Source of the DNA: Pseudomonadaceae bacterium
GTDB taxonomy: Bacteria; Pseudomonadota; Gammaproteobacteria; Pseudomonadales; Pseudomonadaceae
Assembly (NCBI GenBank): GCA_030602315.1
Contig: JAUVZY010000008.1
Coordinates: forward strand, 1-64,000
Direction: 5' to 3'
DNA: 64,000 bases
How positions within the stretch are numbered: position 1 is the stretch's first letter; the number at the start of each line of letters is the position of its first letter. Made by a program: the position numbers and the translations under genes. The notes beneath the pieces were generated by a model. The model had not been told where the DNA came from and did no database searches. It saw nothing but the letters and a program-made list of their open reading frames with translations. Positions 1-64,000 of this stretch are shown here, in pieces.

Positions 1-917
1 GGCATGGAAAAGGTCACGTTTTCCGGCTGTCCCTGCAGCTCTTCGGCACCTAGCGCGCCCCATTCGCGCAGGCGCTCGACCACCCCGCGCACCAGCACTT
101 CCGGGGCGGAGGCACCGGCGGTGATGCCGACGCGGGCGCCGTCGGCGAACCAGGCGCGCTGCAGATCGTCGGCGCCGTCGATCAGGTAGGCGGGGGTGCC
201 GATGCGCTCGGCCAGTTCGCGCAGGCGGTTGGAGTTGGAGCTGTTGGGACTGCCGACCACCAGGACCAGATCGCAGTCGCTGGCCAGTTGCTTGACCGCA
301 TCCTGGCGGTTCTGGGTGGCATAGCAGATGTCGTCCTTGCGCGGACCGCCAATGGCGGGAAAGCGCTGGCGCAGCGCGTCGATCACCCGACTGGTGTCGT
401 CCATCGACAGGGTGGTCTGGGTGACGAAGGCGAGACGCTCGGGATCGCGCACCTGCAGACGCGCAACATCCGCCTCGTTTTCCACCAGATAGATGGCGCC
501 GCCGTTGCGGCTGTCGTACTGGCCCATGGTGCCTTCCACTTCCGGATGGCCGGCGTGGCCGATCAGCACGCATTCGCGGCCGTCGCGGCTGTACTTGGCG
601 ACCTCCAGGTGCACCTTGGTCACCAGCGGACAGGTGGCATCGAACACCTTGAGCCCGCGCCGTTCGGCTTCCTGACGTACGGCCTGGGAGACGCCATGGG
701 CGCTGAAAATGACAATGGTGTCATCCGGCACCTGGTCGAGCTCCTCGACGAACACCGCACCGCGCGCGCGCAGATCCTCGACCACGAACTTGTTGTGCAC
801 GACTTCGTGACGCACATAGATCGGCGGACCAAACACTTCGAGCGCGCGGTTGACGATCTCGATGGCCCGGTCGACGCCGGCACAAAAGCCGCGGGGGTTG
901 GCTAGTTTGATCTGCAT
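1..917 (-). CDS. ispH: 4-hydroxy-3-methylbut-2-enyl diphosphate reductase, 3' end cut by the window edge
   Basis: Last enzyme of the MEP isoprenoid pathway; it reduces HMBPP to IPP and DMAPP with a [4Fe-4S] cluster. The reading frame begins [14 protein letters not shown], placing the first cluster cysteine at residue 12, and a DATCPLV motif gives the second cysteine near residue 96. About 305 residues are present and the family is about 314 long, so only a few C-terminal residues lie beyond base 1. It is the last visible gene of a minus-strand run (ribF-ileS-lspA-fkpB-ispH) that matches Pseudomonas gene order; 74 bases separate it from fkpB. Confidence 0.96.
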
Positions 918-991
918 GGTCTCGGTGCTCGGAAGGTTGACGCGGTGATCGGGGTGGCGCCTGCGGTGGGCCTGAGCCCACCCTACACAAC

Positions 992-1429
992 TCAGGCAGG
1001 CTGCACGTCGAGCACTTCGACCTCGAAGCTCAGCGATTTGCCGGCGAGCGGATGGTTGAAGTCGACGGTCACGCGGTCGTCATCGAAGCTTTTCACGATG
1101 CCGGGCAGTTCGGTGTTCGCCGCGTCGTTGAAGATCACCAGCAGCCCTTCGGAAAGCTCCATGTCCTGAAACTGGTTGCGCGGCATGGTCTGCACGTTCT
1201 GCGGGTTTGGCTGACCGAAACCGTGTTCCGGCGCGATCGCCAGGCTGCGCTTGTCACCCGCCTTGAGGCCGTACAGCGCCTGCTCGAAGCCGGGCAACAG
1301 GTTGCCATCGCCGACCTTGAAGGTGGCAGGCTTCTTGTCGAAGGTGCTGTCCACCACTTCGCCGCTGTCCAGCTTGAGGGCGAAATGCAGGGTCACGGAA
1401 CGATCAGGCCCGATACGCAGTTCAGTCAT
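992..1429 (-). CDS. fkpB: FKBP-type peptidyl-prolyl cis-trans isomerase FkpB
   Basis: Small cytoplasmic prolyl isomerase/chaperone of the SlpA/FkpB group, 145 residues, a usual length. An FKBP fold is interrupted by an IF (insert-in-flap) segment around residues 70-125, and the start of the domain shows the typical [19 protein letters not shown] pattern. Its ATG lies inside the 3' end of lspA (8-base overlap), so the two genes are probably translationally coupled, as in other gammaproteobacteria where fkpB sits between lspA and ispH. Confidence 0.93.
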
Positions 1430-1925
1430 TTACCGGCTCTCCGGGTTTGTTGCCCTTGAACATATCCAGCGCCAGCATGACGGCGCCGATGGTGATGGCG
1501 GTGTCGGCAATGTTGAACGCAGGGAAGAACCAGCGATCCTGCCAATGCACCAGGATGAAATCGACCACATGGCCCAACGCCACGCGGTCATAGAGGTTGC
1601 CGACCGCGCCGCCGAGCACCAGCGCCAGGGCGATCGCCACCCAGGTCTCGTTGGCCTTCAGGCGCTTGAGCCAGACCACCAGCACGATGCTGACGCCGAC
1701 GGCGATAGCGGCAAAGAACCAGCGCTGCCAGCCCGAGTGGTCGGCGAGAAAGCTGAATGCCGCGCCGCGGTTATAGGCCAGCGTCCAACTCAGCAGGTCG
1801 GGGATCACCTGGATGCGCTGGTACAGGGTCAGGCTGCTTTCGAAGTAGAACTTGCTCGCCTGGTCGAGCACGATCACCACCAGGCTAAGCCACAGCCAGG
1901 AGAGCTTGCCGAAGCGCTCGCTCAT
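1422..1925 (-). CDS. lspA: Lipoprotein signal peptidase (signal peptidase II)
   Basis: Inner-membrane aspartyl protease that removes the signal peptide of diacylglyceryl-modified prolipoproteins. It has 167 residues and four hydrophobic segments. The two catalytic aspartates are visible as D122 in the GNLYDR...VVDF region and D141 in NIADTAI; they correspond, with a shift of two, to D124 and D143 of the Pseudomonas aeruginosa enzyme. It lies 36 bases downstream of ileS and overlaps fkpB. It is the maturation enzyme for lipoproteins such as the DUF3261 protein of the aryl polyene operon in this window. Confidence 0.97.
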   Translation of the reverse strand: MSERFGKLSWLWLSLVVIVLDQASKFYFESSLTLYQRIQVIPDLLSWTLAYNRGAAFSFLADHSGWQRWFFAAIAVGVSIVLVVWLKRLKANETWVAIALALVLGGAVGNLYDRVALGHVVDFILVHWQDRWFFPAFNIADTAITIGAVMLALDMFKGNKPGEPVND

Positions 1926-1961
1926 TTAACGCCCTCCCGCGTGCGGGCCAGCCGCAGGCCG

Positions 1962-4850
1962 TCACGCATAGTGACGCACCTCGCCCGCGCCATCGATGTT
2001 CTCGACGCAACGCCCGCAGATTTCCGGGTGATCGGCATGGCTGCCGACATCCGGCAGATGGTGCCAGCAGCGCCCGCATTTGGCGTGCTCGGTCTTCTTG
2101 ACGGTGAGCTTAAGGCCCGCAAGCTCTTCGCTCTGCACCGCCTCGGCCGGCGCCTGATCCAGCGGCGCCAGGGTGACGGCCGAGGTGATCAGCACGAAGC
2201 GCAGCTCGTCACCCAGCTTGCCCAGGTTGGCGCGCAGCGCGTCGTCGGCATACAGGGTGACTTCGGCCTGCAGGTTGCCGCCGATGGCCTTGGCGGCGCG
2301 CTGGTTTTCCAGCTCCTTGTTCACGGCAGCCTTGACCGCCATGACCTGCCCCCAGAATTCCCGGCCCAGCTCGAAGCCTTGCGGCAGCTCGGCCAAGCCC
2401 TCGTACCAGGTATTGAGCATTACCGATTCGTTGCGCGCACCGGGCAGGTACTGCCAGATCTCGTCGGCGGTGAACGCCAGGATCGGCGCGATCCAGCGCA
2501 CCAGGGCTTCGGCGATGTGATACAGCGCGGTCTGGCAGGAGCGGCGCGGCAGGCTGTCGGCGCCGGTGGTGTACTGACGGTCCTTGATGATGTCCAGGTA
2601 GAACCCGCCCAGCTCCTGCACGCAGAAGTTGTGCACCTTCTGGTAAACGTTCCAGAAGCGGTAGGTGGTGTAGGCCTCCTCCACCTCACGCTGCAGCAGC
2701 AGGGCCCGGTCGATGGCCCAGCGGTCCAGGGCGATCAGTTGCTCATTGGGCACCAGATCGCGGGCCGGATCGAAACCGGACAGGTTGGAAAGCAAAAAGC
2801 GCGCGGTGTTGCGGATGCGGCGGTAGGCATCGGCGCTGCGCTGCAGGATCTGCTGGGAGACCGCCATCTCGCCGGAATAGTCGGTGGCGGCGACCCACAG
2901 ACGCAGGATGTCGGCGCCCAGGCTATCGGTGACCTGCTGCGGAGCGATCACGTTGCCGAGCGACTTGGACATCTTGCGGCCGTTCTCGTCGACGGTGAAA
3001 CCGTGGGTCAACAGGCCCCGGTACGGCGCGTGGCCGTCGATGGCGCAACCGGTCAGCAGCGACGAATGGAACCAGCCGCGGTGCTGGTCGGAGCCTTCCA
3101 GGTACAGGTCGGCACGCGGGCCCTGGTCATGGCCCATCGGGTGCGAGCCGCGCATCACGTGCCAATGGGTGGTGCCGGAGTCGAACCAGACGTCGAGGGT
3201 GTCGTTGATCTTGTCGTACTGCTCGGCCTCGGCGCCCAGCAGTTCGGCCGGATCGAGCTTGAACCAGGCCTCGATGCCTTCGCGCTCGACACGCTGGGCC
3301 ACCTGCTCCATCAGCTCCACGGTGTTGGGGTGCAGCTCGCCGGTGGCCTTGTGCAGGAAGAACGGGATCGGCACGCCCCAGTTGCGCTGGCGCGAGATGC
3401 ACCAGTCCGGCCGGCCGGCGATCATGCCGTGCAGGCGCGCCTGGCCCCAGCCCGGGACGAACTCGGTTTCCCCGATGGCCTTCAGCGCACGCTCGCGCAA
3501 GGTTTTTCCTTCGAACGCGGGCTGATCGAGACTTACGTTATCGCTGCCATCAGCTACGCCTCGCCGCTCCCAAGGGAGATCCATGCCGACGAACCACTGC
3601 GCGGTGGCGCGGTAGATCAGCGGCGTCTTGTGCCGCCAGCAGTGCATGTAGCTGTGCTGGATGCGTGCGTGCTTGAGCAGCGCGCCCACTTCGCCGAGCT
3701 TCTCGACGATGGCCGGGTTGGCCTTCCAGATGAACTGGCCGCCGAAGAACGGCAGGTCGGCGACGTACACGCCGTTGCTCTGTACCGGGCTGAGGATCTC
3801 GTCGTTCTGCATGCCGTACTGCTTGCAGGAGCGGAAGTCGTCCTCGCCATAGGCCGGCGCCGAGTGGACGATGCCAGTACCGGCATCCAGCCCCACGTAG
3901 TCGGCCAGATACACCGGCGAGAAGCGCTCGTAAAACGGATGACGGAAGCGGATAAGCTCGAGCTTGTCGCCGGTGCTGGTGGCCAGCACCTGGCCCTCGA
4001 GGCCGTAGCGCGCCAGGCAGCTTTCCACCAGCTCCTCGGCCAGCACCAGCAGGCGCTCGCCGGCATCGACCAGCGCGTAGGTGAATTCGGGATGGACGTT
4101 CAGCGCCTGGTTGGCCGGGATGGTCCAGGGCGTGGTGGTCCAGATGACGATCGCCGCCGGCTTGGGCAGGCTGGCCAGACCGAAGGCGGCGGCGAGCTTG
4201 TCGGCATCTTCGACAGTGAAGGCGACATCGATGGCTTCGGACTGTTTGTCCTGGTACTCGACTTCTGCCTCGGCCAGCGCCGAGCCGCAATCGAAGCACC
4301 AGTTCACCGGCTTCAGGCCCTTGAACACGAAGCCCTGCTTGACCATCTCGGCCAGCGAACGGATCTCACCGGCCTCGTTGGCATAGTCCATGGTCAGGTA
4401 GGGCTTGTCCCAGTCGCCCAAAACGCCGAGGCGGATGAAATCGGCCTTCTGCCCCTGCACCTGTTCGGCGGCGTAGGCGCGGCACAGCTCGCGAGTCTTG
4501 TCGGCCGGCAGATTCTTGCCGTGGGTGACCTCGACCTTGTGCTCGATCGGCAGACCGTGGCAGTCCCAGCCCGGCACATAGGGTGCGTCGAAGCCGGCCA
4601 GGGTCTTGGAGCGGACGATCATGTCCTTGATGATCTTGTTCACCGCATGGCCGATGTGGATGTTGCCGTTGGCGTACGGCGGGCCGTCATGCAGGACGAA
4701 CTTGGGGCGCCCCTCGCCGATCCGGCGCAGCTTTCCGTACAGGTCCAGGCTGTTCCAGCGCTGCAGGATCTCCGGCTCGCGCTGCGGCAGGCCCGCCTTC
4801 ATGGGGAAGTCCGTGGAGGGCAGATTGAGGGTCGCTTTGTAATCGGTCAT
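1962..4850 (-). CDS. ileS: Isoleucyl-tRNA synthetase
   Basis: Class Ia aminoacyl-tRNA synthetase, 962 residues, charging tRNA-Ile with editing of misactivated valine. The HIGH motif lies at residues 65-68 ([10 protein letters not shown]) and the KMSKS signature at 626-630. The CP1 editing domain lies between them, and the C-terminus carries a zinc-binding four-cysteine segment (CGRCWHH... and CGRCVEN). The frame stays open 19 codons upstream, but the start at 4850 ([11 protein letters not shown]) matches the family N-terminus and sits one base after the ribF stop, which argues for coupling. It is a little longer than the roughly 943 residues usual in Pseudomonas. Confidence 0.97.
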
Positions 4851-4851
4851 T

Positions 4852-5802
4852 TCAATCCTGACTCGTAAAGAGGGTTGACGCCCGCCAGTAGGCACGGGCG
4901 GCGGCAATGTCCTTGTCGATCGCCTGCTTCAATTCTTCCAGCGAGGCGAAGCGCACTTCGTCCCGCAGCTTCTGATGAAAGGTGACACGTAACTGGTGTC
5001 CGTACAGATCACCGCGAAAATCCAGCAGGTGCACCTCAAGGTGCGGCAGGCCATCACCGCCCACGGTCGGCCGCGTGCCGATGTTGGCCACGGCCGGCCA
5101 GCGCTGGGTGCCGTCATCCACCGCGACGGCGAACACCCCCGACAGGGCGACCCGCCGACGCTTGAGCTGCACATTGGCGGTCGGCGCATCGAGCTGCCGC
5201 CCCAGATGCTGGCCATGCACCACGCGACCGCTGATCGCATAGGGCCGGCCGAGCAGCGCGCCAGCCAGGGCCAGATCGCCCTCGGCCAGTGCCTGGCGCA
5301 CCCGGGTGCTGCTGACCCGCTGCCCGGCCACCTCGATCGTGCTGGCCGCCTCCAGCGAGAAGCCTTCTTCGCTGCCGGCGCGCACCAGAAAGTCGAAATC
5401 GCCGGCGCGGTCACAGCCGAAACGGAAATCGTCACCGACTTCCAGATGCCGCACGCCCAGCCCCTCGACCAGCACCGCATGCACGAAGTCAGCGGCACTG
5501 AGTTCGCGCAAGCGGCGGTTGAAGGCCAGGCACAGCACCCGATCGACGCCCTGCTCGGCCAGCAGACTGAGCTTCTCGCGCAAGCGCGACAGCCGCGCCG
5601 GCGCCTGTTGCGGCGCGAAGAATTCGCGCGGCTGCGGCTCGAAGATCACCACGCAGCTCGGCACGCCCAGCTCCTGGGCACGCTCGCGCAGCCGCTGGAG
5701 GATGGCCTGATGCCCCCGGTGGACGCCATCGAAATTGCCAATGGTGGCAACGCATCCCCGATGCTCGGGCTGCAGGTTATGAAGACCTCGGACCAGCTGC
5801 AT
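4852..5802 (-). CDS. ribF: Bifunctional riboflavin kinase / FAD synthetase
   Basis: Converts riboflavin to FMN and then FAD. It has 316 residues. The N-terminal adenylyltransferase domain shows the nucleotide-binding [12 protein letters not shown] motif at about residues 21-32, and the C-terminal flavokinase domain covers about 190-305 with the conserved RPTVGG patch. It is the first gene of the ribF-ileS-lspA-fkpB-ispH series and sits 91 bases downstream of murJ on the same strand. Its stop is one base from the ileS start. Confidence 0.96.
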
Positions 5803-5893
5803 ACCGCGCTTCTTGCTCAGAAAGTGGCCGATTATACGCAGCCCCCACCCCCGGCGACAGGCTTGGCCTCGGTTTTCCTGCCGGCCGCGCGGC

Positions 5894-7441
5894 TCAGTGG
5901 CGCAGGTGGCGCAGACGCAGGCCGGTGATCGCCAATCCGCCGAGGAAGGCCGCGATTCCCGCCGTCACCAACAGGCCCAACTGCAGCGCACGCCGCTGCC
6001 AATCCCAGCCGAACCAGACCGCCGAGGGCTCGTTCAGCCAGATAATCGCCCCAGCCATCAGCAGACAGCCGCAGGCCAGGCGCCCCGCGAACAGCCACCA
6101 GCCCGGCTGCGGGCGAAACACACCGGCCTTGTACAGGCCCCAGAACAGCAAGAAGGCGTTAAGCAGGGAGGACAGCGAGGTCGCCAGCGCCAGCCCGACG
6201 TGCTTCAGCGGCCAGATCAGCAGCAGATTGAACACCATGTTGGCGATCATGCAGGTCACCGCGATGCGCACCGGGGTCTTCATGTCCTGCCGGGCAAAGA
6301 AACCCGGCGCCAGCACCTTGATCAGCATGAACGCCAGCACCCCGAGCGAGTACGCCTCCAGCGCCCGCGCCGACTGCACCACCGCCTGCTCGGTCATCGC
6401 ACCGTAGAAGAACAGCCCGGCAATCAACGGCTCGGCCAGGATCCCCAGCGCCAGTGCTGCCGGCACTCCAACCAGCAGCACCATGCGCAAGGCCCAGTCG
6501 AGGGTCGCGGAAAAGGCCTTGGGATCGGCACCGGCGTGCTGACGCGACAGGCTCGGCAGGATCACCGTCCCGATGGCGATCCCGAAGGCGCCCAGCGGCA
6601 GCTCCGACAGACGGTCGGCGTAATACAGCCACGACACGCTGCCTGTCTGCAGAAACGAGGCAAGCACCGTATCGAGCAGCAGGTTGATCTGACTCACCGA
6701 AACCCCGAACAGCGCCGGCACCATCAGCAACAGGATGCGCCGCACGCCCTCGTCACCGCGTTTGACCCGCGGCCGCGGCAGCAACCCCAGCCTCGCCACA
6801 TACGGCAACTGGAACGCCAGCTGGGCGACGCCGGCGATGAACACCCCCCAGGCCAGCGCCATGATCGGCTGCTCGAAGTACGACGTGAGGAACATCGCCG
6901 CACCGATCATGCAGACATTGAGCAGCACCGGAGTGAAGGCCGGCACGGCGAAGCGCCCGTAGCTGTTGAGCACCGCCGAGGTGAACGCGGTCAGCGAAAT
7001 CAGCAGCAGGTAGGGGAAGGTGATCCGCAAGAGCTCGCCCGCCAGCGCCAGCTTCGCCGGATCGTCATAGAAGCCCGGCGCGAACAGCATCACCAGATAC
7101 GGTGCCCCGAGCACACCGAGCGCCGTCAGCGCCGAGAGGATCAGCAGCAGCATGCCGAAGGTGCGATCGATCAGGATGCGCACCTCAGCAAGACTGCGCT
7201 TGGTGCGATATTCCGACAGCACCGGCACGAAGGCCTGGGCAAAGGCGCCCTCGGCGAACAACCGGCGCAGGAAGTTGGGGATCTTGAAGGCGATGAAGAA
7301 GGCATCGGCTGCTGCGCCGGAGCCGAAGTAGTTGGCCACCACCATGTCGCGCACCATGCCCAGCACGCGCGAGAGCAGCGTCATCACGCTGACCACCGCG
7401 CCCGAGCGCAGCAGCCCACCTTTGGCGGTATCTTCTGACAT
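5894..7441 (-). CDS. murJ: Lipid II flippase MurJ (MviN)
   Basis: Polytopic inner-membrane protein of the MOP superfamily that flips lipid II to the periplasmic face for peptidoglycan synthesis. It has 515 residues with about 14 hydrophobic segments, and the N-terminal signature (LSRVLGMVRD, then NFLRRLFAEGAFAQAFVPV) is typical of the family. The frame is open 46 codons further upstream, but that extension is arginine-rich and unlike the family; the chosen ATG at 7441 gives the normal N-terminus. It is divergent from rpsT, with a 213-base gap holding both promoters. Confidence 0.95.
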   Translation of the reverse strand: MSEDTAKGGLLRSGAVVSVMTLLSRVLGMVRDMVVANYFGSGAAADAFFIAFKIPNFLRRLFAEGAFAQAFVPVLSEYRTKRSLAEVRILIDRTFGMLLLILSALTALGVLGAPYLVMLFAPGFYDDPAKLALAGELLRITFPYLLLISLTAFTSAVLNSYGRFAVPAFTPVLLNVCMIGAAMFLTSYFEQPIMALAWGVFIAGVAQLAFQLPYVARLGLLPRPRVKRGDEGVRRILLLMVPALFGVSVSQINLLLDTVLASFLQTGSVSWLYYADRLSELPLGAFGIAIGTVILPSLSRQHAGADPKAFSATLDWALRMVLLVGVPAALALGILAEPLIAGLFFYGAMTEQAVVQSARALEAYSLGVLAFMLIKVLAPGFFARQDMKTPVRIAVTCMIANMVFNLLLIWPLKHVGLALATSLSSLLNAFLLFWGLYKAGVFRPQPGWWLFAGRLACGCLLMAGAIIWLNEPSAVWFGWDWQRRALQLGLLVTAGIAAFLGGLAITGLRLRHLRH

Positions 7442-7572
7442 GATCGATCCCAGTCCAGAGCCTGACAGCCGCCTGCGCGAGCACCCTTGGCGCCCGCCGG
7501 GCATATGGCGAGGCCGGCGAGTGTAGCCGCGCACCTGGCGCCGAACCAGTACCCGCCACCTGGCAACTGCGC

Positions 7573-7601
7573 TTGACAAGCGCCCAAGCCGTGGGCATGA
7601 T
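7573..7601 (+). promoter_or_regulatory. Sigma70-type promoter of rpsT
   Basis: A perfect TTGACA -35 box at 7573-7578 is followed by a 17-base spacer and CATGAT at 7596-7601. It lies about 50 bases upstream of the rpsT start and points towards it. Inferred from sequence only. Confidence 0.6.
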
Positions 7602-7654
7602 TCGCGGCCTTATTTGTCTGGTAACCCCCAACAAAGTTTTCGAGGAGTTCGAAG

Positions 7655-7933
7655 GTGGCCAACAGCCCTTCCGCCAAAAAACGCGCAATTCAGGCTGAGA
7701 AGCGTCGCAGCCACAATGCTAGCTTGCGCTCCATGGTCCGCACCTACATCAAGAACGTGGTCAAGGCGATCGACGCCAAGGACCTGGAAAAGGCCAAGAC
7801 TGCCTACACCGCAGCCGTTCCGGTCATCGACCGCATGGCCGACAAGGGCATCATCCACAAGAACAAGGCCGCTCGTCACAAGAGCCGCCTGAACGCTCAC
7901 ATCAAGGCAATGAGCCAAGCTGCCGCTGCCTGA
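7655..7933 (+). CDS. rpsT: Small ribosomal subunit protein bS20
   Basis: Primary 16S rRNA-binding protein of the 30S subunit, 92 residues, lysine/arginine/alanine-rich, starting [18 protein letters not shown] as in all S20 proteins. The initiation codon is GTG at 7655, 8 bases after a GAGGAG-like ribosome binding site at about 7641-7646. In Escherichia coli rpsT also uses a non-AUG start, which is linked to S20 autoregulation; the same may hold here. It stands alone on the plus strand between murJ and creA and ends in a strong terminator. Confidence 0.97.
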
Positions 7934-7949
7934 GCGATCCGATGATGCG

Positions 7950-7979
7950 AAAAAACCGGCTCCCGAGCCGGTTTTTTTG
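7950..7979 (+). terminator. Rho-independent terminator of rpsT
   Basis: The inverted repeat CCGGCTC (7956-7962) / GAGCCGG (7965-7971) has a two-base spacer, flanking A and T runs and a T7 tail. It begins 22 bases after the rpsT stop. The A run on the other side means it could also work for the creA transcript. Confidence 0.9.
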
Positions 7980-8063
7980 TGCCCCGCGAAAAGACGACGC
8001 CCCTACCTGCAAAGCAGCGGCACCGCCAGCTCACGCCACGACGCCACCGCACCAGCCAGCCGC

Positions 8064-8534
8064 TCAGGGCGCGGGCGCACCCCAAGGCATGATCGGCACC
8101 GCGGTGACCGCGTTCTGCGGACTGCCCTCGATCAGCCGATCGCTGTAGACGAGATAGACCAGCGCATTGCGCTCGTGGTCGTGAAAACGCACCACCTGCA
8201 TGGTCTTGAACACCAGGGACGTGCGCTCCTTGAATACCTCCTCGCCATCCTTGAGCGGCGCACGAAAACGGATCGGCCCGACCTGACGGCAGGCGATCGA
8301 AGCCTCGGCGCGATCCTCGGCCAGCCCCAGACCGCCCTTGATCCCGCCGGTCTTGGCACGCGAGAGATAGCAGGTCACGCCCTCGACCTTCGGATCATCG
8401 AAGGCCTCCACCACGATCTTGTGATTGGGGCCGAGCCACTTGAACACCGTATCGACCTCGCCGACCTCGCGCGCCTGAAGGGGCAGCGCGAGAAGCGCAA
8501 GGAGCCAACCCGCCAATGGCCGCCGCATGCTCAC
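8064..8534 (-). CDS. creA: CreA family periplasmic protein
   Basis: Conserved protein of unknown function (CreA family, DUF1850-unrelated), about 154-156 residues. A short signal peptide ([19 protein letters not shown]) ends near residue 19-21, so the mature protein should be periplasmic. The family core is visible as a [19 protein letters not shown] block followed by an alternating strand pattern. Two starts are possible: GTG at 8534, overlapping the proB stop in a GTGA arrangement, or ATG at 8528. It is the last gene of an obgE-proB-creA series, as in Pseudomonas. The role is not known; the name is a historical link to the E. coli cre locus. Confidence 0.88.
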
Positions 8535-9646
8535 ACCTCGATCATGTTGTCGCGATGCATCAACTCCGGCTCGTCGATATAGCCGAGCAGGCGCTCGATG
8601 TCCTCGGATGGACGCCCCATGATGCGCTGGGCCTCCTGCGCACTGTAGTTGGCCAGTCCGCGCGCCACCTCGTCACCATCCGGACCGCAGCAGGCCACCA
8701 TCTCGCCGCGCCGGAAGTTGCCTTCGACGGCAATCACGCCCACAGGGAGCAGGCTACGCCCCTGACGCAGCGCCTCGACCGCCCCCGCATCGAGCGTAAG
8801 CCGCCCGCGCATCTGCAGATGCCCGGCCAACCACTGCTTGCGCGCGGCGTGCCGATTGCGTTCGGGCGCCAACAGCGTGCCGAGACGCTCCCCCGCACGC
8901 AGCCGCGAGAGCACCTGCTCGATACGACCACCGGCAATTACCGTGTGTGCGCCGGAGCGCGCCGCCAGCCGCGCTGCGCGCAGCTTGGTCTGCATGCCGC
9001 CACGCCCCAGCGCACCGCCACTTCCACCGGCCACCTCGTCGAGCTGAGGATCGTCGGCCCGCGCCTCGCTGATCAGGCAGGCATCGGGCTTGATGCGCGG
9101 ATCGGCGTCGAACATGCCGTCGCGATCGGTGAGAATCACCAGCAGGTCGGCCTCGACCAGATTGGCCACCAGCGCCGCCAGGGTGTCGTTGTCACCGAAG
9201 CGGATCTCGTCGGTGACCACCGTGTCGTTCTCGTTGATGACCGGAATGGCCTTGAGATCGAGCAGGGTGCGCAAGGTGCTGCGCGCGTTCAGGTAGCGCT
9301 TGCGATCGGACAGATCATCATGGGTGAGCAGGATCTGCGCCGTGTGCCTGCCATGGGCAGCGAAGCTAGACTCCCAGGCCTGCACCAGGCCCATCTGCCC
9401 CACCGCCGCAGCGGCCTGCAACTCATGAACCGCCTTGGGTCGCGCCGTCCAGCCGAGCCGGCTCATGCCTGCCGCCACCGCGCCAGACGACACCAGCACC
9501 AACTCCACGCCCGCATCCTGCAGCGCGATCATCTGCCGAACCCACACCGCCATGGAGGCCTGATCCAGCCCCCGGCCGTCCGCCGTCAGCAATGCACTGC
9601 CGATCTTCACCACCCAGCGCCGGGCGCCGGTCACCTTATCCCGCAT
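8531..9646 (-). CDS. proB: Glutamate 5-kinase
   Basis: First step of proline biosynthesis: ATP-dependent phosphorylation of glutamate to gamma-glutamyl phosphate, feedback-inhibited by proline in the family. It has 371 residues: an amino acid kinase domain (about 1-260, with [11 protein letters not shown] and [10 protein letters not shown]) and a C-terminal PUA domain (about 275-360). The [17 protein letters not shown] segment is the glutamate-binding region. It lies 53 bases downstream of obgE and its stop overlaps the GTG of creA. Confidence 0.96.
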
Positions 9647-9699
9647 GCTTGGCCTCGAATCCGCTCAGTTCCCCAGGCGCCCGCTTGAAACGCCCGCTG

Positions 9700-10944
<1,245 letters not shown>

Positions 10945-11057
10945 TCATCGGAACATGGACGGGGATGACACCTGCCTGAATAACGACCATCCGCCCCGCC
11001 CGGAGTCGCTCGCCACTGCCTCGAAAGACAGCAGCATACAAACCAGTACAGCCAAAA

Positions 11058-11093
11058 ACAAAAAAGCCCCGTCAACTGGGACAGGGCTTTTTC
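11058..11093 (-). terminator. Terminator after rpmA
   Basis: On the minus strand, AAAAGCCCTGTC pairs with GACGGGGCTTTT around a short loop, followed by a T run. It lies 13 bases past the rpmA stop and would separate or attenuate transcription into obgE. Confidence 0.85.
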
Positions 11094-11106
11094 ATCGAAG
11101 CGATGC

Positions 11107-11364
11107 TTAGGCAGTCGCGATACTTACGTACCGACGGCCGAAAGCGCCCTTCACTTCAAACTTGACCACGCCGTCGATCTTCGCGAACAGGGTGTGATCC
11201 TTGCCCAGACCGACGCCGTAACCGGGGTGGAACTGGGTGCCGCGCTGACGCACGAGGATGTTGCCTGCGCGAACAGCCTGGCCGCCGAACAGCTTCACGC
11301 CAAGGCGTTTGCTTTCTGAGTCGCGGCCGTTGCGGGTAGAACCGCCAGCTTTTTTGTGTGCCAT
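11107..11364 (-). CDS. rpmA: Large ribosomal subunit protein bL27
   Basis: 85-residue 50S subunit protein whose N-terminus reaches the peptidyl transferase centre. The N-terminus [16 protein letters not shown] is the directly exposed form, without the Firmicute-type cleaved extension. It lies 36 bases after rplU in the conserved L21-L27 operon. Confidence 0.98.
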
Positions 11365-11400
11365 GAGTTCAATACTCCTGTGTTGGGATCCGAGCTGAAA

Positions 11401-11712
11401 TCAGCCCTGGATACCGGTGATTTTGATCTCAGTGAACCACTGGCGGTGGCCCTGACGCTTCATGTGGTGCTTACGACGACGGAACTTGATGATGCGAACC
11501 TTGTCGTGACGACCCTGGCTGACCACCTCGGCGGTAACCTTGGCACCGTCAACCACCGGCGCGCCGATCTTGACGTCGTCGCCGTTGCCGACCAGCAGCA
11601 CGCGATCGAAGGTCACGGACTCGCCGGTACCGATCTCGAGCTTCTCGATCTTGAGGAATTCGCCCTCGGCAACCTTGTACTGCTTGCCGCCAGTAACGAT
11701 TACTGCGTACAT
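11401..11712 (-). CDS. rplU: Large ribosomal subunit protein bL21
   Basis: 103-residue 23S rRNA-binding protein, starting [14 protein letters not shown] and ending with the basic [16 protein letters not shown] region typical of L21. It is the first gene of the rplU-rpmA operon, transcribed away from ispB. Confidence 0.98.
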
Positions 11713-11844
11713 CGTGTATCTCCGTTGATCCTGCTCACCCAGCGCTTAGGAATAATGGTTGGCGGCTGGCATGGCTGCACGGGCCGAAGGACGTCGTGCA
11801 TTTGCGTAAGGCAGGGAGTGCCCATGGGAAAGTTAAGGGCCGCG

Positions 11845-11873
11845 ATTCTACGCAAGCGCTTACACCCACGCAA
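11845..11873 (-). promoter_or_regulatory. Sigma70-type promoter of rplU-rpmA
   Basis: Read on the minus strand, TTGCGT (11873-11868) is followed by a 17-base spacer and TAGAAT (11850-11845). The predicted transcript would have a leader of about 130 bases before rplU. The divergent ispB promoter starts 19 bases away. Confidence 0.55.
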
Positions 11874-11891
11874 GAGCCGCCGGGCCTTGCC

Positions 11892-11920
11892 TTGACAGCC
11901 CCCTACCCTCCCCCTAGCAT
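11892..11920 (+). promoter_or_regulatory. Sigma70-type promoter of ispB
   Basis: A perfect TTGACA at 11892-11897, a 17-base spacer and TAGCAT at 11915-11920 point towards ispB, giving a leader of roughly 25-30 bases. A GAGGAG ribosome binding site at 11935-11940 is 12 bases from the ATG, longer than usual. Confidence 0.6.
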
Positions 11921-11952
11921 GCCGCGCAACCTCCGAGGAGCGCCGTCCCGCG

Positions 11953-12921
11953 ATGCAACCCCAATCCTTTTATCAGGTCGTGGCGGAAGATTTCGCCGCC
12001 ATCGACGGCATCATCCGCCAGCAACTCTCCTCGCGCGTGCCGCTGGTGGAAAAGATCGGGGACTACATCATCTCGGCCGGCGGCAAGCGCCTGCGTCCTT
12101 TACTGGTCCTGCTGTCCGGCAACGCCCTGGGTATCCGGGGCGACCGTCTGCAGCTGCTGGCGGCGATCATCGAATTCCTGCACACCTCCACCCTGCTGCA
12201 TGACGACGTGGTCGACATGTCCGGCATGCGCCGCGGCCGCTCGACTGCCAATGCCCTGTGGGGCAACGCGCCGAGCGTCTTGGTCGGCGACTTCCTGTAC
12301 GCGCGCTCGTTCGAGATGATGGTTAAGCTGGGTTCGATGCCGGTGATGGAAATCATCTCCCAGGCCACCCGCGTGATCGCCGAGGGCGAGGTGCTGCAGC
12401 TGACCAAGGTCCGCGACGCCAGCACTACCGAGGCCACCTATATGGAGGTGATCCGCGCCAAGACTGCCATGCTGTTCGAAGCCTCCACCCACAGCGCCGC
12501 GACCCTCGCCGGCGCGGGCGAGGCCGAGCGCGAGGCCCTGCGCGGCTACGGCGACTTCCTTGGCATCGCCTTCCAGCTGGTCGACGACCTGCTCGACTAC
12601 AAGGGCGACGCCGAAACCCTGGGCAAGAACGTCGGCGACGACCTGGCCGAAGGCAAGCCGACCCTGCCGTTGATCTACACCATGCGCGAAGGCACGCCGG
12701 AGCAGGCTGCACTGGTGCGCCAGGCCATCCAGAAAGGCGGACTCGAAGACCTGCAGCCGATCTGCGCAGCCGTCGAAGCCTGCGGCGCCCTGGACTACAC
12801 CGCGCGCCTGGCCCAGGAATACGCCGAACGGGCGATCGCCTGCCTGGAAGCCCTGCCGGCCAGTCCGTATCGCGACGCGATGGCCGATCTCGCCCGCTTC
12901 GCCGTAGCCCGCACCTACTGA
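11953..12921 (+). CDS. ispB: Polyprenyl diphosphate synthase for the ubiquinone side chain
   Basis: Trans-prenyltransferase that condenses IPP onto farnesyl diphosphate to make the long isoprenoid tail of ubiquinone (Q9 would be expected in Pseudomonas; product length cannot be read from sequence). It has 322 residues. The first aspartate-rich motif is D84-D85-V-V-D88 and the second is DDLLD at 211-215, followed by YKGD. The GGKRLRP motif lies near residue 43. It is divergent from rplU, the usual Pseudomonas layout. Confidence 0.95.
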   Translation: MQPQSFYQVVAEDFAAIDGIIRQQLSSRVPLVEKIGDYIISAGGKRLRPLLVLLSGNALGIRGDRLQLLAAIIEFLHTSTLLHDDVVDMSGMRRGRSTANALWGNAPSVLVGDFLYARSFEMMVKLGSMPVMEIISQATRVIAEGEVLQLTKVRDASTTEATYMEVIRAKTAMLFEASTHSAATLAGAGEAEREALRGYGDFLGIAFQLVDDLLDYKGDAETLGKNVGDDLAEGKPTLPLIYTMREGTPEQAALVRQAIQKGGLEDLQPICAAVEACGALDYTARLAQEYAERAIACLEALPASPYRDAMADLARFAVARTY

Positions 12922-13007
12922 TCTGCTGCGCCATCCACTCCAGCTGCCGCCCGCCCCGCCCGTCCAAGGCGTGTGCCGGCCAGCCGAAAGTAAACGCTTG
13001 CCTTTTC

Positions 13008-13026
13008 AATAATAGGAATTATTCTC
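13008..13026 (+). promoter_or_regulatory. Fur-box-like palindrome
   Basis: The 19-base site AATAATAGGAATTATTCTC matches the classical Fur consensus at 13 of 19 positions and contains the inverted repeat AATAAT/ATTATT (13008-13013 and 13018-13023). It lies 27 bases upstream of the start codon of the small gene at 13053, where a promoter would be expected. Confidence 0.55.
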
Positions 13027-13052
13027 ATCCAAAACCCGAGCGGAGGATGAGC

Positions 13053-13280
13053 ATGAGCACCTACCTGATCGATGCCTGGCTGGAGCGCCCCAATCCCTAT
13101 CTGCGCATTCTCAACCGGGAAACCGGCGCCGTCTGCGCCCGACTGGATGCCGAGGCGCTGGAAGAACTGCGCGACCAGGGCGGCCTGGATCTGCATGAGC
13201 TGGAATCGAACGAACCCCAGGTGCTGAAGGAGCTGGTGCGCAACCTCTTCCTTTATTGCTACGCCCGCGCACTGCGCTGA
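13053..13280 (+). CDS. Small conserved protein, PA4570-like, probably iron-regulated
   Basis: 75-residue acidic soluble protein of unknown function, beginning MSTYLIDAWLERPNPYLRIL, with no signal peptide or membrane segment. Its place directly after ispB and before fklB matches PA4570 of Pseudomonas aeruginosa. The ATG at 13053 is preferred to the in-frame ATG at 13047, because the ribosome binding site GGAGG (13042-13046) is 6 bases from it but abuts the earlier one. The Fur-box-like palindrome upstream suggests induction under iron limitation. No catalytic motif can be seen. Confidence 0.8.
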   Translation: MSTYLIDAWLERPNPYLRILNRETGAVCARLDAEALEELRDQGGLDLHELESNEPQVLKELVRNLFLYCYARALR

Positions 13281-13284
13281 CCAA

Positions 13285-13310
13285 ATCGGCGGGGCATGCG
13301 CCCCGCCGAT
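13285..13310. terminator. Hairpin between convergent genes
   Basis: A perfect 11-base inverted repeat, ATCGGCGGGGC (13285-13295) / GCCCCGCCGAT (13300-13310), with a four-base loop sits between the 13053 gene and fklB. The T tracts are short on both sides, so its termination strength is uncertain. Confidence 0.5.
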
Positions 13311-13316
13311 CGGGTG

Positions 13317-13934
13317 TCAGAGCACTTCCAGCAGTTCGACGTCGAACACCAGCACGCTGTGCGGCGGAATGCTGCCGATCGCCTGGGCGCCGTAGGCCAG
13401 CTCGCTCGGCACGAACAGGCGCCACTTGCTGCCGGCGTTCATCAGCTGCAGGGCCTCGGTCCAGCCGGCGATCACACCGCCGACCGGGAACTCGGCGGGC
13501 TGGCCGCGCTGATAGGAACTGTCGAATACGGCGCCATTGATCAGGGTGCCGTGGTAATGCGTACGCACGGTGTCTTCGCGGGTCGGCTTGCGGCCTTCGC
13601 CGGTGCTGAGCACCTGGTACTGGAGGCCGGACGCCAGTACGGTGATGCCCTCGCGCTTGGCGTTCTCGGCCAGGAACGCACGGCCTTCTGCCGCGGCAGC
13701 CTCGGCCTTGGCGGCCTGCTCCGCCTGCATGCGCTCGCGGATGACCTTGAAGCTGGCGTTCAGCTCGTCAGCGGGCACACGATTGCCGGCATCGTTGAAC
13801 GCATCGCGCAGGCCAGCCACCACCGCGTCCAGCGAGACGCCCGGAGGCGGGTTGTCGCGCAGCTGGCCGCCCAGCTGCAGGCCGATGCCGTAGCTGACGC
13901 GGGCTTCGTCGGTGGAGAGGTCGAGTTCGGACAT
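13317..13934 (-). CDS. fklB: FKBP-type peptidyl-prolyl cis-trans isomerase FklB
   Basis: 205-residue FKBP of the FklB/Mip type. An N-terminal helical dimerisation region (about 1-95, with the alanine/glutamate-rich AEQAAKAEAAAAEGRAFL stretch) is followed by a C-terminal FKBP domain (about 105-205, with VRTHYHGTLINGAVFDSSY and VPSELAYG). No signal peptide is seen, so it is cytoplasmic. The ATG at 13934 is chosen over one at 13955, since a GGAG site lies 7 bases before it and the length equals that of the P. aeruginosa homologue. Confidence 0.93.
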   Translation of the reverse strand: MSELDLSTDEARVSYGIGLQLGGQLRDNPPPGVSLDAVVAGLRDAFNDAGNRVPADELNASFKVIRERMQAEQAAKAEAAAAEGRAFLAENAKREGITVLASGLQYQVLSTGEGRKPTREDTVRTHYHGTLINGAVFDSSYQRGQPAEFPVGGVIAGWTEALQLMNAGSKWRLFVPSELAYGAQAIGSIPPHSVLVFDVELLEVL

Positions 13935-13985
13935 GAAGACTCCAGAGTCGGACATTGAAAGGCCGGCCAGCCTAGCACAGATGGC

Positions 13986-14135
13986 CTAAGCCTCGATGCC
14001 ACCGCGCCGGGCACGCCGGCAGCGCTCCGAGCAGTAGCGCACCTCGTCCCAGCAGCGCGCCCATTTCTTGCGCCAGGCGAATGGAAGGCCGCAGACCACG
14101 CAGGTACGCCATGGCAGCTCAGCCTTGCGCTTCAC
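13986..14135 (-). CDS. DUF2256 small zinc-ribbon-like protein
   Basis: 49-residue protein with four cysteines in two pairs (CVVC at 12-15; C35 and C39 in YCSERC) plus the [16 protein letters not shown] block that defines DUF2256; a metal-binding fold is likely. It starts with GTG at 14135, which overlaps the TGA of the photolyase gene (GTGA), so it should be translated by coupling. DUF2256 genes are known to accompany cryptochrome/photolyase-related genes, and a role in cofactor or cluster handling for that enzyme is an inference. Confidence 0.82.
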
Positions 14136-15664
14136 AGTTGCTCTCCGGCATCGAGCCAGGCCAGCAACTGCTCGCCGCGCAGCCACAGCGCCTCGACCTT
14201 GCTCTCGCTCATCCGCTCGAGGCTGAGGTAGCTCATGCGCATGCGCGGATTCTTGTGCAGGCTTTCGCGATGGCGCAGCAGGAAATGCCAATAAAGCGCA
14301 TTGAGCGGGCAGGCATCCTCGGTGGTGCTCTCGTTCACCTTGTACACGCAGCCCTCGCAATAGTTGGACATCCGCCGAATGTACTGGCCGCTGGCACAGT
14401 AGGGTTTGGATCCGAGGTAACCGCCGTCGGCGTGCATCAGCATGCCGAGGGTATTGGGCAGCTCCACCCAATCGAACGCATCCATGTACACCGCCAGGTA
14501 CCAGTCGCAGACCTGCTGCGGCACGATCCCGGCGAGCAGGGCGAAATTGCCGGTCACCATCAATCGCTGGATGTGATGGGCGTAGGCATGCTCCAGAGTC
14601 TGGCCGATCACCTGACGCAGGCAGTTCATCCGCGTCTGCCCGGTCCAATAGAACGCCGGCAGGGCGCGGCGGTTGCCCAACGCGTTACGCGTGGCGTATC
14701 CGGGCATCTGCAGCCAGTAGATCCCTCGCACGTACTCGCGCCAGCCAATCACCTGACGGATAAAGCCCTCGGCGGCATTCAACGGCACCCGTCCGTCACG
14801 CCAGGCCGCCTCGACCTCGACGCATAGCCGGCGCGGATCGAGCAGGCCGACGTTCAGCGCGGCGCTGATGCGGGCATGAAACAGGTAGGGCTCGCCGGCG
14901 ACCATCGCGTCCTGATAGTCGCCGAACGCGGCCAGGCCGAAGTCCAGAAAGTGCGCCCAGAGGCGCTCGGCCTCCTCGGCCGTCACCGGGTAGTCGAAGC
15001 CTTCCAGCCGACCGTAGTGAGCCGCGAAGCGACGCGCCACCAGCGCCTGCACCTCCCGGGTGATGGCATCGGCCGCAAAGCGCGGCTGCAGCGGACCAGC
15101 CAGGGCGCGCCCCGGTGGCTTGCGATTGTCCGCGTCGAGGTTCCAGACCCCGCCCTCCGGCGTGCCGTCGGCCCGCAGCAGCAACCCGGTGCGTTTGCGC
15201 ATCTCGCGGTAGAAGAACTCCATGCGCAACGTGCGCTTGCCCGCCGCCCAGCGTGCGAAGGCCTGGCGACTGCAGATGAAGCGGGTATCGGCATGCCAGG
15301 TGATCGCAACGCCACTCTCCCTGAGCGCCTGCTCCACCCGCCAATCGCCGGTTTCGGTCAGCTGCACCGAGGCCGGCTGCAGACGCTCGACCCAACGACG
15401 CAGCTCGGCCGCCAGGCTGCCGCGGTTATCCGGATCATCGAGGGCCACATACTCGACACGCACACCGCGCGCCCGCAGTGCCTCGGCAAAATGGCGCATG
15501 GCACTGAAGATGAACACCAGTTTCTGCGGATGATGCGGAACATGGCTGGCCTCCTCCGCGACCTCGGCCATCAGCACCACGTCGTGCCGCGCATCGAGGT
15601 CGGCCAGCGAGGCCAGTTGCAGGGACAGCTGGTCGCCGAGCACCAGCCGCAGGGCACCGCGCAT
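14132..15664 (-). CDS. Iron-sulfur bacterial cryptochrome/(6-4) photolyase (FeS-BCP, PhrB type)
   Basis: 510-residue deoxyribodipyrimidine photolyase-related protein with an N-terminal Rossmann antenna domain ([11 protein letters not shown]) and a C-terminal helical FAD-binding domain ([11 protein letters not shown], then ANTLGMLMH-like helices). Four cysteines at C348, C436, C439 and C452 align with a constant shift of two to the [4Fe-4S] ligands C350, C438, C441 and C454 of Agrobacterium PhrB, so a cluster is strongly predicted. Members repair (6-4) photoproducts or act as light sensors, usually with a 6,7-dimethyl-8-ribityllumazine antenna. The ATG at 15664 overlaps the stop of the DUF6482 gene (TGATG); an upstream extension of the frame is spurious. 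Confidence 0.9.
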
Positions 15665-15993
15665 CAGCGACTCACCGGACGCGGCAGCGCCCCCCAGGCG
15701 GAACGCAATCCGATCGGCAGGCGCAGCGGCTCGCGCCGCCCGTGGGCCAGCCCGCACATTTCGTCGTAGGGTGAGGCATGCACCAGGTAGAACGGCACCT
15801 CGGCCAATGGCTCGAGCAAGTCACGCGCGTGCTCCACCGAGCGCAGATGCAAAACCTGGCCGCGCTCGTCCAGCAGGCGCAGGCGACGATCCTTGAGGTG
15901 GATATCGAGAATGTAGAAGGCGTCCAGCGAGAGCAGGTCGAGCGACTCGACCTGCCCCTGGCGGACAGCCTGCGTCAGTTCGGAAAGGTTCAT
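15664..15993 (-). CDS. DUF6482-type conserved protein
   Basis: 109-residue soluble protein starting MNLSELTQAVRQGQVESLDLL, with a conserved core HLRSVEHARDLLEPL and a VHASPYDEMCGL tail block that I associate with DUF6482 of Pseudomonas. No signal peptide or membrane segment is visible. It is the first gene of a coupled three-gene unit with the FeS photolyase and DUF2256. Its function is unknown, and its position suggests, without proving, a link to the photolyase. Confidence 0.75.
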   Translation of the reverse strand: MNLSELTQAVRQGQVESLDLLSLDAFYILDIHLKDRRLRLLDERGQVLHLRSVEHARDLLEPLAEVPFYLVHASPYDEMCGLAHGRREPLRLPIGLRSAWGALPRPVSR

Positions 15994-16078
15994 GCACGAC
16001 GCCTCGGCAGCTAACTTGTACAAGGAATATCAAACTGTACAAGCCATGTATAGCGCAGCCGATCGCCGCAGGGGCCAC

Positions 16079-16570
16079 TCAGTGCTTGGTGAGCTTATCC
16101 ATATAGCCCATGACGAAGGCCGAGACGACGAAGGTCATATGGATGATGACGTACCACATCAGCTTGTCGTTGGGGATGTTCTGCGCCTCCATGAACATGC
16201 GCAGCAGATGGATCGACGAAATCGCCACGATGGAGGCGGCGACCTTCTGCTTGAGCGAACTGGAGTCCATCTTGCCGAGCCAGCCGAGCTTTTCCTTGCC
16301 CTCGGGAATATCCAGCTGGGAGACGAAGTTTTCGTAGCCCGAAATCATCACCATCACCAGCAGGCCACCAACCAGCGCCATGTCAATCAGCGACAGCAGC
16401 ACAAGGATCAGGCTCGCCTCGGTCATCGCGAAGACGCTGGGCAGGATGTGGAAGATTTCCTGAAAGAATTTCAGGGCCAGGGCCAGCAACGCCAGCGACA
16501 GGCCGAAGTAGATCGGTGCCAGCAGCCAGCGTGCGGCATACATGGCGTTCTCGAGAATGCGCTCCATCAT
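16079..16570 (-). CDS. UPF0114/TIGR00645 (YqhA) family inner-membrane protein
   Basis: 163-residue integral membrane protein with four hydrophobic segments (about residues 10-35, 50-77, 105-125 and 135-155) and the family N-terminus [18 protein letters not shown]. Function is unknown. Two adjacent ATG codons (16570 and 16567) are equally plausible. It stands between the photolyase operon and a small conserved gene on the same strand. Confidence 0.88.
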
Positions 16571-16677
16571 GATCAGGCTAGAACCCGGGTAACCAAAGGA
16601 CCGCGCGAGTATAACGCGGCAGCCCCCAGGCTAGAGGGGCGCAAAGTGTGGAGGCGTTTGTCGGCGGTGCGCCCGAC

Positions 16678-17013
16678 TCAGGTCGTCGATTGCCAGCCAC
16701 CCGGCAGCAGGGTCTGGTCCGCGTTCACCTTGCGCAGCTCGGCCTGCATGTGCAGCGCCCAGATGTAAGGCTCCTCGGCCTCGACATAACCCTGCTCCTT
16801 GAGGTTGCGCCCGATCGCCTCGAGCACCGCCTCGGCCTTGCGCGAGCCATAGAACGGCCCCTGGACGCGCACTGCAGTTGGCTGGGCGCCCGCCAGACCC
16901 GCGGCGCAGAGGAGCGTCCACAGTCCTCGCCCGCCGGCCAGCGGCCGGATGACGCACTCGATACGGGTCTGCAACCCCAGGCACTGACGAGACAGACACA
17001 GGCTTTGCGACAT
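16678..17013 (-). CDS. Conserved hypothetical protein, PA4575-like position
   Basis: 111-residue protein starting MSQSLCLSRQCLGLQ. The middle contains a weakly hydrophobic LWTLLCAAGLAGA stretch, and the C-terminal half is mixed alpha/beta with AVRVQGPFYGSRKAEAVLEA. No recognised domain is visible. Position next to the Lon-like protease matches the gene preceding it in P. aeruginosa. Earlier in-frame ATG at 17055 is possible but less likely. It has the codon pattern of a real gene, but I cannot assign a function. Confidence 0.6.
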   Translation of the reverse strand: MSQSLCLSRQCLGLQTRIECVIRPLAGGRGLWTLLCAAGLAGAQPTAVRVQGPFYGSRKAEAVLEAIGRNLKEQGYVEAEEPYIWALHMQAELRKVNADQTLLPGGWQSTT

Positions 17014-17159
17014 GACGGCGATCCTCCCTGCCGGCTCGTCGCCTGCCATGCGCATCGAGCCGCTGAGTTATCCGCAGGAGCTGGATAACAGTGTGGGTGA
17101 GAAAGTGAAAGACTTCACACTTTGCTGACCCACCGGCAGCTGGAACGTTCCGTTTGGGC

Positions 17160-19622
17160 TCAGCTGTCGCTGGCGCATCCCTGCTCTGCGCCGCGCATTC
17201 CAGCCAGGGCCTTGGCACCAAGTGTCTGCTGGGCGGGCTTTTCTTCGGCAGCCATTTCCATCTCGGCAATGTCGCGCAGGCGCTCGACCACGCGGTCGTT
17301 CACGCTGCCGTCGGGAAAGTCGCCATTTTCGTCAGCTTCGCCGACCGGCTGACCGACCAGCAAGGCCATCGCCTCGTCAACGTGACGGACCGCATAGACG
17401 TGAAAACGGTTCTCGCGCACCGCCTGGAGCACCCGCTCGTCCAGCATAAGGGTCGTGACGTTGCCATACGGCACGATCACACCCTGCTCGCCGGTCAGGC
17501 CGCGCGCCTCGCACAGACGGAAGAAGCCCTCGATCTTCTCGTTGACCCCGCCGACCGCCTGCACCTCACCGAACTGGTTGATCGAGCCGGTAATGGCGAA
17601 ACACTGCTTGAGCGGCGTGCGCGACAACGCCGAGATCAGCGCGCAGACCTCGCCGAGCGAGGCACTGTCGCCGTCGACGTAGCCGTAGGACTGCTCCAGT
17701 GCGATGCTCGCCGAGATGGCCAGCGGAAATTCCTGGGCATAGCGGCTGCCGAGGTAGCCGGTGAGGATCATCACGCCCTTGGAGTGGATCGGCTGGCCGA
17801 GATTGACCTCGCGCTCGATGTCGACGATCCCCGAGCCACCCGGGTACACCGTGGCGGAAATCCGCGCCGGCACGCCGAACGACGAGTCGCCCACCTGCAG
17901 CACGGTCAGCCCGTTGCACTTGCCGATGGCCGCGCCATCGCTGTCGATGAGGATGATGCCAGCGAGAATGTCATCGAGAATCCGCGCCGAGACGCGACCG
18001 GTGCGGGTCTCCTTGGCCTTCAGCGCGCGTTCGATGTGGCCGACGTCGGTCACCGCATCCTGCGCCAGCTGGCGAACGAAGTCCGCTTCACTGAGCAGCT
18101 GGAACAAATCGCCGATCTTCGCCGAGAGGCGCCCCTGGTGTTCCGCCAGCCTCGCACTGTAGGTGGCCAGGCGCGCTACTGCAGCGCCGGTCAACGGCGC
18201 CATCTTCTCCTCGGAGGTGCGCGTCTTGAGCAGCTGGGCAAACTGCTCGAGGCAATCTTCGTTGAGCGCGATGTCGTCATCGAAGTCCACCAGCACCCGG
18301 AACATCTCCTGAAAGTCCGGATCCAGCTCCTGCAGGGTGTAGTAGAGCTCGCGGGAGCCGACGATGATCACCTTCACCTTCAGCGGGATCACCTGCGGAT
18401 TGAGGCTGACCGTGGCCAGGCGGCCCAGCTCGACCAAAGGCGACTCCATTTTCAGCTGGTTGGATTGCAGCGCCCGCTTGAGCGCATCCCAGACGAACGG
18501 CTCGCTGAACAGTTTCTCTGCCTCGATCACCAGAAAGCCGCCGTTGGCGCGATGCAGCGCCCCCGGACGCAGCTGGCGATAGCTGGTGTACAGCGCGCCC
18601 TGGTCGGCGTTGTATTCGATACGGCCGAACAGGTTGTCGTAGGTCGGATGGGATTCGATCACTACCGGCGCGCCGCCCTGCGCATGGTGACCGACCACCA
18701 GGCTGGGGCTGTACTGCTCTTCCAGCAGACTGCGCGCCTGCGCCTCGCTGCGATTCTCGTCCACCAGGTACTCGACGACCGTGCGCAGCAGATCGTTCTG
18801 CATCGCCTCGAGATAGCTCTGCACACCGCTGAACCCGGCGTACTTTTCGCCCAGTGGCGCGAACAGCGGCTGCAGCGCGTGACGGATGGTGTCTTCGTTG
18901 AGCTGGCGTAGCTGATTGATCGACTCGCGCTTCCACTGCGGCAGGCTCGACAGCTCGTCGTTCAGACGCTCCTCGAGGGCGGTGATGTCAGCGTGGTAAC
19001 GCTCGCGCTCGTCCTCGGGCAGCAGGGCGAAGTCGGCCTCGTCCATCGCCTTGCCGTCGCGCATCGGGGTGAAGGCGATGTTGGACGGATCGCGGTACAG
19101 GGCGATGTCCTTCTCCAGCGCCAGCTTCTCGATCACATCCAGGGCGCGGTCATAGCGCTGGTTGAAGGCGCGGTCGATGGCGCTTTTTTTCTGCTGGTAG
19201 CTGGGATGCTCGAAGGCCGCGGGAAAGGTCGCCAGCAGGTTGTCGATCAGATGATCGATATCGACGATGAAGTCGCTCGCCGTACCCGCCGGCAACTGCA
19301 GCGCGCAGGGTTCGCGGGATTCGTCGAAATTGTTGACGTAGACCCAATCCATCGGCGTGGGCATGCGCTTGCCTTCGGCCTTGAGGTAACGCTTGACGTA
19401 GGAAAAGCGGCCGGTGCCAGACTCGCCCATCACATAAACGTTGTATCCGTGCCGCGGCATGGCCACGCCGAACTGGAGCGCCTCCACGGCACGCTCCTGG
19501 CCCAGCACGCCGAGAAACGGCTCCAGGTCATCGGTGCTGGCGAAGGGGAACTGCGAGGGCTGGAACGGGCGGGTCAACTGCTCAGGCGCCAGACGAAGTC
19601 TGGCAGCGAAGGTCTCGGGCAT
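17160..19622 (-). CDS. Lon-like (LonB/AAA_32 type) ATP-dependent protease
   Basis: 820-residue cytoplasmic protein of the S16 family, related to YcbZ/PA4576. The catalytic dyad is S653 (in GDSASLGEVC) and K696 (in GGVNEKIEGF). Their 43-residue spacing equals that of E. coli Lon S679/K722. The ATPase part is unusual: the Walker A position reads GESGTGR (66-72), with arginine where lysine is expected, and a long helical insertion (about 150-290) precedes the later AAA segment. I recall an Arg variant being common in this branch, so it may bind nucleotide differently from Lon rather than being defective. Its substrate is unknown. Confidence 0.88.
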   Translation of the reverse strand: MPETFAARLRLAPEQLTRPFQPSQFPFASTDDLEPFLGVLGQERAVEALQFGVAMPRHGYNVYVMGESGTGRFSYVKRYLKAEGKRMPTPMDWVYVNNFDESREPCALQLPAGTASDFIVDIDHLIDNLLATFPAAFEHPSYQQKKSAIDRAFNQRYDRALDVIEKLALEKDIALYRDPSNIAFTPMRDGKAMDEADFALLPEDERERYHADITALEERLNDELSSLPQWKRESINQLRQLNEDTIRHALQPLFAPLGEKYAGFSGVQSYLEAMQNDLLRTVVEYLVDENRSEAQARSLLEEQYSPSLVVGHHAQGGAPVVIESHPTYDNLFGRIEYNADQGALYTSYRQLRPGALHRANGGFLVIEAEKLFSEPFVWDALKRALQSNQLKMESPLVELGRLATVSLNPQVIPLKVKVIIVGSRELYYTLQELDPDFQEMFRVLVDFDDDIALNEDCLEQFAQLLKTRTSEEKMAPLTGAAVARLATYSARLAEHQGRLSAKIGDLFQLLSEADFVRQLAQDAVTDVGHIERALKAKETRTGRVSARILDDILAGIILIDSDGAAIGKCNGLTVLQVGDSSFGVPARISATVYPGGSGIVDIEREVNLGQPIHSKGVMILTGYLGSRYAQEFPLAISASIALEQSYGYVDGDSASLGEVCALISALSRTPLKQCFAITGSINQFGEVQAVGGVNEKIEGFFRLCEARGLTGEQGVIVPYGNVTTLMLDERVLQAVRENRFHVYAVRHVDEAMALLVGQPVGEADENGDFPDGSVNDRVVERLRDIAEMEMAAEEKPAQQTLGAKALAGMRGAEQGCASDS

Positions 19623-19724
19623 CGGAAATCCTTGCGATGGGCGGCCAGTCAGGCCAGTAGATCCCGGCCATTCTCCCCCTGGACCCCGATGCCTGCAAGG
19701 CGAGCTGACTGGCGCAAAGCGCGC

Positions 19725-20129
19725 CTAGCGCCGCTCCTTGAGCAGATCCCGAATCTCGGTCAGCAGCACCTCCTGCTGGCTGGGCGCCGGTGGTGTCGAG
19801 GGCGCCTCGGCCTCGCGGCGCTTCAACCGATTGATCGCCCGCACGCCGAGAAACACCGCAAAGGCGATGATGGTGAAGTCCACGACGGTCTGGATGAAGG
19901 CCCCGTAGCGCAGCACCACCGCCGGCGCCTGATCGGTCGCCGCCCGCAGCACCACCACCAGATCCGAGAAATCCACACCGCCGATCAGCAACCCCAGAGG
20001 CGGCATCATCACCCCGTCGACGAACGCCGAAACGATCTTGCCGAACGCCGCACCGATGACGATGCCCACCGCCATGTCGACGACATTGCCCCTGACCGCA
20101 AAGGACTTGAACTCACTCAGAACACCCAT
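19725..20129 (-). CDS. mscL: Large-conductance mechanosensitive channel
   Basis: 134-residue membrane channel that opens under hypo-osmotic shock. TM1 is in the segment [20 protein letters not shown] (about 17-40) and TM2 around 72-100, followed by a cytoplasmic helix ending [13 protein letters not shown]. The start at 20129 ([15 protein letters not shown]) is the family start; a GTG-like upstream extension of four codons is ignored. Confidence 0.96.
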
Positions 20130-20288
20130 AGCTACCTCCACGCTGTGCTGCGGCTTCGTTTTCTACACTGACTGTAGGCGCTCGCCAGCGGTTGTGCCGC
20201 AACGGCTGCGCCCCATTGATCGGCGTCAAAGCACACTGCCAGCAGCGGCATAAGCTCGAAGCAAACCCCCACAGGAAACCCTGACACC

Positions 20289-20558
20289 ATGCACGTAGAC
20301 CATCATCCGCTGAGCCACGATTTCGAGGACTCCCGCGAGCTGCTGCGCGAGCTGCGCATGAACGACGCGCATTTTGCCAACCTCGCCGATCAGTATGAGG
20401 CGCTCGACAAGCGTATCTGCCGCGTGGAAGACGGTGTCGAGCTGCTCGACGACCTCAGCCTCAACGCCCTGAAGCTTGAGCGCGTCGCACTGAAAGACGC
20501 CATCGCCCGCCAGCTGCGGCATGCCTCGGGCACCTGCTGCGGCAAGTGCGCCCACTGA
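20289..20558 (+). CDS. DUF465 (YdcH-like) family protein
   Basis: 89-residue, mostly helical protein with a coiled-coil-like HDFEDSRELLRELRMNDAHF region, followed by LADQYEALDKRICRVEDG, the DUF465 pattern. The C-terminus carries a CCGKCAH cysteine-rich end that could bind metal, which I do not recall as a general feature of the family. Its function is unknown. It ends just before a strong terminator. Confidence 0.82.
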   Translation: MHVDHHPLSHDFEDSRELLRELRMNDAHFANLADQYEALDKRICRVEDGVELLDDLSLNALKLERVALKDAIARQLRHASGTCCGKCAH

Positions 20559-20565
20559 CCGCCTC

Positions 20566-20598
20566 CGGCCCGGGCCGTCCCGCCCGGGCCGTTTTCTT
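20566..20598 (+). terminator. Terminator after the DUF465 gene
   Basis: The inverted repeat CGGCCCGGG (20566-20574) / CCCGGGCCG (20583-20591) is followed by a T-rich tail and lies 8 bases after the stop codon. Confidence 0.85.
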
Positions 20599-20676
20599 TC
20601 CCCACCCAAGACACACTGGCTGAAGCCGCTCCCGCCTGACGCTACACTGGCGCTTTGTCTTTCGCGGAAGCTCTCC

Positions 20677-22038
20677 ATGGCCAAGGCCAAGCGCATGTAC
20701 GGCTGCACCGAATGCGGCTCCACCTTTCCCAAATGGGCCGGACAGTGCACCGACTGCGGCGCCTGGAACACCCTGGTGGAAACCGTCGTCGAAAGCGCCC
20801 CGGCCGCCTCCGGGCGCAGCGGCTGGGCGGGCGATACCGCGAACCTCAAGACCCTCGCCGAAGTCAGCGTCGAGGACGTACCCCGCTTCGCCACCGGCTC
20901 CACCGAGCTGGATCGGGTACTCGGTGGCGGCCTGGTCGATGGCTCGGTGGTGCTGATCGGCGGCGACCCGGGCATCGGCAAGTCCACCATCCTGCTGCAG
21001 ACGCTGTGCACCCTGGCCGAGCGCTACAAGGCGCTGTACGTCACCGGCGAGGAATCGCAGCAGCAGGTGGCCATGCGCGCCCGGCGCCTGGACCTGCCGC
21101 AGGACAAACTCAAGGTGATGACCGAGACCTGCATCGAGTCGATCATCGCCACCGCCCGCCGCGAGCAGCCCAAAGTGATGGTGATCGACTCGATCCAGAC
21201 CATCTTCACCGAGCAGTTGCAGTCGGCGCCCGGCGGCGTGGCCCAGGTACGCGAGAGCGCGGCGCTGTTGGTGCGCTTCGCCAAGCAAAGCGGCACGGCG
21301 ATCTTTCTGGTCGGCCACGTGACCAAGGAAGGCGCGCTCGCCGGCCCCCGGGTGCTCGAGCACATGGTCGACACCGTGCTGTATTTCGAGGGCGAGTCGG
21401 ACGGTCGCCTGCGCCTGTTGCGCGCAGTGAAGAACCGCTTCGGCGCGGTCAACGAGCTGGGCGTGTTCGGTATGACCGACAAGGGCCTGAAGGAGGTCTC
21501 CAACCCGTCGGCGATCTTCCTCACCCGCGCCCAGGAGTCGGTGCCCGGCAGCGTGGTCATGGCCACCTGGGAAGGTTCGCGGCCGATGCTGGTGGAAGTG
21601 CAGGCGCTGGTCGACACCAGCCACCTGGCCAACCCGCGCCGCGTCACCCTGGGGCTGGATCAGAACCGCCTGGCGATGCTGCTCGCCGTGCTACACCGGC
21701 ACGGCGGCATTCCCACCTACGATCAGGACGTGTTCCTCAACGTGGTGGGCGGGGTGAAGGTGGTGGAGACGGCGGCCGACCTGGCGCTGATGGCTGCGGT
21801 GATTTCCAGCCTGCGCGACCGGCCGTTGCCGCATGATCTGCTGGTGTTTGGCGAGGTAGGGCTGTCCGGCGAGATCCGCCCGGTACCCAGCGGTCAGGAG
21901 CGCCTGAAGGAGGCGGCCAAGCACGGCTTCAAGCGCGCCATCGTACCCAAGGGCAACGCGCCCAAGGAGGCGCCGCCCGGCCTGCAGGTGGTGGCGGTGA
22001 CCCGCCTGGAACAGGCGCTGGATGCGCTGTTCGAGTAA
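20677..22038 (+). CDS. radA: DNA repair protein RadA
   Basis: 453-residue RecA-like branch-migration protein. An N-terminal zinc finger (CTECG...CTDCG, residues 10-27) is followed by the Walker A GGDPGIGKST near residue 95 and the KNRFG motif typical of RadA. The C-terminal Lon-like P domain lacks protease activity. The frame is open 52 codons earlier, but the ATG at 20677 gives the normal zinc-finger N-terminus and has a CGGAAG ribosome binding site 6 bases upstream. It is convergent with the PilZ gene, the same pair as PA4609/PA4608. Confidence 0.97.
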   Translation: MAKAKRMYGCTECGSTFPKWAGQCTDCGAWNTLVETVVESAPAASGRSGWAGDTANLKTLAEVSVEDVPRFATGSTELDRVLGGGLVDGSVVLIGGDPGIGKSTILLQTLCTLAERYKALYVTGEESQQQVAMRARRLDLPQDKLKVMTETCIESIIATARREQPKVMVIDSIQTIFTEQLQSAPGGVAQVRESAALLVRFAKQSGTAIFLVGHVTKEGALAGPRVLEHMVDTVLYFEGESDGRLRLLRAVKNRFGAVNELGVFGMTDKGLKEVSNPSAIFLTRAQESVPGSVVMATWEGSRPMLVEVQALVDTSHLANPRRVTLGLDQNRLAMLLAVLHRHGGIPTYDQDVFLNVVGGVKVVETAADLALMAAVISSLRDRPLPHDLLVFGEVGLSGEIRPVPSGQERLKEAAKHGFKRAIVPKGNAPKEAPPGLQVVAVTRLEQALDALFE

Positions 22039-22041
22039 CGT

Positions 22042-22410
22042 TCAGCCGCGGCCGAGCGCTGCCAGCTCACGCTCGAGCAGTTCGCTGTCACCGATGTTCA
22101 GCTCCACCAGACGACGCAGGTGGATGATCGAATCCAAGTCGATGTGCTTGCAGAAAAACCCCAGCTGGCCGCGCTCACGGTGCGCCAGCTCCACTTCCAT
22201 CACCACCTGAACGTCTTCGGACAGCAGGATGCGCGCCACCAAAGGCTCGCTCGGCGTGGGCGTCCACTCCTGCGGCTCGCTGACCAGCAGCCCCTTGAGG
22301 GACAGGTCATGCAGCTCCACCGGCCAGCTCCGTTCGCCTTGGGAAAGCACGGTATCGGCGTCGAATTCGATGCGCTGGAAACGACGACGGTCATGGGCGC
22401 TGGGATTCAT
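22042..22410 (-). CDS. PilZ domain c-di-GMP-binding protein, PA4608/MapZ-like
   Basis: 122-residue single PilZ domain. The two c-di-GMP signatures are present: RRFQR (RxxxR, 9-13) and DLSLKG (DxSxxG, 35-40). The C-terminal [16 protein letters not shown] helix region closely resembles P. aeruginosa PA4608 (MapZ), which binds the chemotaxis methyltransferase CheR1; the same adaptor role is likely. An AAGGAG site lies 8 bases before the ATG at 22410; a 38-codon upstream extension of the frame is not used. Confidence 0.92.
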
Positions 22411-22474
22411 GCAAAGGCTCCTTGATATCTGCTCGCCACTATAGCGAAGGCGCGCGGCAAACCTGAGACACAGA

Positions 22475-22936
22475 TCACAACCAGCGCCTGACGTGGTTCC
22501 GGTATTGCTGGTAGGCCGCGCCAAACAGCGTATCGAGAAAACGCTCCTCGCGCTCGATCACCCCCTGGTTCATGCAGACGATCAGCGCCGGCAACAGCAA
22601 CCACGGCCAGAGTGACCCGAGCAGCAGGCCGACCCCGGCATAGATCAGCGTATCCCCCAGATAGATCGGGTTGCGCGAAAAGCCGAAAGGACCGCTCGTC
22701 ACCAGGTGCTGCGGCTGGCCAAACGGGTTGAGCGTGGTCCGCTGACGAAACATCACCGCCGCCGACCAGAGCATCAAGCCCAGACCGGCGGCGATCAGTA
22801 ACCAGCCCAGTGCGCCGACCCAGCGCGGCCAGGGCAAGGCCAGCGGCAGGTTCGTACTGAGCGCCCAGGCGAACAGCACGAAGATCAGATAGATCATCGG
22901 CGGAGCCAGCGTGATACCGGCGGACGACTGCTTCAT
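22475..22936 (-). CDS. Isoprenylcysteine carboxyl methyltransferase-like membrane protein
   Basis: 153-residue membrane protein of the PEMT/ICMT-like family (DUF1295-related). It has about four hydrophobic segments and the conserved C-terminal SAM-binding block: [19 protein letters not shown], then [22 protein letters not shown]. The substrate is unknown; bacterial members act on lipids or small molecules. ATG at 22936 has GGAG 6 bases upstream; a GTG at 22951 is the alternative. It overlaps the open frame but not the coding region of the PilZ gene. Confidence 0.85.
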
Positions 22937-22974
22937 GGCCACTCCGAACACATCCTTTCTTTCAAGCTAGAACG

Positions 22975-23001
22975 AAAAAGCCCGCACAGGGCGGGCTTTT
23001 T
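22975..23001 (-). terminator. Terminator of glyA
   Basis: GCCCGC (22980-22985) pairs with GCGGGC (22991-22996), flanked by A and T runs on either side, 15 bases past the glyA stop. The symmetry allows bidirectional activity. Confidence 0.88.
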
Positions 23002-23016
23002 CACACAGCGTTTTGC

Positions 23017-24273
<1,257 letters not shown>

Positions 24274-24524
24274 TGAAGTCACCTGGAAAGAAGCTGCAGG
24301 GAGAAAGGGCGCGATTCTACCTCATCCGCGAAAAGGCGGGTATGAAAGCCGATCAAGCTGGCGCGAGTCGCTTTCATGCGGGCAAGGTCCAAGCCCTTGC
24401 CGCCAGGTTTGCCCTGACCCGGCCGTTCGGGTAGTTTTGCCGGCTCGACAGCGCCTGGCTCCAGGCCAGGTCCTTTGCGATTTCGCAGTCTTCCTTTTAT
24501 TCCTCCGTACGGGCGTCTGTTTCC

Positions 24525-26186
24525 ATGGCTCAATACGTCTACACCATGCATCGGGTCAGCAAGGTCGTGCCCCCGAAGCGTGAGATCCTCAAGAACATCT
24601 CCCTGTCGTTCTTCCCCGGCGCCAAGATCGGCGTGCTGGGCCTGAACGGCGCGGGCAAGTCCACCCTGCTGCGCATCATGGCCGGCGTCGACACCGAGTT
24701 CGACGGCGAAGCCCGCGCCATGCCGGGAATCAAGGTCGGCTACCTGCCGCAGGAGCCGCAGCTCGACCCCGAGCGCACCGTGCGCGAGATCGTCGAAGAG
24801 GCGGTGGGCGAGATCAAGCAGGCCCAGGCCCGCCTGGACGAGGTCTACGCCGCCTACGCCGAGCCGGATGCCGACTTCGACGCGCTGGCCGCCGAGCAGG
24901 CCAAGCTCGAAGCCATCCTGCAGGCCGCCGACGGCCACAACCTCGAGCGCCAGCTGGAAGTCGCCGCCGACGCGCTGCGCCTGCCGGCCTGGGAAGCCAA
25001 GATCGAGCACCTCTCCGGCGGCGAGAAGCGCCGCGTGGCGCTGTGCCGCCTGCTGCTGTCCGCGCCGGACATGCTGCTGCTCGACGAACCGACCAACCAC
25101 CTGGACGCCGACTCGGTGGCCTGGCTGGAGCGCTTCCTCCACGACTTCCCCGGCACCGTGGTGGCGATCACCCACGACCGCTACTTCCTCGACAACGTTG
25201 CCGGCTGGATCCTCGAACTCGACCGCGGCATGGGCATCCCCTTCGAGGGCAACTACTCGCAGTGGCTGGAATCCAAATCCGCCCGACTGGCCCAGGAGGC
25301 CAAGGCCGAAGCCGCCCACGCCAAGGCCATGAAGGCCGAACTGGAATGGGTACGCCAGGGCGCCAAGGCGCGTCAGGCCAAGTCCAAGGCCCGCCTGCAG
25401 CGCTTCGAGGAAATGCAGTCGCAGGAATTCCAGAAGCGCAGCGAAACCAACGAGATCTACATTCCCGCCGGCCCGCGCCTGGGCGACAAGGTCATCGACT
25501 TCCACAACGTGACCAAGGGCTACGGCGACCGCGTGCTGATCGAGAACCTCTCCTTCAGCGTGCCCAAGGGCGCCATCGTCGGCGTGATCGGCGGCAACGG
25601 CGCGGGCAAGTCCACCCTGCTGCGGATGATCACCGGCAAGGAGCAGCCGGATTCGGGCAGCATCGAGATCGGCGAGACCGTGCAGATCGCCAGCGTCGAA
25701 CAGAGCCGCGAGAACCTCGACGGCAGCAAGACCGTGTGGGAGCAGGTCTCCGACGGCTTCGACATGATCAAGGTCGGCAGCTACGAGGTACCGTCGCGTG
25801 GCTACGTCGGCCGCTTCAACTTCAAGGGCGCCGACCAGCAGAAGTTCGTCAAGGACCTCTCAGGCGGTGAGCGCGGCCGCCTGCACATGGCGCTGACCCT
25901 GAAGCAGGGCGGCAACGTGCTGCTGCTCGACGAACCGTCCAACGACCTCGACATCGAGACCCTGCGCGCGCTGGAAGAGGCCCTGCTGGACTTCCCCGGC
26001 TCGGCCATCGTGATCTCCCACGACCGCTGGTTCCTCGACCGTATCGCCACCCACATCCTCTCCTACGAGGACGACGGGGTGATCTTCTTCGAGGGCAACT
26101 ACACCGAGTACGAAGCCGACCGCAAGAAGCGCCTCGGCGACGCCGCGGCGCAGCCGCACCGGGTCAAGTACAAGAAGCTGGCCTGA
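24525..26186 (+). CDS. ettA: Energy-dependent translational throttle protein EttA (ABC-F)
   Basis: 553-residue soluble ABC-F ATPase that binds the ribosomal E site and gates entry into elongation according to ATP/ADP level. It has two ABC domains, each with Walker A (GLNGAGKST near 37-45; GGNGAGKST near 360) and signature ([16 protein letters not shown]). The linker between them is the P-site tRNA interaction motif region, rich in charged residues around 245-300. Length is close to E. coli EttA (555). It is followed by a strong terminator. Confidence 0.95.
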
Positions 26187-26194
26187 TCCTCTGC

Positions 26195-26226
26195 AAAGCC
26201 CCGCCACCCGGCGGGGCTTTACTTTT
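26195..26226 (+). terminator. Terminator of ettA
   Basis: AAAGCCCCGCC (26195-26205) pairs with GGCGGGGCTTT (26210-26220) around an ACCC loop, followed by a T-rich tail, 8 bases after the ettA stop. Confidence 0.9.
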
Positions 26227-26302
26227 CAGGCCGCCGAAAAGGCCGCACCCGAGCCGTCTTCACGCCCGTGAACTGCGGCGGAATCTTTTTGAAAACAAGG
26301 TG

Positions 26303-26331
26303 TTGACAGGCCGTTTCGTCGCGAGAATAAT
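26303..26331 (+). promoter_or_regulatory. Strong sigma70 promoter of the tRNA-Met gene
   Basis: A perfect TTGACA (26303-26308), 17-base spacer and AATAAT (26326-26331) are followed by a GC-rich discriminator (GCGCGCC) before the tRNA at 26345. This layout is typical of stable-RNA promoters under growth-rate and stringent control. Confidence 0.85.
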
Positions 26332-26344
26332 GCGCGCCTCGAGT

Positions 26345-26421
26345 GGCTACGTAGCTCAGTTGGTTAGAGCACGGCATTCATAATGCTGGGGTCCGGGGTT
26401 CAAGTCCCTGCGTAGCCACCA
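26345..26421 (+). tRNA. tRNA-Met (anticodon CAT), elongator type
   Basis: A 77-base cloverleaf. The acceptor stem GGCTACG (26345-26351) pairs with CGTAGCC (26411-26417), the discriminator is A, and CCA (26419-26421) is encoded. The D-arm contains AGCTCAGTTGGTTAGAGC, the anticodon loop is TTCATAA, and the T-arm contains GGTTCAAGTCC. A fully paired first acceptor base pair (G1-C72) marks it as elongator, not initiator, tRNA. The acceptor and D-arm closely match E. coli elongator tRNA-Met. Confidence 0.97.
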
Positions 26422-26431
26422 CTAATTCCGA

Positions 26432-26459
26432 AGGGTCAGCGCAAGCTGGCCCTTTTTCT
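26432..26459 (+). terminator. Terminator of the tRNA-Met gene
   Basis: AGGGTCAGC (26432-26440), GCAA tetraloop, GCTGGCCCT (26445-26453), then a T-rich tail, 10 bases after the CCA end. Confidence 0.9.
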
Positions 26460-26503
26460 TTGCGCACAAAAAAGGCGCCCGCAGGCGCCCTGTCGTGCCG
26501 GGA

Positions 26504-27883
26504 TCAGGCGCCTTGCAGCGCCTGCTCCAGCGTCTCGCGCGCAGCGCGCTGACTGTCGTATTTGACGTACAGCGCGCGCTCTTCCTCCACCAGTACCGCA
26601 TCGCTGACCCCCTCCAGCGCCAGCAGGCGTTCGATGGCCGCCGAGCCCTGCGCCAGCTCCATCGCCTCGGGCAGCGTCAGGCGCAGGCTGGTCACGTAGG
26701 GCGGCTCGTTCATGCTCAGCGCCGCCACGAGCCACAGGCCGCAGAGCACGGCGCAGCCGATGAACACCAGACCAAGCCCGCCGTGCTGGTAGAGCCAGCC
26801 ACCGAAGATGCCGCCCACCGCCGCGCCGAGGAACTGGCTGGTGGCGTAGACGCCCATCGCCGTGCCCTTGCCGCCGGCCGGCGCCACCTTGCTGATCAAC
26901 GACGGCAGCGAGGCTTCCAGCAGGTTGAAGGCGGTGAAGAACAGCAGCATGCCGATCACCAGCGTCCACAGCGAGCCGCCGACCAGCCAGAAGTACAGCT
27001 CGCAGAGCAGCAGCAGGCCGACCGCGCCGGTCAGCACGCGCTTCATCTGGCGCTTCTTCTCGCCATAGATGATGAACGGAATCATGGCGAAGAAGCCGAG
27101 GCCCAGCGCGGTCAGGTAGACCCACCAGTGCTCTTCCTTGGGCAGAGCGCCCTGCTCCACCAGCGCCAGCGGCAGGGCGACGAAGCTCGCCATCAGTACC
27201 GCGTGCAGCACCAGAATGCCCAGGTCCAGGCGCAGCAGATCGGGGTGGCGCAGGATCTGGCCGAGCGCCTGGCGGGCGACCACCGACTCGCGATGCTGGC
27301 GACGGCGGTCGGCCTTGGGCAGCGTGGCGACGATGCCGATGCCGGCCAGCGCCAGCGCGGCGGTAATCCAGAACAGCCCGGCCAGACCGAAGCCACGGGT
27401 GATCAGCGGGCCGACGACCATCGCCACGGCGAACGACAGACCGATGCTCATGCCGATCATGGCCATCGCCTTGGTACGGTGCTGTTCACGGGTCAGGTCG
27501 GAGAGCAGCGCCATCACCGCCGCCGAGATCGCACCGGCGCCCTGCAGGATGCGCCCGGCAATCACGCCCCAGATCGACTCGGAAACCGCCGCGAGCACGG
27601 CGCCGGCGGCGAAAATCAGCAATCCGGCGTAGATCACCGGCAACCGGCCGATACGGTCGGAAAGCACGCCGAAAGGAATTTGCAGGAAGGCCTGGGTCAA
27701 ACCATAGGCACCGATGGCAAAGCCGATCAGCGCGGGCGTCGCGCCCTCCAGATCCATGCCATAGGTGGCGAGCACCGGCAGCACCATGAACATGCCCAGC
27801 ATGCGAAAGGCGAACACCAGGGCCAGGCTCGCCGAAGCACGGGCTTCCGTGGCGCTCATCCGCTCGGTGTAGGGTTGCTGCAT
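26504..27883 (-). CDS. MFS transporter with C-terminal ferredoxin-like domain (YajR/PA4233-like)
   Basis: 459-residue major facilitator with 12 hydrophobic segments; motif A is visible as SDRIGRLP near residue 77. After the last membrane segment (about residue 390) there is a soluble domain of about 65 residues that resembles the ferredoxin-like regulatory domain of E. coli YajR. The substrate is unknown; drug-efflux annotation is common for the family but unproven. It is divergent from uvrA, as in P. aeruginosa PA4233/PA4234. A second methionine at residue 9 is an alternative start. Confidence 0.87.
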   Translation of the reverse strand: MQQPYTERMSATEARASASLALVFAFRMLGMFMVLPVLATYGMDLEGATPALIGFAIGAYGLTQAFLQIPFGVLSDRIGRLPVIYAGLLIFAAGAVLAAVSESIWGVIAGRILQGAGAISAAVMALLSDLTREQHRTKAMAMIGMSIGLSFAVAMVVGPLITRGFGLAGLFWITAALALAGIGIVATLPKADRRRQHRESVVARQALGQILRHPDLLRLDLGILVLHAVLMASFVALPLALVEQGALPKEEHWWVYLTALGLGFFAMIPFIIYGEKKRQMKRVLTGAVGLLLLCELYFWLVGGSLWTLVIGMLLFFTAFNLLEASLPSLISKVAPAGGKGTAMGVYATSQFLGAAVGGIFGGWLYQHGGLGLVFIGCAVLCGLWLVAALSMNEPPYVTSLRLTLPEAMELAQGSAAIERLLALEGVSDAVLVEEERALYVKYDSQRAARETLEQALQGA

Positions 27884-27954
27884 GTGATCTCTCGCTCGTT
27901 TCTGACCGGCCGCGGATTCTACCAGTCATCCCTTGGACGGCACAGGCACGGACT

Positions 27955-27984
27955 TTGCCGCGATGTCGCAGCGAACTTTATACT
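27955..27984 (+). promoter_or_regulatory. Candidate promoter of uvrA
   Basis: TTGCCG (27955-27960), an 18-base spacer and TATACT (27979-27984) lead into a leader of about 25-30 bases before the uvrA TTG start. I see no clear LexA box (CTGT-N8-ACAG) around it. Confidence 0.45.
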
Positions 27985-28016
27985 CGGGCGTTTACTTCGG
28001 GCCATGCGAGGCAGTC

Positions 28017-30851
<2,835 letters not shown>

Positions 30852-30895
30852 ACCGGGTCAGCCGCGCGTCCGAGGCCGGCCGGTGACGGCGGGCC

Positions 30896-31189
30896 TCAGA
30901 CGCGCTGGCCGCTCTCGTCGAAAGTCAGCACGCTGACTTCGCCATCGACATCGGTGATGGTCGCCTGCCTGAGCACGCCATTGGCGTGGTAGTCGTAGGC
31001 ATGACGCAGTTCCAGCTCGGCATAGACGATCTTCTCCAGCACGCGCAGGCGCTCTTCGGCGTCGAACTGGCCACGAAAGTAGGTGTTGCGGTTGTCCAGC
31101 CCGCCCGCGGGCAGCTCGTTGGTGAGCTTGAGCGGCAGGCGCACGCCGCTGTAGGTGGTGAAATAGCGGGTGGTGTAGTCGGCGCTCAT
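30896..31189 (-). CDS. DUF6156-type small conserved protein
   Basis: 97-residue soluble protein starting MSADYTTRYFTTYSGVRLPLKL. The pattern YFTTYSGV.LPLKL, followed by LDNRNTYFRGQFD and a C-terminal beta-rich segment, is what I associate with DUF6156 in Pseudomonas. A tandem earlier start at 31195 exists. Its function is unknown, and it converges with uvrA. Confidence 0.78.
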   Translation of the reverse strand: MSADYTTRYFTTYSGVRLPLKLTNELPAGGLDNRNTYFRGQFDAEERLRVLEKIVYAELELRHAYDYHANGVLRQATITDVDGEVSVLTFDESGQRV

Positions 31190-31265
31190 AACCATTCAAT
31201 CCGTAAGGCTATTGAAAGCGGCGGATCATCGCATACAGTGAAGGCCCCGTTGCAAGGAGCGCCCC

Positions 31266-31712
31266 ATGCATATCCGTCTCGCCACTGCCGCCGACATCCC
31301 CTCGCTGTGCGACCTGCTGGGCCTGCTGTTCGCCCAGGAGGCCGAATTCGTCCCGGACCCTGCCGCGCAACGCCGAGGGCTGGCGGCGATCATCGACGAT
31401 CCGGCGATCGGGGAGATCTTCATCGCACTCGAGGGCGAACAGGCGCTGGGCATGGTCAACCTGCTGTACAGCGTCTCCACCGCGCTCGGCGCCCCGGTGG
31501 CGCTGCTCGAGGACATGGTGGTGGCAGGCCAGGCGCGCAATGCCGGGGTTGGCGCACGCCTGATCGAAGCGGCGATCACCCAGGCCCGGACCCGAGGCTG
31601 CCGGCGCATCACCCTGCTCACCGACCGCGACAACCTCGACGCCCAGCGCTTCTACGCCCGCCACGGCTTCACAGCATCGAGCATGCTGCCGCTGCGTCTG
31701 GCGCTGGACTAA
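31266..31712 (+). CDS. GNAT family N-acetyltransferase
   Basis: 148-residue single-domain acetyltransferase. The acetyl-CoA motif A reads QARNAGVGARLIEAAI (about residues 95-110) and motif B ends RFYARHGF. The acceptor substrate cannot be predicted. Its TAA stop overlaps the TAG stop of the convergent gntK by three bases. Confidence 0.9.
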   Translation: MHIRLATAADIPSLCDLLGLLFAQEAEFVPDPAAQRRGLAAIIDDPAIGEIFIALEGEQALGMVNLLYSVSTALGAPVALLEDMVVAGQARNAGVGARLIEAAITQARTRGCRRITLLTDRDNLDAQRFYARHGFTASSMLPLRLALD

Positions 31713-32212
31713 TCGTCGGCCGGCAGGCCGAGCGCGGCCATGATCTCTTCGACGATCACCGCCGGCGACGGCGTGATATCGACGATCAGTGCCTCATCCG
31801 CGGTCGGCGGCTCCAGCACGGCCAGCTGATCGGCGAGCAGCTCGGGGGCGAAGAAGTGCCCGCGCCGATACTGCAGGCGCTCGGCGAGCAGCGCCGGGCT
31901 GCCGTCGAGAAACACCATCCGCAGCTGCTCCAGATTGGCCCGCAGCAGCTCGCGATAGTCGCGCTTGAGCGCCGAACAGGCGAATACATGGTGCTCGCGC
32001 TGGCGCTCGCACAGCTGCATGGCATGGTGGATCGCCTCCAGCCAGGGCCAGCGATCGGCATCGGTGAGGGCGATGCCCTGGGCCATGCGCGCCTTGTTCT
32101 GCTCGGAGTGGAACTCGTCGGCATCGGAAAAGCGCCAGCCCAGGCGCGCCGCCAGCGCCTCGCCGATGGTGGTCTTGCCGCTGCCCGATACGCCCATCAC
32201 CAGCACGATCAT
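31709..32212 (-). CDS. gntK: Gluconokinase
   Basis: 167-residue P-loop kinase phosphorylating D-gluconate to 6-phosphogluconate, feeding the Entner-Doudoroff pathway. Motifs are GVSGSGKTT (7-15), DADEFH and the FACSALKRDYR block. No gluconate permease or GntR repressor gene is beside it, unlike the usual gnt cluster. It is convergent with, and overlaps, the GNAT gene. Confidence 0.93.
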   Translation of the reverse strand: MIVLVMGVSGSGKTTIGEALAARLGWRFSDADEFHSEQNKARMAQGIALTDADRWPWLEAIHHAMQLCERQREHHVFACSALKRDYRELLRANLEQLRMVFLDGSPALLAERLQYRRGHFFAPELLADQLAVLEPPTADEALIVDITPSPAVIVEEIMAALGLPADD

Positions 32213-32273
32213 CGGTGGTCTCCCTCCAGTCGTCCTGATCTTTCAGGTCGCCGGCACGCCCGCTAAGTTCCGC

Positions 32274-32603
32274 TCAGCCCTGCCCCAGGCGGCGCAGCTG
32301 CTCCAGGCGCAGGGCCAGGTTCTGCTCCAGCTCGCAGAGCTGCCGTGCCAGGCGCTCGCGCTCGGCGCCCTCGGCGGCCTGCTCGAGGCGCTCGCGCAGG
32401 CGGGCACGCTGCTGCAACAGCTCGATTTCCCGCGGCGGCACGCCGGCGTTTTTCAGCACCTGAAACGGCAGGCGCAGCGCTTGGGGGGTCTGCAGCCAGG
32501 CCTCGTCGATCACCAGCGGCGCCCCCGGGCGTGTCACCCCCTGCTGCCAGCCGGCCACGGCGCGGGCGATGCGCCGCTCGATGTCGTCTTCGATGCCGCT
32601 CAT
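32274..32603 (-). CDS. DUF1992 (DnaJC28-like) domain protein
   Basis: 109-residue protein. The N-terminal half shows a shortened DUF1992 pattern (EDDIERRIARAVAGWQ, then LRLPFQVLKNAGVPPREIEL); the C-terminal half is a predicted coiled coil rich in Leu/Glu/Arg. The GEFDNLPGAGKPL signature of canonical members is replaced by a diverged GVTRPGAPLVI segment. Function is unknown. It is divergent from the SLC13 gene and 61 bases upstream of gntK on the same strand. Confidence 0.75.
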   Translation of the reverse strand: MSGIEDDIERRIARAVAGWQQGVTRPGAPLVIDEAWLQTPQALRLPFQVLKNAGVPPREIELLQQRARLRERLEQAAEGAERERLARQLCELEQNLALRLEQLRRLGQG

Positions 32604-32775
32604 GGAGGCCTTCTCCCCTGCTCGATCAGGCCGTCACTGTTGCGCGCGGCGGCCAGCCGATCAACCGCCAGCGGACAGGCCGAAACGCGGACAGACGCTT
32701 TAATCCGAAAAGTAATAAAAACATCCGAAAACAGTCTTGGACTCTCTAAGGCCGGCAATTTATCTTCGCCTCCGT

Positions 32776-32810
32776 TTGGCCTGCCTACCTGGGCAGGCTC
32801 CGCTAGCCAA
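32776..32810 (+). promoter_or_regulatory. Two-part hairpin directly before the SLC13 ribosome binding site
   Basis: An outer stem TTGG (32776-32779) / CCAA (32807-32810) encloses an inner stem CCTGCC (32780-32785) / GGCAGG (32792-32797). The outer strand overlaps the AAGGA ribosome binding site at 32809-32813, six bases from the ATG. This could control translation; no known riboswitch class is recognised. Confidence 0.4.
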
Positions 32811-32818
32811 GGATTTCC

Positions 32819-34609
32819 ATGCTGCCCGAGTCTTTCGCGATCTGGTTCGTCGCCGGCCTGCTGGTCTGGGTGCTGTATGCCTTCGTGCGCGAGCGCTGGA
32901 CGCCAGACGTGGTGGCCGCGATCGCCGTGGCGGCGCTGCTGGTCACCCAGCTGCTCGAGCCGAAGGAAGTGCTGAGCGTGCTGTCGAACTCGGCACCGGT
33001 GACCATCGCCTGCATGTTCGTCATCTCCGCGGCGCTGGAGCGCACCGGCTGCATCGACGCGCTGGGCAACTGGCTGGGAAACCTGGTCGGCACCAGCCCG
33101 ACAAAGGTGCTGGCCGGCATCACCGTCACCGCGCTGATCATCTCGGCGGCGCTGAACAACACGCCGGTGGTAGCGATCCTCACCCCGGTGGCCATCGCCC
33201 TGGCCCGGCGCGCCGGCACCCTGCCGTCCAAGCTGCTGATCCCGCTGTCCTACGCCACCATTCTCGGCGGCACCCTGACCCTGCTCGGCACCTCCACCAA
33301 CATCCTGGTCGACGGGGTGGCGCGCAAGGCCGGGCTCGAGCCGTTCGGCATCTTCGAGATCACCGGCGTCGGCCTGTTCATGGCCGCGGCGGGCATGCTC
33401 TATCTGCTGACCATCGGCAAACGCCTGCTGCCCGAGCGCGAGACCCTCTCGCGCCAGCTGCGCCCGGACCTCTCGCGCACCTTCATGAGCGAGCTTTTGG
33501 TGCCGCACAACTCGCCGGTGATCGGCAAATCCATCGCCGAGGCCAACCTCAACGGCGGCAGCGGCCTGCAGGTGCTGAAGATCTTCCGCGAAGACAGCGA
33601 ACTGACCGAACCGCAGCATGACACCGTACTGGCCGCCGGCGACCTGCTGGTGATCCACGGCCAGGTCAAGGACGTGGTGGAGCTGCGCGAATCGGGGCAC
33701 CTGACCTTCAACCGCAACGAAGCCTTCGAGACCGTCACCAGCCATGACGTGATCCTCGCCGAGGCCATCGTCGGGCGCAATTCGCGCTACAGCCACCGGC
33801 CGATGCGCGACCTCGACCTCACCGCGCGCTATGGCATCGCCGTGCTCGCCGTGCATCGCCAGGACGAAAACGTGGTCGGCAACCTCGACGACTTCGAACT
33901 GCAGTTCGGCGACGTGATGCTGGTGGAAGGCACGCCGGCGCAGATCAAGCGTTTTGCCGACAACGGCGAGCTGATCAGCCTCAACACCGTGCAGGAGCGC
34001 GCCTTCCGCCGCGACAAGGCGCCCATCGCCATCCTCGTCACCCTCGGCGTGATGCTGCTGGCGGCCTTCGGCGTGATGCCCATCGAGGGCCTGGCGATGA
34101 TCGGCGCGGTGGTGCTGCTGACCACCCGCTGCCTGGACATCGACGACGCCTACAAGGCGGTGGACTGGAAGATCCTCAGCCTGATCTTCGGCATGCTGGC
34201 GGTCAGCATTGCCATGGACAAGGTCGGGCTGGTGCAGGTGGTGGTGAGCCAGGTGATGAGCTGGCTGCCCTGGGCCGGGCCGCTGCTGATGCTGTCGATC
34301 ATCTACCTGCTGACCTCGACGCTGACCGAGATGCTGTCGAACAACGCGGTGGCGGTGCTGATCACTCCGATCGCCATCGGCGTGGCCCAGCACCTGGGCG
34401 TCGACCCGCGGGCCTTCGTGGTCGCGGTGATGTTCGCCGCCAGCGCCAGCTTCGCCACGCCGATCGGCTACCAGACCAACACCTTCGTCTACAACGCCGG
34501 CGGCTACCGCTTCACCGACTTCATGAAGGTGGGCATTCCGCTGAACATCCTGCTCTGGCTGGTGGCCACCGCGGTGATCCCGCTGTTCTTCCCGCTGACG
34601 CCGCTCTGA
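32819..34609 (+). CDS. SLC13-family permease with two TrkA-C (RCK_C) domains
   Basis: 596-residue inner-membrane anion transporter. Membrane segments occupy about residues 5-195 and 400-595. Between them lie two cytoplasmic RCK_C domains (about 205-290 and 295-380, with the AAGDLLVIHG and FGDVMLVEG signatures). The conserved SNT-type motifs are NNTPVVAILTP and, in the second repeat, NNAVAVLITPIA. Proteins of this layout transport sulfate or related anions. The next gene in the same direction is an O-acetylhomoserine sulfhydrylase, so sulfate or another sulfur anion is a reasonable but unproven substrate. Confidence 0.87.
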   Translation: MLPESFAIWFVAGLLVWVLYAFVRERWTPDVVAAIAVAALLVTQLLEPKEVLSVLSNSAPVTIACMFVISAALERTGCIDALGNWLGNLVGTSPTKVLAGITVTALIISAALNNTPVVAILTPVAIALARRAGTLPSKLLIPLSYATILGGTLTLLGTSTNILVDGVARKAGLEPFGIFEITGVGLFMAAAGMLYLLTIGKRLLPERETLSRQLRPDLSRTFMSELLVPHNSPVIGKSIAEANLNGGSGLQVLKIFREDSELTEPQHDTVLAAGDLLVIHGQVKDVVELRESGHLTFNRNEAFETVTSHDVILAEAIVGRNSRYSHRPMRDLDLTARYGIAVLAVHRQDENVVGNLDDFELQFGDVMLVEGTPAQIKRFADNGELISLNTVQERAFRRDKAPIAILVTLGVMLLAAFGVMPIEGLAMIGAVVLLTTRCLDIDDAYKAVDWKILSLIFGMLAVSIAMDKVGLVQVVVSQVMSWLPWAGPLLMLSIIYLLTSTLTEMLSNNAVAVLITPIAIGVAQHLGVDPRAFVVAVMFAASASFATPIGYQTNTFVYNAGGYRFTDFMKVGIPLNILLWLVATAVIPLFFPLTPL

Positions 34610-34705
34610 CCACGCCCGGCGGGCGGCGCCGACCAGGGTCGCGTTGACGGGCCTGGCGGCGCTGGCCATCCTTGGCGCCTTTCACTGCCCAGAAAGGACG
34701 CCCCC

Positions 34706-35983
34706 ATGAAGCCGGAAACCCTGGCCATCCACGCCGGTTACAGCCCCGACCCGACCACCAAGGCGGTGGCGGTGCCGATCTACCAGACCACCTCCTACGC
34801 CTTCGACGATACCCAGCACGGCGCCGACCTGTTCGACCTGAAGGTCGCCGGCAACATCTACACCCGCATCATGAACCCCACCACCGACGTGCTGGAAAAG
34901 CGCGTGGCGGCACTCGAGGGCGGTGTGGCGGCGCTGGCGGTGGCCTCGGGCATGGCGGCGATCACCTATGCGATCCAGACCATCGCCGAAGCGGGCGACA
35001 ACATCGTCTCGGTGGCCAAGCTCTACGGCGGCACCTACAACCTGTTCGCCCACACCCTGCCGCGTCAGGGCATCGAGGTACGCTTCGCCGCGCATGACGA
35101 CATCGCCGCCCTCGAGGCACTGATCGACGAGCGCACCAAGGCGGTGTTCTGCGAAACCATCGGCAACCCGGCCGGCAACATCGTCGACCTCAAGGCACTG
35201 GCCGACGCCGCGCACCGCCACGGCGTGCCGCTGATCGTCGACAACACCGTCGCCACCCCGGTGCTCTGCCGCCCGTTCGAGCACGGCGCCGACATCGTGG
35301 TGCACTCGCTGACCAAGTACATCGGCGGCCACGGCAACAGCATCGGCGGCATCGTGGTGGACTCGGGCCGCTTCCCCTGGGCTGACCACAAGCAACGCTT
35401 CCCCCTGCTCAACACCCCGGATGTGTCCTACCACGGGGTGACCTACACCGAGGCCTTCGGCCCCGCCGCCTTCATCGGCCGCTGCCGGGTGGTGCCGCTG
35501 CGCAACATGGGCGCGGCGCTGTCGCCGTTCAACGCCTTCCTGATCCTGCAGGGGCTGGAAACCCTGCCGCTGCGCATGGAGCGCCACTGCCAGAACGCAC
35601 AGCAGGTCGCCGAATACTTGAAGCAGCACCCGCAGGTGGCCTGGGTGCAGTACGCCGGTCTGGCCGATCATCCCGAGCATGAGCTGGCCCAGCGCTACCT
35701 CGGCGGTCAACCGGCGGCAATCCTCTGCTTCGGCATCCGCGGCGGCATCGAGGCCGGGGCGAAGTTCATCGACGCGCTCAAGCTGGTCACCCGCCTGGTG
35801 AACATCGGTGACGCCAAGTCGCTGGCCTGCCACCCGGCCACCACCACCCACCGCCAGCTCAACGCCGAGGAACTGGCCAAGGCCGGCGTGTCGCAGGACC
35901 TGATCCGCCTGTCGATCGGCATCGAGCACATCGACGACATCCTCGCCGACCTCGAGCAGGCGCTGGCCGCGGCCAGGATCTGA
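34706..35983 (+). CDS. metY: O-acetylhomoserine (thiol)-lyase
   Basis: 425-residue PLP enzyme of the Cys/Met metabolism family, assimilating sulfide into homocysteine. The PLP lysine is K204 in [11 protein letters not shown], and the N-terminal [20 protein letters not shown] is the MetY/Cys25 pattern. The length of about 425 separates it from shorter cystathionine enzymes. The gene order SLC13 permease-metY fits a small sulfur-assimilation unit. It resembles P. aeruginosa PA5025. Confidence 0.92.
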
Positions 35984-36073
35984 CCTGCTGCCGCCCCGGC
36001 CTGCCGGGGCGGCCCTTGATCGGCGCACCGATCGGCCCCAGATTGCCGGCATCGCCCGCCTTCGGAGCCGCCC

Positions 36074-36505
36074 ATGTCCAGCCTCATCGTCCCCTGCGCG
36101 CACTGCGCCAGCCTCAACCGCATTCCCGCCGATCGCCTGGCGCAGACACCACGCTGCGGCCGCTGCAAGGCGCCGGTGCTCAGCGCACGCCCGTTCGATC
36201 TCGACACCGCCCACTTCGCCAGCCAGATCAAGGGCGACCTGCCGCTGCTGGTGGACGTCTGGGCCAGCTGGTGCGGACCGTGCCGCAGCTTCGCCCCGAT
36301 ATTCGATAAGGCCGCCGGCGAGCTGGTCGGCCGCTGCCGCCTGGCCAAGCTGGACAGCGAGGCGCAGGCAGGCCTTGCCGGCCAGCTCGGCATCCGCTCG
36401 ATCCCCAGCCTGATCCTCTACCGCGACGGCCGGGAGGTGGCGCGCCAGAGCGGCGCGTTGCCGCTGCCCCAACTGCTTTCCTGGCTGCGCCAGCACGGCA
36501 TCTGA
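36074..36505 (+). CDS. trxC: Thioredoxin 2 (zinc-containing)
   Basis: 143-residue thioredoxin with an N-terminal zinc site C8-x2-C11 and C28-x2-C31, followed by the redox motif WCGPC (C67 and C70). This architecture is the TrxC type, which is tied to oxidative stress in E. coli. It lies 90 bases after metY and is the last conserved gene before the aryl polyene operon. Confidence 0.94.
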   Translation: MSSLIVPCAHCASLNRIPADRLAQTPRCGRCKAPVLSARPFDLDTAHFASQIKGDLPLLVDVWASWCGPCRSFAPIFDKAAGELVGRCRLAKLDSEAQAGLAGQLGIRSIPSLILYRDGREVARQSGALPLPQLLSWLRQHGI

Positions 36506-36579
36506 GCGCGACGACCACGCACACGGGCAAAGGTTCAGCCAAACGCCTTCGACCTTATGTCTAGGTGTTTCCATTTTCA

Positions 36580-36608
36580 TTGCCTGGCATCGGGCGCCTC
36601 TGGATAAT
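36580..36608 (+). promoter_or_regulatory. Candidate promoter of the aryl polyene operon
   Basis: TTGCCT (36580-36585), a 17-base spacer and GATAAT (36603-36608) lie about 88 bases upstream of the first cluster gene. It is the only clear promoter-like pair in the 190-base gap after trxC. Confidence 0.5.
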
Positions 36609-36663
36609 GCCGCGCATTCCAATGGGTTAACCGATGCTTGAACTAACAGGGACGTCAGCACGC

Positions 36664-36688
36664 CACCTTCGCCGTGCGGCGAAAGGTG
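36664..36688 (+). promoter_or_regulatory. Hairpin covering the ribosome binding site of the first pigment gene
   Basis: CACCTTCGCC (36664-36673) pairs with GGCGAAAGGTG (36678-36688), leaving one unpaired base and a GTGC loop. The right arm contains the AAAGGTG ribosome binding site, 7 bases before the GTG start at 36696, so the site would be masked when the stem forms. Confidence 0.5.
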
Positions 36689-36695
36689 TATCCGC

Positions 36696-37412
36696 GTGAT
36701 CCGCTTCGAGATCGAGCAATGGCGTGCCTGGGCGCCCGGGCTGGAAGATGCAGGCGCCTGGCGCGCATGGTCGCAAGCGCCCTGCCGCCCCGCCAGCGAC
36801 GACGCCCAGCCCGACGTCGGCTTCCTCCCCGCAATGCAGCGCCGCCGCTTGAGCCGGCTGGCGCGCATGGCCTTCGCCGTCGCCACCCCGCTGGCCGACG
36901 GCCAGCCGCCGATGCCGCTGGTGTATTGCTCGCGCCACGGCGACACCGCGCGCGGCCTGGCCCTGTTCGAGGCGCTGGCGCGGGAAGAACCCCTCTCGCC
37001 CACCCACTTCAGCCTCTCGGTACACAACGCCATCATCGGCCTGTGGTCGATCCAGCGCGGCGACACCAGCGAGATGACCGCCCTGGCCGCCGAGGGCGAC
37101 GGCCTCGAGCACGCGCTGCTGGAAGCCGCCGGCCTGCTCGCCGAGGGTGCACCACAGGTGCTCCTGGTGATCGCCGAAGACAGCCCGCCGCCGCTCTACC
37201 GGCCGTGGATCGACGATGTGCCCTTCCCCTACGCCCTCGCCCTGCGCCTCGCTGCCGGCGACGGCTGGGCGCTTGCCCTGACACCGGGCGTCGAGGCCGC
37301 GCCGGCCGAATGGCCGCACGCGCTGGAACTGATCGCCCACCTCAATGGAATGCCCGGCGTCCGCCGCCTCTGCTGGAAGCACCGCACATGGACCTGGCAA
37401 CGCCACCGCTGA
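36696..37412 (+). CDS. apeC: Ketosynthase-like chain length factor of aryl polyene synthesis
   Basis: 238-residue protein of the Ketoacyl-synt_2 (PF13723-like) family: a shortened KS fold with no catalytic cysteine, carrying the FLPAMQRRRLSRLARMAF and LSPTHFSLSVHNAIIG signatures. In Xenorhabdus the homologue is the inactive partner of the ketosynthase ApeO, and together they extend the polyene. It begins with GTG at 36696 and overlaps the next gene by 25 bases. It is the first gene of the cluster. Confidence 0.86.
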   Translation: MIRFEIEQWRAWAPGLEDAGAWRAWSQAPCRPASDDAQPDVGFLPAMQRRRLSRLARMAFAVATPLADGQPPMPLVYCSRHGDTARGLALFEALAREEPLSPTHFSLSVHNAIIGLWSIQRGDTSEMTALAAEGDGLEHALLEAAGLLAEGAPQVLLVIAEDSPPPLYRPWIDDVPFPYALALRLAAGDGWALALTPGVEAAPAEWPHALELIAHLNGMPGVRRLCWKHRTWTWQRHR

Positions 37413-38194
37413 AGCGCCCCGACGCGCCCTGGACGTGGCGGCTGATCGCCACCGGTCTGTCCTTCGCCCTGTTCGGCCTCGGCGGGCTGTTCCTGCGCGT
37501 GGCGGTATTCCCGCTGCAGGCGCTGCTGCCCGGCGATGCCGCGGTACGCCGGCGCCGCGCCCGGCACACGGTCAGCCGCAGCTTCTGGGCCTTCGTCCAG
37601 TTCATGTACCGCACGCGCGTGCTGACCTACGAGGTCGAGGGCGCCGAGCGCCTCGGCCGCCCGGGTCAGCTGATCATCGCCAACCACCCCTCGCTGATCG
37701 ACGTGGTGCTGCTGATCGCGCAGATCCGCGACGCCAACTGCGTGGTCAAGCAGAGCCTGTGGGACAACCCCTTCACCCGCGGCCCGGTCCGCGCCGCGCA
37801 GTACATCAGCAACGACGGCAGCGCCGAGATGCTCGATGCTGCCGCCGACGCCCTGAAGGCTGGCCAGACGCTGATCATCTTCCCCGAAGGCACCCGCACC
37901 ACCCCCGGCGAACCGCCTCGCTTTCACCGCGGTGCGGCGGCCATCGCCCTGCGCGGCGCCCGCGTGGTCACCCCAGTCACCATCAGCGTGACGCCGACCA
38001 CCCTGACCAAGGCCGAGCCCTGGTACCGCATTCCGCCGCAGCGCGTGCACTTCCAGCTGCGGGTGGGCGCCGACATCGACCCGCAAGCCTTCGCCGCACG
38101 CGGCCCGGCGCCGATCGCCTCGCGCCAGCTCAACGATTACCTGCATCGACACTTCATGAAGGAGCTCGCCCTAGATGAGCCAACTGCAGCTTGA
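37388..38194 (+). CDS. apeD: 1-acyl-sn-glycerol-3-phosphate acyltransferase-like (PlsC) protein
   Basis: 268-residue membrane acyltransferase. The HX4D motif is in NHPSLIDV and the substrate-binding FPEGTRT motif follows; a hydrophobic N-terminal segment covers about residues 17-45. In aryl polyene clusters such enzymes are thought to attach the polyene or an acyl chain to the lipid anchor. Start ATG at 37388 lies inside the 3' end of apeC and the stop overlaps the first ACP by 20 bases. Confidence 0.87.
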   Translation: MDLATPPLKRPDAPWTWRLIATGLSFALFGLGGLFLRVAVFPLQALLPGDAAVRRRRARHTVSRSFWAFVQFMYRTRVLTYEVEGAERLGRPGQLIIANHPSLIDVVLLIAQIRDANCVVKQSLWDNPFTRGPVRAAQYISNDGSAEMLDAAADALKAGQTLIIFPEGTRTTPGEPPRFHRGAAAIALRGARVVTPVTISVTPTTLTKAEPWYRIPPQRVHFQLRVGADIDPQAFAARGPAPIASRQLNDYLHRHFMKELALDEPTAA

Positions 38195-38438
38195 GATCAA
38201 GCAACTGATCATCGACGCCCTCGGCCTCGAGGACATCACCCCGCACGACATCGCCGCCGACCAGCCGCTGTTCGGCGACGGCCTCGGCCTGGACTCGGTG
38301 GACGCCCTGGAGCTGGGCCTGGCGATCCAGAAGCGCTTCGGCATCAAGATCGACGCCGAAGCCAAGGACACCCGCAAGCATTTCGCCAGCGTGAACAGCC
38401 TGGCCGCCTTCGTCGACGCCGCCAAGGCGGTTGCCTGA
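38175..38438 (+). CDS. apeE: Acyl carrier protein 1
   Basis: 87-residue ACP with phosphopantetheine serine S41 in GLGLDSVDALELG. The DSVD motif and the spacing fit the APE carrier that receives the aryl starter. No dedicated phosphopantetheinyl transferase gene is visible in the cluster, so a housekeeping enzyme would be needed. It overlaps apeD by 20 bases. Confidence 0.92.
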   Translation: MSQLQLEIKQLIIDALGLEDITPHDIAADQPLFGDGLGLDSVDALELGLAIQKRFGIKIDAEAKDTRKHFASVNSLAAFVDAAKAVA

Positions 38439-38457
38439 AAGCAAGGAGGAAGCCAAC

Positions 38458-38715
38458 GTGAATAGCCGTGACGACATCTTCCAGACCCTGCGCGATGCCC
38501 TGGTGGAACTGTTCGAACTGGACCCGGCGAGCATCTCGCTGGAAGCCAACCTCTATCAGGACCTGGAAATCGACAGCATCGACGCCGTCGACCTGATCGA
38601 CCATATCAAGCGCCAGACCGGCAAGAAGCTCGCCGCCGAGGAGTTCAAGGCGGTGCGCACCGTGGGCGACGTGGTGGAAGCGGTGTACCGCCTGATCCAC
38701 CCGGAAGTCGCCTGA
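38458..38715 (+). CDS. apeF: Acyl carrier protein 2
   Basis: 85-residue ACP with serine S40 in DLEIDSIDAVDLID. It starts with GTG at 38458, preceded 8 bases upstream by AAGGAGG, the best ribosome binding site in the cluster. A longer frame from 38431 is possible but lacks this support. Its sequence differs clearly from the first ACP (DSID against DSVD), which argues for distinct partners rather than a recent duplication. Confidence 0.92.
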   Translation: MNSRDDIFQTLRDALVELFELDPASISLEANLYQDLEIDSIDAVDLIDHIKRQTGKKLAAEEFKAVRTVGDVVEAVYRLIHPEVA

Positions 38716-38735
38716 AGCGCCGACGACGCCCGACG

Positions 38736-39305
38736 ATGACGCCCCTGACCACCTCCGCCCTGCCCGGCCGTCTGCTGGCCGGCGTGCTGCTGCTGGCGGG
38801 CCTGGCCTGGCCGTTCGCCGTGTACCTGGGCAGCGAGGCGCTCTCGCCGCGGCTGTTCGCCGTGCTGCTCGGCGGGCTGTGGCTGGCGCGCCTGGCCTTC
38901 GCCCGCGCCCAGCCCGGCGGGCACTGGACCAGCCTGGCCGCGCTGGCCTTCTGTGCCGTGCTGGCGCTGGCCGATATGCCGGAGCTGCTGCGCTGGTATC
39001 CGGTGCTGCTCAGCCTGACCCTGCTCGGACTGTTCGCCGCCAGCCTCGCCAGCACCCCGCTGATCGAACGCCTGGCCCGCCTGCAGGAGCCCGAGCTGCC
39101 GCCGGCGGCGGTGCGCTACACGCGCCAGGTGACCTGGGTGTGGATGGGCTTCTTCGCGCTCAACGCCGGCATCGCCGCGAGCCTCGCAGTGTGGGCGCCG
39201 CTGGCCTGGTGGACGCTGTACACCGGGCTGATCGCCTATCTGCTGATGGGCCTGCTGTTTGCCGGCGAGTGGCTGGTGCGCCAGCGGGTGAGGAGACGTA
39301 CATGA
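38736..39305 (+). CDS. apeG: Aryl polyene cluster membrane protein (COG4648-type)
   Basis: 189-residue inner-membrane protein with about five or six hydrophobic segments (first near residues 12-32, last near 155-175) and no soluble domain. Its position between the ACPs and the ligase is the usual one for this family in ape clusters. Its role is unknown. The stop overlaps the ATG of the next gene (ATGA). Confidence 0.8.
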   Translation: MTPLTTSALPGRLLAGVLLLAGLAWPFAVYLGSEALSPRLFAVLLGGLWLARLAFARAQPGGHWTSLAALAFCAVLALADMPELLRWYPVLLSLTLLGLFAASLASTPLIERLARLQEPELPPAAVRYTRQVTWVWMGFFALNAGIAASLAVWAPLAWWTLYTGLIAYLLMGLLFAGEWLVRQRVRRRT

Positions 39306-40984
39306 GCTGGATTCCCCTGCAGGCACTGCTCGCCCGGCCGGCCGACGCGCGCCCGGTCACCCTCACGCCACGGCTCGACCACGCCGACCTGCAGACCCGC
39401 GCGCTCGCCCTGGCCGGCGGCCTGGCCGCCCGCGGCGTACGCGACCTGGCGGTGCATCTGGAGGACGCCGGCGAGCTGGCCATCGCCCTGCTCGGCGCCT
39501 GGCGCGCCGGCGCCCGGGTGCTCCTGCCGGCGGACCTGCAACCGGCCAGCCGCGCGCGCCTGGCCCCGGCGGTGGAGCTGTGGCTCACCGACCAGCCCGG
39601 CGACACGCCGCTCGATGCCCTGCTCGGCGAGCCGCTGCCGGCGGCCGAACTCGACCCCGCGCACGAGGGCCTGCTGATCGCCACCTCCGGCTCCAGCGGG
39701 CAGAGCAAGCTGATCGGCAAGCGCCTGGCGCAGCTGGCCGGTGAACTGGAAATCCTCGAAGAGTGCTGGGGCGCCCGGCTGGGTACTGCGCAGGTGCTCG
39801 GCAGCGTCTCCACCCAGCACCTCTATGGCCTGTTGTTCCGCCTGCTCTGGCCGCTGTGCGCCGGTCGCCCGCTGGGTGCCCGCGCGCTGCCGTTTGCCGA
39901 AGACCTGCAGCAGGCCAGCCTCGTTGCCGGCGAGCGCGGCTTTGCCTGGGTGGCCAGCCCGGCGCTCCTGAAACGCATGGGCGACAACCTCGACTGGCCG
40001 GCGCTGGCCGCCGTGCGCCGGGTGTTTTCCTCCGGCGGCCCGCTGCCGGCCGAAGCCGCCGAGCGGCTGCAGCAGCGCCTGGGCCAGTACCCGGTCGAGG
40101 TCTACGGCAGCTCGGAGACCGGCGGCATCGCCTGGCGCCAGGGCGGCCAGGCCTGGACGCCGCTGCCGGGCGTGGCCATCGACCAGGACGGCGACACCGG
40201 CGCCCTGCACGTGGCCTCGCCCTGGCTGGCGGGTGCCGGCGAGCCGACCGCCGATGCCGTCAGCCTGCTGGCGGACGGCCGCTTCCTGCTCAAGGGCCGG
40301 CTCGACCGCATCGTCAAGCTGGAAGAAAAACGCATCGCCCTGCCGATGCTGGAAGCGGCGCTGGCCGAGCACCCCTTCGTCGCCGAGGCACGCCTGGGCG
40401 TGGTGCAGGAAAACCGCGCCTCGCTCGGTGCGCTGGTCGCGCTCTCCGCCGCGGGCCTGCACGCCCTGCGCAACGGTGGCCGCCGGGCGCTGACCGACAC
40501 CCTGCGCCAGCACCTGGCCGGGCATTGCGAGGCGCTGGCCCTGCCGCGGCGCTGGCGGCTGCTGCCGCAGCTGCCGGCCAACCCCCAGGGCAAGCTGCCC
40601 CAGGCCGAAGTCGAGGCACTGCTCGCCGCGCCGCGGCCGAAGACGCCCGAGCGCCTGGCTCAGCACGAGCAGGACGGCCAGTGGCAGCTGACGCTGCGCG
40701 TGCCGCTCGATCTGGCCCACTTCTCCGGCCACTTCCCGCAGACCCCGGTGCTGCCCGGGGTGGTGCAGGTGGACTGGGCGCTGCAGCTGGCACGCACGCT
40801 GCTGCCGCTGCCGGCGCACTATCGCGGCATGGAAGTGCTGAAGTTCCAGCAACTGATCCGCCCCGGCGACCACATCGCGCTGACCCTGCGTTTCGATGCC
40901 GCGCGCGGCAAGCTCTATTTCGCCTTCAGCCAGGACGACAAACCCTGCTCGTCCGGCCGTATCCTCCTTGGAGATGCCGCATGA
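39302..40984 (+). CDS. apeH: Aryl-acid AMP ligase fused to a hotdog dehydratase
   Basis: 560-residue two-domain protein. Residues about 1-450 form an adenylating enzyme with the P-loop ATSGSSGQSK (about 126-135), the YGSSETGG A5 motif, a GRLDRIVKLEEKRI A8 region and a conserved lysine in NPQGK. Residues about 455-560 are a FabA/FabZ-like hotdog domain with HFSGHFPQTPVLPGVVQVDW, where the first histidine of the motif would be catalytic. In Xenorhabdus these are described as separate genes (ligase ApeH and dehydratase ApeI), so here both steps sit in one chain: starter loading on the ACP and dehydration. The ATG at 39302 is chosen; the frame extends upstream antisense-free but without family similarity. 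Confidence 0.88.
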   Translation: MSWIPLQALLARPADARPVTLTPRLDHADLQTRALALAGGLAARGVRDLAVHLEDAGELAIALLGAWRAGARVLLPADLQPASRARLAPAVELWLTDQPGDTPLDALLGEPLPAAELDPAHEGLLIATSGSSGQSKLIGKRLAQLAGELEILEECWGARLGTAQVLGSVSTQHLYGLLFRLLWPLCAGRPLGARALPFAEDLQQASLVAGERGFAWVASPALLKRMGDNLDWPALAAVRRVFSSGGPLPAEAAERLQQRLGQYPVEVYGSSETGGIAWRQGGQAWTPLPGVAIDQDGDTGALHVASPWLAGAGEPTADAVSLLADGRFLLKGRLDRIVKLEEKRIALPMLEAALAEHPFVAEARLGVVQENRASLGALVALSAAGLHALRNGGRRALTDTLRQHLAGHCEALALPRRWRLLPQLPANPQGKLPQAEVEALLAAPRPKTPERLAQHEQDGQWQLTLRVPLDLAHFSGHFPQTPVLPGVVQVDWALQLARTLLPLPAHYRGMEVLKFQQLIRPGDHIALTLRFDAARGKLYFAFSQDDKPCSSGRILLGDAA

Positions 40985-41814
40985 GCGAGACCTGCGACCT
41001 GGCCCCTGCCCAGCAGGCGCTGCCCCTGGCGCCGATCCCTGCCGCTACCGCCCGCGTGCCCGCCGCCCCCGAGCAGGACTGGTTCAAGCCCTGCGCGGTG
41101 ATCCCGGTGTACAACCACGAGACCACCCTGCCCACGGTGCTCGCCGCGCTGCGCGCCGAGGACCTGCCCTGCGTGCTGGTGGACGACGCCTCGCGCCCGC
41201 AAGCGGCTGCGGTGATCGACGCACTGGCCGCACACCCGGACGTGCACCTGGTCCGTCACGCGCACAACCAGGGCAAGGGCGGCGCAGTGCAGAGCGGCCT
41301 GCGCGAGGCAGCGCGCCTCGGTTACTCGCATGCGCTGCAGGTGGATGCCGACGGCCAGCACGATCTGACCGACATCGGTCTGTTCCTCGACCGCGCCTGC
41401 CAGGCGCCGGAGGCGGTGGTCTGCGGCTATCCGCGCTACGACGCCAGCATCCCCAAGGGCCGCCTGTACGGACGCTACCTGACCCACATCTGGGTGTGGA
41501 TCAACACCCTGTCCGGCGCCATCCGCGATTCGATGTGCGGCTTTCGCGTCTATCCGCTGCCGGCCACCGTCGCGCTGCTCGAGCGCGAGCGCCTCGGCCG
41601 GCGCATGGATTTCGACGTGGAAGTGCTGGTGCGCCTGCACTGGGCCGACCAGCCGATGGTCTGGCTACCGACCCGGGTGCACTACCCGGAGGACGGCGTT
41701 TCGCACTTCCGCCCGTGGCAGGACAACTGGCTGATCTCCAAGATGCACGCCCGGCTGTTCTTCGGCATGCTCGCCCGCGCGCCGCAGCTCATCGCCCGCC
41801 GGTTCGCCCGATGA
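40981..41814 (+). CDS. apeJ: Family 2 glycosyltransferase of the aryl polyene cluster
   Basis: 277-residue GT2 enzyme: CAVIPVYNHETTLPTVL nucleotide-sugar binding start, the metal motif in LQVDADGQHD, and an acceptor region with SGAIRDSMCGFRVYP. It probably adds a sugar to the lipid anchor or the polyene. The start overlaps the ligase stop (ATGA) and the stop overlaps the next gene (ATGA). Confidence 0.88.
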   Translation: MSETCDLAPAQQALPLAPIPAATARVPAAPEQDWFKPCAVIPVYNHETTLPTVLAALRAEDLPCVLVDDASRPQAAAVIDALAAHPDVHLVRHAHNQGKGGAVQSGLREAARLGYSHALQVDADGQHDLTDIGLFLDRACQAPEAVVCGYPRYDASIPKGRLYGRYLTHIWVWINTLSGAIRDSMCGFRVYPLPATVALLERERLGRRMDFDVEVLVRLHWADQPMVWLPTRVHYPEDGVSHFRPWQDNWLISKMHARLFFGMLARAPQLIARRFAR

Positions 41815-42734
41815 GCACGCGCCAGAGCAGCCACTGGGCCGCGCAGCGCGAGCGCGGCAGCTACACGCTGATGCGCCTGACCGCCTGGGCGGTGCGAAGG
41901 CTCGGCCGCGGGCCGATGGCGCCGCTGCTGTACCTGATCGTCAGCTACTTCTACCTGTTCGGCCGCCGGGCGCGCCTGGCCGCCCGCGACTACCAGACCC
42001 GTCTGGCCACCTTCGCCGGCCGCGAGGCGCTGATGCCCACCGCCCGCTCGGTGCACCGCCAGTTCATGGCCTTCGCCGACGCCCTGCTGGACAAGCTGGA
42101 CGTCTGGAACGGCCGGCTCGGCCCCGAGCAGATCGTCCTCGACGACCCGGCCGGACTGCACCGCCAGCTCGCAGGCAGCCGCGGCCAGCTGCTGGTCGGC
42201 GCCCATCTGGGCAACCTGGAGGTCTGCCGTGCGCTGGCCGAGACCCGTCAGGTGCGCATGAACGTGCTGGTGCACACGCGCCACGCCGAGCAGTTCAACC
42301 GCCTGCTGGGCGAGGCCGGGGCACAGAACCTGCGGCTGATCCAGGTCAGCGAGCTGGACCCGGCGATCATGCTGCAGCTGTCGCAGCGCCTGGAGCGCGG
42401 CGAGTGGCTGGCCATCGCCGGCGACCGCATCCCGCTGCACGGCGGGCGCACCAGCACCGTCGACTTTCTCGGCGCGCCCGCCGAATTTCCCCAGGGCCCC
42501 TGGCTGCTCGCCGGCCTGCTGGAGTGCCCGGTCAACCTGCTGTTCTGCCTCAAGCACGGCGCGCACTACCACCTGCACCTGGAGCCCTTCGCCGAGCGCA
42601 TTGCCTGGCGCCGCGCCGAGCGCGAGGCGGTGATCGCCCGCCACGTGCAGGCCTACGCCGACCGCCTGGCCGCGCGCTGCCTGGAGGCGCCGCTGCAGTG
42701 GTTCAACTTCTACCCGTTCTGGAAACACCCATGA
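41811..42734 (+). CDS. Lipid A biosynthesis-type (LpxL/LpxM) acyltransferase
   Basis: 307-residue acyltransferase with the HX4E motif in GAHLGNLEVCRALA (about residues 124-137) and a hydrophobic N-terminal segment near 38-56 (PLLYLIVSYFYLFG). Later GDRIPLHGG and FNFYPFW blocks are typical of cluster members. In other ape loci the glycosyltransferase and acyltransferase are one fused protein; here they are two overlapping genes. It could acylate the glycolipid anchor of the polyene. Confidence 0.86.
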   Translation: MSTRQSSHWAAQRERGSYTLMRLTAWAVRRLGRGPMAPLLYLIVSYFYLFGRRARLAARDYQTRLATFAGREALMPTARSVHRQFMAFADALLDKLDVWNGRLGPEQIVLDDPAGLHRQLAGSRGQLLVGAHLGNLEVCRALAETRQVRMNVLVHTRHAEQFNRLLGEAGAQNLRLIQVSELDPAIMLQLSQRLERGEWLAIAGDRIPLHGGRTSTVDFLGAPAEFPQGPWLLAGLLECPVNLLFCLKHGAHYHLHLEPFAERIAWRRAEREAVIARHVQAYADRLAARCLEAPLQWFNFYPFWKHP

Positions 42735-44269
42735 GCAACGCCTCACCGGTGGTCTTCGGCGACCGCCACCTGTCCATCGAAGACATCCTCGCCGTGGCCG
42801 AGCGCCGCGCCCCCGCGCGGCTGGAAAGCGACGCCGCCTTCCGCGAGCGCATCGCCAAGGGCGCACGCTTTCTCGACAGCCTGCTCGACCGCGAGGGCGT
42901 GATCTACGGGGTGACCACCGGCTACGGCGACTCCTGCGTGGTGGCCGTGCCGCTGCAGCAGGTCGAGGCGCTGCCCAGGCACCTGTTCACCTTCCACGGT
43001 TGTGGCCTGGGCAAGCTGCTCGAGCCGGCCGCCACCCGCGCGGTGCTGGCGGCGCGGCTGCGCTCGCTGACCCACGGCGTGTCCGGCGTGCGCGTCGAGC
43101 TGCTCGAGCGCCTGCAGGGCTTTCTCGACCACGACATCCTGCCGCTGATCCCCGAGGAAGGCTCGGTGGGCGCCAGCGGCGATCTCACCCCGCTGTCCTA
43201 TGTCGCCGCCACCCTCGCCGGCGAGCGCGAGGTGCTCTACCAGGGCGAGCGCCGCCAGGCCGGCGAGGTGCAGCGCGCGCTGGGCTGGCAGCCCCTGACC
43301 CTGCGCCCCAAGGAAGCCCTGGCGCTGATGAACGGCACCGCGGTGATGACCGGCCTCGCCTGCCTGGCCTACGCCCGCGCCGACTACCTCTTGCAGCTCG
43401 CCACGCGCATCACCGCGCTCAACGTGATCGCGCTGGAGGGCAACCCGGAACACTTCGACGAGCGCCTGTTCGCCGTCAAGCCGCACCCGGGCCAGTCGCA
43501 GGTCGCCGCCTGGATCCGCCAGGACCTGGCGATCGACGCGCCCACCGCGCCGCTGCATCGCCTGCAGGACCGCTATTCGATCCGCTGCGCGCCCCACGTG
43601 CTGGGTGTGCTGGCCGACAGCCTGGGCCTGCTGCGCCAGTTCATCGAGACCGAACTCAACAGCGCCAACGACAACCCGATCATCGACGCCGAGCAAGAGC
43701 GCGTGCTGCACGGCGGGCACTTCTACGGCGGGCACATCGCCTTTGCCATGGACAGCCTGAAGAACCTGATCGGCAACGTCGCCGACCTGCTCGACCGCCA
43801 GCTCGCCCTGCTGGTGGACGCGCGCTACAACCACGGCCTGCCGAGCAACCTGTCCGGCGCGCCGGCGGCCACGGCGATGCTCAACCACGGCTTCAAGGCG
43901 GTGCAGATCGGCGCCAGTGCCTGGACTGCCGAGGCGCTGAAAAACAGCCTGCCGGCCAGCGTGTTTTCCCGTTCCACCGAATGCCACAACCAGGACAAGG
44001 TGAGCATGGGCACCATCGCCGCCCGCGATGCGCTGCGCAGCCTGGAGCTCGCCGAACAGGTCGCCGCCGCCACCCTGCTCGCCGCCCAACAGGGCGTCTG
44101 GCTGCGCGGCCAGCAGGCCGATGCCCGCCCGCTGCCGCAGCCGCTGGCACGCATGCACGAGCAACTGGCCGAGGACTTCGCCCCGCTGATCGAGGACCGC
44201 GCCCTGGAAGGCGAACTGCGCCTGTGCCTGGCGCGCATCCGCAGCCGCCACTGGGGGCTGTATGCGTAA
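42731..44269 (+). CDS. Aromatic amino acid ammonia-lyase (HAL/PAL/TAL family)
   Basis: 512-residue MIO enzyme. The autocatalytic MIO triad is A148-S149-G150 in SVGASGDLTPLSY. Y59 of YGVTTGYG is the catalytic loop tyrosine. The pair that selects the amino acid reads F88-H89 in HLFTFHGCG: phenylalanine resembles PAL, and the following histidine resembles HAL (Tyr lyases have H-L there), so selectivity is not decided by sequence. The position inside a pigment cluster points to production of a cinnamate- or coumarate-type starter rather than histidine catabolism. A housekeeping hutH would not be expected here. Confidence 0.87.
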   Translation: MSNASPVVFGDRHLSIEDILAVAERRAPARLESDAAFRERIAKGARFLDSLLDREGVIYGVTTGYGDSCVVAVPLQQVEALPRHLFTFHGCGLGKLLEPAATRAVLAARLRSLTHGVSGVRVELLERLQGFLDHDILPLIPEEGSVGASGDLTPLSYVAATLAGEREVLYQGERRQAGEVQRALGWQPLTLRPKEALALMNGTAVMTGLACLAYARADYLLQLATRITALNVIALEGNPEHFDERLFAVKPHPGQSQVAAWIRQDLAIDAPTAPLHRLQDRYSIRCAPHVLGVLADSLGLLRQFIETELNSANDNPIIDAEQERVLHGGHFYGGHIAFAMDSLKNLIGNVADLLDRQLALLVDARYNHGLPSNLSGAPAATAMLNHGFKAVQIGASAWTAEALKNSLPASVFSRSTECHNQDKVSMGTIAARDALRSLELAEQVAAATLLAAQQGVWLRGQQADARPLPQPLARMHEQLAEDFAPLIEDRALEGELRLCLARIRSRHWGLYA

Positions 44270-44699
44270 GCCCGGCGCGCTCTCGGTGGAGGTCGACATC
44301 CAGGTGCCGTTCTTCGACGTGGACTCGATGGAAATCGTCTGGCACGGCCATTACGTGAAGTACTTCGAGGTCGCCCGCTGCGCCCTGCTCGACCGCCTCG
44401 ACCACAACTACCGGCAGATGCGCGAGGCCGGCTACGCCTGGCCGGTGATCGACATCCAACTGCGCTACATCAGGGGCGCCACCTTCAACCAGACGATCCG
44501 CGTGCGTGCCGACCTGGTGGAGTGGGAGAACCGCCTGAAGATCAACTACCTGATCGTCGACGCGCAGAGCGGCGAGCGCATGACCCGCGGCAGCAGCGTG
44601 CAGGTGGCGGTGGAGATTGCCAGCGGCGAGATGCAGTTCGTCTCGCCGCCGGTGTTCATCGAAGCCGTGGAGAGGGCGCTGGCCGATGCGTCCGTCTGA
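44262..44699 (+). CDS. apeK: YbgC/4HBT-type thioesterase
   Basis: 145-residue single hotdog domain with the YbgC/FadM-type active-site region FFDVDSMEIVWHGHYVKYFE (about residues 17-36), where D19 and the HGxYxxYFE motif are characteristic. It likely releases or edits acyl-ACP intermediates of the pathway. Its ATG overlaps the ammonia-lyase stop by 8 bases. Confidence 0.88.
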   Translation: MRKPGALSVEVDIQVPFFDVDSMEIVWHGHYVKYFEVARCALLDRLDHNYRQMREAGYAWPVIDIQLRYIRGATFNQTIRVRADLVEWENRLKINYLIVDAQSGERMTRGSSVQVAVEIASGEMQFVSPPVFIEAVERALADASV

Positions 44700-45309
44700 G
44701 CGCCCCGCGCACGCGGCCCGGCGCGGGCTGCTTTTGAGCCTGCTGCTGATGGCGGCCTGGCCGGCCATGGCTTTCGACCTCGACGCGCTTGCCCGCCAGC
44801 TGGCCGAGCCCGCCGTCGTGCGTGGCCAGTTCGTCCAGGAAAAACACCTGCGCGGCCTGCCGCAGCCACTGGTCAGCCGTGGCCGCTTCGTGCTGGCGCG
44901 CGGCCAGGGCCTGCTCTGGCAAATCGGCGAGCCCCTCGCACTCGACTACCGGATCACCGCCCGGGGCATCGCCCAGCGCAGCGACGGCGCCTGGCAGGTC
45001 CAGCCGAACGGCGCCGGCGGCAACCGGCAACAGCAGCTGTTGCTGGCCCTGCTCGGCGGCGACATCGCCACCCTCAGCGCCGACTTCACCCCGCAGCTCG
45101 ACGGCACGGCCGAGCACTGGCGCCTGCAGCTGACCCCGCGCGGCGGCCTGCTGGCGCAGGTGTTTGAGGCCATCCGCGTGGAAGGCGGCGCCCAGGTGAG
45201 CCGTGTCGAGGTCAGCGAACGGCAGGGCGACCTCACCCGGGTCAGCCTGCCCGACAGCGCCGCCGACACGACCCTGACCGAGCAGGAGCGGCGCGACCTT
45301 GGCGACTGA
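44686..45309 (+). CDS. apeL: LolA-like outer-membrane lipoprotein carrier
   Basis: 207-residue periplasmic protein. The signal peptide covers about residues 1-34 (GLLLSLLLMAAWPAMA), and the mature part is beta-rich with LARQLAEPAVVRGQFVQEKH, the LolA-like start. It could ferry the polyene lipid across the periplasm. The ATG at 44686 lies inside the thioesterase 3' end (14-base overlap). Confidence 0.84.
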   Translation: MRPSERPAHAARRGLLLSLLLMAAWPAMAFDLDALARQLAEPAVVRGQFVQEKHLRGLPQPLVSRGRFVLARGQGLLWQIGEPLALDYRITARGIAQRSDGAWQVQPNGAGGNRQQQLLLALLGGDIATLSADFTPQLDGTAEHWRLQLTPRGGLLAQVFEAIRVEGGAQVSRVEVSERQGDLTRVSLPDSAADTTLTEQERRDLGD

Positions 45310-47632
45310 AAAGCGCGCCCTGCGCCTGCTCGCCGCCGGCTTCGCCGCCCTCGTGCTGCTCACCCTCTGGCAGTGGCGCGGCGCGGCGCCGCTATCCAGC
45401 GACCTGCTCGCGCTGCTGCCGGGGGCGGCGCAGGACACCTTGCGCCAGCGCGCCGAAGCCCGCGTGCAGGAGGCGCTCAACCGCGAGCTGCTGATCCTGA
45501 TCGGCCACCCGGTACGCGAGCGGGCCTACGCTCTCGCCGAGCGCCAGGCCCACGCCCTGCTCGCCAGTGCGCGCTTCGAAACGCTGCACTGGCGCGTCGA
45601 GGGCGATCGCCAGGCACTGATCGATGAACTGCTGCGCGGGCGTCTGGCGCTGGCCGACCCCGCCCTGCGCGAGCTGCTGGCCAGCGATCCGCAACGCTAC
45701 CTCGAACAGCGCGCCCAGGCGCTGTTCAGCCCGCTGCATGGCTCGCCGCTGCCGACCGAGCGCGACTGGCTGGGGCTGGCCGGGCAGGCCGCGGCCCGCC
45801 TGCAGCAGCTGGCCGGACCGCTGGCGCCCGACCCGCAAAGCGGCGCGCTGATGGTCGAGGCGGACGGTCGCCACTGGGTGCTGCTGCGCCTGCGAACCGC
45901 CGCCGACGCCTTCGCCCTCGACCAGGCAGCGGCCATCACCGGGCAGCTGCACGAGCTGCGCGAAGCGGTGCACGCCGGCGGTGGCGAGCTGCTGGCGGCG
46001 GGCGGCGTACTGCACGCCGCCGAGGCCCAGCAGCGCGCCGCGCGGGAGATTGCCTGGCTTGGCGGCGGCGCTGCCTGCGCCGTGCTGGCGCTGCTGTTGC
46101 TGGTGTTTCGCAGCCGGCGCGCCCTGCTCGCCCTGCTGCCGGTGCTGGCCGGGCTCGCCAGCGGCACCGCCGCCTGCGTCGCCCTGTTCGGCCAGATCCA
46201 TCTGCTCACCCTGGTCCTGGGCGGCAGCCTGATCGGCGTGGCCATCGACTACCCGTTGCACCTGCTGTCCAAGCGCTGGAGCCACGCCCCCTGGCGCAGC
46301 GCCGAGCTGCTGCGCCTGACCCGCCCGGGGCTGACCCTGAGCCTGGTCAGCAGCCTGATCGGTTACCTGGCGCTGGCCTTCAGCCCGTTTCCGGCCCTGA
46401 CCCAGATCGCGCTGTTCTCCGCCGCCGGGCTGCTCGCCGCCTATGCCAGCACCCTGGCGCTGGCGCCGCTGCTGGCCAGCGAGCGGCTGCAACCCTGGCC
46501 GCCGCTGCTCGCCCTGGCCAGCCGGCTGGAATGCCTGCGCGAAGGTCTGCTGGCGCGCAGCCACCCGGCGCTGCTGGTCGTGCTGCTGGTGGGGCTGGCC
46601 GCCAGCGGCCTCAGCCGCCTGAGCCTGGACAACGATCTGCGCCAGTGGGTGGCGCCGTCGCCGGCGCTGCTCGAAGAGGCACGCCGCCTCGCCGCCCTCA
46701 CCGGCCATCAGCCGACCAGCCAGTTCTTTCTCGTCGAGGCGCCGGACGAATCGACGCTGCTGGCCCGCCAGCAGGCGCTGGCCGAGCGTCTCGACCGGCT
46801 GGTGCAGCGTGGCGCACTGGACGGCTACCTGGCGCTGAGCCAGCGCGTGGCCGGCGCCGAGCAGCAGCAGCGCCTGCGCGAGGCCCTCGAGCGCCTGCCG
46901 GCGCACTGGCAGGCGCTGCGGGCGCTGGGCGTTCCCCAGGCGCAGCTGCTGGCCGAGCGCCAGGCGCTGCTGCAGCTGCCACTGCAGAACATCGACGCCG
47001 CCCTGGCCGGCGCCTCGGCCACCGCGTGGCGCCCGCTGTGGCTGGGGCCGGACGGGCGCGGCGGGGTGGCCGGGCTGATCACCCTGCGCGGGCTGGCCGA
47101 CGCCCGGGCGCTGGCCGGCCTCGCCGACGGGCTGACCGGGGTGCGGCTGATCGACCGGGTGGCCGAGCTGAACGCCAGCTTCGCGCAGACCCAGCGCCAG
47201 GCCGGTGCGCTCAAGCTGATCGCCTGCGTGCTGATCGCCGGCCTGCTCGGCCTGGTACTCGGCCTGCGCCAGAGTCTGCGCATCGTCGCCCTGCCGCTGC
47301 TGGCCTGCGCCCTGGCGCTGGCCGTGCTCGGCTGGCTGGGCCAGCCGCTGACCCTGCTCGGGCTGTTCGGCCTGCTGCTGGTCAGCGCGCTGGGGGTGGA
47401 CTACGCGATCCTCATGCATGAAGGCGTCGGCGGCGCGGCGGTGAGCCTTCTGGGCATCCTGCTGTCAGGGCTCACCGCCTGGCTGTCCTTCGGCCTGCTG
47501 GCCTTCTCCGCCACCCCGGCGGTGGCCGACTTCGGCCTGACGGTGAGCCTGGGCCTGGCGTTCAGCTTCCTGCTGGCACCCTGGGCCGGCCGGGCCAGCG
47601 CACGCCAGCCACTGGCGGAGGCCGTGGCATGA
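45299..47632 (+). CDS. apeM: MMPL-family exporter of the aryl polyene cluster
   Basis: 777-residue RND/MMPL-type protein: one membrane segment near residues 10-27, a periplasmic loop, a five-segment block (about 248-400), a second segment near 420 and loop, and a second block (about 630-765). It is the likely inner-membrane pump that lifts the polyene or its lipid form to the periplasmic LolA-like carrier. It starts with TTG at 45299, overlapping the upstream stop by 11 bases; the other candidates are further inside and would remove the first membrane segment. Confidence 0.85.
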   Translation: MATEKRALRLLAAGFAALVLLTLWQWRGAAPLSSDLLALLPGAAQDTLRQRAEARVQEALNRELLILIGHPVRERAYALAERQAHALLASARFETLHWRVEGDRQALIDELLRGRLALADPALRELLASDPQRYLEQRAQALFSPLHGSPLPTERDWLGLAGQAAARLQQLAGPLAPDPQSGALMVEADGRHWVLLRLRTAADAFALDQAAAITGQLHELREAVHAGGGELLAAGGVLHAAEAQQRAAREIAWLGGGAACAVLALLLLVFRSRRALLALLPVLAGLASGTAACVALFGQIHLLTLVLGGSLIGVAIDYPLHLLSKRWSHAPWRSAELLRLTRPGLTLSLVSSLIGYLALAFSPFPALTQIALFSAAGLLAAYASTLALAPLLASERLQPWPPLLALASRLECLREGLLARSHPALLVVLLVGLAASGLSRLSLDNDLRQWVAPSPALLEEARRLAALTGHQPTSQFFLVEAPDESTLLARQQALAERLDRLVQRGALDGYLALSQRVAGAEQQQRLREALERLPAHWQALRALGVPQAQLLAERQALLQLPLQNIDAALAGASATAWRPLWLGPDGRGGVAGLITLRGLADARALAGLADGLTGVRLIDRVAELNASFAQTQRQAGALKLIACVLIAGLLGLVLGLRQSLRIVALPLLACALALAVLGWLGQPLTLLGLFGLLLVSALGVDYAILMHEGVGGAAVSLLGILLSGLTAWLSFGLLAFSATPAVADFGLTVSLGLAFSFLLAPWAGRASARQPLAEAVA

Positions 47633-48771
47633 CCGCCCTGGCGTTCTGGCTGGCGATTGCGCCGCTGTTCTGGCTGGCGACCCGCCTCGGCCGGCGCCTC
47701 GGGCTGGTGCCGATCGTCAGCCAGCTGCTCGCCGCCTGCCTGCTGATCCCCGCGTTGCTGCTGGCCGACGCGCCGGGCCTCTCGGCCGAACTACTCGCCC
47801 CGGACTGGCTCGGCGTGCTGTACCCGCTCGCGTTCGGCCTGCTGCTGGTGCACATCCTGAGCGACATCGCCGAGCTGGAAGTCAGCACGCAAAGCCTGAA
47901 GATCGCCGTGCCGAGCTTTGCCGTGCCGTTCGCCTGCGGCCTGGCCTGCGCCGCCTGGCTGCTGCCGTGGCTGTCCTGGGCCAGCGCCATCGGCATCGGC
48001 CTGCTGTTCTCGATCACCGCGATCCCGGTGCTGTTTCTCTACCTCAGCCATATCGGCTACGACGCTCAGGCCACCCGCCGCCTGCTGCACGCGGCCGTGC
48101 TGGTGGACCTGGCCTGCTGGGGCATCTTCGGCCTGGTACAGGGCAGCGCCGCGCCGCTGACCCTGCTCGGCCCGCTGGCCGGCGCCGCGCTGCCCTGGCT
48201 GCTGCATCGCCTGGGCGTTCGCCAGCCGTTGGCCTACAGCCTGCCGTTCGTGGTGCTCTTGCCGCTGTTGCAGCTGGCCGGTTGCAATGCGCTGGTGTTC
48301 GGCATCGGCTACCTGCTGAACCTCGCCTGGCACCGCCAGCCGCTGCGCCTGCCCGGCACGCCCGAACGCTGGCAGCAGCTGCTCGGCCTGTTCGCAGTGC
48401 CGCTGATTCTCACCGTCGGCGTGCTCAAGGTCCGGCTCGACCAGAGCTGGGCTGCCGAGGCCCTGCTGCCGCTGCTGGCGCTGCTGGTCCTGCCGATCGC
48501 CAGCAAGCTGGCCGGCAACTGGCTCGGCCTGCGCTGGGCAGACCCGACCGCCCTGCCGGGCCAGCGCTGGCGCGAAAGCGTTCTGTTGAACATCCGCGGG
48601 CTGACCGAGATCGTGTTTCTCAACCTGCTGCTGGAGCATCAGCTGCTGGCCCCCTCGGCCTACCTCAGCCTGCTGCTGATGAGCCTTTTCTCGACGCTCT
48701 TGCCGATGTTGATCGGCATTCGCCCCACCCAGGGAACCATCGCCACAAGGAGCCCCCATGGCGCCGCTTGA
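47629..48771 (+). CDS. CPA2-type cation/proton antiporter inside the pigment operon
   Basis: 380-residue polytopic membrane protein with about 10-12 hydrophobic segments. The segment GLLFSITAIPVLFLYL and the C-terminal LNIRGLTEIVFLNLLLEHQLL match the CPA2 (KefB/NhaS3-like) core, where a conserved RG.TE motif is expected. It lacks any TrkA-N regulatory domain and is shorter than housekeeping Kef proteins. It overlaps both neighbours (ATGA upstream; 14 bases downstream), so it is part of the operon. Its role is unclear; it might drive export or balance protons for the exporter. Confidence 0.78.
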   Translation: MTALAFWLAIAPLFWLATRLGRRLGLVPIVSQLLAACLLIPALLLADAPGLSAELLAPDWLGVLYPLAFGLLLVHILSDIAELEVSTQSLKIAVPSFAVPFACGLACAAWLLPWLSWASAIGIGLLFSITAIPVLFLYLSHIGYDAQATRRLLHAAVLVDLACWGIFGLVQGSAAPLTLLGPLAGAALPWLLHRLGVRQPLAYSLPFVVLLPLLQLAGCNALVFGIGYLLNLAWHRQPLRLPGTPERWQQLLGLFAVPLILTVGVLKVRLDQSWAAEALLPLLALLVLPIASKLAGNWLGLRWADPTALPGQRWRESVLLNIRGLTEIVFLNLLLEHQLLAPSAYLSLLLMSLFSTLLPMLIGIRPTQGTIATRSPHGAA

Positions 48772-50008
48772 ACTGCAATCCCGTGAAGTCGTGATCATCG
48801 GCGCCGGCCCCTCCGGCGCCATCGCCGGCGCGCTGCTCAAGCGCCAGGGGCACGACGTGCTGGTCATCGAGCGCCAGGTCTTCCCGCGCTTTTGCATCGG
48901 CGAGAGCCTGCTGTCGCACTGCCTGGACTTCATCGAGGAAGCCGGGATGCTCGAGGCGGTGCAGGCGGCCGGTTTCCAGACCAAGCACGGCGCGGCCTTC
49001 GGCTGCGACGCGCGCTATACCGAATTCGATTTCCGCGACAAGTTCACCCCCGGCCATGGCAGCACCTACCAGGTGCAGCGCGCCAGCTTCGACAAGCTGC
49101 TGGCCGACGAGGCGCAAAAGCAGGGCGTGGAAATCCGCTATGAAGAGGAAGTGATCGCCGCCGATTTCAGCGGTGCGCGGCCGCAGCTCAGCGTGCGCCG
49201 GGCCGACGGCAGCGAATACCGGCTGGACGCCGCCTTCGTGCTCGACGCCAGCGGCTACGGCCGCGTGCTGCCGCGCCTGCTGGACCTCGAGGCGCCCTCG
49301 GCTTTCCCGGTGCGCCGCGCCGTGTTCACCCATATCGAGGACCGCATCGACGATCCGCGCTTCGACCGCGAGAAGATCCTGATCACCACCCATCCCGAGC
49401 TGAAGGACGTCTGGTACTGGACCATCCCCTTCAGCAACGGCCGCTGCTCGCTGGGCGTGGTCGCCGCCGCCGAGCGCTATGCAGGCCGCCCGGTGGATCT
49501 GGACGCCTGCCTCAAGCAGTTCGTCGCCGAGGCACCGAACCTGCGGCGCATCCTCGCGAACGCCGTGTGGGACACCCCGGCGCGGCTGATCGACGGCTAC
49601 TCGGCCAACGTGAAAAGCCTGCACGGCAACGGCTTTGCCCTGCTCGGCAACGCCGCCGAGTTCCTCGACCCGGTGTTCTCCTCCGGCGTGACCATCGCCA
49701 TGCGCTCGGCGAGCATGGCGGCCCACCTGCTGCACCGTCAGCTGGGCGGCGAGGCGGTGGACTGGGAGCACCAGTTCGCCCGGCCGCTCAAGCGCGGGGT
49801 GGATGCCTTCCGCGCTTATGTGGAAGGCTGGTACGACGGCAGCTTCCAGGACGTCATCTACTACGAACGCGCCCAGCCGCAGATCCGCCGGATGATCTGC
49901 TCGATCCTCGCCGGTTACGCCTGGGACGAGAACAATCCCTACGTCACCGAACCCAAGCGCCGCCTTGGCGTGCTGGCCGAGCTGTGCGCCAGCCCGGCAG
50001 GCGTCTGA
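48758..50008 (+). CDS. Flavin-dependent halogenase-like FAD oxidoreductase
   Basis: 416-residue FAD protein. The dinucleotide-binding motif is GAGPSG (15-20), followed by RFCIGESLL; the halogenase motif WxWxIP is present as W219-Y-W-T-I-P224; and K76 in TKHGAAF occupies the position of the catalytic lysine that carries hypohalite in known flavin halogenases. These three together favour a halogenase over a geranylgeranyl reductase. In xanthomonadins the aryl head is brominated, so halogenation of the pigment head is a plausible role. An AAGGAG site is 5 bases before the ATG. Confidence 0.8.
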   Translation: MAPLELQSREVVIIGAGPSGAIAGALLKRQGHDVLVIERQVFPRFCIGESLLSHCLDFIEEAGMLEAVQAAGFQTKHGAAFGCDARYTEFDFRDKFTPGHGSTYQVQRASFDKLLADEAQKQGVEIRYEEEVIAADFSGARPQLSVRRADGSEYRLDAAFVLDASGYGRVLPRLLDLEAPSAFPVRRAVFTHIEDRIDDPRFDREKILITTHPELKDVWYWTIPFSNGRCSLGVVAAAERYAGRPVDLDACLKQFVAEAPNLRRILANAVWDTPARLIDGYSANVKSLHGNGFALLGNAAEFLDPVFSSGVTIAMRSASMAAHLLHRQLGGEAVDWEHQFARPLKRGVDAFRAYVEGWYDGSFQDVIYYERAQPQIRRMICSILAGYAWDENNPYVTEPKRRLGVLAELCASPAGV

Positions 50009-50015
50009 GTCGGCG

Positions 50016-50525
50016 ATGCCTGCCCTGTTGTCTGGTTCCATGCGCGGCCGGCTGGCGCTGGCGTGCCTGGCCCTTTTGGCCGGCTGCGCCGCGCCTGCGC
50101 CGCTGCCGAGCGACGCGCCGGCCCTCACCCTGCCGCGGCAACTGCATGTGCAGCGTGAACAGGCCGGCACGCAGCGGGACTTCTTCCTGGTGATCCAGGC
50201 CGACGGCGCGGCGCTGCATTTTTCCCTGCTCGACCCGCTGGGCGTGCCGCTGGCCAGGCAACACCTGCAGGCGGGCCAGTGGCACGCCGACGGCCTGCTG
50301 CCACCCAACGCCGAGGCGCGCGTGCTGTTTGCCGCTACGCTGTTCGCGCTCACCCCGGACGCCGAGCTGACCCGCCATTACCCGGCGGCCGGCCAGCGCG
50401 GCGCACAGCGCTGGCTGCCCGGCCACTGGCGCAGCAGCCTCGACCGGCGCCTGCTGCTGCTCGACATGGGCAAAGGGCTGACCTATCGTGTCGCGCCCCT
50501 CGCGGACGGAGCCGCCTTGCCATGA
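50016..50525 (+). CDS. apeN: DUF3261-type lipoprotein of the aryl polyene cluster
   Basis: 169-residue protein with a lipoprotein signal ending in the lipobox LAGC (ALLAGCAAP), so it should be acylated by Lgt and cut by LspA. The rest is a beta-rich domain of the DUF3261 type found in ape loci. With MMPL and LolA-like proteins it forms the predicted transport path. The start could also be ATG at 50040, which gives a shorter signal peptide; neither has a strong ribosome binding site. Confidence 0.8.
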   Translation: MPALLSGSMRGRLALACLALLAGCAAPAPLPSDAPALTLPRQLHVQREQAGTQRDFFLVIQADGAALHFSLLDPLGVPLARQHLQAGQWHADGLLPPNAEARVLFAATLFALTPDAELTRHYPAAGQRGAQRWLPGHWRSSLDRRLLLLDMGKGLTYRVAPLADGAALP

Positions 50526-51721
50526 CCGCCTACCTCAATGCCCTCGGTGTGATCTGCGCCCTCGGCCACGACCAGGCCGAGGTAGCCGGGCGCCTGTTGC
50601 AGGGCGATGCGAGCGGTCTGCGCCCCTATCCGCGGGCGATCGCCGGACGCACGCTGCTGGCCGGCTCGGTGGCCGGCGGGCTGCCGCCCTTGCCCGACGC
50701 CAATGCCGCGCTGGCCACGCGCAACAACCAGCTGCTGCTCGCCGCCGCGCGGCAGATCGAGGCGCCGATCCGCCAGGCCATCGCCGACTTCGGCGCCCAG
50801 CGCATCGGCGTGGTGCTCGGCACCAGCACCAGCGGCGTGGCCGAAGCCGCCGCCGGGATCGCCGCGCATGTGCGCCAGGGCCAGCTGCCGGCCAGCTACC
50901 ACTACGGCCAACAGGAGCTGGCGGCACCGGCCGCCTTTCTCGCCGACTGGCTCGGCCTTGGCGGGCCCGCCTACGGCATCTCCACCGCCTGCACCTCCAG
51001 CGGCCGTGCGCTGCTCAGCGCGCGGCGCCTGCTCGCCAGCGGCGTCTGCGACGCCGTGCTGTGCGGCGGGGTGGACAGCCTGTGCGAGCTGACCCTGGAG
51101 GGCTTCAGCGCGCTCGAGGCCACCTGCGAGGGGCTGTGCAACCCGTTCTCGCTCAATCGCGGCGGCATCAACATCGGCGAGGGCGCCGCGTTGTTTCTGA
51201 TGAGCCGACGCCCGAACGCGCAAGCGCCGAGCATCGCCCTGCTCGGCGGCGGTGCCAGCTCCGACGCCCACCACATCTCGGCGCCCGAACCCACGGGCCG
51301 CGGCGCCCTGCAGGCGATGCGCCAGGCGCTCGCCCAGGCCGGCCTGGCGCCGGAGCAGATCGACTACCTGAACCTGCATGGCACCGCCACGCCGCACAAC
51401 GACGCCATGGAAAGCGCGGCGGTGGCGACGCTGTTCCCCGCCGGCGTGCCCTGCTCGTCGACCAAGCCGCTGACCGGCCACACCCTCGGCGCGGCCGGGG
51501 CGCTGGAGGCGGCCTTCTGCTGGCTGACCCTGTCGGCGCACAACCCGAGCGGCGCATTGCCGCCGCACCGCTGGGACGGCCAGTCCGACCCGGCGCTGCC
51601 GCGCCTGGATCTGGTCGGCCCCGGCCGCCACCTGCCGCCCCAGGGCCCGCGCCGGCTGATGAGCAACTCCTTCGCCTTCGGCGGCAACAACCTCTGCCTG
51701 ATCCTCGGAGACGCGCCATGA
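50522..51721 (+). CDS. apeO: Beta-ketoacyl-ACP synthase (elongating ketosynthase)
   Basis: 399-residue ketosynthase with a complete triad: C157 in YGISTACTSSG, H286 in NLHGTATPHND and H320 in PLTGHTLGAAG. In Xenorhabdus the homologue pairs with the chain length factor. The ATG overlaps the lipoprotein stop (ATGA). Confidence 0.92.
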   Translation: MTAYLNALGVICALGHDQAEVAGRLLQGDASGLRPYPRAIAGRTLLAGSVAGGLPPLPDANAALATRNNQLLLAAARQIEAPIRQAIADFGAQRIGVVLGTSTSGVAEAAAGIAAHVRQGQLPASYHYGQQELAAPAAFLADWLGLGGPAYGISTACTSSGRALLSARRLLASGVCDAVLCGGVDSLCELTLEGFSALEATCEGLCNPFSLNRGGINIGEGAALFLMSRRPNAQAPSIALLGGGASSDAHHISAPEPTGRGALQAMRQALAQAGLAPEQIDYLNLHGTATPHNDAMESAAVATLFPAGVPCSSTKPLTGHTLGAAGALEAAFCWLTLSAHNPSGALPPHRWDGQSDPALPRLDLVGPGRHLPPQGPRRLMSNSFAFGGNNLCLILGDAP

Positions 51722-52170
51722 TCGACTGGCCGGTTGCCGAGCTGATTCCCCATGCCGGGGAGATGATCCTGCTCGACGCCATCACCCGTTTCGACGACGA
51801 AAGCCTCGAAGCCCGCTTCACCGTGCGCGAGGGCCTGCTGCTGAGCCAGGACGACGGCCAGCTGCCGGCCTGGGTCGGCCTGGAAATCATGGCCCAGGCG
51901 ATCGCCGCCTATGCCGGCTGCCGCGCGCGGCTGGCCGGACTGCCGGTGGAACTGGGTTTTCTGCTCGGCACGCGCAGTTACCAGTGCAATGTCGAGCATT
52001 TCGCGCCGGGCACCGAACTGCAGATCGGCGTGCGCTGCTCGCTGCAGGACGATAACGGCATGGGGGTGTTCGAGTGCCATATCGCGGCGCCCGGCGTTGC
52101 CGTCGAAGCCCGCCTGAATGTGTTCCGCCCGCCCGAAGTGGCGCGCTATCTACAAGAGTCTGCCTTATGA
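51718..52170 (+). CDS. apeP: Hotdog-fold 3-hydroxyacyl-ACP dehydratase
   Basis: 150-residue protein of the FabZ-like type (ApeP in ape clusters). The catalytic-region signature PHAGEMILLDAI at about residues 11-22 contains the expected histidine, and the core continues VGLEIMAQAIAAYAG. It pairs with the ligase-fused hotdog domain as a second dehydratase in the cluster. Overlaps: ATGA with the ketosynthase and ATGA with the reductase. Confidence 0.9.
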   Translation: MIDWPVAELIPHAGEMILLDAITRFDDESLEARFTVREGLLLSQDDGQLPAWVGLEIMAQAIAAYAGCRARLAGLPVELGFLLGTRSYQCNVEHFAPGTELQIGVRCSLQDDNGMGVFECHIAAPGVAVEARLNVFRPPEVARYLQESAL

Positions 52171-52895
52171 GTGAAAGCATCCTGGTCACCGGCTCGAGCC
52201 GGGGCATCGGCCGCGCCATCGCCCTGCGTCTGGCCCGCGCCGGGCATGACATCGTCCTGCACTGCCGCAGCCGCCGCGACGAGGCCGAAGCGGTGCAGGC
52301 AGAAATTCTGGCGCTCGGCCGCCAGGCCCGCGTGCTGCAGTTCGACGTGGCCGACCGTGCCGCCTGCCGCGCCGCGCTGGAAGCCGACATCGACGCCCAT
52401 GGCGCCTACTACGGGGTGGTCTGCAACGCCGGGCTGACCCGCGACGGCGCTTTCCCGGCGCTCTCGGAGGACGACTGGGACAGCGTGCTGCGCACCAACC
52501 TCGACGGCTTCTACAACGTGCTGCACCCGCTGACCATGCCGATGATCCGCCGCCGCGCGCCGGGGCGGATCGTCTGTATCACCTCGGTCTCCGGGCTGGT
52601 GGGCAATCGCGGCCAGGTCAACTACAGCGCCTCCAAGGCCGGGGTGATCGGCGCGGCCAAGGCGCTGGCGGTGGAGCTGGCCAAGCGCCGGATCACCGTC
52701 AACTGCGTCGCACCGGGGCTGATTGACACCGACATGCTCGACGAGCAGCTGCCACTGGAAGAAATGCTGAAGATGATTCCGGCCCAGCGCATGGGCACCC
52801 CGGAAGAGGTCGCCGCGGCGGTCGCCTTCCTGATGTCGGCCGAGGCCGGCTACATCACCCGCCAGGTGCTGGCCGTGAACGGCGGGCTGTGCTGA
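52167..52895 (+). CDS. apeQ: 3-oxoacyl-ACP reductase (SDR, FabG-like)
   Basis: 242-residue short-chain dehydrogenase with TGSSRGIG at 8-15, NAG at 87-89 and the catalytic set S140, Y153 and K157, with the same spacing as FabG. It reduces beta-keto groups during polyene growth, after which a dehydratase makes the double bond. Its stop and the ATG of the next gene overlap (TGATG). Confidence 0.93.
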   Translation: MSESILVTGSSRGIGRAIALRLARAGHDIVLHCRSRRDEAEAVQAEILALGRQARVLQFDVADRAACRAALEADIDAHGAYYGVVCNAGLTRDGAFPALSEDDWDSVLRTNLDGFYNVLHPLTMPMIRRRAPGRIVCITSVSGLVGNRGQVNYSASKAGVIGAAKALAVELAKRRITVNCVAPGLIDTDMLDEQLPLEEMLKMIPAQRMGTPEEVAAAVAFLMSAEAGYITRQVLAVNGGLC

Positions 52896-54130
52896 TGGCC
52901 GGGTTCAAGCGCGTCGTCGTCACCGGCATGGGCGGCATCACCTCGTTGGGCAGCGACTGGGCCAGCATCGAGGCCAACTTCGCGGCCAACCGCAGCGGCA
53001 TCCGCCGCATGCACGAGTGGGACCGCTACAGCGAACTGAATACCCGCCTGGCCGGCCCGGTGGATGACTTCGCCCCCCCCAAGCACTGGAATCGCAAGCA
53101 GCTGCGCAGCATGGGCCGCGTCTCGCAACTGGTGGTCAAGGCCGCCGAACAGGCGCTGGCCGACGCCGGGCTGCTCGACGATCCAGGCATCCGCGACGGG
53201 CGCATGGGCGTGGCCTGCGGCTCGTCCACCGGCAGCACCGAGGAGATCAAGGCGTTCGGCAACATGCTGCTCAACGCGGTGGCCGACGGGCTCAACGCCA
53301 ACTCCTACATCCGCATGATGCCGCACACCACGGCCGCCAACGTGAGCATCTTCTTCGGCCTCACCGGCCGGGTGATTCCGACCTCCAGCGCCTGCACCAG
53401 CGGCAGCCAGGGCATCGGTTATGCCTACGAGGCAATCAAGTTCGGCCGCCTGCCGCTGATGCTCGCCGGCGGCGCCGAGGAGCTGTGCGCCACCGAGGCC
53501 ATGGTGTTCGACGCACTGTATGCCACCAGCCTGAAGAACGACGCGCCGCACACCTCGCCACGTCCGTATGACAGCGGCCGCGACGGCCTGGTGATCGGCG
53601 AGGGCGCCGGCATGCTGGTGCTGGAAGAGCTGGAGCACGCGCTGGCGCGCGGCGCGACCATCCACGCCGAGCTGGTCGGTTTCGGCAGCAATGCCGACGG
53701 CATCCACGCCACCAAGCCCGAGCAGGCCACCATGCGCCGGGCCATGGAGCTGGCGCTGCAAGACGCCGGCCTGCTTGCCGAGGCGATCGGCTATGTGAAC
53801 GGCCACGGCACCGCCACCGAACAGGGCGACATCGCCGAAACCCAGGCCACCCAGGCGCTGTTCGGCTCGCGCATGCCGATCAGCTCGCAGAAGAGCTTCC
53901 TCGGCCACACCCTCGGGGCCTGCGGTGCGCTGGAGTCGTGGTTTTCCATCGAAATGATGAACCGCGACCGCTACATCCACACGCTCAATCTCGAGGCGAT
54001 CGACCCGCGCTGCGGCGAACTGGACTATCTGGTCGGCGCGCCGCGGGCGATGCAGCACGAGTATGTGATGAACAACAATTTCGCCTTCGGCGGGGTGAAC
54101 ACCTCGCTGATCTTCCGCCGTTGGCGCTGA
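52895..54130 (+). CDS. apeR: Beta-ketoacyl-ACP synthase II-like ketosynthase
   Basis: 411-residue ketosynthase with C167 in IPTSSACTSGSQ, H304 in NGHGTATEQGD and H338 in SFLGHTLGACG. It is longer and more FabF-like than the other ketosynthase. It probably acts as the homodimeric partner enzyme reported for APE pathways. The ATG at 52895 is preferred over an in-frame GTG two codons upstream. Confidence 0.92.
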   Translation: MAGFKRVVVTGMGGITSLGSDWASIEANFAANRSGIRRMHEWDRYSELNTRLAGPVDDFAPPKHWNRKQLRSMGRVSQLVVKAAEQALADAGLLDDPGIRDGRMGVACGSSTGSTEEIKAFGNMLLNAVADGLNANSYIRMMPHTTAANVSIFFGLTGRVIPTSSACTSGSQGIGYAYEAIKFGRLPLMLAGGAEELCATEAMVFDALYATSLKNDAPHTSPRPYDSGRDGLVIGEGAGMLVLEELEHALARGATIHAELVGFGSNADGIHATKPEQATMRRAMELALQDAGLLAEAIGYVNGHGTATEQGDIAETQATQALFGSRMPISSQKSFLGHTLGACGALESWFSIEMMNRDRYIHTLNLEAIDPRCGELDYLVGAPRAMQHEYVMNNNFAFGGVNTSLIFRRWR

Positions 54131-54161
54131 CCGGCTCCTCCCACACGCAAAGGAAATCGCA

Positions 54162-54596
54162 ATGAACAAGACCGCATGGATTGGCGCAGCGCTGGCGCTG
54201 TGTGCCCTGCCCGGTGTCAGCCAGGCCCGTGACACCACCCATTACCTGCCCTTCCAGCAGGTGGTGGACGAAGCCGTGGCGGCCGGTCGCCTGGATGGCA
54301 GCGTGACGTTCCACCTGGCGCAGAATCCCGGCGGCCAGGTGCTGCGCAGCGGCGTCACCACCAGCAAGAAGACCAACGCGTTCAACAAGAGCGACGAGGC
54401 AGCCTGCAGCTGGGCGCTGCAGTCGGCGCTGATCGCGATGCAGAACGCGGCGAAGAACGCCGGCGCCAATGCCGTGGTGAACATCGCCAGCAACTACAAG
54501 CACGTCGAATACAAGGACGCCGCCAAGTACGAATGCCATGCCGGGGCGATCATGGCCGGCGTGGCGCTGAAGGCCGATCTGGCCAAGCTGCCGTAA
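54162..54596 (+). CDS. Small secreted protein at the end of the aryl polyene operon
   Basis: 144-residue protein with a signal peptide (MNKTAWIGAALALCALPGVSQA, cut near residue 22) and a conserved SAL.AMQNAAKNAGANAVVNI core with two cysteines, C81 near KSDEAACSW and one in KYECHAG, that might form a disulfide. Databases often call such proteins excinuclease subunit, which is a misnomer: there is no ATPase motif. It lies 31 bases after apeR, closely enough to be co-transcribed. Its role is unknown. Confidence 0.78.
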   Translation: MNKTAWIGAALALCALPGVSQARDTTHYLPFQQVVDEAVAAGRLDGSVTFHLAQNPGGQVLRSGVTTSKKTNAFNKSDEAACSWALQSALIAMQNAAKNAGANAVVNIASNYKHVEYKDAAKYECHAGAIMAGVALKADLAKLP

Positions 54597-54712
54597 TCCA
54601 CCGTGCGTCCTGGCATTGCAGCCGGGACGCCGGTCCCTGCGCAGGAACGTTCGCCTTGCCTGCCGAGTCTCACGGAAAACCGGCCCGCCCGAGTGCTCCA
54701 AAGGAGACGCCC

Positions 54713-54994
54713 GTGATCAAAGACCACAAGTTCGAGATCAACTACCTGTTTCGTAACCAGCCGATGGTCGAGGTGTTCGACGCCGAGCAGGAGACGATGA
54801 GCCAGGAACAGGCGACCTACCGGCTGCTGCAAAAGCATCGTGCCGAGTTCGCCCAGGGCGCGATCCCGGCCGAGGATGCACGTGCCGAGGATATCCTGCA
54901 CTTCGCCCGCGACAATGCGCTGACCGATGTACGCGTTTCCAAGGTGCACGCCCATCCCAAGGGCGACACGCCCGCTCACTACAAGCAGCCCTGA
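54713..54994 (+). CDS. Conserved hypothetical protein upstream of hemE
   Basis: 93-residue soluble, charged protein starting (GTG at 54713) IKDHKFEINYLFRNQPMVEV, with an AAGGAGA site 5 bases upstream. No domain is recognised. Position before hemE suggests the PA5033-type gene of Pseudomonas. It ends in a perfect terminator palindrome shared with hemE, so transcription from both sides stops here. Confidence 0.75.
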   Translation: MIKDHKFEINYLFRNQPMVEVFDAEQETMSQEQATYRLLQKHRAEFAQGAIPAEDARAEDILHFARDNALTDVRVSKVHAHPKGDTPAHYKQP

Positions 54995-54997
54995 AAT

Positions 54998-55027
54998 GCA
55001 AAAGGCCGGGAAATCCCGGCCTTTTGC
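54998..55027. terminator. Bidirectional terminator between the 54713 gene and hemE
   Basis: A perfect 13-base inverted repeat, GCAAAAGGCCGGG / CCCGGCCTTTTGC, with an AAAT loop and T runs on each side lies 3 bases past one stop and 15 past the other. Confidence 0.93.
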
Positions 55028-55042
55028 GTTACCTCTGAGCGG

Positions 55043-56107
55043 TCAGTGGTGGTACTGCGCCGACAGCTCGTGCACCGCCTCGATGAACACGCCAGCGTGC
55101 GCCGGATCGACCTCCGGGGTGATGCCGTGGCCGAGGTTGAACACGTGGCCGCTGCCGTGGCCGTAACGCTCGAGAATGCGCGCCACCTCGTTGCGGATCG
55201 CCGCCGGGTTGGCGTACAGCACGCTCGGGTCCATGTTGCCCTGCAGCGCCACCTTGTCACCGACGCGGGCACGGGCATTGCGAATGTCGGTGGTCCAGTC
55301 CAGACCGAGCGCGTGGGCGCCGGTGTCGGCCATCGCTTCCAGCCACTGCCCGCCGTTCTTGGTGAACAGGATGACCGGAATGCGCCGGCCGTCCTGCTCG
55401 CGGATCAGCCCATGGACGATGCGCTCCATGTAGAACAGCGAGAACTCGCGGTACGCCGCATCCGACAGGCTGCCGCCCCAGGTATCGAAAATCTGCACTG
55501 CCTGGGCGCCGGCCCGGATCTGGCCGTTCAGATAGCTGGTCACCGCCTGCGCCAGCTTGTCGAGCAGCTGATGCATGGCCTGGGGGTTGTCGTAGAGCAT
55601 CGCCTTGGACTTGCGAAAATCCTTCGACGAACCGCCTTCGACCATGTAGGTGGCCAGCGTCCATGGGCTGCCGGAGAAGCCGATCAGCGGCACACGGCCG
55701 TTGAGCTCGCGGCGGATGGTGCGCACCGCATCCATCACATAGCCCAGGTCCTTTTCCGGATCCGGCACCGGTAGCGCCGCAATGTCCGCCGGGGTATTGA
55801 TCACCTTCTTGAAACGCGGGCCTTCGCCGGTCTCGAAATACAGGCCGAGCCCCATGGCATCGGGAATGGTGAGGATGTCCGAGAACAGGATCGCCGCGTC
55901 CAGCGGGTAGCGCTCCAACGGCTGCAGGGTGACCTCGCAGGCCAGCTCGGGGTTCATGCACAGGCTCATGAAGTCGCCGGCCTTGGCGCGGCTGGCACGG
56001 TACTCCGGGAGATAGCGGCCGGCCTGGCGCATCATCCAGACCGGGGTCACATCGACGGGTTGCTTGAGCAGGGCGCGAAGGAAACGATCGTTCTTCAGAG
56101 CAGTCAT
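55043..56107 (-). CDS. hemE: Uroporphyrinogen decarboxylase
   Basis: 354-residue heme pathway enzyme that removes four acetate carboxyls to make coproporphyrinogen III. The conserved N-terminus [20 protein letters not shown] carries [13 protein letters not shown] (about residues 24-36), and the [13 protein letters not shown] and [13 protein letters not shown] blocks follow. The ATG at 56107 is used; the frame stays open 13 codons earlier. Confidence 0.97.
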
Positions 56108-56156
56108 GGGGCGATTCCAGCTAGAAAGTGCCGCGCATTGTCGCAAAGCACAAAAT

Positions 56157-56184
56157 AAAAGGCACGGTGATCACCGTGCCTTTG
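56157..56184 (-). terminator. Terminator of the gltBD operon
   Basis: The perfect 13-base inverted repeat AAAGGCACGGTGA / TCACCGTGCCTTT has no loop spacer beyond the central bases, so the terminal pairs act as loop. It is followed on the minus strand by TTTTATTTTG, and lies about 80 bases past the gltD stop. Confidence 0.85.
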
Positions 56185-56264
56185 CGTCCTCGTGTTGATG
56201 CAGGTCAGGCGGACTGCGCCGCGTCGCAGAGCCTCTGCCGCACGCGTCACAGTCGCCCGGCCGG

Positions 56265-57779
<1,515 letters not shown>

Positions 57780-60700
57780 TTATTGCGGGTTGGCCCGGGT
57801 ATCGGACAGCAGCGACGCCAGGTTCGCGGCCTTCGGCTTGACCAGCCAGAAGCGGCGCAGGTAGTCGTCCAGGTTGTCGAGCAACTCGACGCCCCAGGCG
57901 CTGCCGGTTTCGGCGACGTACTCTTCCAGCACACCCTTGAGATGGTGACGATGGGCCTCCATCGCCTCACCGGTGATGCGCTGGATGTTCACCAGCTCGT
58001 TGTTCAGGCGGTCAACGAAGGTGTTGTCCATGTCCAGCACATAGGCAAAGCCGCCGGTCATGCCGGAACCGAAGTTGTAGCCGGTCTTGCCCAGCACGCA
58101 GACGAAGCCGCCGGTCATGTATTCGCAGCAGTGATCGCCGGTACCTTCCACCACCGCGTGCGCACCGGAGTTGCGCACGGCAAAACGCTCGCCGGCGGTG
58201 CCGGCGGCGAACAGACGTCCGCCGGTTGCGCCGTACAGGCAGGTGTTGCCGATGATCGCCGACTCGTTGGTCTTCAGCGGGCTGCCCTTGGGCGGGGTGA
58301 TCACCAGCTTGCCGCCGGTCATGCCCTTGCCGACGTAGTCGTTGGCGTCGCCTTCGAGGTAGAGGTTCAGACCGCCGGCGTTCCACACACCGAAGCTCTG
58401 GCCCGCGGTGCCCTTGAAACGGAAGGTGATCGGCGCCTCGGCCATGCCCTGGTTGCCGTGCTGACGGGCGATCTCACCCGACACGCGGGCGCCGATCGAG
58501 CGGTCGCAGTTGCAGATGTCGAGGGCGAACTCGCCGCCCTGCTTGCCGGCAATCGCGTCCTTGGCCAGCTCGACCATCTTCTCGGCCAAGAGCCCCTGGT
58601 CGAACGGCGGGTTCTTCTCCACCAGGCAGTACTGCGGCTTGTCCGCCGGAATCTGGTCACTGCCCAGCAGCGGGCTCAGGTCCAGGTTGGCCTGCTTGGC
58701 GGTTTCGCCCGGCAGCATTTCGAGCAGATCGGTACGACCGATTAGCTCCTGCAGGCTGCGCACGCCCAGCCGCGCAAGCCACTCACGGGTTTCCTCGGCG
58801 ACGAAGGTGAAGAAGTTCATCACCATCTCGACGGTACCGATGAAATGCTCCTTGCGCAGGCGATCGTTCTGGGTGGCCACGCCGGTGGCGCAGTTGTTCA
58901 GATGACAGATGCGCAGGTACTTGCAGCCCAGGGCGATCATCGGCGCGGTACCGAAGCCGAAGCTCTCGGCGCCGAGGATCGCTGCCTTGATCACGTCCAG
59001 CCCGGTCTTCAGGCCGCCGTCGGTCTGCACTCGCACCTTGCCGCGCAGATCGTTGCCACGCAGGGTCTGGTGCGCCTCGGAAAGGCCGAGCTCCCACGGG
59101 CTACCGGCATAACGGATCGAGGTCAGCGGCGAAGCGCCGGTGCCACCGTCGTAACCGGAAATGGTGATCAGGTCGGCATAGGCCTTGGCCACGCCGGCGG
59201 CAATGGTGCCGACGCCAGGCTCGGCCACCAGCTTCACCGAAACCAGCGCCGCCGGATTGACCTGCTTGAGGTCGAAGATCAGCTGGGCGAGGTCTTCGAT
59301 CGAGTAGATGTCGTGGTGCGGCGGCGGCGAAATAAGGGTCACGCCCGGCACCGAGTAGCGCAGGCGCGCGATCAGCGGATTGACCTTGCCACCGGGCAAC
59401 TGGCCACCCTCGCCCGGCTTGGCGCCCTGGGCCACCTTGATCTGCAGCACTTCGGCGTTGACCAGGTACTCAGGGGTCACACCGAAACGACCGGTTGCCA
59501 CCTGCTTGATCTTCGAGCTCTTGATGGTGCCGTAACGGGCCGGGTCTTCACCGCCCTCACCGGAGTTGGAGCGCGCGCCCAGGCGGTTCATGGCCTCGGC
59601 GATCGCTTCGTGCGCCTCCGGCGACAACGCGCCCAGGGAGATACCTGCGGAGTCGAAGCGCTTGAGGATCGCTTCCAGCGGCTCGACTTCTTCCAGTGCC
59701 AGCGGCTTGTCCGCCTCTTTCACTTTAAGCAGGTCGCGCAGCATGGATACCGGGCGCTGATCGACCAGCGCACTGTATTCCTTGAACTTCTGGTACTCGC
59801 CGGTCTGCACGGCCGCCTGCAGCGTGCCGACCACGTCCGGATTGTAGGCGTGGTATTCACCGCCGTAGACGAACTTCAGCAAGCCGCCCTGCTGAATCGC
59901 CTTGCGCTGATTCCAGGCTTCGGCAGCCAGGGCCTTCTGTTCGGCCTCGATGTCGACAAAGCGCGCGCCCTTGATGCGGCTGGCCACACCACGGAAGCTG
60001 AGCTCGACCACCTCGTCGGCCAGACCGACCGCTTCGAACAGCTGTGCGCCGCGGTAGGACGCCACCGTGGAGATCCCCATCTTGGAAAGGATCTTCATCA
60101 GGCCCTTGGAAATGCCCTTGCGGTAATGCGTGAATACTTCGTGCAGATCGCCGAGGATCTCGCCGGAACGGATCAGATCGTTCAGCACCTGGTAGGCCAG
60201 GTACGGATACACCGCAGTGGCGCCAAAACCGATCAGCACGGCGAAATGGTGCGGGTCGCGGGCCGTGGCGGTCTCCACCAGGATATTCGCGTCACAGCGC
60301 AGGCCCTTGTCGGTCAGGCGGTGGTGCACCGCGCCAACGGCCAGCGAGGCGTGCACCGGCAGCTTGCCCGGCTCGATCTGCCGATCGGACAGTACCAGCA
60401 GAACCTTGCCCGAACGCACGGCCTCCTCGGCTTGATCGGCAATGTTCTCCACTGCCGCCTGCAGGCCGATGCTCTGATCGTAATTGAGGTCGATGACCTG
60501 GCGCGCGAAACCGGGGCGATCCAGGGTCATCAGCGTCTGCCACTTGGTCGGCGAGATCACCGGAGTGGTCAGGATCGCCCGATTGGCATGCTCGCCGGTT
60601 TCTTCGAAGACGTTGCGCTCGGCCCCGAGGCAGGTTTCCAGCGACATCACGATGGACTCGCGCAGCGGGTCGATCGGCGGGTTGGTCACCTGGGCGAACT

Positions 60701-62228
60701 GCTGACGGAAGTAGTCGTATGGCGAGCGAATGCGCTTGGACAGCACCGCCATCGGCGTGTCGTCACCCATCGAACCAACCGCTTCCTGGCCCTGCTCGCC
60801 CAGCGGACGAAGCACCTGGTCACGCTCTTCGAAGGTGACCTGGAACATCTTCATGTACTGCTTGAGCTGATCGGTGTCGTAGCAAGGCAGACCTTGCTCG
60901 TTATCGGTCAGGGTCGACTGGATGCGCAGGGCATTGTCGCGCAGCCACTTTTTATAGGGCTGACTGCTCTTGAGGCGATTGTCGATATCGCTGGTCTGCA
61001 ACATTTCGCCGGTAAGGGTGTCGACCGCGAGGATCTGGCCCGGGCCGACACGGCCCTTGGCGATCACATCTTCGGCCTGGTAGTCCCATACGCCGACCTC
61101 GGAGGCCAGGGTGATATAGCCGTTCTTGGTCGTGACCCAGCGGGCCGGACGCAGACCGTTGCGATCGAGCAGGCAGACGGCATAGCGGCCGTCGGTCAAC
61201 ACCACGCCAGCCGGACCGTCCCACGGCTCCATGTGCATGGAGTTGTATTCGTAGAAGGCGCGCAGATCCGGATCCATGGTCTCGACGTTCTGCCAGGCCG
61301 GCGGAATGATCATGCGCAGGCCGCGGAACAGATCCATGCCACCGGTGACCAGCAGTTCGAGCATGTTGTCCATGCTGGAAGAGTCCGACCCGGTGCGGTT
61401 CACCACCTCACCCAGTTCGGCAAGTTCCGGCAGCAGCGGGCTGGCGAACTTGGTACGGCGCGCCTTGGCCCAGTTGCGGTTACCAGTGATGGTGTTGATT
61501 TCGCCGTTGTGCGCGAGGAAACGGAACGGCTGAGCCAGCGGCCACTTGGGCAGCGTGTTGGTGGAGAAGCGCTGGTGGAACACGCAGATGGCGGTGGCCA
61601 TGCGCTCGTCGCCCAGGTCCGGATAGAACTGCGCGAGATCGGCGGGCATCATCAGGCCCTTATAGACGATGTCCTTGTCCGACAGGCTGCAGACATAGAA
61701 CTCGCTATCGTGTTGCAGCGCCTGCTCGGCCTTGCGACGCGTGAAAAACAACTTTACGCCGAACTCGCTGTCAGACAACCCATCGCCAGTTACGAAGATC
61801 TGGGCAATCTGCGGCATGCGCTCAAGGGCAAGCGGACCAAGCACGCTGGGATCAACCGGCACATCACGCCAGCCGAGGAGCTTGAGCCCCTGCGCGGCCA
61901 CCTCGCTCTCCAGCACGTCTCGCGCAGCTTGCGCCTTGGCTGGGTCCTGGCTGAGGAAAATCATGCCGACGGCGTACTGGGCCGGAAGTTCGGCATTGAA
62001 CTGCTCGCGAGCGATCGCGCGCAGGAAGGAATCAGGCTTTTGCAGCAGCAAGCCACAACCGTCGCCAGTCTTGCCGTCAGCGTTGATGCCGCCGCGGTGA
62101 GTCATGCAGGTCAGCGACTGGATGGCGGTTTTCAGCAGGTGATGGCTAGCCTCGCCCTGCATGTGGGCAATTAGACCAAAGCCGCAGTTATCCTTGAATT
62201 CTTCAGGACGATATAAACCTGCTCTCAT
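57780..62228 (-). CDS. gltB: Glutamate synthase (NADPH) large subunit
   Basis: 1482-residue subunit of GOGAT, converting glutamine and 2-oxoglutarate to two glutamates. The N-terminal glutaminase is an Ntn hydrolase: the first 14 residues end in EEFKDN, and cleavage would expose C15 of CGFGLIAH as nucleophile. The FMN-binding synthase domain (about 820-1190) carries the [3Fe-4S] motif [13 protein letters not shown] near residue 1108, and the C-terminal beta-helix lies about 1220-1480. A GGAGAG ribosome binding site precedes the ATG. The gltB-gltD order is the normal operon. Confidence 0.97.
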
Positions 62229-62321
62229 AGGCTCTCCACCGGCTATTTTCGTTGCGAATCAACCCCTTGCCGACGAATAGAGCGAAGCCCAGAGTTAGCG
62301 CGGGCAAAAGGCTGAGCAGTT

Positions 62322-62350
62322 TACATAGTCAAGTAGAGATAAAACAACAA
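62322..62350 (-). promoter_or_regulatory. Candidate promoter of gltBD
   Basis: On the minus strand TTGTTG (62350-62345), a 17-base spacer and TATGTA (62327-62322) give a transcript starting roughly 80-90 bases before gltB. The 156-base gap between this gene and the AAA/SPOR gene is AT-rich compared with its surroundings. Confidence 0.4.
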
Positions 62351-62384
62351 TTGGTCGAACATTTTCTGTCCGACCAATCGTGCA

Positions 62385-63995
62385 TCAGCGAGCCGCGCGG
62401 ATCTCTCGCTGGACATCCTCGAAGCGACGCGCCCAAGGCTTGGAAGCCTTGAGTGCCACCGGCAGGCGCTCTACAGCCCGCACAGCCTCGTTGCGCGAAG
62501 CGAATCTGCCGAAGGTCACCACATGCAGCGGCTTGCCCTCATGCAGCTTGGTGAAGTAGCGATAGCCTTCGCCATGCTTGCGCACCAAATCTTTCGCCAC
62601 TTGCTCCGAACGCGTGCCCAGCACCTGCAAAAGGAAGCTACCTGCCGGCTGCGCCAGATACCAATCGGACGGCTGCGCCGGAGACGAAACCGTAGCACGG
62701 GCAGGCTGAGGCGCCGGCGTAGCCGCCGACGCAGTCGGGGCGGGGACGGGGGCGGGGGCGGGGGCCGGGCGAACGACCGCAGGCGCCGTATTTGGCGCTC
62801 GTACAGGCGGCTCCGAAGCAGCCACCGCAGCAGCACCGACCGGCTGCACCACCTCGACCGGGCGCACCGGGCCGGCCTCAGAAGGCGCCGACACACGAAC
62901 CTCGGGCAGCGCCTCGAGCTCATCGAGATCTGCCTCCCCCCCAGCACCCGAAGCCAGCGGCTCACGCATCACGGGCTGCGACTCGCCCACCAACGGCAAC
63001 GGCAGTGGCTGGGTCTTGCCGGCAAATTCGATCGGGGCACGCACTTCCTCCCGCCCAGACGCGTCGTCGGCAGGCAAAGCAGCGCTGTCGAGCGCGGGCG
63101 CTTTGCTACCGCCAGCGTTCTGACCGGCAAAGAAGGAGACGGCCACCCACACGGCAACGCCGACTGCGGCAGCAGCCACCAGATAACGCAACGGCAACGC
63201 GAACGACCTCGGGGCCGGCGGCACCCGCAGAGTCAGCGCCTCCGCCTCTTCGCCCGCCAGCGCCATCAATCGCGCACGCGCCAATTGGTTGATGCGCCCA
63301 GGCCAGCCTTCCGACTCGCGATGAATCTGCTCCAGCGCCACCTCATCGAACAAATCGATTCCACCCCCGGCGGACTCAAGGCGCTGCGAAAGATAGGCAA
63401 CGGTTTCGTCGAAGCCGTAAGGCTGAAGATGGATGACGTGCACTGCTTCATCGGCGATGCGCAACTGCGCAAGGCGCTCGGCAGCGACCGGCGCGCCAAA
63501 CAGAAACACATGAACGCGCCCCTGGGCGTCGCCCGTCGACAGCGCAAGCAGCACACGCAGCGCCTCGACTGACAGGTGCTCAGCGTCATCTACCAGCAGA
63601 TATATCTCCTGGCTGCTCAGGCTAGCCTCAGCAACACGAGCCATCACCGCCGCCTCACTCGCTTGCGCGAGCCCCAACTGGGTGGCGATGCGTTCGAGCA
63701 AATCCTCAGGCGCAGCACAGCTTCGCGCCGAGAGCGAAACGCACTGCGTGGCCTGCTTGCTACTGCTAGCCATCAGCGCCTGACGAAGCAGCGATTTACC
63801 ACTACCGGCCGGCCCGACCACCAGCAGCATCAATTGGCTGTAACGCGCCAAATGATGTAGCTGCGCAAGTACCGACTTGCGCTGCGCCGGATAGAACCGG
63901 AAGGTCGAAGCCTGGTCAGAGAACGGATCATGGAGCAACCCGAGGTGCTCCAGCCAAGAACTACCAGCGAAGAGATCGCCTGATAAATCACTCAT
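62385..63995 (-). CDS. AAA ATPase with membrane segment and C-terminal SPOR domain (DamX-like)
   Basis: 536-residue protein. An N-terminal AAA module has Walker A GPAGSGKS (61-68) and a YLLVDDAEH Walker B near 135. One membrane segment spans about residues 272-292 (YLVAAAAVGVAVWVAVSFFA), then comes a long Pro/Ala/Val-rich periplasmic linker (about 295-440). The C-terminal SPOR domain (about 445-536) should bind denuded peptidoglycan at the division site. The ExeA/DamX-like layout after aroB in Pseudomonas fits a cell-division role. The aroB gene itself would lie just past the window end. Confidence 0.85.
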   Translation of the reverse strand: MSDLSGDLFAGSSWLEHLGLLHDPFSDQASTFRFYPAQRKSVLAQLHHLARYSQLMLLVVGPAGSGKSLLRQALMASSSKQATQCVSLSARSCAAPEDLLERIATQLGLAQASEAAVMARVAEASLSSQEIYLLVDDAEHLSVEALRVLLALSTGDAQGRVHVFLFGAPVAAERLAQLRIADEAVHVIHLQPYGFDETVAYLSQRLESAGGGIDLFDEVALEQIHRESEGWPGRINQLARARLMALAGEEAEALTLRVPPAPRSFALPLRYLVAAAAVGVAVWVAVSFFAGQNAGGSKAPALDSAALPADDASGREEVRAPIEFAGKTQPLPLPLVGESQPVMREPLASGAGGEADLDELEALPEVRVSAPSEAGPVRPVEVVQPVGAAAVAASEPPVRAPNTAPAVVRPAPAPAPVPAPTASAATPAPQPARATVSSPAQPSDWYLAQPAGSFLLQVLGTRSEQVAKDLVRKHGEGYRYFTKLHEGKPLHVVTFGRFASRNEAVRAVERLPVALKASKPWARRFEDVQREIRAAR

Positions 63996-64000
63996 GCGCA

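Follow-up and report, generated by a model that had tools for sequence, protein, structure and literature searches.

Positions 36,696 to 54,130 of the 64,000-nucleotide stretch analysed here (hereafter the window, from a Pseudomonadaceae bacterium) very probably represent a standard aryl polyene (APE) biosynthesis and export operon of the Pseudomonadaceae (estimated probability about 0.94), predicted to yield a yellow membrane pigment. The operon comprises 19 open plus-strand genes, running from the GTG start of a chain-length-factor-like gene to the stop of a second ketosynthase gene, and is followed on its 3' side by a further open plus-strand gene (54,162–54,596) for a predicted secreted protein. 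The 19 junctions listed consist of 15 overlaps of 1 to 25 bases and four gaps of 7 to 31 bases. The gene count, the predominance of overlapping junctions, and the gene order of characterised ape clusters, all put forward in the first-pass annotation, were confirmed; apeC to apeR follow, on one strand, the same order as in the apeA–apeR cluster of E. coli CFT073, which has been characterised by gene deletions. Its interpretation as a complete APE operon in canonical order, with the functions it named correct at the family or fold level, also stands, but the description of the members as unusual does not: the operon is considered ordinary because the supposedly unusual extras form the standard layout across many Pseudomonas species.

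The core enzymes were identified by Pfam models, including those specific for ApeI-like (PF22818) and ApeP-like (PF22817) dehydratases. The N-terminal-only chain length factor ApeC (36,696–37,412; PF13723, E 1.2e-71; 33% identical to E. coli CFT073 ApeC) and its ketosynthase partner ApeO (50,522–51,721; PF00109/PF02801; 48% to E. coli), whose motif Cys is kept in 99 of 99 aligned rows, form the pair expected of the APE type II PKS. They are accompanied by two acyl carrier proteins recognised by PF00550 and each 58% identical to its E. coli counterpart, namely ApeE (38,175–38,438), with its GLDS motif conserved in 96/96 aligned rows, and ApeF (38,458–38,715; Pfam scan begun at 38,431), as well as by the dehydratase ApeP (51,718–52,170; PF22817, E 2.8e-18), the FabG-type ketoreductase ApeQ (52,167–52,895; PF13561; 60% to E. 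coli), and the second ketosynthase ApeR (52,895–54,130; PF00109; 55%). The AMP-dependent aryl acid ligase ApeH and the dehydratase ApeI are present as a single protein (39,302–40,984; PF00501 and PF22818). Genes assigned to polyene release and lipid attachment encode the 4HBT thioesterase ApeK (44,262–44,699; PF13279; 52% to E. coli), the lysophospholipid (PlsC-type) acyltransferase ApeD (37,388–38,194; PF01553, E 1.8e-17; colinear with E. coli apeD), and two proteins corresponding to the halves of ApeJ: a family 2 glycosyltransferase (40,981–41,814; PF00535, E 3e-17; 54% to the first part of E. coli C_RS05605) and an LpxL-type acyltransferase (41,811–42,734; PF03279; 38% to its second part). 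No model for a regulator or a methyltransferase matched any gene of the operon, in agreement with the first-pass annotation.

The export genes characteristic of APE clusters are likewise present, encoding the COG4648-type membrane protein ApeG (38,736–39,305; 46% to the E. coli apeG product), which had no Pfam match above cut-off, the LolA-like periplasmic carrier ApeL (44,686–45,309; PF19574, E 1.3e-9), the MMPL/RND exporter ApeM (45,299–47,632; PF03176; 29% to E. coli), and the DUF3261 protein ApeN (50,016–50,525; PF11659). A LolB-like role has been proposed in print for ApeN; the window protein resembles that of E. coli only in its DUF3261 name, as tblastn gave no hit against E. coli apeN at E 0.01, and this was counted against the standard-operon reading. 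The secreted protein at the operon end yielded only a sub-threshold PF01906 hit; in the gene-order patterns seen most often among the loci compared, a tblastn match to it follows apeR, and it was absent among the 12 best tblastn rows for the E. coli ApeA stretch. Upstream of the operon, a weak sigma-70-like promoter match (9/12; 36,580–36,608, plus strand; 1 found versus 0.1 expected in shuffles) does not in itself point to a function. Position 36,580, at which the first-pass annotation had begun the operon, is not a start codon and coincides with its −35 hexamer.

Gene content and order, conservation, motifs, and the predicted fold are what the analysis shows directly; each biochemical step proposed here, like the product itself, is drawn from family assignments and colinearity. 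Tyr or Phe would be deaminated by the MIO-type aromatic amino acid ammonia-lyase (42,731–44,269, PF00221, E 1.3e-158; proposed to supply the starter) to a cinnamate-type acid, which the ligase half of ApeH-I could load onto an acyl carrier protein. ApeO-ApeC, together with ApeQ, ApeP, and the ApeI half, would then extend the chain by malonyl units to give an all-conjugated polyene, possibly assisted by ApeR, while the flavin-dependent halogenase-like enzyme (48,758–50,008; PF04820, E 7e-23) may halogenate or oxidise the ring. ApeK, ApeD, and the two ApeJ parts are predicted to release the polyene and attach it to lipid, and ApeG, ApeL, ApeM, and ApeN to export it to the outer membrane. Flavin-dependent halogenases are typically marked by a WxWxIP motif and a catalytic Lys. 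Both hallmarks were found in the window enzyme (WYWTIP and K76) and in all 98 aligned rows; its nearest solved structure is 3nix (E 5.7e-107), named a flavoprotein/dehydrogenase.

The ASG triad and F88-H89 of the lyase are invariant in 92/92 aligned rows, the window included. A Tyr/Phe/His ammonia-lyase has reportedly been described from P. fluorescens R124, and a literature search on lyases of that strain returned no title on this enzyme. The lyase scored 314.5 bits against the FlxA model NF053541, far under its cut-off of 700, which does not place it in the FlxA type. The E. coli APE pathway is also predicted to draw 4-hydroxybenzoate from UbiC. The PF21168 model, which we take to cover the XanB2 chorismatase, had no match in the window's own genome (78% complete) or in any control genome. 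An apparent lack of XanB2 would be unexceptional, given the predicted use of UbiC in E. coli and a ubiC match in the window's own genome.

An improbable alternative is a product resembling flexirubin or arcuflavin, in which the polyene would be esterified with a dialkylresorcinol whose genes lie elsewhere in the genome. According to the available part of the flexirubin study, synthesis in Chitinophaga pinensis begins with an ammonia-lyase (PMC3992019), and the first steps encoded by its flx cluster, ammonia-lyase and ligase, are those proposed here; the available text of another study describes an arylpolyene-resorcinol region in a P. seleniipraecipitans strain (PMC12239753). However, a Pfam scan of the 36 window proteins recognised no dialkylresorcinol-type gene, and the window has genes for lipid attachment similar to those of E. 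coli; the flexirubin of C. pinensis is described in the same part of the study as a dialkylresorcinol ester (PMC3992019), unlike the product proposed for the window. The arcuflavin (arc) clusters of Azoarcus sp. BH72, as covered by the accessible part of their description (PMC3949708), share with the window CLF-like, KS, KR, DH, ligase, LolA, exporter, glycosyltransferase, and acyltransferase classes and include an annotated Na+/H+ antiporter (arcG) and halogenase (arcA), a likeness at the level of annotation class; unlike the window, they form two unlinked loci, with XanB2 and no lyase among the genes listed there.

The sequence of the antiporter-like protein (47,629–48,771) alone gave no match in Pfam, NCBIfam, or PDB profile searches, and its CPA identity was assigned by fold prediction. 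The AlphaFold model (pLDDT 84.4) has a NapA/NhaA-type fold resembling NapA (E 2.8e-8; Z 27.3, rmsd 4.5, and 349 aligned residues against 5bz2) and SOS1 (Z 29.1). In canonical CPA1/CPA2 antiporters, the ion-binding helix carries an Asn-Asp or Asp-Asp pair. The predicted fold, Asp160, and Lys293 are common to the window protein and the CPA antiporters NapA, KefC, and SOS1, yet in the window's family the first position of the pair is I, M, or V in 91/91 aligned rows, so that the canonical pair is broken, whereas its second, Asp160, is Asp in 90/91 (Glu in one), and Lys293 is kept in all 91. The protein was found only in APE-positive genomes (10/18 versus 0/18). A search of the class with its alignment recovered the window and otherwise only weak matches (E 8.8e-12 to 9.8e-4), spread over 11 of 369 genomes; among the alignments listed for these, three carry TD, DD, and ND at the pair position. 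On this evidence, the CPA-fold protein appears to be dedicated to APE in Pseudomonadaceae and, with the invariant Phe-His pair of the lyase, is a mildly interesting feature of the operon. It may serve the export module as an accessory transporter coupled to ions, one that some members lack. Rather speculatively, it could have been co-opted for exporting the aryl polyene or loading the envelope, as a partner of the neighbouring ApeM, perhaps linking the movement of pigment or lipid to the proton gradient rather than exchanging Na+. On that reading, a lineage-specific family would have kept the antiporter fold, Asp160, and Lys293 while losing the pair's first residue.

The first-pass proposal that the composition is novel and defines a new APE variant is very unlikely. 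Relative to E. coli, the lyase, CPA-fold, and halogenase-like genes are insertions, ApeH and ApeI are fused, ApeJ is split in two, and both apeA and the methyltransferase gene apeB are absent. Nevertheless, gene order compared across 100 loci and in 80 named loci (78 from Pseudomonas) refuted this proposal: the order is identical in 78/80 named loci over the stretch that each one covers, and apeD to apeR are complete in 72; the lyase occurs in 77 of the 80 and the halogenase-like gene in 79, while antiporter presence there follows by construction from its use as the query. The ligase–dehydratase fusion is a single reading frame in 95 of the 96 loci where this could be tested, and the 'separate' glycosyltransferase and acyltransferase simply correspond to E. 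coli apeJ in two unfused pieces. The lyase, the halogenase-like gene, and the fusion are the norm among the Pseudomonas sampled and common across the wider taxonomic order, and the CPA gene turns up repeatedly in Pseudomonas; earlier publications describe an annotated antiporter, a halogenase, and an ammonia-lyase in aryl polyene clusters. No difference in layout from the window was found in Pseudomonas arylpolyene (APE Vf-like) regions, whose CPA protein is 49–63% identical to the window's over the best segments; in potato-associated Pseudomonas, the accessible part of one survey lists an antiSMASH arylpolyene region assigned to APE Vf in 9/9 genomes (PMC7204214, Table 3). Of 119 genomes sampled from the family, 52 had a chain-length-factor match, as did 17 of 19 genera. 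Three other genomes of the same genus (one 70% complete) had none, which was counted against the standard-operon reading.

That these are housekeeping fatty acid genes and no pigment operon, as the similarity of the ketosynthases, KR, and dehydratases to fatty acid synthase might suggest, is almost certainly wrong and was rejected on the Pfam models and E. coli colinearity, given the ApeI- and ApeP-specific models, chain length factor, ammonia-lyase, export module, apeC–apeR order, and a chain-length-factor match in only 52 of the 119 family genomes counted above.

The main value of this analysis lies in correcting an over-reading, in that the extra genes represent the normal Pseudomonas layout. 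Two points may merit the attention of APE specialists: whether the lyase, with its invariant Phe-His pair, points to cinnamate or coumarate instead of 4-hydroxybenzoate as the starter of Pseudomonas APE, and what role the broken-pair antiporter-fold protein may play between the exporter and the halogenase-like enzyme.

The aryl polyene (APE) operon comprises 19 plus-strand genes at 36696-54130, delimited by stop-to-stop reading frames and codon-position G+C and checked by translation, and ends with a predicted secreted protein (54162-54596, plus strand). Neighbouring genes overlap at 15 of the 19 junctions (by 1-25 bases) and are separated by 7-31 bases at the other four, which confirms the gene number and the mostly overlapping junctions given in the first-pass annotation. 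At the left end given there, 36580, lies a promoter-like hexamer rather than a gene start; the first gene runs from 36696. According to Pfam, the genes encode, in order, a chain-length-factor-like ketosynthase (ApeC), a PlsC acyltransferase, a pair of ACPs, a membrane protein for which there is no model, a fusion of an AMP-ligase with an ApeI-like dehydratase, a family 2 glycosyltransferase, an LpxL-like acyltransferase, an aromatic amino acid lyase, a thioesterase, LolA-like and MMPL proteins, a second membrane protein, again with no model, a halogenase-like flavoenzyme, a DUF3261 protein, a ketosynthase, an ApeP-like dehydratase, a ketoreductase and a final ketosynthase. The secreted protein has a YbjQ-like match below threshold; its gene closes the operon in many Pseudomonas loci, and in a few loci of other families it lies close by in divergent orientation. 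An open frame on the minus strand between the operon and hemE (54494-54955) is matched in few related loci, has no Pfam family above cut-off, and is perhaps not a gene.

The reference cluster is that of E. coli CFT073, for which Johnston et al. tabulate apeA-apeR and describe deletions (PMC8253772). When its ape region was compared with the window by tblastn, C to M and O to R were each matched, in the same order, and this colinearity upholds the assignment to the APE class. No tblastn match at E 0.01 was obtained for ApeN, and both N proteins belong to DUF3261. The single E. coli gene apeJ (C_RS05605) resembles the window's glycosyltransferase in its first part and the window's acyltransferase in its second, whereas the ligase and dehydratase, fused in the window, are two genes in E. 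coli. Compared with CFT073, the window lacks apeA and apeB but additionally encodes the lyase, a CPA-fold protein and the halogenase-like enzyme.

Thioredoxin 2 and hemE flank the operon, as they do in a genome of another genus (G017). There, the operon (L061) occupies this site without the CPA gene, the exporter being followed directly by the halogenase-like gene. In two further genomes (G006 and G010), hemE is found approximately 0.8 kb and 2.7 kb past the secreted-protein gene, respectively. The unoccupied version of the site is seen within the window's own genus at L074 (G003:C85:1-9000), where thioredoxin 2 and hemE adjoin without the operon, their matched parts being about 28 bases apart. 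Among four genomes of the genus, one of the other three being 70% complete, only the window's contains the chain-length factor, and G+C is 71.5% in the operon versus 65.6% and 63.9% in the flanks. The operon may have been lost in sister species or transferred into the window's species. Elsewhere, a chain-length-factor match in a 93% complete genome (G622:C78:17677-18387) contains one in-frame TGA, and the operon there is possibly decaying.

The CPA-fold protein (47629-48771) matched no Pfam, NCBIfam or PDB profile. Its AlphaFold model, built with 25 sequences (mean pLDDT 84.4), retrieved NapA as the top Foldseek match (4bwz, E 2.8e-8) and KefC at 6.6e-5, while VIA-align placed SOS1 (Z 29.1, rmsd 4.9, 366 aligned) ahead of NapA (Z 27.3, rmsd 4.5, 349 aligned). 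An Asn-Asp or Asp-Asp pair is characteristic of canonical antiporters. Across the 91 aligned sequences, including the window's, position 160 is Asp in 90 and Glu in one, Lys293 and Arg323 are invariant, and position 159 is always Ile, Met or Val; three class-level relatives have Thr, Asp and Asn at position 159. The first set of relatives includes 36 genomes from the window's family; the protein is present in 10 of the 18 that have a chain-length-factor match and in 0 of the 18 that lack one (chance 1.7e-4, relatedness ignored), indicating that it is optional but APE-dedicated in this family.

In the lyase (42731-44269), the MIO triad ASG is kept in 92/92 sequences, as is Phe-His at residues 88-89, a pair corresponding to the selectivity residues. 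Against 2nyn, a solved phenylalanine/histidine ammonia-lyase, Phe88 aligns with Phe and His89 with Leu, and the window's lyase scores below each of the eight curated NCBIfam cut-offs listed. According to a review, His89Phe switches the Rhodobacter enzyme from Tyr to Phe (PMC9002059). The residues lean toward a predicted specificity for Phe, but the authors of the flexirubin study warn that specificity is not predictable from sequence (PMC3992019).

The flavoenzyme (48758-50008) retains WxWxIP and Lys76 in 98/98 rows, but among solved structures it is closest to 3nix (E 5.7e-107), which is named a 'flavoprotein/dehydrogenase'; the best chain named halogenase follows far behind (2.2e-43). Halogenation is thus possible, though unproven. 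Published clusters offer precedents: in the arcuflavin clusters of Azoarcus BH72, arcG is an annotated Na+/H+ antiporter and arcA a halogenase, with Pseudomonas named among the genera with such genes (PMC3949708), halogenase genes are described as present in Xanthomonas clusters and absent in Lysobacter (PMC3691225), and flexirubin synthesis has a lyase of its own, a tyrosine ammonia-lyase encoded in the cluster (PMC3992019). In 9/9 genomes of potato-associated Pseudomonas, antiSMASH reports an arylpolyene region under the name APE Vf (PMC7204214); a P. seleniipraecipitans strain has such a region that is 40% similar to APE Vf (PMC12239753).

How common the composition is was assessed in two samples. 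Sample (a) comprised 20 genomes of the order: every CPA-positive relative from the first search except the window's own genome (nine), and 11 hand-picked from the 45 genomes, out of 194, in which the chain-length factor was matched. Among these 11, the lyase was present in eight, the CPA gene in one and the halogenase-like gene in nine, one of which carries it on the opposite strand and not within the operon. Sample (b), obtained by searching genome contigs with the CPA alignment, contained the best 80 of 304 stretches encoding a relative (78 Pseudomonas, including another P. seleniipraecipitans strain, one Bordetella and one Paucimonas); CPA is present in 80/80 by construction, and apeC falls inside just 1/80 because the stretches extend 10 kb each side. 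Of these best 80 of 304, 78 share the window's gene order over the part that each locus covers, 72 have apeD-apeR complete, 77 have the lyase (two misses are cut by contig ends, L139 and L147, and the gene is genuinely absent from Bordetella L093) and 79 have the halogenase-like gene. In both samples together, 4 of 100 loci being cut off, a single open frame holds both ligase and dehydratase in 95 of the 96 loci that could be tested, L067 being split. The composition that had been proposed as unusual is therefore the one usual in the family, the CPA gene being optional; this is an ordinary aryl polyene operon of Pseudomonas, and the claimed novelty is without support. The one locus without the halogenase-like gene, L103 (Pseudomonas sp. 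2FG), has an otherwise standard operon with no such gene between the CPA and DUF3261 genes, and provides a natural comparison for the role of the flavoenzyme.
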